This document shows positions 1-64,000 of a stretch of 64,000 nucleotides of DNA, piece by piece. Numbering within the stretch: position 1 is the stretch's first letter; the number at the start of each line of letters is the position of its first letter. The notes under the pieces are model-generated. The model searched no databases. It had not been told where the DNA came from and saw only the letters and a list, made by a program, of their open reading frames with translations. The position numbers and the translations under genes were made by a program. The stretch lies in NCBI GenBank assembly GCA_031213475.1, contig JARUPZ010000011.1, positions 2,046,001 to 2,110,000 of the forward strand, read 5' to 3'. Source of the DNA: Nereocystis luetkeana (lineage: Eukaryota > Sar > Phaeophyceae > Laminariales > Laminariaceae).

Positions 1-7
1 CTTCACG

Positions 8-336
8 GGTACGAGCGCTCCTTCTCGATAAGCTTGTCTAGTTTGAAGGCATCAGCCACGCCTCGTGTTGTCGGGAGTACGAACTCTCCTTCTCGATACG
101 CCCTCTTGCTCATGAGGCACAAGTCACGCTGCAAATCGCCACGGATACGAATGTTCCTTCTCGAGACGCTCTCTCCCTCAAAAGACATCAGTCACGCCGC
201 ACGTCGTCATATGGGTACGAACTAACTAGTACGAACGCTCCTCTCGACTAGCACTCTCGCTCAACAGGCATCAGTCATGCCGCATAGCGCCTGCTCGACA
301 CACCGTATCGCTCAACAGGCACCAGTTACGCCGCAC
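8..336. repeat. Imperfect tandem repeat, about 70-80 bp units, about 4.5 copies
   Basis: Units recur near 9, 77, 146, 229 and 288. Each carries a version of TACGAACGCTCCTTCTCGA, then GCTCAACAGGCATCAGTCAC and GCCGCAC. The array probably continues beyond the left edge. Open frames on both strands here come from the repeat and I do not treat them as genes. Confidence 0.75.
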
Positions 337-480
337 ATCCGACACGAGGTACGCACGCAACAAACAACGATGGTATGTATGTATGCACGCGCGATTTTAC
401 TCTGTTGGTGACAAAGGTGACGCAGTTAGTCAATCGCCGAGCCATCCAGCTGCTCTCCTCTAGCCAGAGCGGTATTCTGA

Positions 481-795
481 GCCGAGCCGACAACGTCAGA
501 TTACCCCCGATTCGAAAAAAACGAGCGGGCCAGAGCCCTAGTGTCTGAGATGCAGGAACAAGACCACCTTCAGGAGTTCCTCTCTCGCCTCCGCGATCTC
601 TCTGCTCGTTACTCTCAGTTGCGAGCCGGTGCTCGCTCTTCTGCGCAAGAACTTCGGTAAGACGGCGCTCGCTCGTGGTCTGGAATTGCTCAGCTCCATC
701 TCCAACGCCGTGATCTCCTTCAGCTTGGCATTCACATGGGTCCTGCGGAGCGTGACGAGTCCGTGGTGGGTTGTGGTCAATGTTCGAGTTGGTAG
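481..795 (+). pseudogene. Decayed coiled-coil-like reading frame (strand uncertain)
   Basis: One plus-strand frame runs from 481 to the TAG at 793-795, broken only by a TAA at 658-660. Before the stop it is leucine-rich and helical (MQEQDHLQEFLSRLRDLSAR, from the ATG at 550). After it the frame continues LHLQRRDLLQLGIHMGPAER and ends near a CGQC motif. The TAA overlaps a possible splice donor (GTAAGA at 656), so an intron is possible instead of a nonsense mutation. The opposite strand of the same segment also gives a long charged, helical frame (538-891). This is a known side effect of leucine/glutamate-rich codons, so strand choice is uncertain. No family is recognised. It may be a fragment of a transposon gag-like protein or a dying host gene. 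Confidence 0.22.
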
Positions 796-2915
796 GGGTA
801 AGGAATTTAAAGTTGGTGCGGCGTTCCAGGAAAACGAAACAAGGGCTTTAGAGTCGTTGTGGCGTTTCAGATATAACGAATAACGAAACAACGCCTGTGA
901 TTGCGACGATCATAGCCACCGTGCCACGGTAGATAGGCTACACCAGTACTGTTGTCACATACCATGGTGTCAAATAAAAAGCGAAGTTCAGACCGAGGGG
1001 TCTTGTCCGCGTTGTTGCGAGTAGCATCCTTATCGCGTTATCATATGGGAATCCCTAGGCAACAAAAAAAACGCGATTCGCGATTCGTCAAAATTCGTAC
1101 TGGCATAAATAGGCGTTACATCACGATTATTCGATGTGACATTTCCATAACGACTAGTGATGTCAAATGTTCTACGATTCGCGGTAATGCCAACTCACCA
1201 ACTCACTCTTTTGTCACAATTGCCCGGCGTGACATTGTTTTGTTCGTCTAGAACTACTTTTACCATGTGCAGTACTGTACCAGTAGATATTTACGTACGC
1301 AACGCGTCTGGCTTCCTGGACAAGAGCATCGCCACCAAAGCAAGCGAGGATGGGTTCGTAACTTCGTGCAAGCCCGCTAAGACCCATTTATCTCTTCACT
1401 CCTCCCCACTTGCTTGACTCGCGACGCCCCCGCCCAGGCCATCATCGGAGATCGAGCGATGTTACGACTTTGTCCAGGCAGGCTATCACGGGAAAGATGG
1501 AGAACTACTATAATAGTTGCATTGTTACACACATGTTTCCAGAATTTCATGCAAGATAGAAATATGTGTTCGAAATGTTTTCGTCCAGACTTCCAACAGG
1601 AAAGATAAATATGAATACAATTCGAAGTGTATGTTATGCATCGTGGGACAACTATCGAGTCTACTGACGGCGAGATATGAGAGCAGGTTTAGCAATCTGG
1701 GAGAAGGGATCTTTGGGGATAATTTTGGCTTGAAAAATGCGTAGCGGGGTCTGCACTTCGGAATCGTCGTCCGCAAGTGAGAAATTTCCTGGTTCCATGC
1801 AAACGCGGCGCAGCCATCCCGGTTCTGTTTGTTTTTTACCGGGGTATTTATCTACTATAAATGTCCTGTGATACCACTCCTATGATACCACCGTAATACC
1901 GAGGTCCTCGATGAGGTTCGGTAAGGCCTGACTACTCTTCAGAACACTCTGGTAAGGCTCGGTACGATCTCAATATACCAGTCCCCGGCCTTTCGCCAAG
2001 TTCGGCATGACCTCAATACCGGGAACCAGGACTACAGGACTTCGCAAGTTCGGTACCCGACACGTGGATAAGTTGGGTACGATCTCACATTTATACCGGC
2101 ACCCGACACTTCGTTACCTTCGGTACGCCCGCCAATAACATACCCCGGGGAAGGGTATATGCCATCTAGACACACACCCTTGCCACATGACAGGTCAGCT
2201 CAGGGCTTGAGTTAGGTAAATACCCCCGACGCCTGCAGTGCTGTTCTTGTGCTGCAGTTACAGCTACAGCAGTACTACATACCTGGTACAGTATTAACCC
2301 CTGTTTGCACATCGCTAATACCTAACACCTGGCACCAGGTAACTCTGAAAACAGACCGCTGCCCAATGCTGGCTCCTAAAAAGGAATCGTTGCCGTGGAG
2401 CCCCTTTGGAAACGCGTTCGCCGGATCTTTTTTACAATCTTATTTGCAGCGGTTGTGCCACGATATGGTGGCCGGTTGTGGCCGACCAGTCGCTCTGCTC
2501 TCAACAATCGGGGTGCTAGTAAAGTTATCGCTGCCGTCGAACCCCTCTTGGACCTCGTTCGCGGCATTTTTTCAAAAACGTTGTTTGCAACTTGGAGCAC
2601 AATATCGTGGTTGCTTGTTCTCTGGAGAATGCAATTCACAATTTCACTTGAGGTCAACTTGTGGAGGGCTGAAGGTCTGGGTGGGATCAGGTCGGTGTGT
2701 GTGAAACCAGGGTAAAATGCTCCGAAACATATTTTGGTGTGTTCCCCTGCACGCAGAAAAGTTCCTGGCGTGGTCTACATTACGTACACTTTGCACATAC
2801 TTTTTTCCAGGTACTGCTGTACTGATATCTCATATAAAAGAAATGACCCCAAACCAAAAAATCCAGATCTGATCCATGTACGAACAAGACCCGTGTACGT
2901 CTACGATTTCCATTC
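796..2915. other. Intergenic, no gene supported
   Basis: Mixed AT-rich sequence. A short plus frame at 1290-1417 (GFLDKSIATKASEDGFVTSC) looks slightly protein-like but has no start or partner exon that I can defend. The part 1890-2140 holds a loose array of AAGTTCGGTACGATCTCA-like units and is listed separately. Confidence 0.5.
1890..2140. repeat. Degenerate tandem repeat
   Basis: About five spaced versions of a GTTCGGTACGATCTCAATACC motif (near 1915, 1958, 1998, 2049 and 2073), roughly 40-60 bp apart. Heavily diverged. Confidence 0.4.
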
Positions 2916-3003
2916 TTAACCCTGTTAGAACAGCACTCCCGTTAAGGGGACAATCCAACCAAATTCTAAGTAGTCTGTTCCCAAAACGGGACTGCGGTAG
3001 TAA
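2916..3003. mobile_element. MITE-B copy 1 (palindromic mini-element)
   Basis: Begins TTAACCCTG and carries CACTCCCGTTAAGGGGACAA facing TTCCCAAAACGGGACTGCGG. This is the fold-back layout shared by all MITE-B copies: outer TTAACCC arm, AGTCCCG, then a GGGGACAAA stem. Confidence 0.7.
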
Positions 3004-3760
3004 ACTTGGTGTAGAAAATATGTTGTGTTGTGTGTTGTCTTGACATGAAATCGTCATTTCTACCCATTTTCAGCACACCCAGTGTCTATCTTGACTCCTT
3101 TTGTTCTGTACGTAGAGATCCTAATTCTGTGGTCACAAATTCCGAGACAAAAAAAGCCCAGGAGCGAAAAACAACATACCTGGTATACTGCTGTGCCAGG
3201 TACCAGGTATTTGATAATAGCAAAGAAACAGCATACGCAGCTGCTGTATATATTATGTCGCCTGACACCTACACGTACTGCTCTAGATCGAAATACCGTG
3301 CCCGTATGATTACTATTAATATAATAATACTGTTGTACAACAGCAGTATTATACCAGTGGTATTATCCTTCCGTATTTATTTTCACTATACAGAGTAGTA
3401 TTAAATAGTACCAGGTACCTGGTACGTTTTTACGACAAAAAAATCTTCACAGACAAAGAACTTCAACATCCCGAAATTGCTCAAAAACTGCTTTCCCGAC
3501 GAGGACACCCGTGACACCTTGAATATATACAGCAAAATACTCTCACTACGATATGATGACATAATAATCACGAGATCCCCACAAGGAACACCCAATGAGC
3601 ATCAAAATTCTAGAATTATTTAACACGTAAAGAGTACGTACAGGAGTATGATGTTACAGCAGTGTGTTGTTACAAGCGCTTCGCGCCGCGGGCGGCTCGG
3701 CCCGCTACGCTCGCTCACGAGGAAGAAAAATGGAGCGCAACAGACGGTCCGAACAACTAC
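3004..3760. other. Intergenic, micro-palindrome rich
   Basis: No gene seen. Holds several TACCWGGTA copies (near 3177, 3204 and 3411-3423) and TACTGCTGTA-like copies. Confidence 0.5.
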
Positions 3761-3870
3761 TACGGGGGACCATAGTTAATGGAACCTATGGTATACATAA
3801 AAACCTACCAGATATGTTTTTAACCATTTTTACTAACAATATTGGGTCCCATTGACTATGGTCCCCCGTA
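3761..3870. mobile_element. MITE-A copy 1
   Basis: Terminal inverted repeats of the TTACGGGGGACCATAGT type, about 105-110 bp long, with an AT-rich centre containing TTTTTACTAACAATATT. Same family as the copies at 23209, 35327, 37060, 46440, 52163 and 56533. Confidence 0.85.
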
Positions 3871-6660
3871 GTATTATAGGTGCAAACAGGCGATTTGCAA
3901 ATGCCAAGAGATCCATGCTCCATCCAGGAAAACAACCCGAACGCCGCATGCATGCCGTACGGACGTACATATACCCCAGGTGGGGTGCTTATTTTCTTAT
4001 TTTGATATGCTGCATGTACGAAGGAGAAAGCACATCACGGCACAGCAGCACCGCAACGACAATGCAAATTATACCGAAATTTCCAACAAGAAAAACAATT
4101 TTCGTCCCCTCTCATGTAATTATTTTCTGCCTGATTGGAACACCCATGCACCGGTCAAATGGACAAAAAAAAAAAAAAAACGAGCAGCCGAGCTTCTCTC
4201 TCAGCCTCGTAGGCCGCTCGCCTCTCTCGCTACCACCACGCCACCGATTCGGTCCGGGTAAAGCTTTCCTCCCTCTCTGCCACAGTAGTGAGCCCCGTCG
4301 CCCGACTCGCGCGAAGCCCGGTGCTCACCGCGGCCCTCGTTCGCCAGCTCGACAATCTTGATGCACAGACTGCGTAGTTACCTCTGTGAACTTCAGCTTG
4401 GTCGCAAAAACAAGCACCGCTTGAACTTTATTTTGCACACCAGAACGAACCTTATAGATCCGTACATGATATACCCGATTCCGCACGAGAAGGCCAGACA
4501 GAGCCCATTTAAGCTTCCCCCGCGTCTCGATGTACACGCGACGCTTAGTCACGAAAACGGCGACCGCGCTCCGTCCGACCCCCCCTCTACCCGCCAACAC
4601 CAGCGACGGCGCCGGGCTCGCCCGCGGTGCCGTCCTCCGAGTACACGCACGCGCACGAAACAAAACTATAAAAATGGCTCTCGCCGGCAAGTAATAGAAG
4701 GAGGCGGTGTCCACGCGGGAGCTTTGAGAGGCCAGGGATGTACCAACTGGGCACGCTCAGAGAGTGAGATATCTGTAAGTAGGTTTATATATCGTCAAAA
4801 CAGTTCTTTGCATTTTGGAACGAGCATCCGTCACAATTTCTCAAGGGATGTTTTCGTGTAGATTTCCACACGAACGATGAAAAGCAAAAGTATCAATCTT
4901 CGATTTCGTTTATTTTGTTCCACTTTGGGAGGTGCGTGCATTTTCTGCTGTCGAGGAAAAATTATTCCAACAAGCAAAAATCAATCTCCCTTTTTCATTT
5001 CCAAGAGACGCGAGCTTGTCATGTGGCTGGTGGCATGTGTGGGAAACGAACGAACACACCAAACCATGAATGTGGATGATAAATCATTCAGTTGTTGCTG
5101 TTGTTCACATCAACTCTCTGACGAAGGAGTCCGTGGTCACACAAAGGTGCTGGAGCCCTAGAAAGATCCGAAAAGCCATAAAAAATCGAAAATCGGCTGC
5201 CTTAAAAACAAAAAAATACAAGAGACGAAGAAGGCGCCCACTATTAACAAGACAAAATCAACGTGCAAACTGAACCAACATGGCCGCGCGTGTATCTCAA
5301 CTCTACAGCATCAGAGTTCCCCCCGTTCCCACCACTAACCAACTCGTGGCTGCCGACTACAGCGGGTGCTGTCTGGAGTGCTGCCTGCATCGTACGAAAC
5401 GCACGGTAGTCGTGTGAACACAAAGAGAAACACGCCTGATGTCTGGGGTGCTGTCAGAGTGACGACTCGCAGACGTACAGTGAAAAAGGAGCAATCTAAC
5501 CGAAAGAAACACCACACGAACGTTAACGATCGCCACCTCTTCCCGGACTGCTGTGTCTGCCAAAAAAGGTGCAGCACAGCTATGATACGACGCCCCTGAG
5601 GATTGCGGGGGTCATTCCATGAAGGGTATACAACTCGGCAACACTGCAGAAACCAGTGACGTTAATAACAAGCAAGTGCATACTGCCTCGTGGAAAACAA
5701 AAGCCAGAGAAAAACACGGTGACTGCTTTTCTCGTGATGGTGTGCGCGCCGGTCACATGGGTCTTCGTGTGCCGTCCTGCTGCCGTTCTTTGCAGCCGCC
5801 TCATCGCCTTAGCCCAATCCGCCCGCTCCTTTCGACGTGCTCTCGTTGCCGCTCCCTTCCAGTCGGTTCCTCTTCCCTCCCGTCCCGAAAAACAAAACGA
5901 TCCTCGCACTTACGGTTCTGATCTGAAAAAACAAAAATTCTCGCGCTGGGTGAGTTCAATCCGTCTCTTCCCCGCTCGTCCACGCTACGTCTCCCTCCTC
6001 CTTCGTCGTCGAATCCAGCCTCCTACCGGCGCAATAGACTGTGCCGTAGTGTGGCCTGTGGTTGCGCCTGCCTCCGCGCACGGACCTCCCGATTGAGCAT
6101 TTTGCTGCTCTGCCGCAGCTGCCTAAAAAAAACGCGCGAATCGTAGGTCTCCGTGCCTGACGCACCACGTACGACCCAACTCTACTGCGACCTGAGCCTC
6201 GCGGCCACACGAAGCAGCAAGAAGGTATTACTCCTTGAGGGTGAGTCCGGCCCGACACTCGCCAGAAAGACCTACCCTTTTCGCTATAAGCCTGATAGGG
6301 CATGCCTCGCAGCATGCCTTGCCGAGGCAGCGAGGGGAACGGAGCATATCATCCACTTGAGTACACTCCGATACGAGACTTCCCGGGAGAAAATATGAAG
6401 TGAATCGGCTTGTCACGAGAAAAAAACTGCTTGGAATTAGTATAGTCATCACTAACAGGAACATACAAGACCATGATAAGAGATGAGACCACGTTTACTG
6501 CCCCGTCACCGGGCGGTCTCAAAATGGGTACTCCGGTGTAAACAAAAAGCGTGTCACGGATAAGAAAGCGTACGCGTATGATATGGTATCAATATATATA
6601 TAAACAATATCATATGGACACGTATCAGATCCAGGATCATGTACCAGGTAACGGTATAAC
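3871..6660. other. Intergenic, weak coding hints only
   Basis: GC-rich parts at 4200-4650 and 5750-6350 give overlapping open frames on both strands, none with a recognisable product. A 45-codon frame starts at a good-context ATG at 5280 (MAARVSQLYSIRVPPVPTTN) and stops at 5415. It could be a first exon, as a GT donor-like site lies at 5406, but nothing downstream confirms it. A possible donor GTGAGTT near 5949 follows a frame open from about 5656. I do not call genes here. Confidence 0.35.
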
Positions 6661-6769
6661 AGTGGGTTCCACTTTTAGTTCCGTGTGTCGCCAGTCACCA
6701 GTCGCCAGGCGACCCTAACCGCACTAAAGTGGGACCCCTGAAGTGGGACCCCTAAAGTGGGCTTATATC

Positions 6770-7033
6770 CTAGCTTAGTTCGGTCGCGCACTACTACTAG
6801 GTTAGTTCGGTCGCGCACTACCCACGACAATGGGACCCACTTGGTGTAGTGCGGGGACTACTACTATTAATAGGTTAGTTCGGTCGCGCACTACCCACGA
6901 CAATGGGACCCACTTGGTTTAGTGCGGGGACTACTTAGTTACCGTACTGGACTACTTAGTTACCGTACTAAGTAGTCCCCGCACTAAACCAAGTGGGTCC
7001 CATTGTCGTGGGTAGTGCGCGACCGAACTAACC
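6770..7033. repeat. Nested direct repeats ending in a perfect 67-nt-arm hairpin
   Basis: Arms 6873-6939 and 6967-7033 are exact reverse complements (67 nt), separated by 27 nt. The arm starts GGTTAGTTCGGTCGCGCACT and ends GGGGACTACTTAGT. Two partial direct copies of the arm precede it, at about 6774-6797 and 6800-6864. The first repeat junction has TACTAGGTTAG while the second has TACTATTAATAGGTTAG, so an 8-bp palindrome replaced a TA. Confidence 0.9.
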
Positions 7034-8794
7034 TGGGATATAGGGGATCGAACCATCACACCAAGCTTGTAAAAATTACACATGAGTAATTTTTCGATTT
7101 CAGACCTATGCCAATGGAAACGCGAAGTTGAAAAGTTTTTTTTTCAGATATGTATCTTTGAAAAAACAGCCGATTTTTTTTTCGCACCGCCGCTGTGGGG
7201 AAAAAAAAGAAAAACGTTTGATTTCTTATTTTTTTCCCCCCAACGGCTGCAGGCGGCGCAATCTGTTTTTTTTCTGGTTGCAAATTGTCAACACGGTGAT
7301 AGAAACCAGCTCGTGCGACGATCCACGCTCGATCTCGGCGTAGACTCAACTCAGCCCACGGCCAACCCGCTCGGTATCTGGCAAGACCAACGGATATAGA
7401 TGACGGCCTCGAATATATCAGGTGGATCCATGTTCGAGGGGGCGAGAGCTTGCCGGCGGCGTCCTACCGTATCCTCCCAAACCTGAAAACAAGTCTATTT
7501 TTCGCCATTCGAGACGGATGGAGAAGTTTTGCCTTCTGTTTTGTGCAAACCAGCGGCCAGATGTTTTTTTATCGTACGCCTGGTCAGCTCCCGCCACATG
7601 ACACGGCCATGGTGGGAAGACGGTGACCCTAGGGTGGGTCGGAGCCCCTAACGAGCGCACTCCGTTCAGAATTCATGACGCAATCATTGGTTTTGTTGAT
7701 CGATGTGTGTCGAGGACTCGGAATCTCGCCGCTTCGAACTAAAGATCGGCCTGAGTTTTTCTCAAGCCGATGTTGTTGGCCCAACATCGGCCCCAGATTT
7801 GCTTTTCTCGGGCTTTTCCAAAAGTTAGGAGCTTTTTTTTTACGTGGCCCATAGGAAGCGTGTGATTTTTTTTGGCGGGTGTCTTTGAAATTCAAACTTT
7901 TTATTGAAACTTCGCTGTCCCATTGGCATATAGGTCTCACAGCTTATTTTGTTTTTATTTTTTTAATTGTTCTTCACATACGTAGGGAAATGGGAAACAT
8001 TAGATTGAGGCTACTCGTGGTTAGCGTGCGTAGTAGGGAGCCCACAATCACGTGCGCCCTGAACTCGAATTGATGGAAGTTGTCTAGGCCACCCCAGGGG
8101 CTCCGTCTCTCTGTTGTACCGCAGGATAGATAAGAAACGCCTCTTTATGTATTTCTAGGTCTGGCTCGTGTTGTGTTCTCGTACGCGTCATCTTGCTTGG
8201 CATTTTTCACTTGCTTTACACAATAATTGGCAACTTTTGTTCCTGTTTTTCTTTATTTATTTATTTAGTCTGTGATTACAGATTAATATTAATATACCAG
8301 TATGATACTGGTATAATATACCAGTACCACGTATATATTTATATTTATATACCTAGGATGAGGGATCAGGACGAGACACTGGGTGTCTTGCTATAGTTAG
8401 GTAGAGGAAACGGTTTAATTCAAAGAAATCACACACATTGGTTTTGTTTCCTGTATTTCCCACCAGTTCAAATAGTCTACAGCAGTATGCACTCACATCG
8501 CCTGGCTGCAAAACACGCACCCGTTATCACCGACGGCTATTAATGGGCCGAATCTATAGGACACACATCACAGATGGACAAACAGCGTTTCCCGTCTACT
8601 ACTGTTGTGAACAATGGCCATTGGCAAGCATTCCTCGGGCCTACGTGTATCGTAATTAGCGCCAATATGCGATTACTGAGTAATAGTACCTACACGTTTT
8701 GTCCAGCGTGTAAGCTGTAAGCAGATCAGGCATATAGGGGGGCGGCGGGAGCATGTTTGGCAGTTGGGCCTCGGCGCGGTGCGAGTCTACAACT
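7034..8794. other. Intergenic
   Basis: T-rich. An imperfect inverted repeat lies at about 7165-7270 (CGCACCGCCGCTGTGGGG against CCCCCCAACGGCTGCAGGCGG). A fragment of the Disp-C core lies at 8350-8440 (ATGAGGGATCAGGACGAG and AACGGTTTAATTCAAAG). No gene supported. Confidence 0.45.
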
Positions 8795-9147
8795 ATTATC
8801 ATTATTTTATTTTATTTGCTCATCCCATTTATTATTTTCGCACATCGTCTTCTCTCTCTCCTTCCAACGCGTAACTCAGATCCGGGGTCACATAGCAGGC
8901 TCTTCTCCCCCCTTCCCGCTACGGTACGTGCCTTCATTTTTATCGCGAGAAGATTTCAGCCTTTTCTTCCCTCGTCGACTCGCATCGAATTGTGCCTACC
9001 CACGCTGCAAGGCGCTCTCAACATTTGAATCCTTTTTATTTTATTTTTATTTTTGCAAATAAAGTCAAATGCCCGACCCACCTGGGGCTCGAACCCAGAA
9101 CTCAAACACAAGCAGAATTCGAGGTTAACCACTTGAACCACCGGGGC
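8795..9147 (-). mobile_element. SINE-A copy 1, full length
   Basis: Read on the minus strand: a tRNA-like head with A box TGGTTCAAGTGG and B box GGTTCGAGCCC inside a CTGGG/CCCAG T-stem, then a GACTTTATTTGC linker. The body includes GAGCGCCTTGCAGCGTGGGT and GAGTCGACGAGGG, and the element ends in an A-rich tail at the low-coordinate end. About 345 bp, typical of a tRNA-derived SINE retroposed by LINE machinery. Confidence 0.88.
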
Positions 9148-9989
9148 TATTAATAACTGCTCACCAGGTACGACCTGCTTCGTAAACAGTAGACGTAGAC
9201 TGTAGAAGTACAAAGTAGGTTTCGACACTATGGTTGGAGGTCACTGCTGTGTAAGATACCGAAAATAACTATGGTATTAAATATCAACATTAATAACCCT
9301 AGGACCGAGCTACTATTAATAAGATCGGACTATTACTAATACGAGTAGTCCCTTTGTCTCGTACACGGGGTGTGCCAGCCCTTTCCTCGAAAAACTGGTC
9401 ATCTCGTGCTGGTTCTGAATGTTCTGAGTGCACAAAACAGCAGAGCGTGAACCTGAGAGTAGCCGCATACAGCAGTATAATAGTCGATAGTTGGGCTCAG
9501 TCGCGAAACGGAAGTGCCGACCATCCGACTCACTGTTGTTCATTGCTTGTATGAAGGCGTTTTCAATGCGGGTGCCAGCTTTTCAACGTGGTGAACCGTT
9601 GCGGGTGCCCTGACTCCGCAGCTCATCTCTATCGATGGCGCCGACGGCATAACATTGTCTTTCGCATGAGATTGCATAATATTAATAGATGGCTTACGAC
9701 TTGCCGTGGTCGTCTCATCGACGCGTTCGTTTGACACAAGCTTGGGAGGCAATAACTTCTTTAGGGCCCGAGATGGCGATCTAAATAAACACTTGATAAA
9801 TGTTGGTGATAACCACGCAGTGACCTGACGGTTGATGTTATCATGTTATCATAGTATTACTTATAGCCACTTTTGATGAACAATTTTTCACTCTCAAGTC
9901 CCACAGAGGATTATAAACGGATAACGTCAGCGAGTGATCGACGCCCCGGTGGTCTATTCAATACCTGGTATTAGTAGTGATACACTCAC
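9148..9989. other. Intergenic
   Basis: Contains TATTAATA at 9148 and 9312 and TACAGCAGTA at 9470. Open frames at 9316-9752 lack features of real proteins. No gene supported. Confidence 0.45.
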
Positions 9990-10078
9990 TTAGGACTGCA
10001 GTCCCGTTTTGGGGACAGACCACTTGGAATTAGAGTAATTTGTGCCGATTACGGGACTGCAGATCTAAAAGGGTTAAC
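9990..10078. mobile_element. MITE-B copy 2
   Basis: TTAGGACTGCAGTCCCGTTT and TGGGGACAGACC face TTACGGGACTGCAG and AAAAGGGTTAA. Good fold-back copy with a diverged inner stem. Confidence 0.75.
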
Positions 10079-10158
10079 CTCGAATACTACTATTAATAGC
10101 GTTGGTGTGAGGGTTTCCATTCTCCGCATGAGGTCACTCAAAGTATTTCGCAAATTAC

Positions 10159-10385
10159 ACCAGCTGTCGAGAGCGCACTATACATAGCGTCGGAAGGCAC
10201 AAGTCGACGCGAATCGACGAGGGAAAGTGTTGGAACTCTTTCGCGATAGAAAAGCAAGGCACGTACAATTGTGGGGAAGGGGGGAGAAGAGCCCACTCTG
10301 TGACCCCGGATAAGATTTACCACTGGGAAGGAGCAGAGAACGAAGGCGAAGAAATAAATGGGATGGAAAAAACAAGGAAATATAT
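10159..10385 (+). mobile_element. SINE-A-related body, diverged, no tRNA head
   Basis: Matches the SINE-A body in order: GAGAGCGC, GGCACAAGTCGACGCGAAT, CGACGAGGG, TTCGCGATA, GGCACGTAC, GAAGGGGGGAGAAGAGCC, TGTGACCCCGGAT and AATGGGATGG. The head is missing or unrecognisable, and divergence suggests an older subfamily. Confidence 0.7.
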
Positions 10386-10634
10386 CGTAAGTCTTTTTCT
10401 TCTGGGATTAATATATATATAGACCGACGGCGTTCAACTGCTGAAGTCTGCATGATACATGATACGTATGATAGATTGGTGACAAGTTCGCTGAATCATC
10501 ATTCGAATCCCAGTCAGATTATCTTGCGAGTGAATCTAGTCCGCGGGGTAAAGGGGTAAATCTGTTTTGTGTTGCGCTTCTCGTGTTTGTACTTTTCTTG
10601 TTTAAATTGAAGCCGATTGTGTCTTTCGGGAAAT

Positions 10635-10722
10635 CAAAACTCCACACAGAGAACTGAACCCATGACACCAACGCTAGTAGAAGTCGAGGTTAACCGCTCT
10701 TAACACCACGTATTGCATATTA
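10635..10722 (-). mobile_element. tRNA-like SINE head, diverged
   Basis: Minus strand reads GGTGTTAAGAGCGGTTAACC, then GACTTC, then ATGGGTTCAGTTCTC. These are in A-box and B-box positions, and the GTTAACCTCGA is shared with SINE-A. The body to the left does not match SINE-A clearly. Confidence 0.4.
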
Positions 10723-11768
10723 ACAGATCACCTGGGCCACCGGTACGTACGACGTACCAGGTATCGATGTATTCCATGTCGAAATACCTCGTGGTTGGTG
10801 ACCTACCAAGGGCTGGCGTCTGAAGTGGTTTTAGTCTAATAATAGGATGAAGAATCAGCACAACAACGTGGTTGGGAAGAAAAAACGGTTTAATGTGAAG
10901 AAACAGAGGCTGGTACTGCTGTAACTGGCATGATAGACTATTAATACAATATTAATATTAATAGCGGACTATTCGTATTCGAATTCATATACCATTCATT
11001 GCCGCTGCGCGTCAGTACGTAGTACTCTCCAGCTCAGCTCGTCGGGGGGTCTAAAGTCTAAAGGTTTAACCTCAGCGGTCTTCTGCACATGGCGGTCACA
11101 GGTTGCTTCCCTTCTGCGCCCGACTACTATTAATATACTCGTGGAGCTTACGCCATATTTGAGAAAATGGTTGGTGCCGGCTGTGAACGAGGCAAAGGGA
11201 CTATTACATTAATATTTGCTAGCCAATGGTAAAGCTACCCCCCCCCCCCGGTAATTGCCGTTGAATTGATGGCGCATGGATTAGCATTCCCACTGCTCAG
11301 CGACTTTCGTCGATTTTCGCCTCCTGGGGCTCTCGCGTTTTTGGCGACACGAATTATTATAAATAATTGTATCCCGGTATATTAGAGCAAAATTCCGACG
11401 TCCAAGAAGCGAGTTGCAAAAAGAAAAGACTAAACCGACGAACAGCGGGAACGCTAAACGCAAATAACAAGACTCTCTGTGCGATAGAAAGCAAGAGCAG
11501 TATGGAAGGGTTGACACCTGACCGGTGACCACCGCATGATCGAAATATATTTGGGAGTATATATAAAAAGTAAAACTCCTTGCGAGCTGAGCTGGAGAGG
11601 AACGGCGGAGTACAAAACATTAGCATCCAGCACACCAGTATCCGCGCTATTATGGAGGGAACTGGCATATACGTGCACGAGCTGGGCCAGCCAAAAGAGT
11701 ACGAAATACTCCTAAGGTCGTATCTCGAACCACTGCACTGCAAATCGGGGTACACAAAATTGAACCAC
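10723..11768. other. Intergenic
   Basis: A Disp-C core fragment lies at 10845-10905 (TAGGATGAAGAATCAGCAC, AACGGTTTAATGTGAAG). Several TATTAATA copies and a (C)11 run near 11240. Frames at 11357-11755 are not convincing. Confidence 0.45.
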
Positions 11769-12544
11769 TAAGGCTGTTTCCTATGCGGTTCGATTTCGAG
11801 CTCCAAATTTGTGTTTTTCAATCTCGAAAACGAATGACCCTGCTTATGCAGTCCAAATATGCAAAATCCGACCAGAAAAAAATCGATTTGAGAATCCGAT
11901 AACCCTCAAAATCCGACGACCTGGGTCATCAGATTTTAAAATCGAAAAATGGCATGCTCTCTAAATTCATGATAGTATCCATGACAGCAAACAGCAGCAG
12001 CAGAACGATCGATGAGTTGGATGGTGGCAAAGCGGTATAGCGACGTTGCTTCGCGCCCGACGCTCGGACGGCAGGCGGCCCGTCCCTCCGTGGCCAGACT
12101 ACAGTCGCCTGGCACGGGCTCTGGCCTAGAGACCAAGAGAAGCGCACTCGGCACGCACCTCTCCGGGGATACGACGTACGAGTACTCGTAGACTACACTG
12201 CTGTACAGCAGCAGCAGTCAGTCACAAAATGGAACACAACATACCAAGACAAGTTGGCTCTAGCGCACTCGCCATGTCTCTTTGCCGCCAGACCAGAGGC
12301 AGTCAGCAATGGCTCGCACGCTTGGGTCCTACGCGAAGGGCAGCGCACCAAGCGCGTCTCTTCGCGGCGCCAAACCACAAAAACAGCAGTTGGTCTCGGC
12401 GTTTGCTCGAATCTCCACACACAACAAATCTGATTTTTCCGCATAGCAAAACTGCTTCGATTTGCCAGCTTCACATACATCTGAAAATGCGATCGGGGCA
12501 AAAATCTGAAGCTCAAAAATCGAACCGCATAGGAAACGGCCTTA
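11769..12544. mobile_element. Non-autonomous DNA transposon with long TIRs, 776 bp
   Basis: Left end TAAGGCTGTTTCCTATGCGG, continuing TTCGATTT. Right end is its reverse complement: AAATCGAACC, then GCATAGGAAACGGCCTTA. The TIRs are about 28 bp with one or two mismatches. A 124-codon plus frame (12229-12603) runs out through the right end and resembles no transposase. The terminal TAA/TTA might be a target duplication or part of the TIR, so superfamily is left open. Confidence 0.82.
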
Positions 12545-15500
12545 ACCCTTACACACCACCGCTAGTGAAAAATCCCAACCTTTTCTTCATCACGCCGAGA
12601 TAGATATCCGTGGCTCAAAACCATTTTTCTTCCGCTAAATTCGTATAAAACTGTCGTTTCCGATCACGATTAAATTTGTTGGAGACAGCAGTGCTGAATG
12701 ACGACATATAGAGAAGATCGATGGAAGTCTCGTTTTGCCCAATTCGTCGCCCATCAGAAGATGTACCACAAAAAGTATTCCATACCTGGTATTAAAAACA
12801 AGCCATCACGAGAATGGCGTAATTCTTCGATCCCACGCTCAATTTTGCAAATTTCAGACTGAAATTTCAACATTTCAGACTGAAATTTCAACATCGTATT
12901 GGAACCGTATGTGCAAATGTTTTCCGAACCATTCATTCTGAAAAATATTTTCCACACCCCTGGTTAAGGCCGCTGTTTGTTTTCGGAGTTTTGGAGCGGT
13001 CATAAATTCTGGGGCAAAGACGAAAAAAGGGGAGGCATTTCAAACTTTGGTGGGGACAGAAATAACATCGTGTAAAAACATCACGTCAAAATGCGATTTA
13101 TTGACGGCACACAGCCAATCAATCGTTCGACCAGCGCCTTGGCTGGCCAAGCTCCTAATGCTGTTGTCTGGTAGTATTACATGTGAACTCATCGCCGCAA
13201 GCTGTTGATAGTGAACTATGAGGGCGCAAAACAGGCTCTAAAAACTCCTGCAGTGGGCCTTGTTTGAGAAAAAACGGCTTTAGCGGCGATTCGTGGAAAC
13301 CCAATAGTAGGCGTCTGCGAGTGATCGGTTCTCAGTTTAGCACGAGCAATCGTGTACTCCTTGTCTTACGTTTCTCTTGGGGCGCCCAAAATCGAGCCCC
13401 AACTCATCAGGCGACTACGAGTGATCGGTTCTCGATCTACGGACGTACTGGTGATAACCTCGCCCGAGCCTTAAAATGTGAGCCTTAAGATGTGAGCATA
13501 TAAACGTGTCAACAGTGCGAAAGTTGGGCGCACAAGGTAACCAACAGAAATATGTGCAGATTAAAATCATACCAGGTAGGTACCTGGTACGAGTATACTT
13601 CGAAGTATATATATTTAGTCCGTACGATTAAATCTTCACTCTTCTGGCTGGTACCCCGCTTTTTCTCGGAGATTTTGTAGAGTTGGCAGCTGGAACAACG
13701 TTTATCGTGATCGCGCGAGCAAGGCGCACCGAAATCCGTGGACAAGATGGAAATAGATTTACCAATGTCGCACCTTCATACTAAAGCCAGTACAAAAATA
13801 TTACGGGCTGTATCGTTCCAATTTTTACCCGCGTTTTTGCCGATATCTACAGGTGATTTTGAGCGAACGAAGAGCGAAGTCTGGAACTAAACTCCTTGGA
13901 ATGAGACCTACCTGGTATCTAGTATAGGAAGGCCTGGAAACAATTTTATAACGTACCCAGCGGACGAAATGAGAAATAAAAACCCCCACTTTTGCCCCCG
14001 TCTTCGACTCTCGTTTTCTCACTCTCCATAGTTTTCAAGAACCCAAGAAATTAAGGGGCGGGGCTGAAAACTCAAATTCCCCTGAACCCGTCGAGTATAA
14101 AAGGATCTGCCCGACCAATTTGATGGAAAAACGTTCAACACAGAACATCTCGAAATCGAGGTTTTTCACCGTTTTCTCCGCAAAAAATGGTTGGAAAAAT
14201 GTTTAAAATGTGTTGGGGATTGTCCGGGCCGGGATATCAAAGCCTGTTTCAGGATTTCAGTGAGCTATTAATAATGTGAGAACATCATCGTTGATTCCGG
14301 AATAAAAAAGACAAGACCACACACATTCAACCGTATAAAACATGATCAATTATTTTGAAATGCCCATATATATACTCGTGGTTACGTATGTTCTTGCTTG
14401 AGCCCCGACAACAAAAAACGAAAAAACGTTTGAGTCATCTGATCCGCATTCAACAGATCGTGTTGACAACGTCATCCATATGAGGATACTTCACTCATCT
14501 ACACGGCAAAACGATTCGGATTCTGAAATTGTGATTCTCAAGAAAATTTCACGGGACGGGACCATGCAGATAGACCCTGAAATTTGGCACAAGTGTTTGT
14601 GGACTCCCGTCATTCCGGAACATAGACTCGCACCAGGACCAGCAGGTATATATCTACTTTTTTGGGCAGATATTTTTTGGTTTGATTTTTATGGGGTATT
14701 GTATCTGGGTCTCTTGGGGTATTGTATCTGGGTCTCTTGGGGTATTGTATCTGAGTCTCTTGGGGTATTATAATAATAGCGAGGATTGCGTTTCATTGTC
14801 ATTCCAAAATAATTTTTCGCATTTATTTTACATGTCTGATCGATCGAAGAGTGAGTCACCGAGCAGGCATTTCCGAGCGGAGTTCGAAAACCAAATTCAA
14901 CAAAAAGTCTTGTGGGAGTTAATTTGATCTCGTTCAATTTTGAGTTGGTCCAACTCGACGTGAGCTAGAAAAATTCGATGTTTTTTTTCCCAACGTCTTC
15001 GAAAAATAGCCATAATACATGGTTTTTTCTCATTACCGGTTTTGGATTCCTCTCGGCGGCGCGATTCTGGAGCCCTTTGTTCATCAATTCTCAAAAATGA
15101 CCGAGAAAAAAATAGTACCCCATTTGGAAAAAACATTCGGTCTGGACCTGCTGTATCTGCAGTTTTTCTTTGCTGCTGGATAATAGCACGTCTGACGTAC
15201 CAGTATTATAGCTCATGTCGGCCTGTACCGTGTGGCGCAGCGCAGTAAGAAAGGTCACTCGACACGATACGATCATGTCACATTATGCCAACACATGCAC
15301 ACCGAACCCTTGGAAATACTGACCATTTGGTTGGGTTTGACGAAAAACCGGCCGAGAAATGTTCGGTTTCGGTTTCGGAATTTCTCGTTTCTTCTTAAAA
15401 AAACAACCGGAACCGACCGACATTTTCGGGAAAACAAGGAAAAAACGACCAAGCCACTTTGCACTTTCGGCTCACAACCCTGCACTCAACTGTTATAGAC

Positions 15501-15714
15501 CTCTATTGCAGGTCTGCGGTTGGTCGGGACACAATTTCGAGGCTATTTTATAGCGCCAGCTTCTGGATCTAAACAAAAAATAAATGTGGTGTCACCCTCT
15601 TCCGTTGTTCATCCGGATGATAACCGAATATGTGCTATCATGTCCGTGTGATACCAATATACCTGGTATGCAAATATGTCCGTAGAATACCAATTAGGCG
15701 ACAGCCTATGGGCC
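12545..15714. other. Intergenic
   Basis: No gene supported. Two 21-bp tandem copies of TTTCAGACTGAAATTTCAAC at 12855-12897. A duplicated CGAGTGATCGGTTCTC motif at 13318 and 13419. A three-unit tandem repeat at 14690-14770 is listed separately. Confidence 0.45.
14690..14770. repeat. 23-24 bp tandem repeat, 3 copies
   Basis: Units of GGGTATTGTATCTGGGTCTC, nearly identical; the third unit reads TGAGTCTC. An adjacent partial unit ends GGGGTATTATAATAATAG. Confidence 0.85.
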
Positions 15715-16270
15715 TTCGTGGCCGACTTCATTGGGGTGGTGCGCTACACTGAACCAGTGCCTTTTGTTGTTGTTGTTGTTGTTCTTGTTGTTGTTGTTGT
15801 TGTTCTCACATTAACTCACAATACAATGCAGTCCGTGGTCGCAGGACAGGCTCCAATAACTCTGGAGTGGAAGACATACCTCAAGTAAAAACAGAGGCAA
15901 AAAACAAAAAACAAGCATACGCACTCCACCACTGCGGACACCAGGGAAGCAAAAAGGAGACTATTAATAGCAGACAAAAACCTAAAAAAGGAAGACGAAG
16001 CGAAGCAAAAAAAAAACAAAACAAAAACAGTTACTTGTAGCAAAACGCAAAAAAGGCAAAACGGGCCATACTAACAAAGACACAAAGAGGTACAAACGGG
16101 AATGAAAGAAAAATGAAAAAAAAAATGAAAAAAATGAAAAAAAGAAGGGACAAAAAAGCGATAATCACGGGCGGGGGGGAAAGAAAAAACGAAAGGCAGG
16201 CACTGGAGCATACAGACACGCAAAGTTGCCCAGGTGGCACCATGCGAGGGGACCCAAAACCCGACATCGC
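15715..16270 (-). mobile_element. Disp-C repeat, long copy in reverse orientation
   Basis: Near-identical reverse complement of 18600-19070. Both share a (GTT/CAA)n array, CAATACAATGCAGTCCGTGG, CCAATAACTCTGGAGTGGAA, GCATACGCACTCCACCACTG and GACTATTAATAGCAGAC. The close match implies recent movement. The plus-strand A-rich part corresponds to a T-rich part of the other copy. Confidence 0.8.
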
Positions 16271-17065
16271 TTCATACCGTTAGATGATATCATAGATACG
16301 TATGAAAATTGGAAAAAAACGGATCAGCCAAGTTGGCCTCATCAGATCGAAGATTTCGTCAGAACTCCTCTCTGACTACGACCCGAAAGTACGTATGCCA
16401 TGTCGTCATGTCGTAGACAAAACTCGTCAGGTTCTATGTTAAATAACAGCTTCTCGGAAAAAGTGAAAACTTGTTGCAAACACGACTTGGCTCATTGGTG
16501 GGTGTGGTGGGAGTTGGTGCCTTGTCTGTTTCCTGTAGAGCCCCAAAAGGCCAGAAGACTATTTATATTAATTTTGACCATATTACTGCTGTACAATAAC
16601 GCCATGTGCGTATTTTGTTTAGACCATCAGAGCGTATGCAAGGTTGTACGCGGAGTGGTAGCGTTGTTTGATTGAGGCTTTTGAGCCATACTTTTGTATC
16701 ATGTTTGTGTGTGTATATGCGATCTATATAGCTCGGAAAAAGACGAAAAATGACGAAAAAACTAAAAAACACCGAAAAAAAAGGACGAGAGAACACCGCT
16801 CTCAATAGACACCAGACCCTCCCATTCCCCAACGAAGAGATGACACGAAGTTATCGAGTATCACATCATCATGATATGAATACTCATCCCTGGTACCGTA
16901 CGATAAGAAGGCCCCTTCCTTGCCTTTTCCCAAGTACCAGGTAGGTATTGTTCTCTGCTACTGCTGTACCTGGTCTCCTGGGGTTATCTTGTGTTCATTG
17001 ATATTATTAATAATACTTCTTAAAAAATGTGTGTTTTCACACGATCAGTCTCGTCCAAATGAGCC
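16271..17065. other. Intergenic
   Basis: AT-rich, with TACTGCTGTA-type motifs near 16584 and 16960. No gene supported. Confidence 0.45.
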
Positions 17066-17411
17066 GGTCGCCCCGGTGGTTCAAGTGGTTAACCTCGAAT
17101 TCTGCTTGTGTTTGAGTCCTGGGTTCGAGCCCCAGGTGGGTCGGACTTTGACTTTATTTGCAAAAATAAAAATAAAAAAAGATTCAATTGTTGAGAGCGC
17201 CTTGCAGCGTGGGTAGGCACAATTCGATGCGAGTCGACGAGGGAAGAAAAGGCTGAAATCTTCTCGCGATAAAAATGAAGGCACGTACCGTAGCGGGAAG
17301 GGGGTAGAAGAGCCTGCTATGTGACCCCGGATCTGAGTTACGAGTGGGAAGGAGAGAGAGAAGAAGATGGGCGAAGATAATGGATGCGATGAGAAAAAAA
17401 AAAAAAAAAAC
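17066..17411 (+). mobile_element. SINE-A copy 2, full length with poly(A)
   Basis: Starts GGTCGCCCCGGTGGTTCAAG. The B box sits in CTGGGTTCGAGCCCCAG, and the element ends GATGAG plus about 15 A. The intact head and pure A tail suggest a young insertion. Confidence 0.92.
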
Positions 17412-17639
17412 GAGTGGCATTGCGTGCATGTTCTTCACCACATCAAACCGCTACTTCTACTCATCGAGACCATGGTGTTGTCTATCAAGAATGTTTTGCT
17501 TCATTATTCGTAGATGTTTTTCCTGCGTGTCGTACATAGGAATCAACTGCTGAGAGCGTCTGTAAATTAGTACCAGGTAATTAGTAGTGTGGGTATCTAC
17601 ACCCCAAGAGGGGTCGAAGAACCCAACGTTGCTCCTGCT

Positions 17640-17852
17640 CTTCAACGGCCGAGGCGCACTTCGATGCGAGTCGACGAGGAAAGAGAGAACTTCATTATCC
17701 TCGCGAAAAAATGCAAGGCAAAAAACGTACAGGCAGTGGGGAGGAGGGAGAAGAGCCTGCTTTTGAGACCCCGCATCTTTACGACTTGAAGTAGCAAGGA
17801 GAGGAAATAAGAGCGAGGGAGATAATAAATGGGACGAGGAAAAAAAAATGAT
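17640..17852 (+). mobile_element. SINE-A-related body, diverged
   Basis: GGCGCACTTCGATGCGAGTC, GACGAGG, TCCTCGCG, AAAACGTAC, GGGAGAAGAGCCTGCT, GAGACCCCGCATC and AAATGGGACGAGG follow the SINE-A order. An old copy lying behind a young one. Confidence 0.65.
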
Positions 17853-18199
17853 ATATTCATGTGACCTTGCGACATTACGTTCCCTTGTGGAGCATCTGCA
17901 CCGCATTCTAAGTTTCCCGCTATCAATATTGAGAGTTAGTTTTCGTTTTCGTGCTTTTTTGTAATCATGCTTCCTTTCTCCGCCGTCGGTTTTCCGTTCT
18001 CGTTGCCCGTTGTGGGGATAGGGTCGCAATGATAGACAAACGGGCAAACGGGTGCCGCTATATACCACCCAAATATAGTGCGTGCGCGTGAGGAAGTGAC
18101 AGACCGCGCGGCAAAGTTTCCAGTTGATTGTATCCCATGCAAGCTTGTGCATCTCTTAATAGTCATGCTGTGGTCTGCCGTGCTTGTTGTTCTCGTGAG

Positions 18200-18380
18200 T
18201 CGTTATATTTGTTTGGCAGTTTTGTCCTCGATGTGTGTGTGTTCTTGGCATTGAACCGTTTTTTCTACCTGTCGACATTCAGCACAACCTTGTCCGTGCC
18301 GATTCTTCAATCCTAAATAAAATAAATACAAGTTCTGTGGTCACATAGCTACGCCACAGCAGTAGAGATACTACGTTGCA
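18200..18380 (-). mobile_element. Disp-C core, reverse copy
   Basis: Plus-strand TCTACCTGTCGACATTCAGC, CCGTGCCGATTCTTCAATCC and ACAAGTTCTGTGGTCACA are the reverse complement of the core seen at 43390-43490. Confidence 0.7.
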
Positions 18381-18599
18381 ACATACCAGGTATGCAGTAA
18401 GCACAGCAGTGGGTAATGCAAGGCTATATCATACCTGGTACTGGATACGACAGGCACGACAAACACATTATATGAAATAGACAAATCGAACTTGCCTTAG
18501 GCAGACTGGGGTCATTTTTTTCCGCTCTTTGGTTTTTCTTTCCTACAGCGGTTTGTGTATGTGTATTAGTTTTCGGAGTACTTGTTTCTTTGCTTTACA

Positions 18600-19038
18600 T
18601 TTTTCGTTTGACTTTCTTTGTTTTTCGTTTTTCTTTCTTTCAGTGTATTTGCAGGGTTGCTGGCGAAAGCATTCTATGTTGTGCGTGTCGTAACCAGTAG
18701 GATGGCATATGGCATCGCATTTTGCTGCTCTCCTTTCTGCATTCCAGACATCGAACGTATATTTTTTCTCTTCCTTAAAATGTGCGTTTTTTTTTGCGTT
18801 TTGCCATCTGCTTCTGTTTTTGTTTTGTTTTGTTTTTTTGCTTCGCTTTATCTTCTTTTTTAGGTTTTTGTCTGCTATTAATAGTCTCCTTTTTGCTTCC
18901 CTGGTGTCCGCAGTGGTGGAGTGCGTATGCTTGTTTTTTGTTTTTGCCTCTGTTTTACTTGAGGTATTTCTTCCACTCCAGAGTTATTGGAGCCTGTCCT
19001 GCGACCACGGACTGCATTGTATTGTGAGCTAATGTTAG

Positions 19039-19069
<31 letters not shown>

Positions 19070-19370
19070 GCATGCCATTCCATCGTCGACTCTTGTCACT
19101 GCATAACGGTATCTCTGTGAAGTTTTTTTGTGACCACAGAGCTTATATTTCTCTATTGTTTATATTAACACTACTCGAAGGATTGATAAGAATCAACATG
19201 GACACACACGGGTTGTGCTGGACGACGACGGGTAAAACGAGCGGTAACACACATCGTACCATTATTCTACAGGCAGTCAGTAGTCTCTCCTTCGCGTCGT
19301 TTTCATATTTTTATGTTGACGGCTAGAAAGAACGGGTTAATGTGAAGACACAGCCGTACGTCGAATGCAA
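18600..19370 (+). mobile_element. Disp-C repeat, long copy
   Basis: A T-rich left part is followed by GTCTGCTATTAATAGTCTCC, the CACGGACTGCATTGTATTGT block, (CAA)10 at 19037-19066, and the core TGTGACCACAGAGCTTATAT. It ends in GTTGTGCTGGACGACGACGG and AGAAAGAACGGGTTAATGTG. The tail is only loosely conserved. Confidence 0.75.
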
Positions 19371-19477
19371 AAGACAGACGGCCAACAACCAACCAACAAC
19401 CTAAAACACTGCCGTCTACTTTTCGTCTACTCGTAGGGACAACGATTAACATTAATACTTATTAACGAGGAACAACC

Positions 19478-19645
19478 ATGCTGCTGCCGCTGCTGCTGCT
19501 GACGTGTGCAGTGACTGGCTTGGCTACCCATGAAATGCGCCGGTTGGGGCCTCTCTCAGACGTGACCGACAACAATATGTCACCCTCAGTAGTGAACCAC
19601 AGGTCACATAGCAACAACGCACAACGCACCGAAGCCGGGTCATGA
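19478..19645 (+). CDS. Possible small secreted peptide or signal-peptide exon (55 aa)
   Basis: The ATG at 19478 has the context AACAACC before it and opens 55 codons to TGA at 19643-19645. The N-terminus is MLLPLLLLTCAVTGLATHEM: a short hydrophobic leucine core followed by small residues, a layout typical of a eukaryotic secretory signal, with cleavage plausible near A16. The rest is polar and low-complexity (N/S/H/R rich) with no cysteines beyond the signal. Codons are GC-ending more often than in the surrounding AT-rich DNA. It could also be the first exon of a larger gene, but I found no downstream exon. A (CTG)n slip can generate such leucine runs by chance, and the opposite strand is also open, so confidence is modest. 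Confidence 0.3.
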   Translation: MLLPLLLLTCAVTGLATHEMRRLGPLSDVTDNNMSPSVVNHRSHSNNAQRTEAGS

Positions 19646-20778
19646 ATGGACTCAAACTCACAAACAGGTCGTACGGCAGCAATACGCATGACCGTGAAGG
19701 TACATACCAGGTACATACCCCGTATCATGCATGCGCTGCTGGCATGATATTATATGGACGATGCTCTCTGGCATGATGCGAAAAAAAAACAAATATCTAC
19801 GACATGAAGATGATATTCAGACAAAAAAAAAGAAGACCCCCCCCGGGCGCAATTTGAAGCCGATTTTGCGATGTTGGGAACAATGTCGGTTTTGGTTTGT
19901 GCCTTCCTTGCTATGGGGAGAAATGAGGAAATCGGGTCTGAAATTCAACCCCAGATTTGCATATTAAGGGGCATAGGGTTCTAGTTTATCGTGCATACAA
20001 CGGTATACAGAGACGTAGCTGCCACTTAAAACTGATACCATGTACCATCTAAACCGCGGGCCAACGGAGAGGCGGAAAAATTGCACGTACCTGCAAGGTT
20101 CTTCATAATTGCGCACTAACACAATACACAATACGGTTGAATGCATAGCAGGAGTTATATATATATATGGCCTACATGGTACTAAATGGGATCAGGGTGG
20201 CAGGTGAGCCTGCCGCGGATTTTGCGGAGGGCTAATTATATTTCTGCACCGCCAAGTGGGAGCATGGCATGGGCCCACTGCGGTGTCAAAGTAACAACTG
20301 GGAACAGGGTGCCAGGTGAAAAAGCGTGCAAACCCAAGAACCTAGCGCACGTACGAGAGCCTTGAGGTTCGGACTCGGACTCTATACTCGCATACCTGGT
20401 ATCGTTTTTTCTCTCGTGTACAACAAAAAACGACCTAAGAAAACCGAACCAGCCTCTTGATTGGCTCTTGGCTCTTCACTCACACCGAAGCTATAATAAT
20501 AGCAAAGTATTGGGGATTAGAAGGAGGGGGTCGAGTAGATGAGGAGGACAGGTCATTTCGGGGGGTCGATGGTCGACACGAAAAGCACACGTTATTCGAG
20601 TATCCGTAGATAGGGGTAGATATCATACGGCGCGGCATGTCCTATATAGGTCGATATGCCCGCTGTCGTCGTTTCCAAGTCTGTACGAAAAAATGTACGT
20701 CTTGATTTGATATATCTATACGGTACATACCGGTTACATACCGGTATTCAGGACGGACAGATCACTTTTACTTTCCAG
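19646..20778. other. Intergenic
   Basis: No gene supported. A (TA)n run near 20157. The GGAGAGGCGGAAAAATTGCAC segment (20068-20090) resembles AGCGGAGAAATTGCACG at 40570, a faint shared repeat. Confidence 0.4.
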
Positions 20779-21069
20779 CCTTACTCGTGGGAGGTTTTAC
20801 CCTCAACGAGCTTCTGGACAAGCCGTGGTCACAGGTGTCACTCTTCTCCCCCCCGGTACGTGCCTTTATTTTTTGTCGCGCATAGGGTTCAGCATTCCCA
20901 CAGGTCGTCGATTTTCATCGAATGTAGCTATAACTCAAGCTCTCGCGCTTTCCGCTAATCATTCTTCCTTTTTGCAAGAAAAGACCACGAGCATGCACTC
21001 GGTGAGACTTCAACCTACGAAATTGATCTTGATAGGCACGCGGACCACCTACCAAGCCACCAAGGACGC
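20779..21069 (-). mobile_element. SINE-B copy 1
   Basis: Nearly collinear with 39098-39370. Minus strand begins with a tRNA-like head (GGTGGCTTGGTAGGTGGTCC, later GTAGGTTGAAGTCTCACC, diverged B box). It continues through CGAGAGC, GATGAAAATCGACGA, CCCTATGCGCGACAAAA, GGCACGTACCGGGGGG and GACACCTGTGACCACGGC. Confidence 0.72.
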
Positions 21070-21873
21070 CAGCTCTGGATACCTGGGTGTGTTACAAATA
21101 ACCACGAAAATAACGGTGAAAGTGTCAAGACAGCACACGTTTTCTTTCTCCTTGGTTGGTTACTTCGGTTTGTCGGTTCGCCACCCCCCCGCCTGCCACT
21201 TGCTGGTACAGCAGAGTCGAGTGGGCCCGGTATACCTTCAAGTATGAATGGTAGGAAATACCTTGTACGTACGTGCACTCGCAGGCTCCACAAAACTCCA
21301 ACCGGGAGGAACGGTTAGTGTACTGCTGAAACATACCAGGTAACACAACAGCGAGATAAAACAAAGAACGGCACGTGAGCGTGTAAACCTCGGTATCCTA
21401 CAACCTCAGTACGTACAACGTCCTGAAGTCTTAAGGTACGAGTACCCGCGCCAAGTAAACAACCCCCGAAAAAAGAAAACCACGGGAAACCAACACAAAA
21501 AACGCAAGCTATGAACTTCGTCTTTGTTATTATTTACCAGGTACTGTTTTCTCCAAGAGCAAAAAATAACAGCACGAACAAAGGCCCTATTATATTAACT
21601 TTCCAAGCACGCCTGAGGGGGTGAAAAAGGCATTTGGCCAAAGCTAAACATCCAGACAATGAAAAAAGGGACGTTTTGAAGCAAGCACGGATGTTTCGGG
21701 AGGAAACTTGAAATTAAAGTCATTTTTTTTTTCTCCACGTAACAGGTGCTTGCACTTGCTCTGACGATCATCGTGTCCAAACATGTCACCTTCAGACGGG
21801 GCTGCCAAAAGTAAGGCGAAGCGGGTATTTATTTATTTTTTTAAAACGCGCCTTTGGCACGCACGGAAGTCCC
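21070..21873. other. Intergenic
   Basis: Contains TACCAGGTA at 21334 and 21535. No gene supported. Confidence 0.4.
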
Positions 21874-22218
21874 GGTCGCCCTGGTGGTTCAAGTGGTTAA
21901 CCTCGAATTCTACTTGTTTGAGTCCTGGGTTCGAGCCCCAGGTGGGTCGGACTTTGACTTTATTTGCAAAAATAAAAATAAAATAAAAAAAGGATTCAAT
22001 TGTTGAGAGCGCCTTGCAGCGTGGGTAGGCACAATTCGATGCGAGTCGACGAGGGAAGAAAAGGCTGAAATCTTCTCGCGATAAAAATGAAGGCATGTAC
22101 CGTAGCGGGAAGGGGGGAGAAGAGCCTGCTATGTGACCCCGGATCTGAGTTACGAGTTGGAAGGAGAGAGAGAAGATGTGCGAAGATAATGAATGGGATG
22201 AGAAAACAAGAAAAACGG
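21874..22218 (+). mobile_element. SINE-A copy 3, full length
   Basis: Starts GGTCGCCCTGGTGGTTCAAG with an intact B box. The anticodon-side segment is 4 nt shorter than in copy 2 (CTTGTTTGAGTCC against CTTGTGTTTGAGTCC plus upstream changes). The linker is AAAATAAAATAAAAAAAGG. Confidence 0.9.
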
Positions 22219-22892
22219 AGATATTTATTTGGGAAAACGACCTAAAGCGACTATTATAGGACATCCACCCTGTTCTCTGGTTCAGGGGGGTTCCAGTTTA
22301 ATGGCGTTGTTCTCGGGCATCAAAAATGCAAATCGCCATAGCAGGGTGCTCGAAACAGCTCTTGAGGCACCCGTGTTCGGAAATACCTTTTTTAAGGCAA
22401 GGCTTGGTGGCACGCCCACTCGTTCTGATGTACCCATGGGGGAGTTTTTAATATTATTAATAGGCGCAGTCTTCGTACCACGCCCAGATCTACAGGGTTT
22501 TGGGTTCCAGTTTGTATCGCGGATCAATCAACAATGGATCATGGGATCATTGGTCGCCGGTTGCGCTGAGCAGCCCATCGCTGGCCGGTTATCGTACTCA
22601 CTGAGTCACTGAGGCGTCACACTTCACACCTGTGGTGAAAAAAATACTGGGGGAACATGAAAACATACACACGGAAAAAGTACAGTGAAAAATATTCCAG
22701 GTACCAAAACCCCAGCAGTTTGAGTTGCATACCAAGGATATTTGTACAAACTCTGAACTATTAATACGAATATTTCGATATTTCGGGTCTTCGATGTTTT
22801 CGCTTGGAATGGAATATGGTTCGAGTACATACACCTGGGTGCAGAAATAAAACGAATAAAAAAATACCTGGCACGACATATTCTCGGTATAC
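22219..22892. other. Intergenic
   Basis: A GC-balanced part at 22260-22620 is open in one plus frame (GTNFLARLGGTPTRSD-like), without start or splice support. TATTAATA at 22447 and 22759. No gene called. Confidence 0.35.
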
Positions 22893-23206
22893 TTTTTTCT
22901 TTTTTTTTTCTCATCCCGTTCATTATCTTCGCACATTATTTTCTCTCTCCTTGCAACTCGTAACTCAGATCCGGGGTCACATAGCAGGCTCTTCTCCCCC
23001 CTCCCGCTACGGTACGTGCCTTTATTTTTATCGCGAGAAGATTTCAGCCTTTTCCCTCGTCGACTCGCATCGAATTGTGCCTACCCACGCTGCAAGGCGC
23101 TCTCAACAATTGAAAAATAAAGTCAAAGTCCGACCCACCTGGGGCTCAAACCCAGGACTCAAACAAGTAGAATTCGAGGTTAACCACTTGAATCACCGGG
23201 GCGACT
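22893..23206 (-). mobile_element. SINE-A copy 4, slightly shortened linker
   Basis: Reverse copy with the head at 23130-23206 (CAACTTGAATCACCGGGGCG-like end) and the T-rich complement of the poly(A) at the low end. The linker between head and body is shortened to AATAAAGTC. It directly abuts MITE-A copy 2. Confidence 0.88.
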
Positions 23207-23208
23207 AT

Positions 23209-23331
23209 TACGGGGGACCATATTAAATATCAGGTAGGACCTACGGTACTAACAAAAACCTATATATATCGTTATTTTTACTATTAATAACAATATTTGG
23301 TCCTCTTTGCTATCAATATGGTCCCTGTACT
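23209..23331. mobile_element. MITE-A copy 2 carrying two micro-insertions
   Basis: The TIRs are recognisable (TTACGGGGGACCATA). Relative to sister copies it has two extra pieces. AAATAGGACC became AAATATCAGGTAGGACC (23228-23236). ACTAACAAT became ACTATTAATAACAAT (23282-23289). Both are palindromic insertions at a TA. Confidence 0.88.
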
Positions 23332-24904
23332 ACCTTCTACTGCTGTACTTGGTGATTGGTGATGAAAAATAAAACGCACGAGATGCGTAACTTCCACGAG
23401 ACAACGACGTAGGCTAGCGGCCACCACCCAACGCTCGAAAATCCAGAAATCCAAAACTGCCCACCCACCGCTGCCGACAAGACCCATCATCGAATCCTAC
23501 ACCATATCCTGTATATTACGCAGGTACGGCGTACAATTAATATTAGTATTTGGTACCTGGTATAACACTGATACCTCCGTGTACCTACGGGGTAGTGGGC
23601 TGGGTGTGTGCGCATTTGAGTAAGAAAATTGCCATTGCCACGAGCACCGTGTTTGTATGTATGCGTGGTAAAGACTACCGGTACTGGTTTCATACTATTT
23701 GCTCTTTTCTCTGTAAGAGAGCAGAGACGAGACCTCTCTCTGCACGCACCAGCACGTACAGCAAAGCAGTACAGAGCTCTGGTCTTTGGTACTCGAGTGC
23801 TGCTTCGTACACGTACGATGTGCATCGATATACCGGTGTAGCATCGATATACAACCGTACCTGGTATATTGGAGATGGCCCATTCAACACCAAGAAGAAG
23901 CGAATACGATACCGGTACGTTTCAGGGTGCTACTGCTGCACGTACTGCTGGCTGTCCATAAGAACTGCGTAATCTGTACCAGGTATACATTTTAGCTGTT
24001 GTACTCATTACTACTTGTACTTCAGTTTCAAAGTACATAATCGTATTGTTAATAATAATAGCTGAGTCGCATATTCTATTTTTAGTTTGCCATTTATTAC
24101 CAGGTATATATTTTTTCGGGCCCCTGACACCTGATGGAATCCGCGTTTTATGATCTACCCTACGATACAGCAGACAGGGCACTATTAATAATAAAAGTAC
24201 TGAAATGCTGTACTGCTGCAGCTGTACAACCTATACTGAGATAAAGGTGCATATTATTGGAGCTTGAAAGCAAGTGCCCCCGCCGTCATATTAGACCATA
24301 CCTATAAAGAGTTATAACGTCATAACCCATAGCCCCCAACCGCCTGTGGACTGTGGACAGAGGCAGAGGAACCTACTGGCACTACGAAGTGACGAAAATC
24401 CAAAAGCTGGAAAAATCGAAAATTCCAGTTCCAAGAATTTTTATTAATACATGAATACAGAGTATAAAAAAAAATAGAGGAAAGAGGTACCGCTAGGGTG
24501 GTTAGTCTCCAAGATAAAGATTCCCCCAAAAAATCCAGGTTCGGGAAGCAAGGAAGCGCTCAAACAATACTCGTAGAACCGGGAACCCTCGTTTAAAAAT
24601 AGTGTCCCCCGGTACTTTTGTACTGACCCCCCAATCTGCGCTCTACACCATCATACCATACGATACGACGATACGACAAGCGCGAGACCAAACAGGTCTG
24701 GTATCTGGTATTGGTATTCTACCTCCTGTGCTGATCCATCAAGCAAGTACTTGCACGTAAAAACATATCGGTAAATCATACCAGTATGAATGATATGATG
24801 AGTACCAGGTATTATTAATAGCTAATGAGTACATACAACTGCTATAGGAGGAGCAGAGGTAACAACACACAGACTGCAGGACACTGAACAACAGACACAC
24901 TGAC
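23332..24904. other. Intergenic
   Basis: Rich in TACCWGGTA (23552, 23857, 23977, 24100, 24804) and TACTGCTG motifs. A minus frame at 23380-23490 (MMGLVGSGGWAVLDFWIFER) is moderately protein-like but isolated. No gene called. Confidence 0.4.
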
Positions 24905-25251
24905 CTTCCTCCTCGAATCTTGAAATCGCGAACCCATGCCCTCGGCGCAGCTCCGACCATATGCCTCAACATTTTGACTCCTTCCAGAGCTGGCACGCCC
25001 GATCGCTTCAGCATGGCCACTGCCTCCGCCGCAGATGGTCGCTTCTCCAGGTCAACGCCTGCGCTGGTCGGAGTCGTGCGCTTGGCAGACCTATTGCCGC
25101 TACTCGTCGGAGAAAGCGGGGGTGTCCATTTGGAGATTGTGGGAGAGGCAGCTCCATCTGTTGGGGTCATGGACCAGAGCAAACCTCCGCAGCTCTGGGG
25201 GCGTTGCAGGGGCTGCTGGGGCTTGTCCATTTTGTCCAGCTTGTCCATCAT
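24905..25251 (-). CDS. Putative first exon of an unknown gene
   Basis: On the minus strand an ATG-ATG pair at 25251 opens a frame (MMDKLDKMDKPQQPLQRPQS) of about 115 codons with GC-ending codon choice, unlike the AT-rich surroundings. The middle is Ser/Thr/Pro-rich and probably disordered. The end is more structured (AVAMLKRSGVPALEGVKMLR, then AAPRAWVRDFKIRGG). A splice donor, AAG/GTCAGT, lies at the 24905/24904 boundary, where the protein-like character stops. The frame stays open upstream to 25542, but that part looks like 5'UTR. No domain is recognised. I could not find exon 2 among the AT-rich sequence to the left, so the gene may be broken, or its later exons may lie far off. A head-to-head partner could be the exon at 26541. 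Confidence 0.45.
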
Positions 25252-25689
25252 ATCCGTCTTGAGCGAGAGAGCCCAAGAGAGGCGGAGGGAAAGGAGAAGA
25301 CAAAGAAGGGTTTGCTTTTTGGATTGTGTTTGGGTTGCATGTTTATTGGGGTTGTATGTTCTTTCTTGCTTGCCAAGAGGCGCCACGGTTCCATTTGAAC
25401 TGCACAAAAGAAGCAAAAGGTGTTGTAGACTCGTCTCATACCTAGCTAGAGAATGCCAGAGAGGTGATAGCCAGCCCACAGCAGCAGCAGAGCAGACAGC
25501 AAGACTGAAAGCGGGAGGCTCTAATTCTTTCGTGTACACCACATATTTATATGCATATGCGAATATACGTGAAATGGTTTGATCGATCAGTGGCTTAGTG
25601 GCTAGGGTGGTCGTCGATCAGTGCGTACGCGTTCGACGTACAAAGCGACAAAGCGGAGCCGGGAGAGCGGGTTCTTCTTCGGGCACGAC
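25252..25689. other. Possible 5' flank of the minus-strand exon
   Basis: GC-balanced sequence open in several frames. It contains GCAGCAGCAGAGCAGACAGC near 25480. No separate gene supported. Confidence 0.3.
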
Positions 25690-26410
25690 CTATGACATGC
25701 AACATGAATGTCGCGATCCAAAGAGAAGGCGAAATTGCCTCAAGCTTGGCCTTTCGAGCGGGCTTGCCTCGCCCCTGAGCGCGCAAATCTACTCCGTTGG
25801 CTGGTCTTCAGAGCGGGGATCTTCGCGAACTTTGTGTTTCATGGGTCACGAGTCGCGAGAGTTTGCCGACATCAAACGAGGCCAGAGACAGCTCGGCGGT
25901 CATAGCAGGTGCTCGACAGACCTTCCTCTTTGATGACGAAAAAAGAGCGACGAAAGTATTTCCACCTCGCAACGCGAGCGGCCAGCGGTGCTCATCATAG
26001 TTACGCATCATTGGAAGCAACACAAGATACACGAAGGCATTCCCGATTCCGAGCTCTTTTGTCCTCGATATTGCCGGAATGTATCATACCTGCGTGGCGC
26101 CTGCGGAACAAGCTCCGCGCTCGGTGGCTGTCGCGGATGATGTGGGCAGGCGTGGAACTAATCGGCGGAGGAGCCACGATCTCCGCCTGACTGGCTTCAG
26201 CTCCTTCGGACCATGCTCAGGCTTCGCATTGGTAGCGCCTTGGCTGAGGACTTCCATACGCAAAGCCTGCGCTCGGGGAACGCTTCGGCTGTGGCGTGGT
26301 TGCGGGTCGCGGTTGCCTGTGCGAAGTTGGAGAAAGAGCATGCAATGTGGTGGTCTCCCACGCAAGTTATGAGATACGCCCGCGGCTGTCGTCCAATTGA
26401 ATCTTTATAG
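25690..26410 (+). pseudogene. Decayed coding segment, possibly tyrosine-recombinase-like
   Basis: Protein-like plus-strand stretches occur in different frames with stops between them: WPFERACLAPERANLLRWLV near 25746, PECIIPAWRLRNKLRARWLS near 26070, and a C-terminal piece at 26213-26410. The last piece has FHTQSLRSGNASAVAWLR followed by MWWSPTQVMRYARGC and a stop. This resembles the end of DIRS/Crypton-type tyrosine recombinases, where an (H)SxRxGxA segment is followed by a W-S....Y motif. The resemblance is by eye and short. If it is right, R (in SLRSG) and Y (in MRYAR) would be the catalytic pair. The frame breaks indicate a dead copy or unrecognised introns. Confidence 0.2.
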
Positions 26411-26540
26411 AGCATTTTTGTCCCCGTACCCCTAAAGACCTAAAACATTTTATAAAGCAATTGGTTTCTATTGGAACACCTGGTTTTGCTCTCTCTCCAA
26501 GACAGAGACTCTGCCATCTGCCGGCCACGATCGAGGGGAT

Positions 26541-26649
26541 CATGGCTAGGGGATCCAAAACGTCGCAGAAGCGGAAGCCCTCTGCCCACAAGGCGGACGC
26601 GGATGGCATGGAGCTCAACAGTTCCGGCACGCGGGACGCCAGCGCTCGT
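26541..26649 (+). CDS. Putative first exon of an unknown gene
   Basis: The ATG at 26541 (context GGGATC before it, G after it) opens MARGSKTSQKRKPSAHKADA, then DGMELNSSGTRDASA. The frame reaches a canonical donor, C/GTGAGTT, at 26649/26650. Codons are strongly GC-ending and the peptide is basic then polar, as in an unstructured nuclear or cytosolic N-terminus. The exon ends in phase 1. The next exon is not certain: the best downstream candidate (27379) begins in phase 0 and so does not join directly. No family recognised. It lies about 1.3 kb from, and divergent to, the minus-strand exon ending at 25251. Confidence 0.38.
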
Positions 26650-27378
26650 GAGTTGCTTGTGCCGCTTTTCGTGTTTCCACCACGCACACAGGATCGAAAG
26701 CAAATCTGTGCACTGCAGCAGTACTCGTAGCAGAAGCAGCAGCGCCTTGAGAGGGCGGACGACAGCTGTGAACCACGCCCGTACGATCGTCCTTTCTCCA
26801 CACGAATCACCGCTATCAGAGAGAGGGTTTCCCACACATGCCCCCCCCCCCGTCTGCTTCGCTGAGGTCTTTGTGCTGCACGCCATTTGTTCTCAAATGT
26901 GCCAAGAAAGTGAACCGGCCGTCAGTCCAAATGTTCCAAGACAGAACAAGTTGGGTCGGCGGCGGCGGATAGACAGCAGACAGATGCGCTCGTGCAAGTC
27001 CGTCGTATGTACAGCTGCTGATGTCGTTTTGTCTTGGTGGGCAGTGAGCAGTCGCGAAAGGACTGGCATACGTACCTTTATCGGAACAGGTAGTGGGCAG
27101 CGGGCAACGATCGGTCTCGAATTGGGTTGGGTGTGGTTGGTTCGACGGCTCGTTCATTCCGAAAGCAGTGAGGTCACGGAATCAGGTCTCTCTCATCGTG
27201 CAGTATGAAAACGTTTACGTAGCGTTTGCAAGAAATGAGATGCGTGATCATCCATCCGCACACCGGGCTGTGGTCTGTGGTGTCGCTTGTCGCTTCTGCA
27301 TGGTTTTGTGTCATCTTGCCTTGTGCATGGCCTTGTACTTGGTTCAATTGTGTCAGTGCTGCATGCAGCCTGTCGAAG

Positions 27379-27473
27379 GCACGCTGCACGATGGCGAGGG
27401 CTGTGGTTCAGCACGAGAGATTCGCCAGAGTTGTCGAAACACTGCCCTCGCTCACAAAAACGCTCGAATCCAT
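27379..27473 (+). CDS. Possible internal exon
   Basis: Bounded by an AAG acceptor (27376-27378) and a CAT/GTGCGT donor. It reads ARCTMARAVVQHERFARVVE, then TLPSLTKTLES, a plausible amphipathic helix. An ATG at 27391 could also be a start. It cannot be joined in phase to the 26541 exon without another exon between. Weak call. Confidence 0.2.
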
Positions 27474-27804
27474 GTGCGTGTGCGTACTGTTGTTTATTGC
27501 AGTGATTACGCAATCGTGAACATGGCAGATTTTTCCGCGGCAAGGATGAAAATTAAGTTGAAATGTTGATTTTAATTACTGATGTATACCGGTAGCTAGT
27601 ACCGGTAGGTCATACCTGGTATTTTGTTCGATTTGTTATTTCCTGGTACGGTATTAGGGCGCGTCTTAACGAGAAACCTTTTTCATCACAATCGAACAGG
27701 AAAATAATAATTTGATTTGATTTGAATGTAATTTCGTGACAATTTTTCCTCTGGGTCCTATCGATGAATGTCGTATACCTGGTATATAAAAAGATCACGA
27801 ATAT

Positions 27805-28142
27805 TAGAGGGCAACCAACGAGGCGAGCGACGGCCCGCGCCCTCCCCGGGGCGCCGCGGTCAGCGGCCGATTGTTTTTGCCGGCACCGCCGAAGAGGCTA
27901 TCGCACTTGGGGCGTCTTGGGTGTCTGGCGCAGCCCCGAAGCCCCATGCAGGCAGCAGCGACGGGGATACAGCGATGGAACTTCTGAGCGAAGTCGTGAC
28001 CTGGTCGGTGCTCGTGTGGTTTGCGAGGCAAAGAGGGATGAACAACTGGGTTTGCGACGGCCTTGTAATTTGTTTGAGGCGCCGCGGGTGTTCTACTCTG
28101 TCCAAGGGACCGTCGGACCTCGCGCTGCGGGTGCTCCGGTGA
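27805..28142 (+). CDS. Open, GC-rich, exon-like segment
   Basis: Open from an acceptor-like TATTAGAG near 27807 to TGA at 28140. It includes QRPIVFAGTAEEAIALGASW and DTAMELLSEVVTWSVLV. After the stop the same frame resumes with MVNLTCEAVDNTAQVFVACF (from 28158). Several other frames are open too because of the high GC, so the reading is uncertain. It might be part of the same unit as 26541 and 27379. Confidence 0.18.
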
Positions 28143-28269
28143 CCCTGTCTCTCGGGAATGGTGAATCTCACCTGTGAAGCAGTCGACAACACGGCTCAAG
28201 TTTTCGTGGCTTGCTTCGGTTTCAGGAACATGCCACGTCGAGTTGGACGAACTCCCCAAATCGAATAGC

Positions 28270-29804
28270 ACGGAGACCAAAAGAAGTCCCGAAAGACGTC
28301 TTGTCGAATTCGTTTTTTTTTGTTTTATTCGAATCAAATGTCAAAATGCCTGCTTGGTGATTCACTTCTCGACCAATCAGATGCAAATAAAATCAATACG
28401 TAAAAAGATTGGCGGAATATTATTTTAAAAAAAACTCGTTAAGATGGGCCCTTACGGAGTGCACGAGTATTATCTGTGCTGTTACTTCGTCATTTCACTC
28501 ACACTTGAACCACAGCAGTTCACAATGTAAATGTGACCACAATGCATATGCGACAAGTGAAGGATATGATATGCATTTATCGTATGCATCGTAGTTCTGA
28601 GTTGTTCTTGTTCGTGTTGTCCCTCTCTAAACCTACCCACTCGGAATACAAACTACTTTGAAATACAGGCACAGATAAGAAGATCTTGATACTTGACACG
28701 ACGCGTAATTTTGCCTGGTATTTAAGGGTGATGGTTTGGGTACTGGTTCTGGCACATACCTGGTACAAGTACAACCTTAACCTTCGATGGGTGCGTGAAG
28801 ATGTCGAGAGCGAGGTTGAGCGAGCACGATTATGTCTACCCCTGGTGCGTTTTAACCTTTTGATTCTTATTACGAGATCTACTCCTTTACCAGTGTTGCC
28901 GACTCTGAGGTATACCAAGTACGTAGCCAACCCTTGACAAAAACGGCACCGTCTCGCGCCGTGGCCATGCTAGTGCAGTCGAGGCCGGCGGGCACGATTG
29001 TGGAAAAGTCGAACCCAAGCGTGAACCTGATATTGAAAAATATCTACAAACGCTGAGAGGGCGTCAAGGGGTCAATGCAGCGATTTCCTAGGCTGTGCAA
29101 CCTGAGCTTGTTAGTAGAGTCTGTACTTGAAAAAAACAAAGCACTCGTACTTGGTACCGGACATAATTTAGCCTGTGATGTTATGTGTCGAGGTTATCCT
29201 GCCTTTCTCATTCGTATGTGCCAGGTATACCGGTATATTACTGTGTCAGGTAGTCCGTAAGCCCAGCGCCATTGTAGAACTACGGCTGTTAATTTCTGTG
29301 TATGCATCAGATAGTATGAACTGTGGCTTGGAGCTCGCGCGGCAGGATCTTTGTAACTGTCAAGTTGAGTGTGTTGGTAGATGGGGGGCGGCCAGTGTTG
29401 CGTTGTTGTGCTGCTGTCTCGTCGCCAAATATACTGCGTCGGGTGATACACTAGACTCCAATACACACATTATCGTGTGATATGTTTGGTTTGGTAGACG
29501 TCGTTCTCCGTGGCACTCTTTTTTAGGTGACGCCGCGTGAAAAAACAACCGGGTAATCAAGTAAAAAGAGGCTTTCGCCATATTTTAATAGGAAGGGGTC
29601 CCTATTTTTGTGGCGCAGTCAAAACTAGAAACTCGCATAGCACCAGATGAAGTGAGATGTGCAACAACAGTTATCACTTCGAGTATCAATATCCACACAT
29701 ACAACAGATCACGACACGATTTAGTTCATCTTGAATCTAATCAGATCCTACGTATCATCTAGAATCTACAAGAATGTAGATCCTACGTACCTGATGCTGC
29801 TGTG
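28270..29804. other. Intergenic
   Basis: AT-rich, no gene supported. TACCTGGTA near 28757. Confidence 0.4.
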
Positions 29805-29950
29805 CAAGAGCCTTATCATACAGATCATACGGATCCCACGCTAGATAAAATATGTGCCCAAGAGCCGTGCCATACGTATCATACAGATCACACACTAAAT
29901 TCAACATGTGCGCAAGAGCCCTTACCATACAGATCATACAGATACCACCG
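29805..29950. repeat. About 66 bp tandem repeat, 2-3 units
   Basis: Units contain CAAGAGCC, ATACAGATCATACGGATCC, and a CAC-TA-ATAAAATATGTGC segment. They begin near 29805, 29862 and 29910. Smaller ATCATACAGATC repeats lie inside. The array lengthens a spurious open frame here. Confidence 0.65.
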
Positions 29951-31610
29951 GGTAAGTATGACACTGACCGTGCAGATTATTTACGTGAAGGATTTATCTG
30001 CCTCGCAAGATCTAGATAATAAAGGTGGGGGTTGGTTTCGGTCTGTGCGGCGCGTGCACTCGTACTACGAGCGAAAAAAGGATGAGGATTCGATTTGGAC
30101 TTCACACGCCAGGGAGGAGGCACAAAACGGCAAAGAACGGAGACTGCTTGCGGGCATTGATGTACCGCTGGATACAGCAGTAGGCACACTGTCTCCGACA
30201 CAGCGCTACGTAGTAACGTACATAAATCGCACCGGGTACCTGTTTTTTTGTGATCCGTCAACCTGGTGTTACCTACAAGTATACTATTCACATTATGCAG
30301 GGTTACAGGGTACAGGGTTAAAGAGGACTGAGGGGCCTATTAATGCTATGAACGGTATAAGTTTTGCAAAACTACTGACTGCAAGCCTTTTGAGGACTTC
30401 CTGGGAAGAATTGTCTAACAACTACCTGGTACCTGGTATGCTTTTAGAGCTTCGGCTACGTATGGTCACACTGCTTGTCGCAGAGCAAAGTGGGCTGCGA
30501 AAGGAACGGTTTAGACCACGACCGCAACCATGATACTATTAATACCATCAATACAACTGCTGTACCCGTACTGCCGTGAGCTCACGCAATAGAAGAGCTC
30601 TAGGCTCCACGTTTCATATTTCATAAAGCCCGCACTCACCAATTTTTGTTTACGGTCGCTGTACCCATTAGCAGTATGTACCAACGGGCCTTTCACGTTT
30701 TGATGTTTAGATGTTTACATCAGCCCGTTTTAACGTTTTAGTCCGTCTACGGGTAGAGTCCAGAGCTGTACGCAGCAGTTACAGAGCACTGGCAAGCGGT
30801 AGCACCATTCCTGTACTGGTGTTGATACATCAGTAGTAGTAGCTCTATACCAGACCACGGCTGTAATATGGTACCAGGTAACTATTAAGGTTGCCGCGCT
30901 GACCCGTCGCTGTGACGCGGGGGTATTAGTATTAATAGTAGCTTAACAAGTAAGAAGGTATTGCCTGGCATGTAATAATCTTCTGACCGTCGCTCTTACG
31001 CGGCGGTAGTGACGTAACAACTAATAACGTTGTGGGTTGGGAGTGGGAATCGTTGGAATCGTTGGAGTCTCCTGCTGGTCTCGGCAGGAGGCCTCATTGA
31101 ACGCTTTTGTCATATACCCAAGATATACCTACAATAGTGTATAGTACCGCTCTGGCCGAGAATGTAATGCCTATTTGATATTGACATCAGATTCCAAACG
31201 GGCGCCATATCCCGGCAGAAGCCAGAAGCCAGAGAGGTAGTTAATACCGCAAAAATGATCCCACACTCCGTACAGAGAGCGAGCGCCCGCTCTGAAGAAA
31301 TCTGGCCACATACGAAGAGGAGGCTTGTTTTTTCACGGTAAGTAAAAAACATTGACCCAAGAAACCGTGCTGAGATCGTGTGCCAAACTAAATATGATAC
31401 CCAATATAGATGATACCTGGTGTCCAATAGGAGCCTGTCCTTTCAATCGTACCAATATCAACAACGTAAGAATTGGGCCTCGACGCCAAAATGGACGTTT
31501 CTGGCTTTTTATACGAAGTATTTGCTGCAGGTGCCTTCTGTATTTCACACATCGGACAGATCAGATCCCATTGCACGTGTAATTATATAGATATATCGGG
31601 GTGCAGATCC
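29951..31610. other. Intergenic
   Basis: A plus frame stays open to 30533 but begins at GTG inside the tandem repeat and has AT-rich, non-coding-like codons. TACCWGGTA pair at 30423-30437, TATTAATA at 30536 and 30925. No gene supported. Confidence 0.4.
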
Positions 31611-31952
31611 GGTCGCCCCGGTGGTTCAAGTGGTTAACCTCGAATTCTACTTGTTGGAGTCCTGGGTTCGAGCCCCAGGTGGGTCGGACTTTGACTTTAT
31701 TTGCAAAAATAAAAATAAAAAAGGATTCAATTGTTGAGAGCGCCTTGCAGCGTGGGTAGGCACAATTCGATGCGAGTCGACGAGGGAAGAAAAGGCTGAA
31801 ATCATCTCGCGATAAAAATGAAGGCACGTACCGTAGCGGGAAGGGGGGAGAAGAGCCTGCTATGTGACCCCGGATCTGAGTTACGAGTTGGAAGGAGAGA
31901 GAGAAGATGTGCGAAGATAATGAACGGGATGAGAAAAAAAAAAAAAAAAAAA
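31611..31952 (+). mobile_element. SINE-A copy 5, full length with poly(A)
   Basis: Starts GGTCGCCCCGGTGGTTCAAG and ends GATGAG followed by about 18 A. AGATC occurs just before the head and just after the tail and may be a short target duplication. Confidence 0.92.
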
Positions 31953-32100
31953 GATCTCTCACTTATTAGATGTGCAGGATCTATCAGCTGTAGATCATAT
32001 TTTGTGGGTGGGATCTGTATGACTGCGGCTCTTGTGCACATGCAGTGTGTCTGGGATCTGAATGGCCCTTGCACATAGAGCAGTAGTCTGCGGCAGTAAT

Positions 32101-32319
32101 TTTTATTTTTATTTTTTGCTCATCCCATTCATTATCTTCACCCATCTTCTCTCTCTCCTTCCAACTCGTAACTCAAATCCGGGGTCACATAACAGGCTCT
32201 TCTCCCCCCTTCCCGCTACGGTACGTGCGTTCATTTTTATCGCGAGAAGATTTCAGCCTTTTCTTCCCTCGTCGACTCGCATCGAATTGTGCCTACCCAC
32301 GCTGCAAGGCGCTCTCATC
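32101..32319 (-). mobile_element. SINE-A copy 6, 5'-truncated
   Basis: Reverse copy retaining body and tail but lacking the tRNA head and linker; it stops at GCGCTCTCAT. 5' truncation is the usual result of incomplete reverse transcription. Confidence 0.85.
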
Positions 32320-34559
32320 TACGGTAGTATTAATATTACATCATGAGCTATGTCAGTAGATTGCTAGATAGATCGGTCGTGATGTATCCGATATATGCTC
32401 TACCCGGTATTTCTATTTGTAATAAGAAGTTTGTTCCAAAAAATGTGGGTACGAGTATCATCCGAAAACGTGTGTAAGAGAACGGCACTACTTCGGCGAG
32501 GCCTGCCGTATTCTACAGTAGAACTATCATTTTTTTTTTCAAGAGAAAACGTGGAATTCATGCTTGAAATCGTGGTCGTGGTCGATGGATTATCTTCGCC
32601 CGGCAGCACTGCATTTCCGCTGCTGCTGCTGCTGCTGCGGTATCACTGCTGTGTTCTTGCGATGTGACTGCGGTATGATGGCATGATACCTCCGCGGTGT
32701 CCGAAGCTGATGTCGCTGTTGTTCCTGTTGCCTTCACAATAACCCATTGAAACAGTGGTTTCCTTCTCCCCAGCGACTGCTTGTCTCGCAGTGGGTGGGC
32801 GCGTACCGTAAACGTCGCTAGTACTGTATGAATATATTTACCATGAATACTTTCGCTCCCGTGGGAGTACGGTCGTAGTTTCGATCATTTAGTTCTTACC
32901 TGGTATATTTTTAGCGCACCCCTCGATGTGCGACACCGTGGCACTGCTGCTGCTACTGCTTTGCAAAACTGGGGACCAAAGTACGGAAAGTGATTTGAAC
33001 CTCTTTGCTCTTGTACAATTATGTGTAAGCGCGCCCCCGTGCGATACGCACCCACCCGTCTGTGATATCGAAACAAACCAGAGCTAAAGCAATAGCATTG
33101 TAAGAAAATGTAGACGGAACATGTTACGTAACAAACGCTACACGAATTTAAGGCCTATAAAATCGATTTCCACCGCATTCTCCCTCACTAAGCCTGACTT
33201 ATCTCTTCATGCGAGTAAGTCAGGTACCCCGATGAGACGCTTGAGTATCCAAGTTTTACGTCCGACTTTTCGGTACTGAACTCAGCATGCAATGATCGGC
33301 ATTGCTCTCATCGTTCCTTCTTGGCTGTTTTCTAAGCGAGAGTTTTACAGGTTGTTGAACACGAGGTAATTCCACTTTTTTTCTTTTTTCGGGGGATGAA
33401 AGCAAAAATCGAACCACGGACCTCGCTCTTCATAATCTCACGTCCTGCCGTCGACGCCATTGTAGGGAAATGTAGGCCAAAAATGTTACGTTACAAACGC
33501 TACACGAATTCAAGGCTTATAAACTTGATTTCCATCACAGAAGGGTATGGCTGTTCGCACGGTGTGACGTCGTGAGGGGGGGGGGGGTAGCTCCTGGGTA
33601 TCCCCGGGTACCACTCCAAGAAATTTGCAGCATTACGGGTAGTACGCCGTCGGTCTACCCACTATCGAAGTGCCGTCCTTGCCATCCCCCTTACGCGATC
33701 CTTCTCTAACTCGCGTCGTTGTTCGTTGTATCGCTCTGCTGTGCGAAACTGCTGCTGTAACTACCCGTGAGGAGGAAGGAACCCTCGTGCGGAAAGTGAA
33801 AGAAATCACTTCGTTCTTGTATGTTTTGCGCACCCACCCGCGAAACACCGGGGGGTACTACTGGCAGTGCTGTGTGAAACCGGGGCGCTACTGCCGTGCG
33901 AAACTGCTGCACTGCCGTGCGGAACTATCACAGCGAGCAACGCGGTAACCTGTATCACATCATCACATCTCTCTAGGATGAAAAATATGTAGTACAGGAA
34001 TACGTACTTGTAGAGACACTGAATGCGCAGTTTGGTCGGTGAGAAGAAAGAACGGTTTCATGTGAAATCAAGGACAGGAACGGCTCCAATCGATGTGCTG
34101 TGTACTGCTGTAGTGTACCTGGTACGGCAGTATGAGTAACTTCGTTTTGATATTCCGGGCACTACCTCGTACCAGGTACGCCTTACAGTCCTGATACTGC
34201 CATACTGAGATTACAAGTATCAACATCCTGGAGTTGATTGACGATTACCGAAGGTTTCGATGGTACAGCAATGTAGCTCCCCAATTCACGCCCTCGTTTG
34301 ATGGCTTCCACCCATAGTCCACACTAAAAAAATCACCTGGTCACATATATGGTTCAATCTACTGTAATGATCAGTAGACTCATCTCCAACGATACTGCAG
34401 TCACGTTCTCCAACAGTCGTTTTTATTTTGTTTGTCGTTGATTATCACTTTTAAGTCGTACGATGGCTCATCTGGAGGACCTTCCGGAAAAGACAAGCCG
34501 TTGCCAGCCCCCCCCTCCCCCCGGTCCATGCATGCCTTGATGTTTGTCCCGCCAAGGGT
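32320..34559. other. Intergenic with a duplicated segment
   Basis: Segments 33095-33180 and 33462-33542 are direct repeats (AACAAACGCTACACGAATT, then AAGGC, TATAAA, TTGATTTCC), about 365 bp apart. Between them the minus strand has GTCCGTGGTTCGATTTTTGC, a B-box-like motif, so a further SINE-like element is possible. A (CTG)n run lies at 32620 and a Disp-C core fragment at 33975-34080. Confidence 0.45.
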
Positions 34560-34735
34560 TCATTCGCCATCCGCGCTGCTCGTCGATGTGTGTTGTTGTA
34601 TCGAAGTATGAAATAGGCCAACTCGCGCTTTCAGCGATCGAAGAAGGTGCTTGCACAGGAGATACGAATCCCGAATATCATCCAACAGTGATGACAGTCT
34701 AGCCTGGAGTCCAGGGTAGTCTAACCGTACCCGGC
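34560..34735 (-). CDS. Exon-like fragment, function unknown
   Basis: Minus frame ending in TGA at 34560-34562 reads LDYPGLQARLSSLLDDIRDS, then YLLCKHLLRSLKARVGLF. It is helical and protein-like in an otherwise poor region. It has no clear start; GTTAG before ACTACCCTG could be an acceptor. It may be the last exon of a gene, or a captured fragment. Confidence 0.18.
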
Positions 34736-34828
34736 ATTCCGTTTGATATACAAGTAATACTTCGAAGTGCATGTACAAGGTATTACTGTGCATGTACTTC
34801 GTATTATACAACATATGTACTATTAATA

Positions 34829-34925
34829 TTAACCCTTTGAAGACCGCAGTCCCATTTTGGGGACAAACTACTTGGAATTTGACTGGTTTGTCCCCAAAAA
34901 CGGGACTGCGGTTCTAGAAGGGTTA
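34829..34925. mobile_element. MITE-B copy 3
   Basis: TTAACCCTTTGAAGACCGCA and GTCCCATTTTGGGGACAAAC face TTTGTCCCCAAAAACGGGAC and TGCGGTTCTAGAAGGGTTA. One of the best-preserved palindromes. Confidence 0.88.
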
Positions 34926-34974
34926 CTACTACATAATGTGACTACCAATACTGAACGTGTACTCTGCGTATATC

Positions 34975-35065
34975 TCATCTCTGGTGTGAAAAATCAGAAC
35001 CAAGTTACAAGGTGTGCTCGATATTGTTGAGTGGAAAGTTTGGTTTCATGCGAAGACACCAACAG
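34975..35065 (+). mobile_element. Disp-C core fragment
   Basis: TGGTGTGAAAAATCAGAACC, then GTTTGGTTTCATGCGAAGAC. Diverged relative of TAGGATTGAAGAATCGGCAC and AACGGTTTAATGTGAA. Confidence 0.4.
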
Positions 35066-35326
35066 CAATTGTGTAGCAGCAGCAGTACGTACGCACTTGC
35101 ATAGCCGTCCTCCTTCCAGTGTTCAACATTCTGCATCATAACATGATGATGTACCAGTACGGTATATCATACCTGGTACAATCATGCCTTATGATCTGAT
35201 ATGATGGTCGATTCGCGCACGTCTATTTCGTCTGTTTGTGTATTAACTATCGCAAGTTTGGTACCTGGCTAGCCATAACCTATACAAGGGCGGTGCTGAC
35301 AGTAGTAATTAGGTAATTATCTACTA

Positions 35327-35431
35327 TTACGGGGAACCATAGTAAATAGGACCTACGGTAAAGACAAAAACCTATACATGTGACCATTTTTACTAACAAT
35401 ATTTGGTCCTATTTACTATGGCCCCCCGTAA
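35327..35431. mobile_element. MITE-A copy 3
   Basis: 105 bp between TTACGGGGAACCATAGTAAA and CTATGGCCCCCCGTAA. The TA on its right is extended to TACCAGGTA (35432-35440). Confidence 0.9.
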
Positions 35432-36224
35432 TACCAGGTATGGGGGGCATATGTATGTAGTAAAAATCAAAACCCACGATGGACCCCAAAATAATATACC
35501 AGGTATCAGGTGTCCCCCTACAGTACGTTTAAACAACCATCTTTGGTTTTGATTATTAATACAAATGGTATGATATTCTCGCGTAATAGAAATGATTAAT
35601 ACGATCTGTTCGCGTAGTAGAAATGTGTATTCCAATTCTCGTGACATCGTAAACACTGTATCGCAGAAATGGGAAGTTCAGCATTCTACTACAGCAGTAC
35701 GCTCCTGCTACAACTGCTTCGCTTCGGCTGCGCACTTGTGTGCTCGTTTAATACCATCATACCATCATATCATCATATCCACTTACCTATCAGTGATGTA
35801 GTTGTCTACCCGTTTTGTTTCTTCAGGACATACCAGGTAGTGGCTTATTGGCGAAGAGCGTCCGATTGAAACGTAAAAACCCTACCAATAGACTGCTGAT
35901 GTACCCGTTGTTCAGTATGCAGCAGTAAGTAGTATTCATGTCGTATTACGACCAAGCTTACAAAGATAAGAGCTTTGAGGACATTTTCGTTCCCACAATA
36001 GCTGACTTTCTATTTTATTGCATTCAAAAATTGTACGAGGCAGGGAGCGCTTGTAGACGCAGCCCTGTGGGAGAATTCCACAGGTCTACTTGCCGACACT
36101 CCCAAAGAGTTATATTTACCGACACTGCTGCCCTGAACCCACGCCGACCTGATCCCGCCCGGACCTGAGCCGTAGAAACTAACGATGGGTATAACTGCGA
36201 GCGAAATGTTATCAATATTAAAAC

Positions 36225-36300
36225 CACTCTGGTAGCAAATGTTAGGACAGGTTGATCTTCATATTAATCTTTAAAAGGGCCTTATATTTCCGACCTAAGT
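36225..36300. mobile_element. MITE-C copy 1
   Basis: CACTCTGGTAGCAAATGTTA faces CCTTATATTTCCGACC. About 76 bp; weak copy of the family at 47669 and 50158. Confidence 0.55.
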
Positions 36301-37059
36301 TGCATCAATAGTTTTTCATTTTGACGCCGCCGAAAAAAAAAGGACCCCTTTTCAGAATGCCTAAAGCCTGAATGAAGCCTCCGCCGGATCGGTCGCCACT
36401 AAATGTGACAAATGGTTTCCCAAAAACAAAACGGAGACACGCGTTTTTAAGGGTGGCGTTTTTCCAGCTGCTGCCTCAGCTATCACTGACGCTCTCGCCG
36501 CCGCTGTCGCCGCCGCCTTCTCGCGGCAGCTGCCGCCGCTGTAGGTGCTGCTGCTGCTGCTACCGCTGCTGTTACGGCTTTCTTTTTTCTTTCTTCTCAG
36601 CTCTTCTCAGATGTTTTTTCCCTGTTTTTCGCGTTCTTCCAAGCAGTAATACCACGCACTCTCTAGTGACCCCAGACAGACCACTACGAATATAGTTTTT
36701 TTGATGAGGCTGACAACGCAAACAGCTTGACGACTGCAGTTACAAGCATCCTGTTGCGCGAATTCGTACCGACAGCTGTACAGCTAAACCATATTTGGCC
36801 GCCGACAGGGCCGACTTGACGTCCTGATGCTACATGGGCGACGCATACCCTTTTTTTTAGGGTCATGACGCATAGCCCCGATCCCACGCCATTCGATTCC
36901 TCCAGAATCGAGGGTTTCCACCAAATGGCCACATACATCATAATCAGGAACAACGCTGACGACAGCTATTGTTGTGACGATGGACTTGATCAAGGCGATA
37001 TATCATATACTGCTTTACATATAATATGATGCACCAACGGCGTGTACCTACGACTTGTA
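36301..37059. other. Intergenic
   Basis: A (CTG/CCG)-rich stretch at 36480-36575. No gene supported. Confidence 0.4.
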
Positions 37060-37164
37060 TTACGGGGGACCATAGTAAATAGGACCGAATTGTGTTAGTA
37101 AAAATAGCTAAAAATATAGGTTTTTGTTTGTACCGTAGGTCCTATTTAATATGGTCCCCCGTAA
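37060..37164. mobile_element. MITE-A copy 4, inverted centre
   Basis: Same TIRs; the inner segment is in the opposite orientation (GTTAGTAAAAATAGC on plus), showing insertion in reverse orientation. Confidence 0.9.
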
Positions 37165-37198
37165 TAGTATATTCCTGGTGGGATTATTTCCCCCCATT

Positions 37199-37297
37199 GT
37201 TGACCCTTTTAGGAATGCAGTCCCGTTTTGGGGACAAATTACTGAGAATTTGACTGGTCTGTCTCCCAGAACGGGACTGCAGTCCTAAAAGTGTTGA
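37199..37297. mobile_element. MITE-B copy 4
   Basis: TTGACCCTTTTAGGAATGCA and GTCCCGTTTTGGGGACAAAT face AACGGGACTGCAGTCCTAAA, ending in GTGTTGA. Confidence 0.85.
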
Positions 37298-37511
37298 ACA
37301 GTCTTTGTGTGCCGTGACAAAGTGACGAGGCGACAGAACAGCATCACCCACCAGCAGGTATCAACATACCCCTGGCATACATCATCCGTGCGCACAGATC
37401 ACAAATCTGGTGGTGCGCGTCCAACACTCAGATATAACAGATAAGTTTTACGTTGAAACTGATTGTTGTTTGGTGTTGGTTTTGGGTTTTATGTTCAAAC
37501 CCTCGTGTACT

Positions 37512-37649
37512 TCGATTGGTAGCAACCCGCATGTACCGGTACATAAGGGATTCTTAGTGGCATGTTCTTATGAGTACCAGAGGCAACCCGCGTGTACCGG
37601 TACATACGTAGGGGATTCTTAGTGGAATGTTCTTGTGAGTACCAGAGGA
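37512..37649. repeat. Tandem duplication, about 70 bp unit
   Basis: GCAACCCGCATGTACCGGTA, CATAAGGGATTCTTAGTGG and ATGTTCTTATGAGTACCAGA recur once with few changes. Confidence 0.85.
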
Positions 37650-37743
37650 GCCAGCTATGGCTCTAAATTCCGATTTTTGAATTATTATTATTTTCTTTTT
37701 TTCTTTTTCGTCCCATGTGTTGTCCTCGTCCTACCTCTCCGGC

Positions 37744-37915
37744 TACCTCCCTTTCGTGACTCAGGTATTTTATTAATAGTTTAGTCACATAATAGGCACT
37801 CATCCCCTCTTGCTATACGCGCACCTTCAGTTCTATCGCGAGTGGCAATATGTGCCCTCATCGACTCGCGCCGAATCGTCCCTATAATAGTCCGGAGACA
37901 TGTCAAGCAAGGCGG
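37744..37915 (-). mobile_element. SINE-A-related body, very diverged
   Basis: Plus strand shows GTCACATAATAGGCACTCAT, then TCGCGAG, then TCATCGACTCGCGCCGAAT in SINE-A reverse order. TATTAATA at 37771-37778 lies in it. Confidence 0.5.
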
Positions 37916-39097
37916 AACGCGCGCCGTCAAGGGTGTAGGGCCGAGTTTTTCACACTTAAACCTAGTAGTTTGGTGTCAGTCAAGGCATACCAAGACAAAC
38001 TTGCTGTCTGTCAAGGGGTGAAAGTGCTGTCTCCTGACATATTTTAATACACACGCTGCTATATGCACTACGCTACGTGCTTAGTACCTGACAGTCCATT
38101 TGTGCGTAAAATAGATTTTTAAGACAGGAGTCGAAAGTATTTATGTGGCGCATACCGTGGGTTCTTCGTTAATTGCAAGGAGCCAGCACGCTATCGACAC
38201 TACTATTGCAACAGAACATACTATTACTACTAATGTACCTGGTATGTATTGATAGTACTCAGAACCAAAATATGGTTACGTGAACATACTGCCGTAGGAG
38301 ATATCTACTTTTTGGGTACATCGTGGGTTCGGTGTACAAAGTATCATACGTACCTGGTACTACTATTTTTTACTGCTGTGTGTTACTATAATATGTCTTG
38401 GTATATACAACTTTAATCGGAAATATAAGGAACGATTTGTACTTGTATTACTGTCTAAAATATCCTTACATTTGCGATCACAGTGGTATTACTATGCCCC
38501 CCCCCCCGTAATACGATGTACAAGCACAACAAGGCGTACACGCAGCTCGCGAAGAGCGCAATTTCCTAATTTCCATTTTCGTGCAGTTGGTTGAGACATG
38601 ATGTAAACTTCTGCCTCCAAGCCTTTCTGGGAAGACTCACGTGATATGGTACCTGAAGTACGGTCATATAATACACGAATACATGCGAAATACCAGGTAT
38701 GGCATCGCACCAGCTACCATGTACCATGTACCAGTTAGGAGGTAACACGCAAGGTGACACACCGTCTAGTTGCATTAAAAAAAGCCTGGTACAGACGATT
38801 TTTTTTAGCCGATTTCCTCCAAAACAAAGGCGGCACACCCCAACGTAAATACCTGGCACGATTTTGCGATCGTACACAACTAAAAACAAGACTCTAAATA
38901 GAAAGACCCAACCGCAAAAAATCGGAGACCTAGACGGCAGTTGACAGCAGTAGAAGGAGGAGGGTAAGAAATTGAATAATGTGTGCACGCCCGTTTATAG
39001 TCATTTATATTTGTATTTGTATTTTTCGTCGTTATGCATACTGGTATATATATACACAGCAGTAGTACATTTTTTTTATCGTCAATTTCACTGTCCA
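37916..39097. other. Intergenic
   Basis: Contains MITE-C copy 2 (38411-38484, AATCGGAAATATAAGGAACG facing TATCCTTACATTTGCGATC). A stub at 38497-38515, (C)11 followed by GTAATAC, may be the end of a lost MITE-A. No gene supported. Confidence 0.45.
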
Positions 39098-39370
39098 GCT
39101 TAACTCGTAGAAGGTTTTACCCTCAGCGATCTTCTGGGCAAGCCGTGGTCGCAGGTGTCGTCCCTTCTTCCCCCCGGTACGTGCCATCATTTTTTTGTCG
39201 CGCATAGGGATCGTCGATTTTCATCGAATGTTGCCAACTCACGCTCTCGCGCTTTCGGCCATTAAATTTTCATGCAAGAAAGGTCCTCACGTGTATGCGC
39301 TCGGTGAGACTTGCACCCACGAAATTCACTTAGCAGGCACGCGGACCGCCTACCAAGCCACCGGGGACGG
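39098..39370 (-). mobile_element. SINE-B copy 2
   Basis: Minus strand begins with GGTGGCTTGGTAGGCGGTCC. The T-arm GTGGGTGCAAGTCTCAC (5-bp stem with one G-T pair) carries the B box. The body matches 20779-21069. Confidence 0.78.
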
Positions 39371-40172
39371 TATGAGATAATATTAATAGTACTTTCCAGG
39401 GTTAGACCGGGATTTTTGGAAGGCGGCCTGTGGTGCAGCCCCCCGCCAGCAGGACCCAGAGAACCCCCGGAGGGGGCCCGCCGGAGGCCAAAAAATAAAA
39501 AAATCTAGGTACATACTGGTATGTAATCTAATGCATAAATATACTCGAAAGGTGCGTCTTGCCCGCTCTTTCCACCCTCTGGTAATAGGCAGGTACCAGG
39601 CTTGTGGTAGCAATAAGTGCGAGCAGACAAGCACAAAGTCGTGATATGTGTGAAGATAAGAACGCATATATAATATACAAGCATGTATGATGTCTTCGGT
39701 CGACGAAAATAAAAAATAAAAAAACTGCGAAGAACAGGACTCCATTTTCTTTTTTTCGCTGCAGAGGCGAAAAATTAAGCCGCACTGGCCTGCGGCGAAA
39801 AAGTGTGCGGTCCTCAAAAATGCAAGTGCGGCACGCGGCACAATGCTTCCAGCGCATGGTTCGCTAAGCGGAGTTCTGACGAAATAAAATGCGCCGGCGC
39901 GCACCGCAACACCCCCCAATCATTCTTACCCTGGTGGAGAAAATCGCCTCGGGACTTCGTCCGTGCATTATCTTGCTTGTTACCTGGTACCTGGTATATC
40001 TTACCAGGTACAGTAGGTACTGCTGTTGTCATGTTAGTTAAGCAGTACCGTGACTTGTGGATGCCAGCCGTAGTGGATACCCATTCTAAGACCACCCCGT
40101 GACAAGCCGATACATGTCGCACTTTTCAGGGTGGGCTGATGTGATGATATCACGTCCCAGTAACTCTACCGT
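39371..40172. other. Intergenic
   Basis: A GC-rich patch at 39420-39495 (CCCCCGGAGGGGGCCCGCCG) resembles 41955-42005. TACCWGGTA cluster at 39980-40008. No gene supported. Confidence 0.4.
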
Positions 40173-40410
40173 ATAACACGCAAGATAGCACACCCCCTCG
40201 GCCCTCGGACGATGTTCAAAGCTGGGTTTCTCGACAACGGTGAGGGCGTACTGAATACCCCGAGCGATGCGTCTATCTATGCAAACTTTTCGATTAAATC
40301 TTTCCAGAGCTGCCATTTTCGTTATGTGTGCCCCACCTTAAGACATGTTTTGGAGGAAACCGGCCTGGAAAATAGTGCGAGAGGGTGTGTGTGTAGTATC
40401 TTGCGTGTTG
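40173..40410. mobile_element. Element F copy 1, TIR element
   Basis: Left TIR AACACGCAAGATAGCACACC, right TIR GTGTAGTATCTTGCGTGTT. Interior words (GATGCGTCTATCTATG, CCATTTTCG) recur reversed at 62925-63142 and more loosely at 52266-52492. Confidence 0.72.
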
Positions 40411-40776
40411 CCGGTATACGGTGGTAGTCGGCAATATGGTTGTAGCTCTGCTGCGCATCGGAGTCGAGGCAGGTTGGGATTATTTCCCCCCTCGATACTA
40501 GGTCCCTTGGGCCCGACTCCGCCCACTTGTAGTGGAAATCCCAGTAGGCGGGAATGAGCATACGATCACCAGCGGAGAAATTGCACGTAATTGAACGTAC
40601 GTGTAAGGTTGTTTGAGATTGCACGTATGTTTTTATACCACCTGGCACCCTGTTGCCATCCTTGGTACTTTGGCCCCGTAGTGGGCCCATCCCGCTATTA
40701 ATAGGCAAAAATATACCTGGTATTCCAGTAAACACCTGTTTTGCACTGCCCACAAAAACAGCTGATACTCACCAAA

Positions 40777-41163
40777 AGTCGCGATAACACAGACATTGGA
40801 AGCACGGTTGGCGCCGTTTTTTTCTGAGGACTTTTCGTTTGTCTGCAAAACCGTGTTCGTACGAGTAAGTCCCTCCTTCTCGTTCAACAGCAGAAAAAAA
40901 ATACTTGACTACAGTACAAGAGACTGAAAGTTCAAGCGCCTGGAACCACATTTTAACTTCAGCGACGAGGTCCGCCCCGAAGGAGGACACGGGACGCGCT
41001 GTCGCTTTGGCACACTCACGGGATTTCACCAAGGAGCTCATATCTGCCCTGCCAAATTTTGGCTCGATGGAAACGTTCGGAGCTAAACGTAGAACAGACA
41101 AACGAAATGTCCTCAGGAAAAAACGGCGACAGACGTGCTTCAAATGTCTTTGTTGTCGGGTTT
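40777..41163. mobile_element. TIR element with about 65-bp arms
   Basis: 40783-40842 and 41093-41160 are inverted repeats: AGCACGGTTGGCGCCGTTTT and GAGGACTTTTCGTTTGTCTG against CAGACAAACGAAATGTCCTC and AAAACGGCGACAGACGTGCT. The roughly 250-bp interior is open in plus (SAWNHILTSATRSAPKEDTG, then HSRDFTKELISALPNFGSME) with a more codon-like composition than its surroundings. It may be a captured host gene fragment. Confidence 0.75.
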
Positions 41164-41469
41164 TTGTTGTTGTGTGTTTGCGCGCAGTGCAACACAGGTT
41201 TTTAAGGCTGAATCTTATGAGAGCCGAAACCGGAAGACAGAAGTGGCTTGCACTTCTGTTTTTCGTATGGCCCTTATTTGTATATATCGAGTTTCGTCTT
41301 TTCCTATCTTACGGTGTTTTGTGTAAGCATGCCGGGGTTTCGTTTTAGTTTGAGTTGGGAGGGCGTTGAAGGGAGGATTTGTCGCAATATTTGAATACGG
41401 CAGACACACAGCAGCAGTACACGGCACCCACGCATCCTGTTTGGTACCCGCCGAGTACGAGTATCATGG

Positions 41470-41645
41470 GGCTTGTTTTCGCAGGCTCGAGCTTCCTGGA
41501 CTGGGTCGACTTCCTTCGACGAAGGGTCCTCAAGCTTGGCAGTCTGCTGCAGCATCGACGAGCAGTGCGTTGACATTGCAGAAGTCAAGCACACATCGAC
41601 AACCGCCAAGAGCATGCGGTGTACCGGTAGTCGGTTGTTCGCCAT
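41470..41645 (-). CDS. Exon-like fragment, function unknown
   Basis: The minus ATG at 41644 opens MANNRLPVHRMLLAVVDVCL, then TSAMSTHCSSMLQQTAKLED. Its codons are moderately GC-ending. The plus strand is also open. No splice partners or homology recognised. Confidence 0.15.
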
Positions 41646-42159
41646 CACCAGAGCTTGGAGTCTCTAGCTACAGCTGTATGTCGGGATTCCGTGTCAGAGA
41701 TACCGAGAGAGTACTATAGCAGTACAAGTATTAGGCCCGCCACGTTATGCCTCCTGGGTGGGGTTCAAAACCTCAGTTTCGGCCAGCTGTGGGACCGTAC
41801 AGAACTGGTGTCTGGTTTCGTCTGGCCAGGTAATCCAGAAATATTTCAGGGATTTCTGTTTTTTTTCCATCGACGGATCTGGTTTGAAATTCTTCCTGGA
41901 TCTCTGTACATACCCTGTTATGTTTTCCGGTTTCGGCTCTCTTAAGAGTCAGCCTGAACAGCCCTCCGCGGGAGCCGCCGGAGGCCCTCCCGCCGGAGGC
42001 CCACCTGGCACCCTGATCACATCGTAGGCCATACGTATCTACAACAACTCCTGTTATACTCGCAACTGCTGTATTAAATTTACTGTACGCGCAAATCTGG
42101 AGAGCTTTGTTTTATCTTTCCCATTCGCTCTTCTGAAAGCCTTTCGATTTTTCTCTGTT

Positions 42160-42340
42160 TCATGAAATGTGTATGCCGTGCCTGTCGTACCCTGATTGCA
42201 TTGTCTCTTACTGTCGTGCTCTGTCGTATTAATAGTTCTGTGACCACCGATCTTGTACCTACCTAGGATTGAAGAATCGGCACGAATGTCGACAGGTGGA
42301 AAGGACGGTTCAATGTGAAGAGCATACACACACGTGCAAT
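42160..42340 (+). mobile_element. Disp-C core copy
   Basis: TGTGACCACCGATCTTGTAC, AGGATTGAAGAATCGGCACG and GTTCAATGTGAAGAGC. Contains TATTAATA (42227-42234) where sister copies have TA. Confidence 0.8.
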
Positions 42341-42599
42341 TTCTCCGCCTCTAGCATGTGGGCATATGTCTATTCCTATATATATTCCACGACGGCATTT
42401 TCACGGAGTGTGTGGTGGTGGACCAGCCCACCTTCCCGTACACTCCGTCCACCCCATTTTCACGGAACGTTCTACGAGACTGTTGTGCGTCGCGTCGCGC
42501 AACCATTCTCTGTACCAGGTGTATGGGTGTATCGCATCTCCTACGGAGGGGGGCACGACTTTCGTTCTCTTCTTTTCTCTCCTTTTCTTTACTTCCTCG

Positions 42600-42692
42600 T
42601 CTTTCGTTTTGTCTCTTTCAAAGTGTGTGTTGTTCACAGTAATAAGCCGATATTTCTACCCGTCGACATCCAACACACGCACTTCAATATTA
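42600..42692 (-). mobile_element. Disp-C core fragment, reverse
   Basis: TTTCTACCCGTCGACATCCA followed by ACACACGCAC is the reverse complement of the GTGCTGGATGTCGACGGGTA core. Confidence 0.55.
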
Positions 42693-42694
42693 GG

Positions 42695-42943
42695 TTCATT
42701 CTTATCGGAAAGCTTTTTTTCCATAATTTCCAAAGTTTGGAAATAATTGAAGATATGTATCAATATTCGGAGGCGTTCTGTCACTATTCGTGAAATTCTC
42801 CAGAACCAGAAATATCAAGTTCGTTAACATTCCAATGTTTGGAAAAAAATAAAGGAAAATATGGAAGATTGAAAAATTGCGCGAAAAAAATGTCGAAATT
42901 TTGGGGGGAAAAAAGCTAAAAAAAGCTCTCTCCGATAAGAATG
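42695..42943. mobile_element. MITE of about 250 bp with TIR ATTCTTATCGGA
   Basis: TTCATTCTTATCGGAAAGCT faces AGCTCTCTCCGATAAGAATG. The interior is AT-rich with sub-terminal A/T runs (TTTTTTTCC facing GGGGAAAAAA). No coding capacity. Confidence 0.78.
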
Positions 42944-43099
42944 GCCCTTAATAGTGCTGTCCGTGCTGGTACTTACTTTTCGTGTACGTTCGATCGCGTT
43001 CATGTTATTTCCCCTTTGTTATTTTTCCTTGTTACTTTTTTCCTTGGTTCTTTGTCTTGCTCTGTTTACAAGCAGTGGTGTTTTTTCTTATTTTTCTTC

Positions 43100-43515
43100 C
43101 TTTTCTTTCTTTTTTCCAGCTCGTTCTTTTTCAAGTGTTGGCCACCTCGCCTGCGGGGGGGGGGCACGACAGATTGTTTCTCCTAGATTTTGCTTTCATT
43201 TTTCTCTTTTTCTCTTTCGATTTGTCTACCTTGTTTTTGTTTTCTCTTTGATTGTTTCTTTTCGTTTCACTATTTCATAGATTGCGTATGTCGTGCCTGT
43301 CGTATCTAGTATGATGACATGGCTTTGCATTGCCCACTGCAGTGCATACTGCACACGTGGCAACGTAGTATCTCTGTGGCGTAGCTTTGTGACCACAGAA
43401 CTTGTACGAGTATCTCTTCTAGGATTGAAGAATCGGCACGGACACTGGGTGTGCTGGATGTCGACGGGTAGAAAGAACGGTTTAATGTGAAAACACACAC
43501 ACATGGGCATTGTCG
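43100..43515 (+). mobile_element. Disp-C copy with T-rich left part
   Basis: T-rich leader, GCCTGTCGTATCTAGTATGA, TTTGTGACCACAGAACTTGT, AGGATTGAAGAATCGGCACG, GTGCTGGATGTCGACGGGTA and GAACGGTTTAATGTGAAAAC. This is the best-preserved core. Confidence 0.82.
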
Positions 43516-43739
43516 CTGTCGTGCATACATACAGCAATATCATGGTACCACAGCAGTATGGGCTCGGCAACAAGAAACACCTAGTCTGGGCAAACCTGAT
43601 ATTCTTATTGGGGCGCCATCTTCAAACAACCTTCAGCATAGTATATTATATAGGATTTAGTGTGGAGTTCACCACTGAGCCGTATTTCTTAACCCAATTT
43701 TTTTTCCTTTCTCCAAAAAGTGTGCATTCTTTCTGGGCA

Positions 43740-43945
43740 CTTTCTTATTGGCGGACCTATGCTTTATGGGCATTGCATTGCCTACTATATCTATGTTTGC
43801 TGCGTTCCAATGTAGGATCTCTGCTGTGTCGTAGTTTTGTGACCTCAGAGTTTGTGTCTCTCTGGGATGAATAACCAGCACGGACATCCTGGGAAGTGCT
43901 GGATGTCGACGGGTAGAATGAACACACACCGCTGTCGTGTTGTCG
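43740..43945 (+). mobile_element. Disp-C core copy
   Basis: GCATTGCATTGCC, TTTTGTGACCTCAGAGTTTG and GTGCTGGATGTCGACGGGTA. Lacks the AACGGTTTAATG word. Confidence 0.75.
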
Positions 43946-44844
43946 TGTTTACCCACCCACCTGCCTCATACCGCACCAAGGGCTTTTACGAGATTCACAT
44001 GCGCCAACAAGAACAACAAAAAAGAGGGATGGGACGGATTTTGACCCGTGAGTTTTGGATATGGGTTTTTCTGAAACAGCTTCCACCAAAACACCCTACT
44101 CAGTGCTCAATGCTTCATGTTAGTATTAATAGTATTGCTGGTGTACAACAATTTAATGTTTGCAGTTCATATTTACCATTACGTACATGTTACAAGGATT
44201 GCCCTGGGCTTGGTAGTCGATCCATCTGTTACTCCTATAGCTCATAGGCAACACCTTCACATACACGTATAAATGTAGGTACCATGCAATTAGCACTCAA
44301 TCTGGCAATGACAAATGTGTGCGTGTGTATGTTCGCTCCCGAACGCCACCGGGCTTACTCGGAACACCGTGGCGTGCTTGATTCTATCGACTACAGCAGT
44401 ACACACCTATACACGACAGGTATTAAATAATATAAATACCAGGTATCGATAATATTTAATACAAAGTGGATACAAGGTCCCCTTCCCCTGTCATCATATA
44501 TACATACATATATCGTACATATATAATATACCAGGTATATCTATATTGCACCGCCTCTTTACACGAGTTCAAGGTCACCAGAGGTCCCTCAGTTCGTGCG
44601 GTGAAGGTCCGAGGCACCAACCCACCTACTGTAGATATGCCCTCCATACCAAACCCACACTAACGAGAACCTGGCGGGGGCTCTGCCCCACAATAATAAT
44701 ACGGCGTCTTTACATTTACTTCAATTTTAGGATTTGTATGACATCACCAGACGGAGATTAATTCCTAGATTTTGCGCCAGCCTTGAAAATAAAGGAAAGC
44801 GACAGACCGTCCTGTAAAACCGACGAGAGGTGAGCGCCCCTCCC
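43946..44844. other. Intergenic, upstream of the transporter gene
   Basis: No convincing promoter element. TACCAGGTA near 44445 and 44529, TATTAATA at 44123. A GGCGGGGGCTCTGCCCCA hairpin lies at 44674-44691. Confidence 0.4.
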
Positions 44845-45200
44845 CCCTCCCAACGCTAGATATATGCACAGCGCACGCATCCGCAGCGGAAACCCCTGCG
44901 CCAACGGCTTCCATCGCCGCAGCAGCCGACACCGATGGGTTGGATGCGTCGATTTTAACGCCCTCACCCCGCTCACCCCCTCCCACTCGTAATGATGATT
45001 ACTTGCACAGCACGCGCCTCCATAGCGGAACTCCCCCGCACAATCTCTTGCATCGTGTACAATTGGTCGAGAGCGTCCAATTTGACGCCTCCACCGCCCC
45101 CCTTTCCCCACTCGCAATGCTGGATACGTGTACAATGCACGCCTCTGCAGCGGAACTCCCCGCGACAACGGCTTCCATCGTCGTAGGAGCCGACACCAAA
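44845..45200. repeat. Triplicated segment spanning the transporter start codon
   Basis: Three imperfect units begin near 44854, 44988 and 45113 (spacing about 134 and 125 bp). Shared words are TGCACAGC-CACGC, CTCCGCAGCGGAA, CGGCTTCCATCG and GCCGACACC. Only the third unit supplies an ATG (45117) in frame with the transporter. The second unit has ATGs (44992, 44995) in another frame, opening an out-of-frame uORF that ends at 45186, past the start codon. Confidence 0.82.
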
Positions 45201-48200
45201 GAGGTGGGAGAGCCGGAGTCAGGGGAACCCGCACCCCGCCGATCCGCTGAGGTCGACGATGCCGGGAGACCGTACCTGGGCGGGGAAAAGTGGCAGAAAA
45301 TGGGGGGCACCGACGGCAATCAGCCCGGGCTGTTGGACCGGGTGTTCACGGGGTTGTACGGGGACCTCCCCGTGGAAGACCGCCTCCGCGTCGCGTGGCT
45401 CGCGGGAACCTTGTTCTTTATTATTGGAGGGTGAGAAGCGCGAATGGGTTGTGTAACGATCGATCGATCCCAGGGCCGTTGCCGGCCGTGACCGGCATGG
45501 TTTATGTATACCTGGTATATATTGCCCTTGGTTCGTACTTGCTGATTCCGAAAGTATCGAGCGCGTCTTAAAAAGGCCAAACAATATCGTATTTTTTTGT
45601 GCCCGTTTAAATTTCAAAACTCTTTGCATTGCAGTTCTCTCCCCCAAATTTCGGTTTGTTTTTTTTTTCAAGAAAAAGAGGAGAAAAAGTGGAAAATCAA
45701 GACGTTAAATGCCGCTCGTCATTTTTTCCCATTTTTTCCCCACTTTGTTACATTCCGGAGATTTCCCATTATACATACACCAATGTAATGCTTCCTAATT
45801 CCGAAGGTATCGAAACACCTCTTAACTCCTTCAGAACTGAAGTCCCGTTTCGGGGATAAACCACTTTTTTTAATTTCCGCCTAAATTTCCTGCTTTTTGT
45901 TTGTTTTTTTCCCATAAAAATAGAGGAAAAAAAGCGGGAAATCAAGACGTCAAATACAGCTCCCCATTTTTTTGCCATTTTGTTGTATTCCGGAGGTTTC
46001 CCGTTTTCATGGCAACTTTTACTAGAAAACTAAAGAAAGGAAAAAACAGGAAGTCAAATAAAGGTTGTATAATAATACCAGGTGTATCCCTTTTGCCCAC
46101 GGCAAGATTTTCCAACTCTAATCCCAACTATTCTCGAAGGTGTAACTGGAAGGTGTAACTGATCTCAAAATATGTTTTTCCTAACATTCCCCCACGCAGG
46201 TACTGGCTACTGCGATCTTTGAAAGATCCCATTGTGGGGACTATTCTGGGCGTCAAGTACATCCCCAAGTGCAAGATGGCCTCTCTAGCTGTCGTCTTTT
46301 GTCTGGTATGTCCGGGTCTTCCTGTAAACATCAGTAGCTTTGCCATGTTGCGCTCGGGTGCTGGCTGCACCCAAGTGCAAGATGGCCTCTCTAGCCGACG
46401 TAGTTTGCCCGGTTCGCCCGGGTTTTCCTGTGAACATTATCACGGGGGACCATAGTTAATAGGACCTATGGTATACATGAAAACCTATATATTTAACCAT
46501 TTTTACTAACAATATTTGGTCCTATTAACTATGGTCCCCCGTAATAGTGGTTTTGCCGTGTTGCGCTCGGCTCCTGGCTGCACCGCGCCCCTATCAGCCC
46601 TCCCGCGTGACAAAATAGGTAAGACAATATTGCTGTCGCTAGGAACTCGTGCAGCAGGATTACCAAGTGGTGATATAGTTAATTAAGCTGCCGCTACGCG
46701 CAGCGGGATATTTGTAACTCGTCAAGTTGTGTGCGTTGGTGTACACGGCGTAGGGCGGACGCTTCAGGCAATGCCATAAATGGAAAGGGGTACGAGTACG
46801 AACAGCTGTGCCTCTTTCTGGCGCCGTCACAAGCAGCGACAATTAATAACTCGTGTTCACCAGCTTCTTGGGGCCTCGAGTCCTTGTTACGGTCTGACCC
46901 GTGCTACCGTAATAGAGGCAGCATTTTCTGCCCTTTAAAGCAAAATCTCTCACCGACTGACTGACTGACTGGCGGGGCTCCTTAACTCTCTTAGCACCGC
47001 ACTCCCAGATGTGGGGACAATTCACTCAAATTATAAGTAGTTTGTCCCCGAAACGGGACTGCGGTCCTAAGAGAGTTAAGGGCAGTGACGGTACTGACAA
47101 CGTTACCCAATACGGCATACGCTATCGTCGGAATGCCATCCATCTCCTGCAAATGATGAGGGAGGCCTTGTTCGTTGTATACCTATTAATAGACATTTTG
47201 TAACGGCGCACTTGAATGGCCCGGGCTGATGTGACAGGTGTTTTTGTACAACAAGCTGGTGGACCTCTTCCCGAAGCACCAGCTTTTCTACCTCATCGGC
47301 GGGTTCTACTTCGTCGTGTTTTCTGCCATCGCAATCGCCCTGGCCGATCCGGTGATTGGAGTGGCCAACGGCAACTCCAGCCCAACACGCGTTATCGGTG
47401 AGAATTGCAGAGCAGTGCGTGACTTCTCTCCATGGCTGCCGTGGTGGCTGGGGTGGTGGTAGCGGTGGGGTGTGCCACTTTTTTGTTTCAAGACCGTGAG
47501 CGAGTCCGCGTTACCGCGTTTTTGCAAGTGGGAATGAAGATGCTGATGTAGAGAGTTGGCGAGTGCACTTAACCCTCTTAGGGCCGCGGTCCCGTTGTGG
47601 GGACAAACTACTTAGAATGTGGCTCGTTTGTCCCCAACAACGGGACTCCGGCTCTAAAGAGGTTGAGTCACTCTGGCCGGAAATGTAAGGACCGTTGGAG
47701 CATGAAATTGAAGACCAAACGGTCGTTATATTTAAGTCCATAGTGGTGAGAGGTTGGGAAGTGAAATACTGTTTTACACCTCGGGCAGATCATGATCTGC
47801 ATGCAGTACATCATTTAAGTTAGTTCTTCAGCTGCCGTTGCGAGAGGTTGTGCAGGATCTGCAGATTAATATTTAAATAGTACAGATTGGAACCAAGGAC
47901 GCATGTGCTGTTATTAATAGTAGAAAATCATGCGCATTTGCACGGGTCCCATCCGGCAGCATGAGCTAAAATTACGCAAACCCACGACTAGGACTGGCCT
48001 TGAGAATATCTAGATCATGAAGTGGGAATGATCTGTAGATGATCTGTAGATGATCTGTCTGTCCGAGGCGTAAAAGTGTTGCATGTGTGTCCAATCAATC
48101 CCCTTTTTAGTGGATGATATTTTGCGGTGACGCTGACTGCGTTGTATAGGCAACAGCAGCACGGATGTACGATACGATACGACACGACACCCAGCATATT

Positions 48201-51200
48201 CCTTCCTTTATTTTTGTCTGCACTGCTGCTACTGTTGTTTTTTTATGTACCGGTATTATCTGTGTTCTGCTTATTTTCAGGGTGGATATCCTACTGCGCC
48301 ATCGAGTCGTTCGGCAGCATCTGCGTGTCTCTTTTTTGGGCCTTCGTGAACTCCTCCGTCAACGTGGAGACCGCCAAATCCGCCTACGGCCTGATCATCG
48401 CGGGGGCTAACTTGGGATCAATAATGGGGCCCACGCTTGCGGTGACGAAGGTAGGTTGGGTTGGCTGGGTCCCGTTTTCAACCCCCGGTGCTGGCCTTGA
48501 GTGCAAAAGGCGCCACGAGGAGACCGTGTCTTAACCCCTTTAAAACCGCTGTCCCGTTTTGGGGACAAACTACTTGAAATTTGACTGGTTTGTCCTCACA
48601 ACGGGACTGCGGTTCTAAAACCCTGACTTTGTTCGTAGCCTCATGCCGATTCGCCGAGACTGCAGGGCAGTCTATGGATGAATGGTTTTAGAGTCGTGTA
48701 TGTTTGTTGCCCCGACAGGGTGAGACAGTGGCAGTTACAGAGAGTGCCCGCATGAACGACCGCACACAAGCGCAGAAGTCAAGCTTCGAACAGCCCGAAC
48801 AGCCCAGGATAGGTCAATACCCCGAACCGACACCTGTCTGCCTGAGCCGAAGAGTCCAGACTGACCGCTCCCCTGCCCCCTGCTCAAAAGTATGTTGCCA
48901 TAACGACAGCTGATTTTTTTTTTTTCTTTCTTGTTTTCATTTCGGAGAACGCAATTTGACCCCTTGCCTGGCCGCCCCTACACTGAAAGTCGTATGTCAA
49001 TGGCAAAACAGGTCTTGACGCGTACGAAAAGACCGGTTTCCGTGGTTCATTGTGTTGTCGCCCCCCCTCTCCTCCTCTACATACTTATGATACTTACTCA
49101 TTCACGCCCAAGCACCAGCAGCAGCAGGCAAGTGTTGCATTTTATTTCGTGTGCAGAGTAAACCCTTGCGTTGTGGGACAGGCGAGTGCGATCTTGCCAA
49201 CCCTTTGCTCGTGGTGTGATGACCGTTTACTGCACCAAATCATTAGTGAGCATTTTTTTTTTCTTTTTCACGTGGCAGTGTCGTCACAGCGCTGGTGTCG
49301 TCAGGTCGTACGGGTCAATCTGGACGTTACACTTGCTGTCCCCTGTCCCCTTACCTCAGCCGCCAGCCTGGCCTGTTTCGTCTGGCGGATACTGCTGTAT
49401 TCGTCTATTTTTGTTTCGGCCTTTTGTATCCAGTACAATGACATGAAGTTGCGTTGTCTACGCTCCTGTTGCTGCATTCCAATGTGCAACCAGTAGTATA
49501 TCTTGTGTTGTGGCTTAGTGACCACGGAGCTTGTATCTTTCTATTGATAGGATGAAAAAATGGCGCGGACCCTGGGTGCGCTGGATGAATATCGACGGGT
49601 GGAAATAACGGTTGGGTAACGTGAAACAACACACACACCTGATCGTGAAAGTTTTGTCTGTTTTCGAACATATCTCTTCGTACCCGCAGTTTTGTTGTTT
49701 TATTAGCGAGTTGAAACGCCAAGAACAAGGGTGACACGAGGGCAAGGTTACAAAAGTATAGTGCGTGACAGCCCTTAAGGCGATGGTCGTCAGGACGGAT
49801 GTTTGGCTCGATTTCTGCACGGAACCTGGAAGAATCAATATAAAAAACTTGTTAAAAATTGTGGAGGGGGTACCCTGGCCCACTTGACCCTTTGAGGGCA
49901 CTGCAGCCCGTTTTGGGGGGCAAATTACTCAAATTCTAAGCAGTCTCGCTTTGGGGGCAAATTACTTGAAATTTGACTGGTATGTACCCAAAACGGGACT
50001 GCAGTGCCGTAAAGAGGTTGAAAATTAAGAATGAGAAATTTATCCGGCCTGGCCCATAACGAGGCGTGTCATACGTGGGATCGAATACTACTGCCCTTAG
50101 TATTAATAGTGGAAGTGCTTGAGGACGTTATATACCAAAGTAGAGTATGCAGCATATCACTCTGTCCGAAAATATAGGGACGGTTCAATGGTAAACATGA
50201 ATATCAACGGCTCCTTACATTTCCGGACAGAGTGGTCTGCGCGTATATAAATTGACTTGGTGTATTCACTGTGTGGACCACTACCCCACCTGGCGGGTAG
50301 CGCGAAGCCGGGTGTGAATAACACCGCTTGCGCAAACCCCTGCCAAACGACACCCTGTTTAGTTTACAGCAGTTTAGTTTTTATTTCGATCCCATTTATT
50401 AATAATAGTATCTTCGCCATTATTTTTCTCCCCCCCTCACTATTGCTAGTTGTAAGTCAGACCCGGGGTCACATATGTAGCACCCCTCTCCCACTACAGT
50501 GCACGCCTTGCAATTTTTCTTCGCGAGAAGACTTGAGCCCTTTCTCCCCCCGCGTCCTCGCGTCTTATGGTGCTACACAATTGCTTGAGGCTGAAACGAA
50601 TGAATGTATAAAAAAAGCGTTCTTAGGACTCGTAGGGTGTACAAGGTATATATGTATATACTCTGGGGCTAGTTACCCAGGTACAGTATAGGCCCGCCAA
50701 CAACAAACGCCCACGTCCTGCTGCAATACAGTATTGGCCCTTGTATAGTGCCGCGTGAGTATATTGTGCCTGCTGCCTGTAAAATCGCTTACCCTGGTAG
50801 CACAGATAAGATGAACCACTGCTGTGGTAGTGTACGGAGTAGTGCCCGTAGCCGCTACATATAGTGCCAGTATTGTTGGCTGGCGCATATGCCGGCACTA
50901 TGGAGGGAGGGGCCATCACTGTATGAGCAAAAGCCTTACAACCTTGTTGTGACAACATTCTTGAAAAGACCTTGAACATTGCTACTATATAGGATATAGT
51001 GTTGCGCTCGCCGAAGAGCGCGATTTCTTAATCCAATGCCTGGTAGTTTGCTCATGCCCCCCCCCCCACCCCCTCCCAAATTATCATCATGGTTTTAACA
51101 TTATCAGATTGTTTGTAGTTCGTACGCCTATGCTGTGCACCCCCCGAGTGTATAACCGACAAAGCATCCCCTCGCGAAATGCGCATGCCGCATATGCTCT

Positions 51201-54200
51201 GTGTGGGTTACCACCCCATCGCAAAAAGTCTGGCACGAGTACCGCCGCGTGCGCCAGCCGTAGGAGTCGCTCTTCTGATGACGCTGTCCGATGATGCAAT
51301 AACAGGCGGGCTGGGGCATCCCTCCACTGTACGGGATGGGTGCTTTGTGCATGGGCCTGATGGTGATCATGGTCTGGGGCTACGTGAGGAAGTTCGGGGT
51401 GGATCCTTCGCTGATGAAGGCGGGCAGCAAGAAAAAGGTAAGAAGGGGAAAGGCTTGCTCACGCCCCCAGCTGTACAGCATCAGCAGCAGCAGCAGCAGT
51501 GGGTGGGCAGTGGGTCGTGGCGCCGTGCGAATGGGGAAGTGCTCGCGCCCGCAGCGTGTATGGGGCAGCAGTAGGTGGGCAATAGGTCGTGGCACCGTGC
51601 GGCACGAGAAAGTGCTCGCGCCTACAGCGTAGGACAGCAGTAGGGCATGGCACCACCGTGCGAGTGGGAAAGCATTTTTCACGCCCAAAGCCTACAGCGG
51701 CAGTGGGTGGGCAGTCGGTTCTGACACCATGCCGCCTGTGCAGCTTTGGTGTACTGTATGTACCAGGTGCGTCACGGTAGTGTGAGTGGACTGGGTCGAG
51801 TCCAAACTAGAAAGCCTTTCGCGGGAAAAGTCAGCGTTTAACTTGATGCCTGGTACCAGGTATACCGTGCACATAGGTCGGGACGATCGTTGACGTGGAG
51901 GCGAAGGAACACGGCTGGGATTGAGATCGCCCGGACGAGAAGCATACGCATTGCACCAAATCTGCACTGCTGTAAATAAATAACGCACCCCATACCTTCG
52001 GACATCCTCCTCCTCAACAAACAAGAAACTTAGAGGCGTTAGAGGGACAATAATGCCGAAAGAAGGTTGCGGTTGCAGCATATCGCCCACACGAACCAAG
52101 CAGCCCAAGCTGCTGGGGTTCGAAGTGGTGTGTCCAGAGTGTACCCTCGTGTCACGCTATTATTACGGGGAACCATAGTTAATAGGACCTATGGTGTACA
52201 TAAAAACCTAAATATTTAACCATCTTCACTGACAAAATCTGGTCCTATTTACTATGGTCCCCCGTAATAAAAGGGTGGTAAGATAACACATACGCAAACG
52301 CTGGGACGGACGAACTTCCGAGGCGAGTTGCTTTGAAGTCAAGAGGACCAAACAGAACGAAGAGGGTGGCTTTGGGAAGATTTTGACGAGATATCTTCCC
52401 ATAGACGCATCGCTTGGCGTGTTGCGGCGTCGCTCTTGTGGAGAACGTCAGCTCTGAAAGTCGTCCGGGGGGATGTGTTCTCTCACCACCCTAGGATGAT
52501 ACCAGGTAGTGTCATACGGTGTGCACAGTAGAAGGAGGTGTACGATGTAAAGATGATGGGCGCGCAGCATGGTGGTACCGTAACGATCCCTCCCTCCATG
52601 GTACCGGTATCATCTGCGCCAGGAAACAACACGGACACTGTAGCGGCAACCGGCACTATTTGCTCCGCACACTGCCGCACTGGTTAGTCCCATCTGTGCC
52701 AAGTGCCAAGCAACCCAACAGGCACTACAGCGGAGCGGGCAGGCGTTACTTTTCGACCGACACCATAGAGGGACCACTACTCTAGTCGTACTGATGCACG
52801 CTCTTCCTAGAAGGTTCTGTTATTATTAGGAGATTCTAGAAGTTGGCCAAGACCGCGCTGATCGCTTTCTATGTCGCCATGTCGGTAGGCCTGGCCTAGG
52901 GGGTGAGGCTTAGAATGGGTAGTCTCGTGCCATATTACGAGAATGGACCACGTAGTATTGTCGTGGTTTTCGGTGGTGTTTGTTTTCTTCGTCAGCGACA
53001 ACCCTTGTGTCGATTTTGGAGACGAGGATTTTTAAAAAGGTGTTTTGCTGCGTTATCAGCCGCCTTTTTCAAAGCGTCAACCGCCTATTAATACCAGGTA
53101 TTCGGTAGCGTCAACGGCTTATTCGGTAGCACGAGCGCGCACCAATACAAGTATCGGGCGTTTCTCGCCCCGTGTCGTACACCTGCTTGCCTTACGCACT
53201 TATTGTAACTCGGTTACCGCAGCGGTACATACTGTACATCACCCCCCGACCAAGCAATAGCCGATGCTGTAAACGTCATGCTTTATGTTTTCACTCTCCT
53301 AAGTTCGGCACGGTTTCGGTCCTATTTTGCTCGTTTCTGTTCATCGCCTGTCCTGTCCTGCTCTGCCCTGTCTGTCCTGTCTGTCCTGTCCTATCCTGTT
53401 CTGTGCCCTTTTGCCATCTGGTGATATGTTCGTGTACGTGCGCGTTGTCTGGCGCCTAATTTGTTTTGTCCTTGATCTTGTCGGGGTGCCTCTTATTATT
53501 CTGAAAGGGAGCCGGTGTGCTCGAGGGCTTCCAGCTCTTCATGAAGTACGACTACATCAAGGGCATCTTCGCGATGTCTTGCCTGTTCATGGTGGAAGTT
53601 ACCATCCTCGACTACACCATGAAGGTGATAGCACCATTTCCCATCCGTTGGGTCTGCATTCACCACAGCAGCTCCCGCAGTACTCATTGCTAACAGGAAG
53701 AAGAATATAGCATTGGGGGGCTTGCACGATACCGTCACGCGGCAGTTGTGTTTATCTTCCTTCCTCTCTCCCTCTCTGACCAACGTGGTGGTCGCTGTTG
53801 TTGCTGTTTGCCGCTTGTTTTTGTTTACAGCCGGGAATGCTATAACAGGCAGTACGAGTACAGCAGTATTTATTGAGGGATGATACAGTCAGTAACTCAG
53901 TAGCAGGTCTCGTTAGTACTCACCGATTTGTTCGGCCCTTTGTTTCCTGTCTCTTGTCTTTTGTCTCTCGCCTTGCCCTTCCTCCCTTCTTGCGTCTTAT
54001 CTTGTCTTGCCCTGCGCTGCATCTCGGCTTACGTGTCGGATGATCCGTTGGCTTGTCTTTCGTGTTAGTGTGTCATGTCTTGCCTCTCATCCCTTCTCTC
54101 GTCTTGTCTCGCCTCTTGTGTCTTGTCTTGTCTTGTCTTGTCTTGTCCCTCGGTGTTTCCTCTCGTATCGCCTCTCGCACCGTTTTTCTCTCGTGCCTGT

Positions 54201-57200
54201 CTCTCGTCTTGGCCCGCCTATCTTTTGCTGTTGTCCCATCTCTCGTGTTGCCTCTCGCAAATCCTGTCGTGTCGTGTTGTGTTGTGTTGTCGTCAAGAGC
54301 AGAAGCTGGCGTTTGAAGAATTCGCCGCTCTTCACCCTGAAGATAATGTGGCAGCTTCGAGCGCCTTTGTTGCCTTCACAGGCCTCTTTGGACAGGTAGG
54401 CACATACACACATACATTGCATACACATGCATACACATACCAATGCAATACGTGTACCTCGTAGTTCACACAAACTCCTCAAAACAGCTTCATCCCGAGT
54501 GCTCTCCCAGGATAAAGGGTTAGGCTCTAGAGTCGAGAATGTTGAAGACCACAATGTCGAATCCAGGGAAAAAATGGGGAAGCGAGAATGTCTCAAAACA
54601 AGCAGAAAACGCACGCACTCACCTTACATTTTTTTCTACCCGTACAATCAGTTATCAACAGGATGCAGCTCCAGACAATCCCGCGGAATATTCTCCATCT
54701 CAATGTGCAACATGTCAAACGTATTAATTCTCCATCTCTACACGGACATGTCGGTGGTGGAGGGCACTGGTTTTCCGCAGTTCGATGCTGGGACTTGTTC
54801 AGCCTATGGCTGCGCTTAATGGCATACGAAGTACAAAGTAAAACACACCAGGTATTTACCTGGTACACTTTTTGTCGAAGCTAACGCGCGTGAGAGAAAT
54901 CGGGATGGAGATTTTATTGAGGAATTTGTGTGCGACTATAAATTTGAACCGTCTTTTCGATGTAGGGCTAACTCTTGAAAGCTAGTCTTGAAAGCACTAT
55001 GGTCTCAAAAACACCATTACGGTGGTCTTGAAAGCGCTGCGAGCTATACAAGTATGAACTTTTTGTCGAAGCTAACGCGCGTGAGAGAAATCGGGATGGA
55101 GATTTTATTGAGGAGTTTGCGTGCAACTATGATTTCAACCGTGTTGCCGATGTAGGGCCAACTCTTAATATTAGTAGCTATTCTTGAAAGCCATACTAAT
55201 AGTGGCATGAAAAAACATTACAGTAGTGGTGAAAACACTACGAGCTGGCTCCAGCAAGAAGCACAGCGTTTCACATTTGGGCGATGCAATGTATAGAGTA
55301 CGTGAAACTATATATATAACATATATGTGCTTGATGTTGAACATATCTACAGTATGGACAAGGGGGGCACAGGAGTGAAGATATTTTCGGCGTGCGAGTT
55401 GTATTTCGAGAGATATGGACATTATTGGGCATTCTAGCAATGCTTGACGTTCTTTGTAATTCTTGGGGAGGCGCTATTTCATACCAGCACCTGGTAGGGA
55501 ATACCTGACTATATAGTAAAACCAGTATAATTTGTATTCAAGCCATGTATCGGTCAACACGGCGAGTAATTCGACGCTAAACGTCTCGACATGATCGCAT
55601 AGACATGGGGAAGACGTCCATGTCACTTTTTTTCGTATCTGCCAGCTTACAAGGCTGTGATAAGAAACGCCTGCCAAAGTACCGTAAAAAGCACGTGTTG
55701 TTGCTCTATACACGTGACGAAACCTGGTCATGTTGATGCTTTGCCACGCCGGTTATGTCATTATCCTGTCATGTCAGTCGTGATCGTCAACATGAGGATA
55801 TTTCGACCGTTTGTGGCAATCAAAGCGTTCCTTACATTTGCGACGACCAGCCTGGTGTGTGGGTGTTTTTGGCTTTGTGTTTTTCTTTCTGCGTGTCTCA
55901 CCGACCTGTGTTTCGTCTGTGTCTGTGTTCGTGGTTTTTGCTTTTTCTTGTTTCTGATGTATCAGGTGACGAACACGATCTCCTTCGGGTTCTCCCTCCT
56001 AGGCACGTCGATGGTCATCCGCCGCCTAGGCCTCAAGACAACGCTCCTTGCCTTCCCCTGCATGTGTCTGGGCGTCGTCATCATGGTGATGACGTTCCCG
56101 AGGCTGTACGTGAGTTGACTCCTTGTCTTGAGGCACTGGCAACAGACTAAGCCGCTGTCGCAAGCAAACGTGAATAGGTTTCGACTAACGCTGCGTCGTC
56201 GTTGGCCGTTAGGGCTTGCTCTGCTTCGATTTTGTGACTGCATCGATTTTCCTTTTGCTCTTCGTTGTACTCTTCGTTTTTCGTTTCATTTTTTTCGGCT
56301 CCGATTTTATAAAATCATTCCAAGCGCGTCAGCTGTCAGTTCTCGACCTTTTTTATTTATTTATTTTTCGTTCCATGTTTCGCTTCGGCCTTGTTTCCCT
56401 CGGTAGTCTACGGCAATTTTTATCGCCGAACGTACTATTCGGCATGACCCCATCCCTCCTGTCCGACCCCAACTGTGGTACTGTCGCTTCCTGCTTTCCT
56501 GTGCTGTCAAGTCGATCGCGGCGGAAGTGGTATTACGGGGAACCATAGTAAATAGGACCTACGGTGAACACAAAAACCTACATACTTCCCTATTTTTACT
56601 AACAATACTTGGTCCCGTTTACTATGGTCCCCCGCAATAGTGTCTCGCTTTCTCTATGGAACGCGGAGGCTTTCTCTAACCCCGGGGACACTTTTTGCGT
56701 CCACTCATTTTGGTTCCAAGATTGTAAAATCCGACATGTAGCCCCCCACCCACCCCTCGCCCTCCTACCCCGACTCTGGGAACTACTGTTGACTGCCTCT
56801 CGGACGAAGGTGGTGTTTTTGGCGTTAATTTTGCTGAAGGGCTTCTCGTACAGCCTTAACAACCCCTGCAAGGAGATTCTGTACCAGCCGACCAATTCCG
56901 CTGTAAAGTTTAAGAGTAAGGTGAGACCTCAAGGCTAACTTTTATGGATGTCACAATTTTCGTATTTTTTTAATCAAGTTTAGGTAGTTGCGTTTTTTGT
57001 TTCCTTTTTTTGTTTTCTTCTTGTTTTCTTGACTTTGTTGCGTTTCTTGTTCGTTTTTTTTTCGTTGTTCCTGTTCTGGGATTGTACCCGTACAGTAGCA
57101 GTACCGACGTGAGCATGTTTTGTATCTTTATCGTCATTGGCAAGCCTAAACCTGAGGTACTACCATGTACAATATTGTTACGGCAAGACCTACTGTGAAA

Positions 57201-58586
57201 GCAAAATATCTACTGCTACAACAGTACGCCGACCAACACCCACACGCCATACACGTGCACTATTAATAACGATATCGTCGGTGTTCGTTTGGCGCAGTCC
57301 TGGATAGATATATTCGGGGCTCGGATGTCGAAAGCTGGAGGATCCTTAGTTACGAATGCCTTCAGCTCGAGCATCCCCGACCTCATTAACGTGGGAGGCT
57401 CGGTGGCAGCGGCAGGCGCTGCATCTCTGATCTGGGTGGCGTGGCTGATGGGGAAGAAGTTCGACGAGCTTATGGAGACAGGAGAAGTTATTGGTTCCGA
57501 CTCGCAGGTGAGAGAGGGAGGGGTCTTCTTCAGGGAGCACGGTGATGACGTCGATGATGATGATGATCGTTGATGATGATGCTGATGGTGATGATGATGA
57601 TGGTGCCATCATAGCATTATATTAAACGCTGATTTCCCTTGAATCTATCCTTGTGGACACAGAAACGGCTTAAAAAAGGCGTCTCGATGGGAAAAGCAAC
57701 TGTAAGTACCAGGTACGAATTAATACACACGTGCACAGCAGTACCGGTACGCAATTGGAACCGTACTATCGAGCTGTGGTAGCCCTTCCGTATCACTCGC
57801 AATCGAGTAATACCAGGAGCATACCCGTGGTAATTTACGTACACCCGCAAACAAGGTGAGAGGCTCAGGTCCACCCCGATCAATCTGTATTTTGTTTGGA
57901 CGAGATTTGATTGGTATTTTTGCACAACTCGGTGGTGTTGTAGTTTCGTTGGGCGATTTGTGATTAGCACACGTGTTTTGATTTTTTTTAATTTGAATTT
58001 GGTTGTTTTCTTCACACATGTTCGGGTGTTTTGCTTTTTATCAGGCGGGTAAAGCGCGCGGGGCATATTTACTTCCTGTACCTACGAGTATAACAGGTTG
58101 ATTTTTCGTAGTTACTGGAACGTTTTTCACTCCTCCTCTAGCTCCTACAAGAGTCCCCCCCCCCCCCCCGCCGCCCTCTTTCTACGCCCCCCGCCCGGTC
58201 ATGCGTAGATATTGGTGACCCCCCCCCCCCCCCCCCCTCTTTCAATATTTTTCGATATCCCGTCTTCTCCCTCTCTCCCTGTTTCCCTCGTCCTCTTTCT
58301 GCTGTCTTGATGCCTTCGCTTCCAATGCTCTTCCCCGCTATGACAACACCAACGGCACCACCTCACCCCACCACACCCCACCATACCCCTCTGTCATGAC
58401 TGCCAGGAGTTGCCCCCTACGTTGGAAGCACTGGCAGCCGACGAGGAGACGGCTGACGCTCAGGATGCCGCCGACACTTCCTGTGGGGTACTGGAAGAGG
58501 GACAGGCGGATGAAGCATTTTTGGGAGAAAGCAGCGCGGGTGCTGGGGTAAAGGCGGAAAGCAAGACCAACTCGGTCGATCTTTGA
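45117..58586 (+). CDS. ATP/ADP (nucleotide) transporter, TLC/NTT family, 11 exons
   Basis: Multi-pass membrane exchanger of the TLC family (TC 2.A.12), which swaps ATP for ADP or other nucleotides, typically across a plastid envelope in algae. Exons: 45117-45430, 46200-46305, 47238-47397, 48281-48450, 51306-51437, 53508-53624, 54300-54395, 55966-56109, 56810-56920, 57298-57507, 58407-58586. All introns are GT-AG; phases join without a break to give 579 residues, normal for the family. The core begins [20 protein letters not shown] with K113 in the LRSLKD motif. [11 protein letters not shown] (E223) follows, then ILDYTMKQKL, with D329 where plant NTTs have [15 protein letters not shown], then VKFKSKSWIDIFG, leads to [11 protein letters not shown]. 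The tail from about 520 is acidic and probably disordered. The start is the first in-frame ATG; a targeting exon further upstream cannot be excluded. The first 75 residues are polar, without an obvious signal peptide. Confidence 0.93.
45539..46030. repeat. Tandem duplication, about 245-250 bp, in NTT intron 1
   Basis: ATTCCGAAAGTATCGA, AAATCAAGACGTTAAATGCC and ACATTCCGGAGATTTCCC recur as ATTCCGAAGGTATCGA, AAATCAAGACGTCAAATAC and TATTCCGGAGGTTTCCC. The second unit carries half a MITE-B (45823-45867), absent from the first, so that arrived after the duplication or was lost from unit one. Confidence 0.75.
45823..45867. mobile_element. MITE-B half copy
   Basis: TTAACTCCTTCAGAACTGAA then GTCCCGTTTCGGGGATAAAC. 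Only the left arm is present. Confidence 0.65.
46265..46585 (+). repeat. Tandem duplication of exon 2 end plus intron 2 start, second copy split by MITE-A
   Basis: Copy 1, 46265-46370, contains the real exon end and its GTATGT donor. Copy 2, 46371-46439 plus 46545-46585, repeats CCAAGTGCAAGATGGCCTCT but the donor is degraded (CCGGTTCGCC). MITE-A copy 5 (46440-46544) sits in copy 2. Confidence 0.9.
46440..46544. mobile_element. MITE-A copy 5, with demonstrable TA target duplication
   Basis: Element TCACGGGGGACC to GGTCCCCCGTAA, 105 bp, flanked by TA on both sides (46438-46439, 46545-46546). The parallel repeat copy at 46319-46330 is the empty site (AACATCAGTAGC). Confidence 0.93.
46982..47080. 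mobile_element. MITE-B copy in NTT intron 2
   Basis: TTAACTCTCTTAGCACCGCA to CCTAAGAGAGTTAAG. The outer arms are an exact palindrome (CTTAACTCTCTTAG). Confidence 0.88.
47569..47666. mobile_element. MITE-B copy in NTT intron 3
   Basis: TTAACCCTCTTAGGGCCGCG, GTCCCGTTGTGGGGACAAAC facing GTTTGTCCCCAACAACGGGA. Confidence 0.88.
47669..47746. mobile_element. MITE-C copy in NTT intron 3
   Basis: CACTCTGGCCGGAAATGTAA faces CGTTATATTTAAGTCCATAGTG. It lies 3 bp from a MITE-B copy. Confidence 0.65.
48532..48622. mobile_element. MITE-B copy in NTT intron 4
   Basis: TTAACCCCTTTAAAACCGCT, GTCCCGTTTTGGGGACAAAC facing GTTTGTCCTCACAACGGGAC. Confidence 0.88.
49410..49650 (+). mobile_element. Disp-C copy in NTT intron 4
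   Basis: TTGTATCCAGTACAATGACA, TTAGTGACCACGGAGCTTGT, GCGCTGGATGAATATCGACG and ACGGTTGGGTAACGTG. A T-rich stretch near 49255 may be its left part. Confidence 0.7.
49885..50019. mobile_element. MITE-B copy with internal duplication, NTT intron 4
   Basis: TTGACCCTTTGAGGGCACTG opens it and CGGGACTGCAGTGCCG closes it. The GGGGCAAATTACT centre occurs twice, giving about 135 bp instead of about 95. Confidence 0.8.
50158..50234. mobile_element. MITE-C, best copy, NTT intron 4
   Basis: CACTCTGTCCGAAAATATAG faces CCTTACATTTCCGGACAGAG, ending TG. 77 bp. Confidence 0.85.
50385..50600 (-). mobile_element. SINE-A-related body, diverged, NTT intron 4
   Basis: Plus strand: GATCCCATTTATTAATAATA, CAGACCCGGGGTCACATATG, CTTCGCGAGAAGACTTGAGC and CGTCCTCGCGTCTTATGG. 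Matches the SINE-A reverse order. Confidence 0.6.
51450..51720. repeat. Tandem repeat of about 75 bp, 3-4 units, NTT intron 5
   Basis: Units share GGTGGGCAGTGGGTCGTGGC, CCGTGCG, GGGAAGTGCTCGCGCCC and CAGC. A (CAG)7-like run at 51480-51499 lies in the first unit. Begins right behind exon 5. Confidence 0.82.
52163..52267. mobile_element. MITE-A copy 6, NTT intron 5
   Basis: TTACGGGGAACCATAGTTAA to GGTCCCCCGTAA, TA on both sides. Confidence 0.92.
52268..52492. mobile_element. Element F copy 2, NTT intron 5
   Basis: AAGATAACACATACGC, GGGACGGACGAACTTCC, TAGACGCATCGCTTGGCGTG and GAACGTCAGCTCTGAAAGTC. Collinear with 62925-63142. It abuts MITE-A copy 6. Confidence 0.65.
53340..53405. repeat. CTGTC microsatellite, NTT intron 5
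   Basis: CCTGTCCTGTCCTGCTCTGC, CCTGTCTGTCCTGTCTGTCC. Pyrimidine-rich. Confidence 0.85.
53930..54299. repeat. TCTTG/CTCG-rich pyrimidine tract, NTT intron 6
   Basis: A long TCTCGTCTTGTCTTG-like run, pure (TCTTG)5 near 54121-54147, ending (GTGTT)n before the exon 7 acceptor. It may act as an extended polypyrimidine tract. Confidence 0.75.
54867..55168. repeat. Direct duplication, about 193 bp period, NTT intron 7
   Basis: CTTTTTGTCGAAGCTAACGC, GCGTGAGAGAAATCGGGATG and GAGATTTTATTGAGGA are identical in both. The following about 50 bp are diverged (GATGTAGGGCTAACTC, GATGTAGGGCCAACTC). Confidence 0.9.
56533..56637. mobile_element. MITE-A copy 7, NTT intron 8
   Basis: TTACGGGGAACCATAGTAAA to GGTCCCCCGCAA, TA on both sides. 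Confidence 0.92.
57546..57604. repeat. GAT microsatellite, NTT intron 10
   Basis: Interrupted (GAT)n starting just 38 bp after exon 10. Confidence 0.85.
58149..58236. repeat. Two long C tracts in NTT intron 10
   Basis: About (C)14 at 58157 and about (C)19 at 58217, in a pyrimidine-rich stretch upstream of the last exon. Confidence 0.85.
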
Positions 58587-58872
58587 TGTGTCTTCTCGGT
58601 CGACCTTTGGCTGGTTTGTGGTCTGTCTGTGACGTGTCTTTGGTGTGTCTTTGACGTGTCTTTGATATACCTTTGATCGTGTCTTCGGCGTGTCTTTGAA
58701 GTGTCTGTGACGTGTCTTTGATTGTGTCCTGGGCGTGTCTGTGATGTGTCTTTGACGTGCCTGTGGTGCGTCTTTGACGTGTCTGTGAGACGTCTTTGAT
58801 TGTGTCTTTGACGGGTTCTGACGTGTCCTTGACGTGTCTTTGACGTGTCCTTGACGTGTCTTTGACGTGAAG
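58587..58872. repeat. GTGTCTTTGAC minisatellite in the NTT 3' flank
   Basis: More than 20 variants of an 10-12 bp unit GTGTCTTTGAC, starting at the TGA codon. Purest at 58805-58868. It gives long open frames on the opposite strand, which I reject as genes. Confidence 0.92.
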
Positions 58873-59969
58873 TAGACGCCACTAAAGCGAGGGAGAGTGG
58901 GGAAGCTCTCAGGCTCTTGAGATAGGTTGTTCGCGTACTGTTCGCGTACGGTATGCGACTTGCGGTGGTCTCATCCGGAAGTCGTTGCTGTCGTGCTGTC
59001 GTGCTCATATTTGTCGTGCATGATACCTGGGTATACGTGGGCATCTGACGGTAATGAGAAAAGCGGGAGGAGCGTGGTAGAGTGGATAGTTTATTACGGC
59101 GGGCCTTTTTCAGCTATACCTTGTATGGCGATTCTGTGACAACAGCAGTAGATGTGGCCTACTGGTACCTTCGACCGTTATCGCAAACAAAGTTGCTATC
59201 GGCGGAGACAGCGGTTTGACGCCTTGACTGACCTCCCACCTACTACGCTAAAGCTAGTATGTTCACTAGCCCCTCAAGAACCGCAACCATTTATTTTGGG
59301 ACAGTGGTTGGAATTCGTTTGAGACATTTTTTTTTCTGGTAGTGTAAGGATTAAGGCCAGAATAGGTAGAGACGCAGCCAAAAAGGACCGGTACCCTACT
59401 GTGGCTATATACTGCTGTAGCATACTTGAACTACCGTACCGTACGAAGTATTTCTTTTAGGCCGGAAGAGGCATTGACGCGCCGAAAAAGACCGGTTGCG
59501 AAACATTTTCATCTCAAGAGAGCTTCAATGTTGAGTCTTGACGGTGCCCAGGTACGGATATACCTCTAGGCTCTCTCCTTTTGGCGACATGGCCAGCCTA
59601 TCAAAATCATCAGGCCCCGGTCAACCTGCCCTCTACCCCCGTTCGCTATAGGCTCGCCTTCTGCCACGTTGCGATTTTGTTCACGTTTTATTTTTTTTTG
59701 CATCTGTCTGTCGTGTGTGTGCCTTTTAGTTGTGGAACCTGTCTTCCAAGAGGAAACAGAAAGGGTGGTATGTATGTATATGGTGAGTGGTCATGACGGC
59801 CCTCGCCCGGGTGGAAACCTGACAACCCGTCGCAACCCCTCTGGAAGTCGATTCTACTTGGTTATTGCAGTGCTATTGATAATAGTATATTGCACCCTGG
59901 TAGACGGGAAGAGCGACGAAAAACGGAAACGAAATGATGATTGCAGCTCCGGCCGCTCGAAGCAATGCG
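58873..59969. other. Intergenic, downstream of the transporter
   Basis: A degraded MITE-B (59263-59325, AAGAACCGCAACC and TTTTGGGACAG). A repeated GCCGAAAAAGACCGGT-like motif (59367, 59480). No gene supported. Confidence 0.4.
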
Positions 59970-60112
59970 GTACAGAATTATACCAGGTACAGTATGGGCT
60001 ACAGTGTTATACCAGGTACGGTATGGGCTACAGTATTATACCAGGTACAGTATGGGCTACAGTTTTATACCAGGTACAGTACCGGCTACAGTATTATACC
60101 AGGTATAGTATG
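59970..60112. repeat. 29-30 bp tandem repeat, 5 units, each with TACCAGGTA
   Basis: Unit ATTATACCAGGTACAGTATG plus GGCTACAGT. Five units with single-base changes. Confidence 0.92.
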
Positions 60113-60739
60113 GACCGGCCAACAACAGAAAACACCTACCGGTACGGTAAAAAAAGCCTCGGGATCTTATTGTGACAACACCCTCGAACATCCTCGAGCA
60201 TAGGTTGTTATATACCTGGTACCTGGTATAATTTAGTGTCGCCTTCGCCGCTGAGCACGATTTCTCGATCCAATTCTCTTAGCGCCCCACCAAAAAATGA
60301 GCCTCATCAGGTTTGGTGGGCGTTTGCCTATACTGTACTGCTGTCTGGGGGCTATGCTATGGGAGTCGTGCCTTTAGTGTCCGAACTACTAATGTCTAAT
60401 GGTGTCCGAACTACAGCAGTGGCAGGAGCCAAGCCCCACGACAGTCGAGCAGCATGGTGGCCGATGATGATATTTGCACTGCTGCGCACTCGCACAACAT
60501 TGCCGGTACCGGAAATACAGGACTCTATTAATTGTGGTCTCAGGTTATGGCATTATACGTCGTACCTGAGTAATAAAATAGCTACTCGTATATACCAGGA
60601 GTTACGAGGGGTCATACAGATAGTACAGCATCGTAATAATCTGGACCAAATATGGTGTGTGAAAATGCGGCGGTCCATTATGGCTTCTGATTACTACCTG
60701 GAAAGTATTACGATGTATTGCGATGCCCTATATACCGTA

Positions 60740-60900
60740 ATGCTGGCCTGCGTGCAGGCAGACGTGGCTCGCGTGTAGGCGTAGCCTGCTTTGCAGGCAT
60801 GGCCTGCGTGTGACTGCGTGCAGGCCGTTCATGTGTTTGAACCTACAGGTATTTCAGCAGGCATGTGGCCTCCGTGCAGGGATCAGGCGTGGCCTGTCGT
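60740..60900. repeat. GGCCTGCGTGCAGGC-rich palindromic patch
   Basis: CTGCGTGCAGGCAG, GTAGCCTGCTTTGCAGGCAT, GGCCTGCGTGTG, TGCGTGCAGGCCG and GCAGGCATGTGGCC. Overlapping small hairpins; no coding. Confidence 0.7.
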
Positions 60901-61000
60901 GGTCACACCTTGGAAATGAATATTTACCGAGGTTTTGTGCTTGGCGCCTAAAGTCGACCCTCCGACCCGAACCTGAACCCTAAAGCCAGTGATCGGTGCT

Positions 61001-61140
61001 AGGATGCCGTGCTTGGTAACATTCTATTGATAGGTTGATTCGGCCGGCTTGGATGCTGTGTTTGGAAATACTCTACCAGGTACCATGTAGGTTGATTCGG
61101 CCCGCTCGGGATGCTGTCGCTTGGAAATACTCTCGGTATT
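61001..61140. repeat. Tandem repeat of about 65 bp, 3 units
   Basis: GGATGCCGTGCTTGGTAACA, GGATGCTGTGTTTGGAAATA and GGATGCTGTCGCTTGGAAAT, separated by TAGGTTGATTCGGCC. Unit 2 has TACCAGGTA (61074-61082) where unit 1 has TA. Confidence 0.82.
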
Positions 61141-61539
61141 GAGCCGCCGCAAGCATACCTGGTACCCCTCAGCTAACCAAAGTGCGCCAAAGGCTACCTG
61201 GGGAAGATTCACTACCAGGCGTCCATGTTGGCGCAATAAGATTTCACTTGTGTTACGGCCCCCAACCGGACCTGTCTGTTGCCCTTCCTCAGTGGGGCTT
61301 CTTAGTTTTTGCAGCAGGGGGATGGCAACCGCTCGGAGGCAAGCACTGCGATGGTTGTAGCGCTACCAGCATTATGAGAGCAAGTCGCAAGCAGCACGCG
61401 CATAGGGATAATAGGAAAGTTAAAGCAAGTGTGGATGCACGTCTTCTAGTACTTTTACTCGCCGTGAATTGTCTGCACAGACAGGAAGAAGAGTTGGTTG
61501 CTCTTGCTTGAACTTGCTGAGTAAAAGAGCGGGGCAGGG

Positions 61540-61574
61540 GGTTGGGGGGGGGGGGCGGGGGGGGGGGGGGGGGG
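61540..61574. repeat. Long G tract
   Basis: About 35 bases of nearly pure G with a single C near 61556. Confidence 0.9.
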
Positions 61575-61694
61575 ATTTGGAAGCGCAACGATACCTAGCG
61601 ATATAGCTAGCGGTACAGCTGTATTGCCGCATGGCACTGTGACCGCAATTTCCATCCTGAGAAGTCCTTCTACGTTGAAGGTCGACATGCTCAC

Positions 61695-61942
61695 TCGTCC
61701 TGCTTTGTTGGATTGACCGATAGCCTCCGCTTCTCCTGGGTCCTGGGTGTGTCAGGGTGGCGTAGTGGTGGTCTCTGTTTTTCGTTTTCCGTGATTTTTC
61801 GGAGGCCCGGCGGGGAGAGGGGGGTTAGCGATTTATCGTTTTCCCCCTCTGCGAGCCTGTTGTTGCTTGCCAACTCTCCCAAGTCTATATTGTTGACGTT
61901 GACGTGCGTGGTGAGCCATGAGGATAACGTGTACCCTCGCAT
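61695..61942 (-). CDS. Putative exon of an unknown gene
   Basis: The minus ATG at 61942 opens MRGYTLSSWLTTHVNVNNID, then LGELASNNRLAEGENDKS. A Pro/Arg/Lys-rich tail follows (LRHPDTPRTQEKRRLSVNPT). The frame meets a donor-like GA/GTGAGC at 61695/61694, or else stops at TGA 61691. The composition (polar, charged, few rare residues) looks like a disordered protein segment. A second frame starting MSMSTFNVEGLLRMEIAVTV follows immediately downstream and runs into the C tract formed by the complement of the G run. No family recognised; neighbouring exons not found. Confidence 0.3.
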
Positions 61943-62276
61943 GATACGCCGTACAATACGGGACGGCGAGACACGGGCGTTTCCAGGAAATTTCCAGGAT
62001 TTTCCTCAAATTTCTTTCGGGTGCGGGAGCTATATATGAAGCTCCGCTTTTGTTTACGCTTTTGTGTGCAGTGCCGTGCTTTGTGATATTGTCACACTCG
62101 CTGTGACATTTCGATAGATATTGCTGGGGAGTAGGTTTTGTGTCAGGTCTAACAATAGTACGCAGGGTTTTTTTTTGTCACCTTTTTCTTGTGAACATTG
62201 ATCACAACATTAGGCATTAATTTTCTTCGCTTTTTTCTTGTGAACGTAGCTCGAATGTCGCCTAATTCACTGCAAA

Positions 62277-62766
62277 TTACGAGAGGAACCACCAACCGAC
62301 CGGTTGCCTTGTGTATTTCATTGTAGGAATTACAGAAGTTCGTTGGGCTACGACTGGTACAAGGTTAATCAATCGCCGACCCACACCGAGCGTCATTACA
62401 CTCTCCCCCTGCCTGGAACGGACCGGATATACGGGTAGACGTGTCACCAACACGTGATTCCAATTTATGGGAAAGGGTCTTGTCGAGGGGCGGTATTTTT
62501 TAGGTTCGAGACGGAGAAGTTCAATTTTTCTTTTAAAAAGGCCCATTGTTGTAGAGAGGTGCAATGGAGTTTCTTATGGAGGGGGACGCAGGTATGTCGA
62601 TGCTGCCGAGGATACGCTTCTTACTTGGTAAAAGTTCTTCTCGTTGCTCATCTCGTGGGAGCTCGATGATGGAGTGCGAGATCAGAGTGAGACATAGAAG
62701 GGGGCACCCTGGACCATGTGCCTTCTTACTACAGTAGTACGATCTACCTGACGTTTCCATTACCAC
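62277..62766 (-). pseudogene. Two overlapping minus frames, possibly one frameshifted coding segment
   Basis: An upstream frame ends IELPRDEQREELLPSKKRIL, then GSIDIPASPSIRN, with stop at 62533. A second frame, offset by one base and overlapping it, begins MGLFKRKIELLRLEPKKYRP (62546) and continues to the stop at 62277. Both look protein-like and join where the first ends, which suggests a frameshift or a programmed shift. No family recognised. Confidence 0.22.
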
Positions 62767-62924
62767 TGCTGTGGCGCGTCAGGTGACCTTTCATACTCGC
62801 ACCACGTATGTATCTGCCTGTCTCCTGATACCGGTACGATCGACGGAGAAAACGTTTCTGTTAGTAGCACGTCACGTGATCCCATACTGGTACGTACTGC
62901 ACCACCTTCTACCCGTATCACACT

Positions 62925-63142
62925 GGGTGATAAGATAGCACACCCCCTGGGACGAATTTCGGACCCGTTTTCCTCCAAAACATGCCTTAAGGGGCGCACA
63001 AAACGAAAATGGTGGCTTTAGAAATATTTCGTCGAGAAGGTTACATGGACGCATCGCTCGGCGTGCTCAGCACGTCCTCCCCGTTTCCGAGAACCTCAGC
63101 TTTGAAAATCGTCCGAGGTGGTGCGTTATCTTGCGTGTTATA
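62925..63142. mobile_element. Element F copy 3, reverse orientation
   Basis: TIRs GATAAGATAGCACACCCCCT and GTGCGTTATCTTGCGTGTTA. Inside, CCTCCAAAACATGCCTTAAG and GACGCATCGCTCGGCGTG match copy 1 in reverse. Confidence 0.78.
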
Positions 63143-64000
63143 CAGTAGCTATTAGGACGTGATACCATCACATCTGCCCACCCTGAATTACCGTGGATTC
63201 TGATCACCCCACGATTAAAGGATGATGACCATGTCATTCCAGAAATCAGGAAGGGGAGTCGAACGTGACGCTATTCGAAACAAACTTGATCAAGCTATAA
63301 ATCTACGCGACACCTCGTAATGAGGCTTCGACGCCTCACGCGTGGGACAACCGCTCTATACCTGAAGAAACGCTGCGATATGCCTGCGGCAGGGGCGAGT
63401 CGATGGAGACGGAAGCCGAGTCAGCGGGCCGGTGTGTGTGAGTACCGATCAAGAATGAAATTCCAAAGAAGGGAGCGAAAAATACGAGGCGAAAGAGGAA
63501 ACAGTGCACGCTGCGATGCAAAAATCAAGGCCCTAAACTTGGACTGAAAGAGGCTATGTAGAGTTGGGCCGCTACTCGGACCAACGGAGAAAGAAAAAAG
63601 ATAGATGCCGGCCGAGACAAGTCGCAAGGGCGCGCATAAAGAACCCGAAGGCAGAATGAAGGTGATATGAAAGCGAGAAGTGCGCTGGAAAGCTCGAAAA
63701 GAAAAGGAAGGGTCGACAACGAAGGACATATGGGCCTGCACCGTCGTGGGGTCAATGTGCTATTAACGTGGGGCCCGCAAAAGCCAGGTGGTAAATGTTA
63801 AGACCAGAGCATGCGGGACACTTTGCATCCCTGGACAGGTCTGCTTATTAAGTCGGTACTCGTTGGTACTCACGTTTATTGTTTGCTTAGAGATAGAAGA
63901 AGAGCAGCTTTATTCCTTTCGTGCACGACGGAGACTGAGACCACGCTCGTGCCTCTCTCTCTGGAAAACCCCTGGTTTTCCGTCTAAAATACGCCTTCCA
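63143..64000. other. Right edge, no gene supported
   Basis: Purine-rich 63430-63720 gives open frames on both strands without recognisable product. The last 200 bases show nothing I can name. Confidence 0.4.

Follow-up and report, generated by a model that had tools for sequence, protein, structure and literature searches.

TACCWGGTA in Nereocystis luetkeana, a recurrent 7-bp insertion at TA that is probably the excision scar of a departed DNA element

The palindrome TACCWGGTA, abundant in the genome of the brown alga Nereocystis luetkeana, is a 7-bp insertion at TA, and it is probably the repaired scar of a cut-and-paste DNA element that targeted TA and has since departed. In the window, the whole 64-kb stretch of DNA that was analysed, 63 exact copies were counted (33 TACCAGGTA and 30 TACCTGGTA) against 0.84 expected under an order-2 Markov model, in agreement with the original prediction, which had estimated about sixty by eye and an expectation ranging from below one to a few. 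The near-equal use of A and T at the centre, also foreseen, was found again in twenty arbitrary 10-kb genome stretches (197.5 kb of letters), which hold 77 copies (32 A, 45 T). A genome-wide count had been proposed as a check, and across the 465 Mb it gave 182,395 copies, compared with 1,744 for the reversed control pattern. With its 63 copies in 64 kb, the window carries the motif at about 2.5 times the density of the genome. The form with C or G at the centre occurs once in the window and 11 times in the twenty stretches. In 264 kb, 12 such copies were counted against 2.4 expected; CCAGG/CCTGG overhangs by themselves would not be expected to give this centre, which speaks against the scar model.

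The exact matches in the window, to which no strand was assigned, are listed below as putative footprints. Ten positions had been offered beforehand as examples, and five of them are exact (3177, 16935, 30423, 44529 and 60213), four are displaced by one or two bases (true starts 10755, 23858, 38351 and 57707), and 19687 is wrong by 18, the true start being 19705.

2280..2288, footprint TACCTGGTA
3177..3185, footprint TACCTGGTA
3201..3209, footprint TACCAGGTA
3409..3424, two overlapping footprints TACCAGGTACCTGGTA
6642..6650, footprint TACCAGGTA
9962..9970, footprint TACCTGGTA
10755..10763, footprint TACCAGGTA
12783..12791, footprint TACCTGGTA
13570..13589, footprints TACCAGGTA and TACCTGGTA, 11 bp apart
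13909..13917, footprint TACCTGGTA
15660..15668, footprint TACCTGGTA
16935..16943, footprint TACCAGGTA
17571..17579, footprint TACCAGGTA
18384..18392, footprint TACCAGGTA; the repeat aligned to it from 43.3-43.5 kb lacks 7 bp at this point and shows substitutions
18432..18440, footprint TACCTGGTA
19705..19713, footprint TACCAGGTA
20393..20401, footprint TACCTGGTA
21334..21342, footprint TACCAGGTA
21535..21543, footprint TACCAGGTA
23554..23562, footprint TACCTGGTA
23858..23866, footprint TACCTGGTA
23977..23985, footprint TACCAGGTA
24098..24106, footprint TACCAGGTA
24803..24811, footprint TACCAGGTA
27613..27621, footprint TACCTGGTA
27776..27784, footprint TACCTGGTA
28757..28765, footprint TACCTGGTA
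30423..30438, two overlapping footprints TACCTGGTACCTGGTA
30872..30880, footprint TACCAGGTA
32897..32905, footprint TACCTGGTA
34116..34124, footprint TACCTGGTA
34170..34178, footprint TACCAGGTA
35170..35178, footprint TACCTGGTA
35432..35440, footprint TACCAGGTA at the right TA of a MITE-A copy
35497..35505, footprint TACCAGGTA
35831..35839, footprint TACCAGGTA
38236..38244, footprint TACCTGGTA
38351..38359, footprint TACCTGGTA
38691..38699, footprint TACCAGGTA
39981..39996, two overlapping footprints TACCTGGTACCTGGTA
40002..40010, footprint TACCAGGTA
40714..40722, footprint TACCTGGTA
44437..44445, footprint TACCAGGTA
44529..44537, footprint TACCAGGTA
45509..45517, footprint TACCTGGTA
51854..51862, footprint TACCAGGTA
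52500..52508, footprint TACCAGGTA
53092..53100, footprint TACCAGGTA, overlapping a TATTAATA
54857..54865, footprint TACCTGGTA
57707..57715, footprint TACCAGGTA
59981..60105, 29-bp tandem array with five copies of TACCAGGTA that are not independent of one another
60213..60228, two overlapping footprints TACCTGGTACCTGGTA
61074..61082, footprint TACCAGGTA
61156..61164, footprint TACCTGGTA

The array at 59981-60105 thus accounts for 5 of the 63 copies. None of the 63 lies in the seven approximate transporter exons (1,052 bp), where about one was expected, which is uninformative. Nine adjacent pairs at exactly 7-bp spacing were found in 279.6 kb and are taken as scars within scars; slippage could also yield pairs at such steps, an observation against the scar model. 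Pooled counts leave out L005 and L006, which overlap L004, and retain the overlap of L007 with L008, inside which no motif copy lies.

The insertion is seen most directly in MITE-A, a 105-bp element whose copies display the motif site both filled and empty.

3758..3873, MITE-A copy carrying TACCAGATA as a 7-bp insertion at 3806
23206..23313, MITE-A copy with insertions TATCAGG (23228), TATTAA (23282) and a TCAATA-like one near the right end
35325..35433, MITE-A copy whose right TA forms part of TACCAGGTA
37058..37166, MITE-A copy that is empty where others are filled
46438..46546, empty MITE-A copy
52161..52269, empty MITE-A copy
56531..56639, empty MITE-A copy

Among 21 aligned copies, most of which lack the motif, four hold a 7-bp insertion of the CCWGG type, one of them exact and the others each differing by a single substitution. 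Self-comparison, with partner places counted in 50-bp bins, gave 9 places lacking the insertion for L026:7056, 10 for L014:143, 6 for window 23228 and 3 for window 3806. A fifth copy, in L039, was compared with the genome, and of its 46 site-spanning matches among the best 40 of 2,431 candidates 25 were exactly 7 bp shorter and 11 of equal length. The original prediction had drawn its 7-base contrast from the copy at 23.2 kb, where TATCAGG is indeed missing from the six matched partners, and had correctly placed TACCAGGTA at the right TA of the third copy; its tandem-unit example at 61074 is not clean, as the spacings differ by 8 rather than 7 and the adjoining bases differ. As several of the insertions share the same two internal TAs, some may have been inherited through amplification of filled MITE-A copies. 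In having TA on both sides of a short core that is inserted relative to empty sites, the motif resembles a Tc1/mariner-type excision footprint. A host regulatory or structural palindrome under selection would agree with the symmetry and density of the motif, yet it is highly improbable given that the motif is an insertion relative to sister repeats, and that one-mismatch copies are in excess (148 against 61.9 expected, alongside 151 intact), as in neutral decay.

The flanks are otherwise unrelated and share a weak symmetric preference, W-A-N4-R-TA-Y-N4-T-W. Over 302 flanks, R at -1 reached 85% (vs 60%), A at -6 54% (vs 26%) and W at -7 82% (vs 54%), each with a chi-square p < 1e-16 in which linked and tandem sites were treated as independent. 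First noticed in the window, the preference was reproduced at 88 sites outside it, 15 of which (17.0%) had the full target score, compared with 1.3% of 12,054 TA. A flanking consensus beyond TA had been named in advance as grounds for rejecting the scar; a consensus does exist, and being weak, symmetric and target-like it fits a transposase and does not refute the scar reading. Another such ground was a longer dispersed repeat that contained the motif, and MITE-A was considered here as such a repeat too. Some sites do lie in or beside MITE-A or in the 29-bp array; however, when the 60-bp flanks of 149 sites were compared, matches (E up to 1e-4) were confined to sites that adjoin one another or stand in tandem, to sites within or next to MITE-A, and to two short matches. 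As the flanks mostly differ and most MITE-A copies lack the motif, this origin is refuted for most sites and its probability as a general account is minimal.

Length variants of the motif were also present. TACCGGTA (50 flanks), TACCAGTA (70) and TACCAGGGTA (18) show the target preference of the motif, whereas TACAGTA, TACAGCAGTA and TATTAATA are without it; variants one base shorter or longer with the same preference are as expected of end-joining products. TA-CC..GG-TA cores of 4, 5, 6, 7 and 8 bp numbered 25, 163, 18, 10 and 3, against 9, 2, 3, 1 and 3 in controls, so that 5 bp is the dominant length and a single product predominates. Cores of 9-15 bp occur as well (24 of 12 bp, for instance, against 6 in the control), some of them because they contain whole scars.

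A calibrator is available in the same genome, since TATTAATA behaves like a footprint that MITE-A itself leaves. T, A and C at -3, -2 and -1 stand at 62, 58 and 49% beside TATTAATA and at 63, 75 and 58% beside 40 MITE-A ends, over a background of 30, 29 and 20%; TACTA also occurs within TACTACTA microsatellites (120 in 264 kb), a confounder of this comparison. Like TACCWGGTA, TATTAATA is a TA-flanked scar with a symmetric core, its insertion visible against sister copies; it differs in its target, TAC-TA, and in that its source is present, with 34,033 exact MITE-A end matches in the genome. Searched in viral contigs, the MITE-A pattern and another repeat of the window each gave 0 matches. Together with the filled and empty MITE-A sites, the target preference and the length variants, this calibrator makes the excision-scar model well supported.

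From the sequence, a course can be proposed for excision, annealing, mismatch repair and the source element itself. The element would enter a TA inside the weak palindrome W A N4 R TA Y N4 T W, duplicating the TA. On excision, staggered cuts within its ends would leave 3' overhangs of their first bases, most simply CCAGG (5 nt), which would pair CC to GG around a central A-A or T-T mismatch, and host repair of the mismatch to A or T would give TA-CCWGG-TA. TACCGGTA, TACCAGTA and TACCAGGGTA would arise where this break was joined imperfectly. The chances of an overhang of just 5 nt seem slightly under even. Somewhat less probable is a variant of the same model in which the ends begin CCA or CCAG and a 3- or 4-nt overhang, the normal mariner geometry, is joined by partial overlap and fill-in. 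Both routes yield CCWGG on paper, and the nicks made by mariner and Sleeping Beauty lie three bases within the element (PMC7827188); on the other hand, TACCATA, the one-ended three-base scar, shows no enrichment (44 vs 54 in the control) and TACCATGGTA, the unoverlapped form, is rare (2 vs 0). Of 94 putative excisions in rice, only 8 were perfect (PMC4423477), whereas here one product dominates, which speaks against the scar model.

The source was sought at half-sites, TACCWGG without the following TA. No element with CCWGG ends and no common inner sequence was found among 125 half-sites in 264 kb; taken as element ends, these share inner words at few places only, and the bases that follow are often CA/TG, a mutated TA, or GTA, a longer scar. 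Genome-wide, paired ends were sought in one size class of about 78-108 bp, and TACCAGG..CCTGGTA with 60-90 bases between occurred at 85 places, against 183 for the control. A recurrent paired-end match of about 99 bp belonged, in each of the four loci that were set side by side, to a longer repeat (746 bp at 93%, 1.65 kb at 73%). De novo detection of TA-flanked terminal inverted repeats below 4 kb in the 264 kb returned MITE-A, a TTAA family, local tandems and single pairs; the one pair beginning CCTGG consisted of two scars, near 60213 and 61.08 kb. The candidate end TACCTGGTTTATAT lies at four places (L007 and L008 being one locus) that have no long common inner sequence and are probably scars with a mutated TA. 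Of the original prediction of an element with CCAGG or CCTGG ends, the scar-like origin is supported, while no such element appeared in the 264 kb or the one genome-wide size class, which counts against the scar model.

This outcome, the single predominant product and the motif pairs recurring at 7-bp steps would all suit insertion of the 7 bp as such, by a transposase-like activity or a polymerase adding a short palindrome at TA with no larger element. We know of no enzyme that adds such a piece, and this origin is unlikely, as TATTAATA acts like the ordinary excision scar of resident MITE-A in the same genome and end-joining-like length variants are present.

Transposase profiles gave 28 genome matches above the cut-off for DDE_1 (pogo/Tc5-type). 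In the one match that was read DDE_1 was present, and HTH_Tnp_Tc5 scored 20.1 bits, short of the 22.2 required. This locus (L039, 3.6 kb) showed no TA-flanked pair of CCWGG ends and, among 40 candidates scored, no DNA match beyond its resident MITE-A, so with 1 of 28 loci read the pogo/Tc5-type transposases could not be linked to the scar. DDE_3 gave 0 matches among 30 candidates scored, with controls detected in 3 of 14, a point against the scar model, and Transposase_1 gave 0 in a search whose controls were silent too.

The excision scar of Sleeping Beauty is TAC(A/T)GTA, and Sleeping Beauty and Tc1/mariner footprints resemble the motif in their duplicated TA, short core derived from the ends and A/T ambiguity within a palindromic core. 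The ends of the mariner Mos1 begin CCAGGTG, so that they start with CCAGG at TA as posited here; its footprints are shorter (3 bp). For TACCWGGTA no intact source was found in the 264 kb and one genome-wide size class. Tc1/mariner cores measure 2-4 bp, a range that the 5 bp found here exceeds, which counts against the scar model, and the reported target is the AT repeat ATATATAT (PMC7913693) rather than W A N4 R TA Y N4 T W. Ectocarpus, also a brown alga, has 17 Mariner-Tc1 families with 11,912 copies, most of them non-autonomous (PMC12477816); the portion of that paper drawn on describes no scar, and the word excision is absent from its main text. A literature search found no description of such a scar, which does not prove that there is none, and the papers containing the motif letters are by title none of them about transposons.

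Excision scars are usually met singly, through donor assays or species comparisons, whereas here they are countable in one genome and can be sorted by target preference and length. They could reveal the cleavage geometry of elements that are possibly gone, how the breaks were repaired, and the history of their transposition. As a tentative reading, a transposase specific for TA and cutting with an unusual stagger of 5 nt, now of very low copy or lost, may have left about 180,000 near-uniform scars that far outnumber any remaining element, with other scar classes (TTAA, CGAG, CWGCWG) in the genome having different target preferences; past jumps could then be counted from the scars. Should its source survive, it would be a brown-algal transposon whose footprint is highly uniform. 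Scar DNA would make up about 1.3 Mb of the genome (182,395 x 7 bp).

The palindromic motif TACCWGGTA occurs in 63 exact copies in the window (centre A in 33, T in 30), against 0.84 expected from an order-2 Markov model, and a single copy has C or G at the centre. The genome (465,085,209 bases in 1987 contigs, the window being 2046001-2110000 of contig 11) holds 182,395 copies, compared with 1,744 of a control pattern that was reversed but not complemented. An arbitrary sample, made up of one 10-kb stretch from each of contigs 1-20 beginning at base 1,000,001 (twenty stretches, 197.5 kb of sequence letters), contained 77 copies (32 A, 45 T) and 11 copies centred on C or G; the density, 0.39 per kb, matches the genome mean, and the motif ranks commonest there among 9-mers other than simple repeats. 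Its density in the window is about 2.5 times the average. The observation is real and large, and the count in the window bears out the original estimate by eye of about sixty copies.

The insertion itself is seen in MITE-A, a TA-flanked repeat some 105 bp long whose ends read TA-TTACGGGGGACC...GGTCCCCCGTAA-TA, a 15-base end piece of which has 34,033 exact matches in the genome (control 0). A CCWGG-type 7-bp insertion was present at an internal TA in 4 of 21 aligned copies, being exact in one and carrying one substitution in three; one of the four additionally bears TATTAA and TCAATA-like insertions. The other long insertion noticed was a 43-bp duplication, and small gaps in this alignment are not to be over-read, as both orientations are mixed and the element is partly palindromic. 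Self-comparison of the window and loci elsewhere in the genome (723 distinct insertion records, alternative placements of one event included) set the four filled copies against 9, 10, 6 and 3 partner places, namely matched sister sites lacking the insertion. Filled and empty copies thus agree on the seven-base insertion at TA claimed earlier. A fifth filled copy, in locus L039, bears TACCTGG; among matches from the best 40 of 2,431 candidates, compared by length only, 25 of the 46 spanning this site were exactly 7 bp shorter, 11 were of equal length and 10 otherwise different, while 12 further matches did not span it. The sixth (L029:1893-2033) carries one single and one tandem double CCWGG scar and one TTAA scar. 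Some scars may have been copied along with MITE-A, because several sit at the same two TAs of the element.

Dispersal within a longer repeat would be an alternative explanation of the abundance. Matches between the 60-bp flanks of 149 sites were limited to neighbouring or tandem sites, sites in or beside MITE-A and two short cases, with no common sequence beyond these. A flanking consensus beyond TA, named earlier as counter-evidence, was found as a positional preference and not as shared sequence: in 302 flanks, both sides pooled, R occupied position -1 in 85% (60% of background TA), A position -6 in 54% (26%) and W position -7 in 82% (54%), with little departure elsewhere. This pattern, first noticed in the window alone, reappeared in 88 sites outside, 15 of which (17.0%) reached the full target score, compared with 1.3% of 12,054 TA. 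Such a preference would be the mark expected from a symmetric transposase complex choosing TA.

TA-CC..GG-TA cores of 4, 5, 6, 7 and 8 bp numbered 25, 163, 18, 10 and 3 (controls 9, 2, 3, 1 and 3), and the core variants look like end-joining products. The target signature is common to TACCGGTA (50 flanks), TACCAGTA (70) and TACCAGGGTA (18), weak or absent at TACCGGGTA (24), and absent from TACAGTA, TACAGCAGTA and TATTAATA flanks. The excess of TACAGCAGTA (34, both strands) over TACTGCAGTA (2) and TACAGCTGTA (2), expected if both mismatches undergo repair within one tract, is suggestive only. One-mismatch copies numbered 148 in 279.6 kb against 61.9 expected; the excess of 86, beside 151 intact copies, would correspond to about 6% divergence per base if neutral, and the scars would therefore be neither brand-new nor conserved.

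The genome offers a second TA insertion for comparison. TATTAATA (93,112 copies, control 10,689) likewise occurs as an insertion at TA, here of 6 bp, with 6 partner places at window 23282 and 10 at L013:4568. T-A-C before TA is preferred both in its flanks, where TACTACTA microsatellites are a possible confounder, and at MITE-A insertion sites (40 ends). The first bases of MITE-A, TTA, annealing at TA as two 3-nt overhangs, would give TA-TTAA-TA. That this resident element accounts for a TA scar in the same genome argues, by analogy, that TACCWGGTA would be the scar of another element, with CC(W) ends.

The excision-scar reading of TACCWGGTA is well supported. According to PMC7827188, Sleeping Beauty and mariner nick three bases inside the element, and the resulting 3-nt 3' overhangs form the footprint; PMC7913693 places Tc1/mariner footprints at 2-4 bp, whereas the core here is 5 bp. 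With its free A/T centre, this core would most simply derive from 5-nt CCAGG overhangs annealed with a central mismatch, and it is possible that a 3- or 4-nt overhang plus fill-in gave the same product.

The predicted element with matching ends is not confirmed. In 264 kb, 125 half-sites had no common inner sequence and no repeated TA-flanked inverted-repeat family started with CCWGG; with three or more copies there, equivalent to about 5,000 genome-wide, a source would probably have shown up, but not with fewer. Genome-wide, the two ends spaced 60-90 bases apart matched 85 places (control 183), and a hit recurring among the matches listed proved, at the four loci that were compared, to belong to a longer repeat. 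DDE_3 had no match among 30 candidates scored, in a search that recovered 3 of 14 controls, and Transposase_1 had none, in a search whose controls were silent. DDE_1 gave 28 matches, several in open frames and five identical in score. The one locus read carries DDE_1 and an HTH_Tnp_Tc5 hit under its cut-off; the scored candidates included no further copy of it, and its ends were not found. DDE_1 transposases qualify as a candidate class rather than as the source.

No Pfam family matched any of ten long ORFs in the window. Other features of the window are as follows.

~47200-57500: multi-exon gene for a TLC ADP/ATP-type nucleotide transporter, exons joined by eye from translations
2914-3004, 9981-10076, 34829-34924, 37200-37295, 46982-47077, 47569-47664, 48531-48626, 49940-50005: family of about 96 bp

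The transporter shares 78% identity with an Ectocarpus protein (99% of the query covered) and 93% with a partial protein from Laminaria digitata (43% covered), which points to a kelp-like brown alga. Several copies of the ~96-bp family have TTAACCC...GGGTT ends, and we take it to be piggyBac-like by its TTAA ends. TACGAG insertions of 6 bp producing TACGAGTA (42 in the sample, control 4) occur at window 43404 and L018:587, each set against 3 partner places. At window 18358 a 6-bp AGCAGT insertion at ACAGCAGTA has 5 partner places, and the duplicated bases resemble AG rather than TA. Window 6764-7042 holds long, near-perfect inverted repeats, 68 nt of them at 100%, in which GTTCGGTCGCGCACTAC motifs occur, and an open frame at L019:354-1835 encodes a reverse transcriptase domain.
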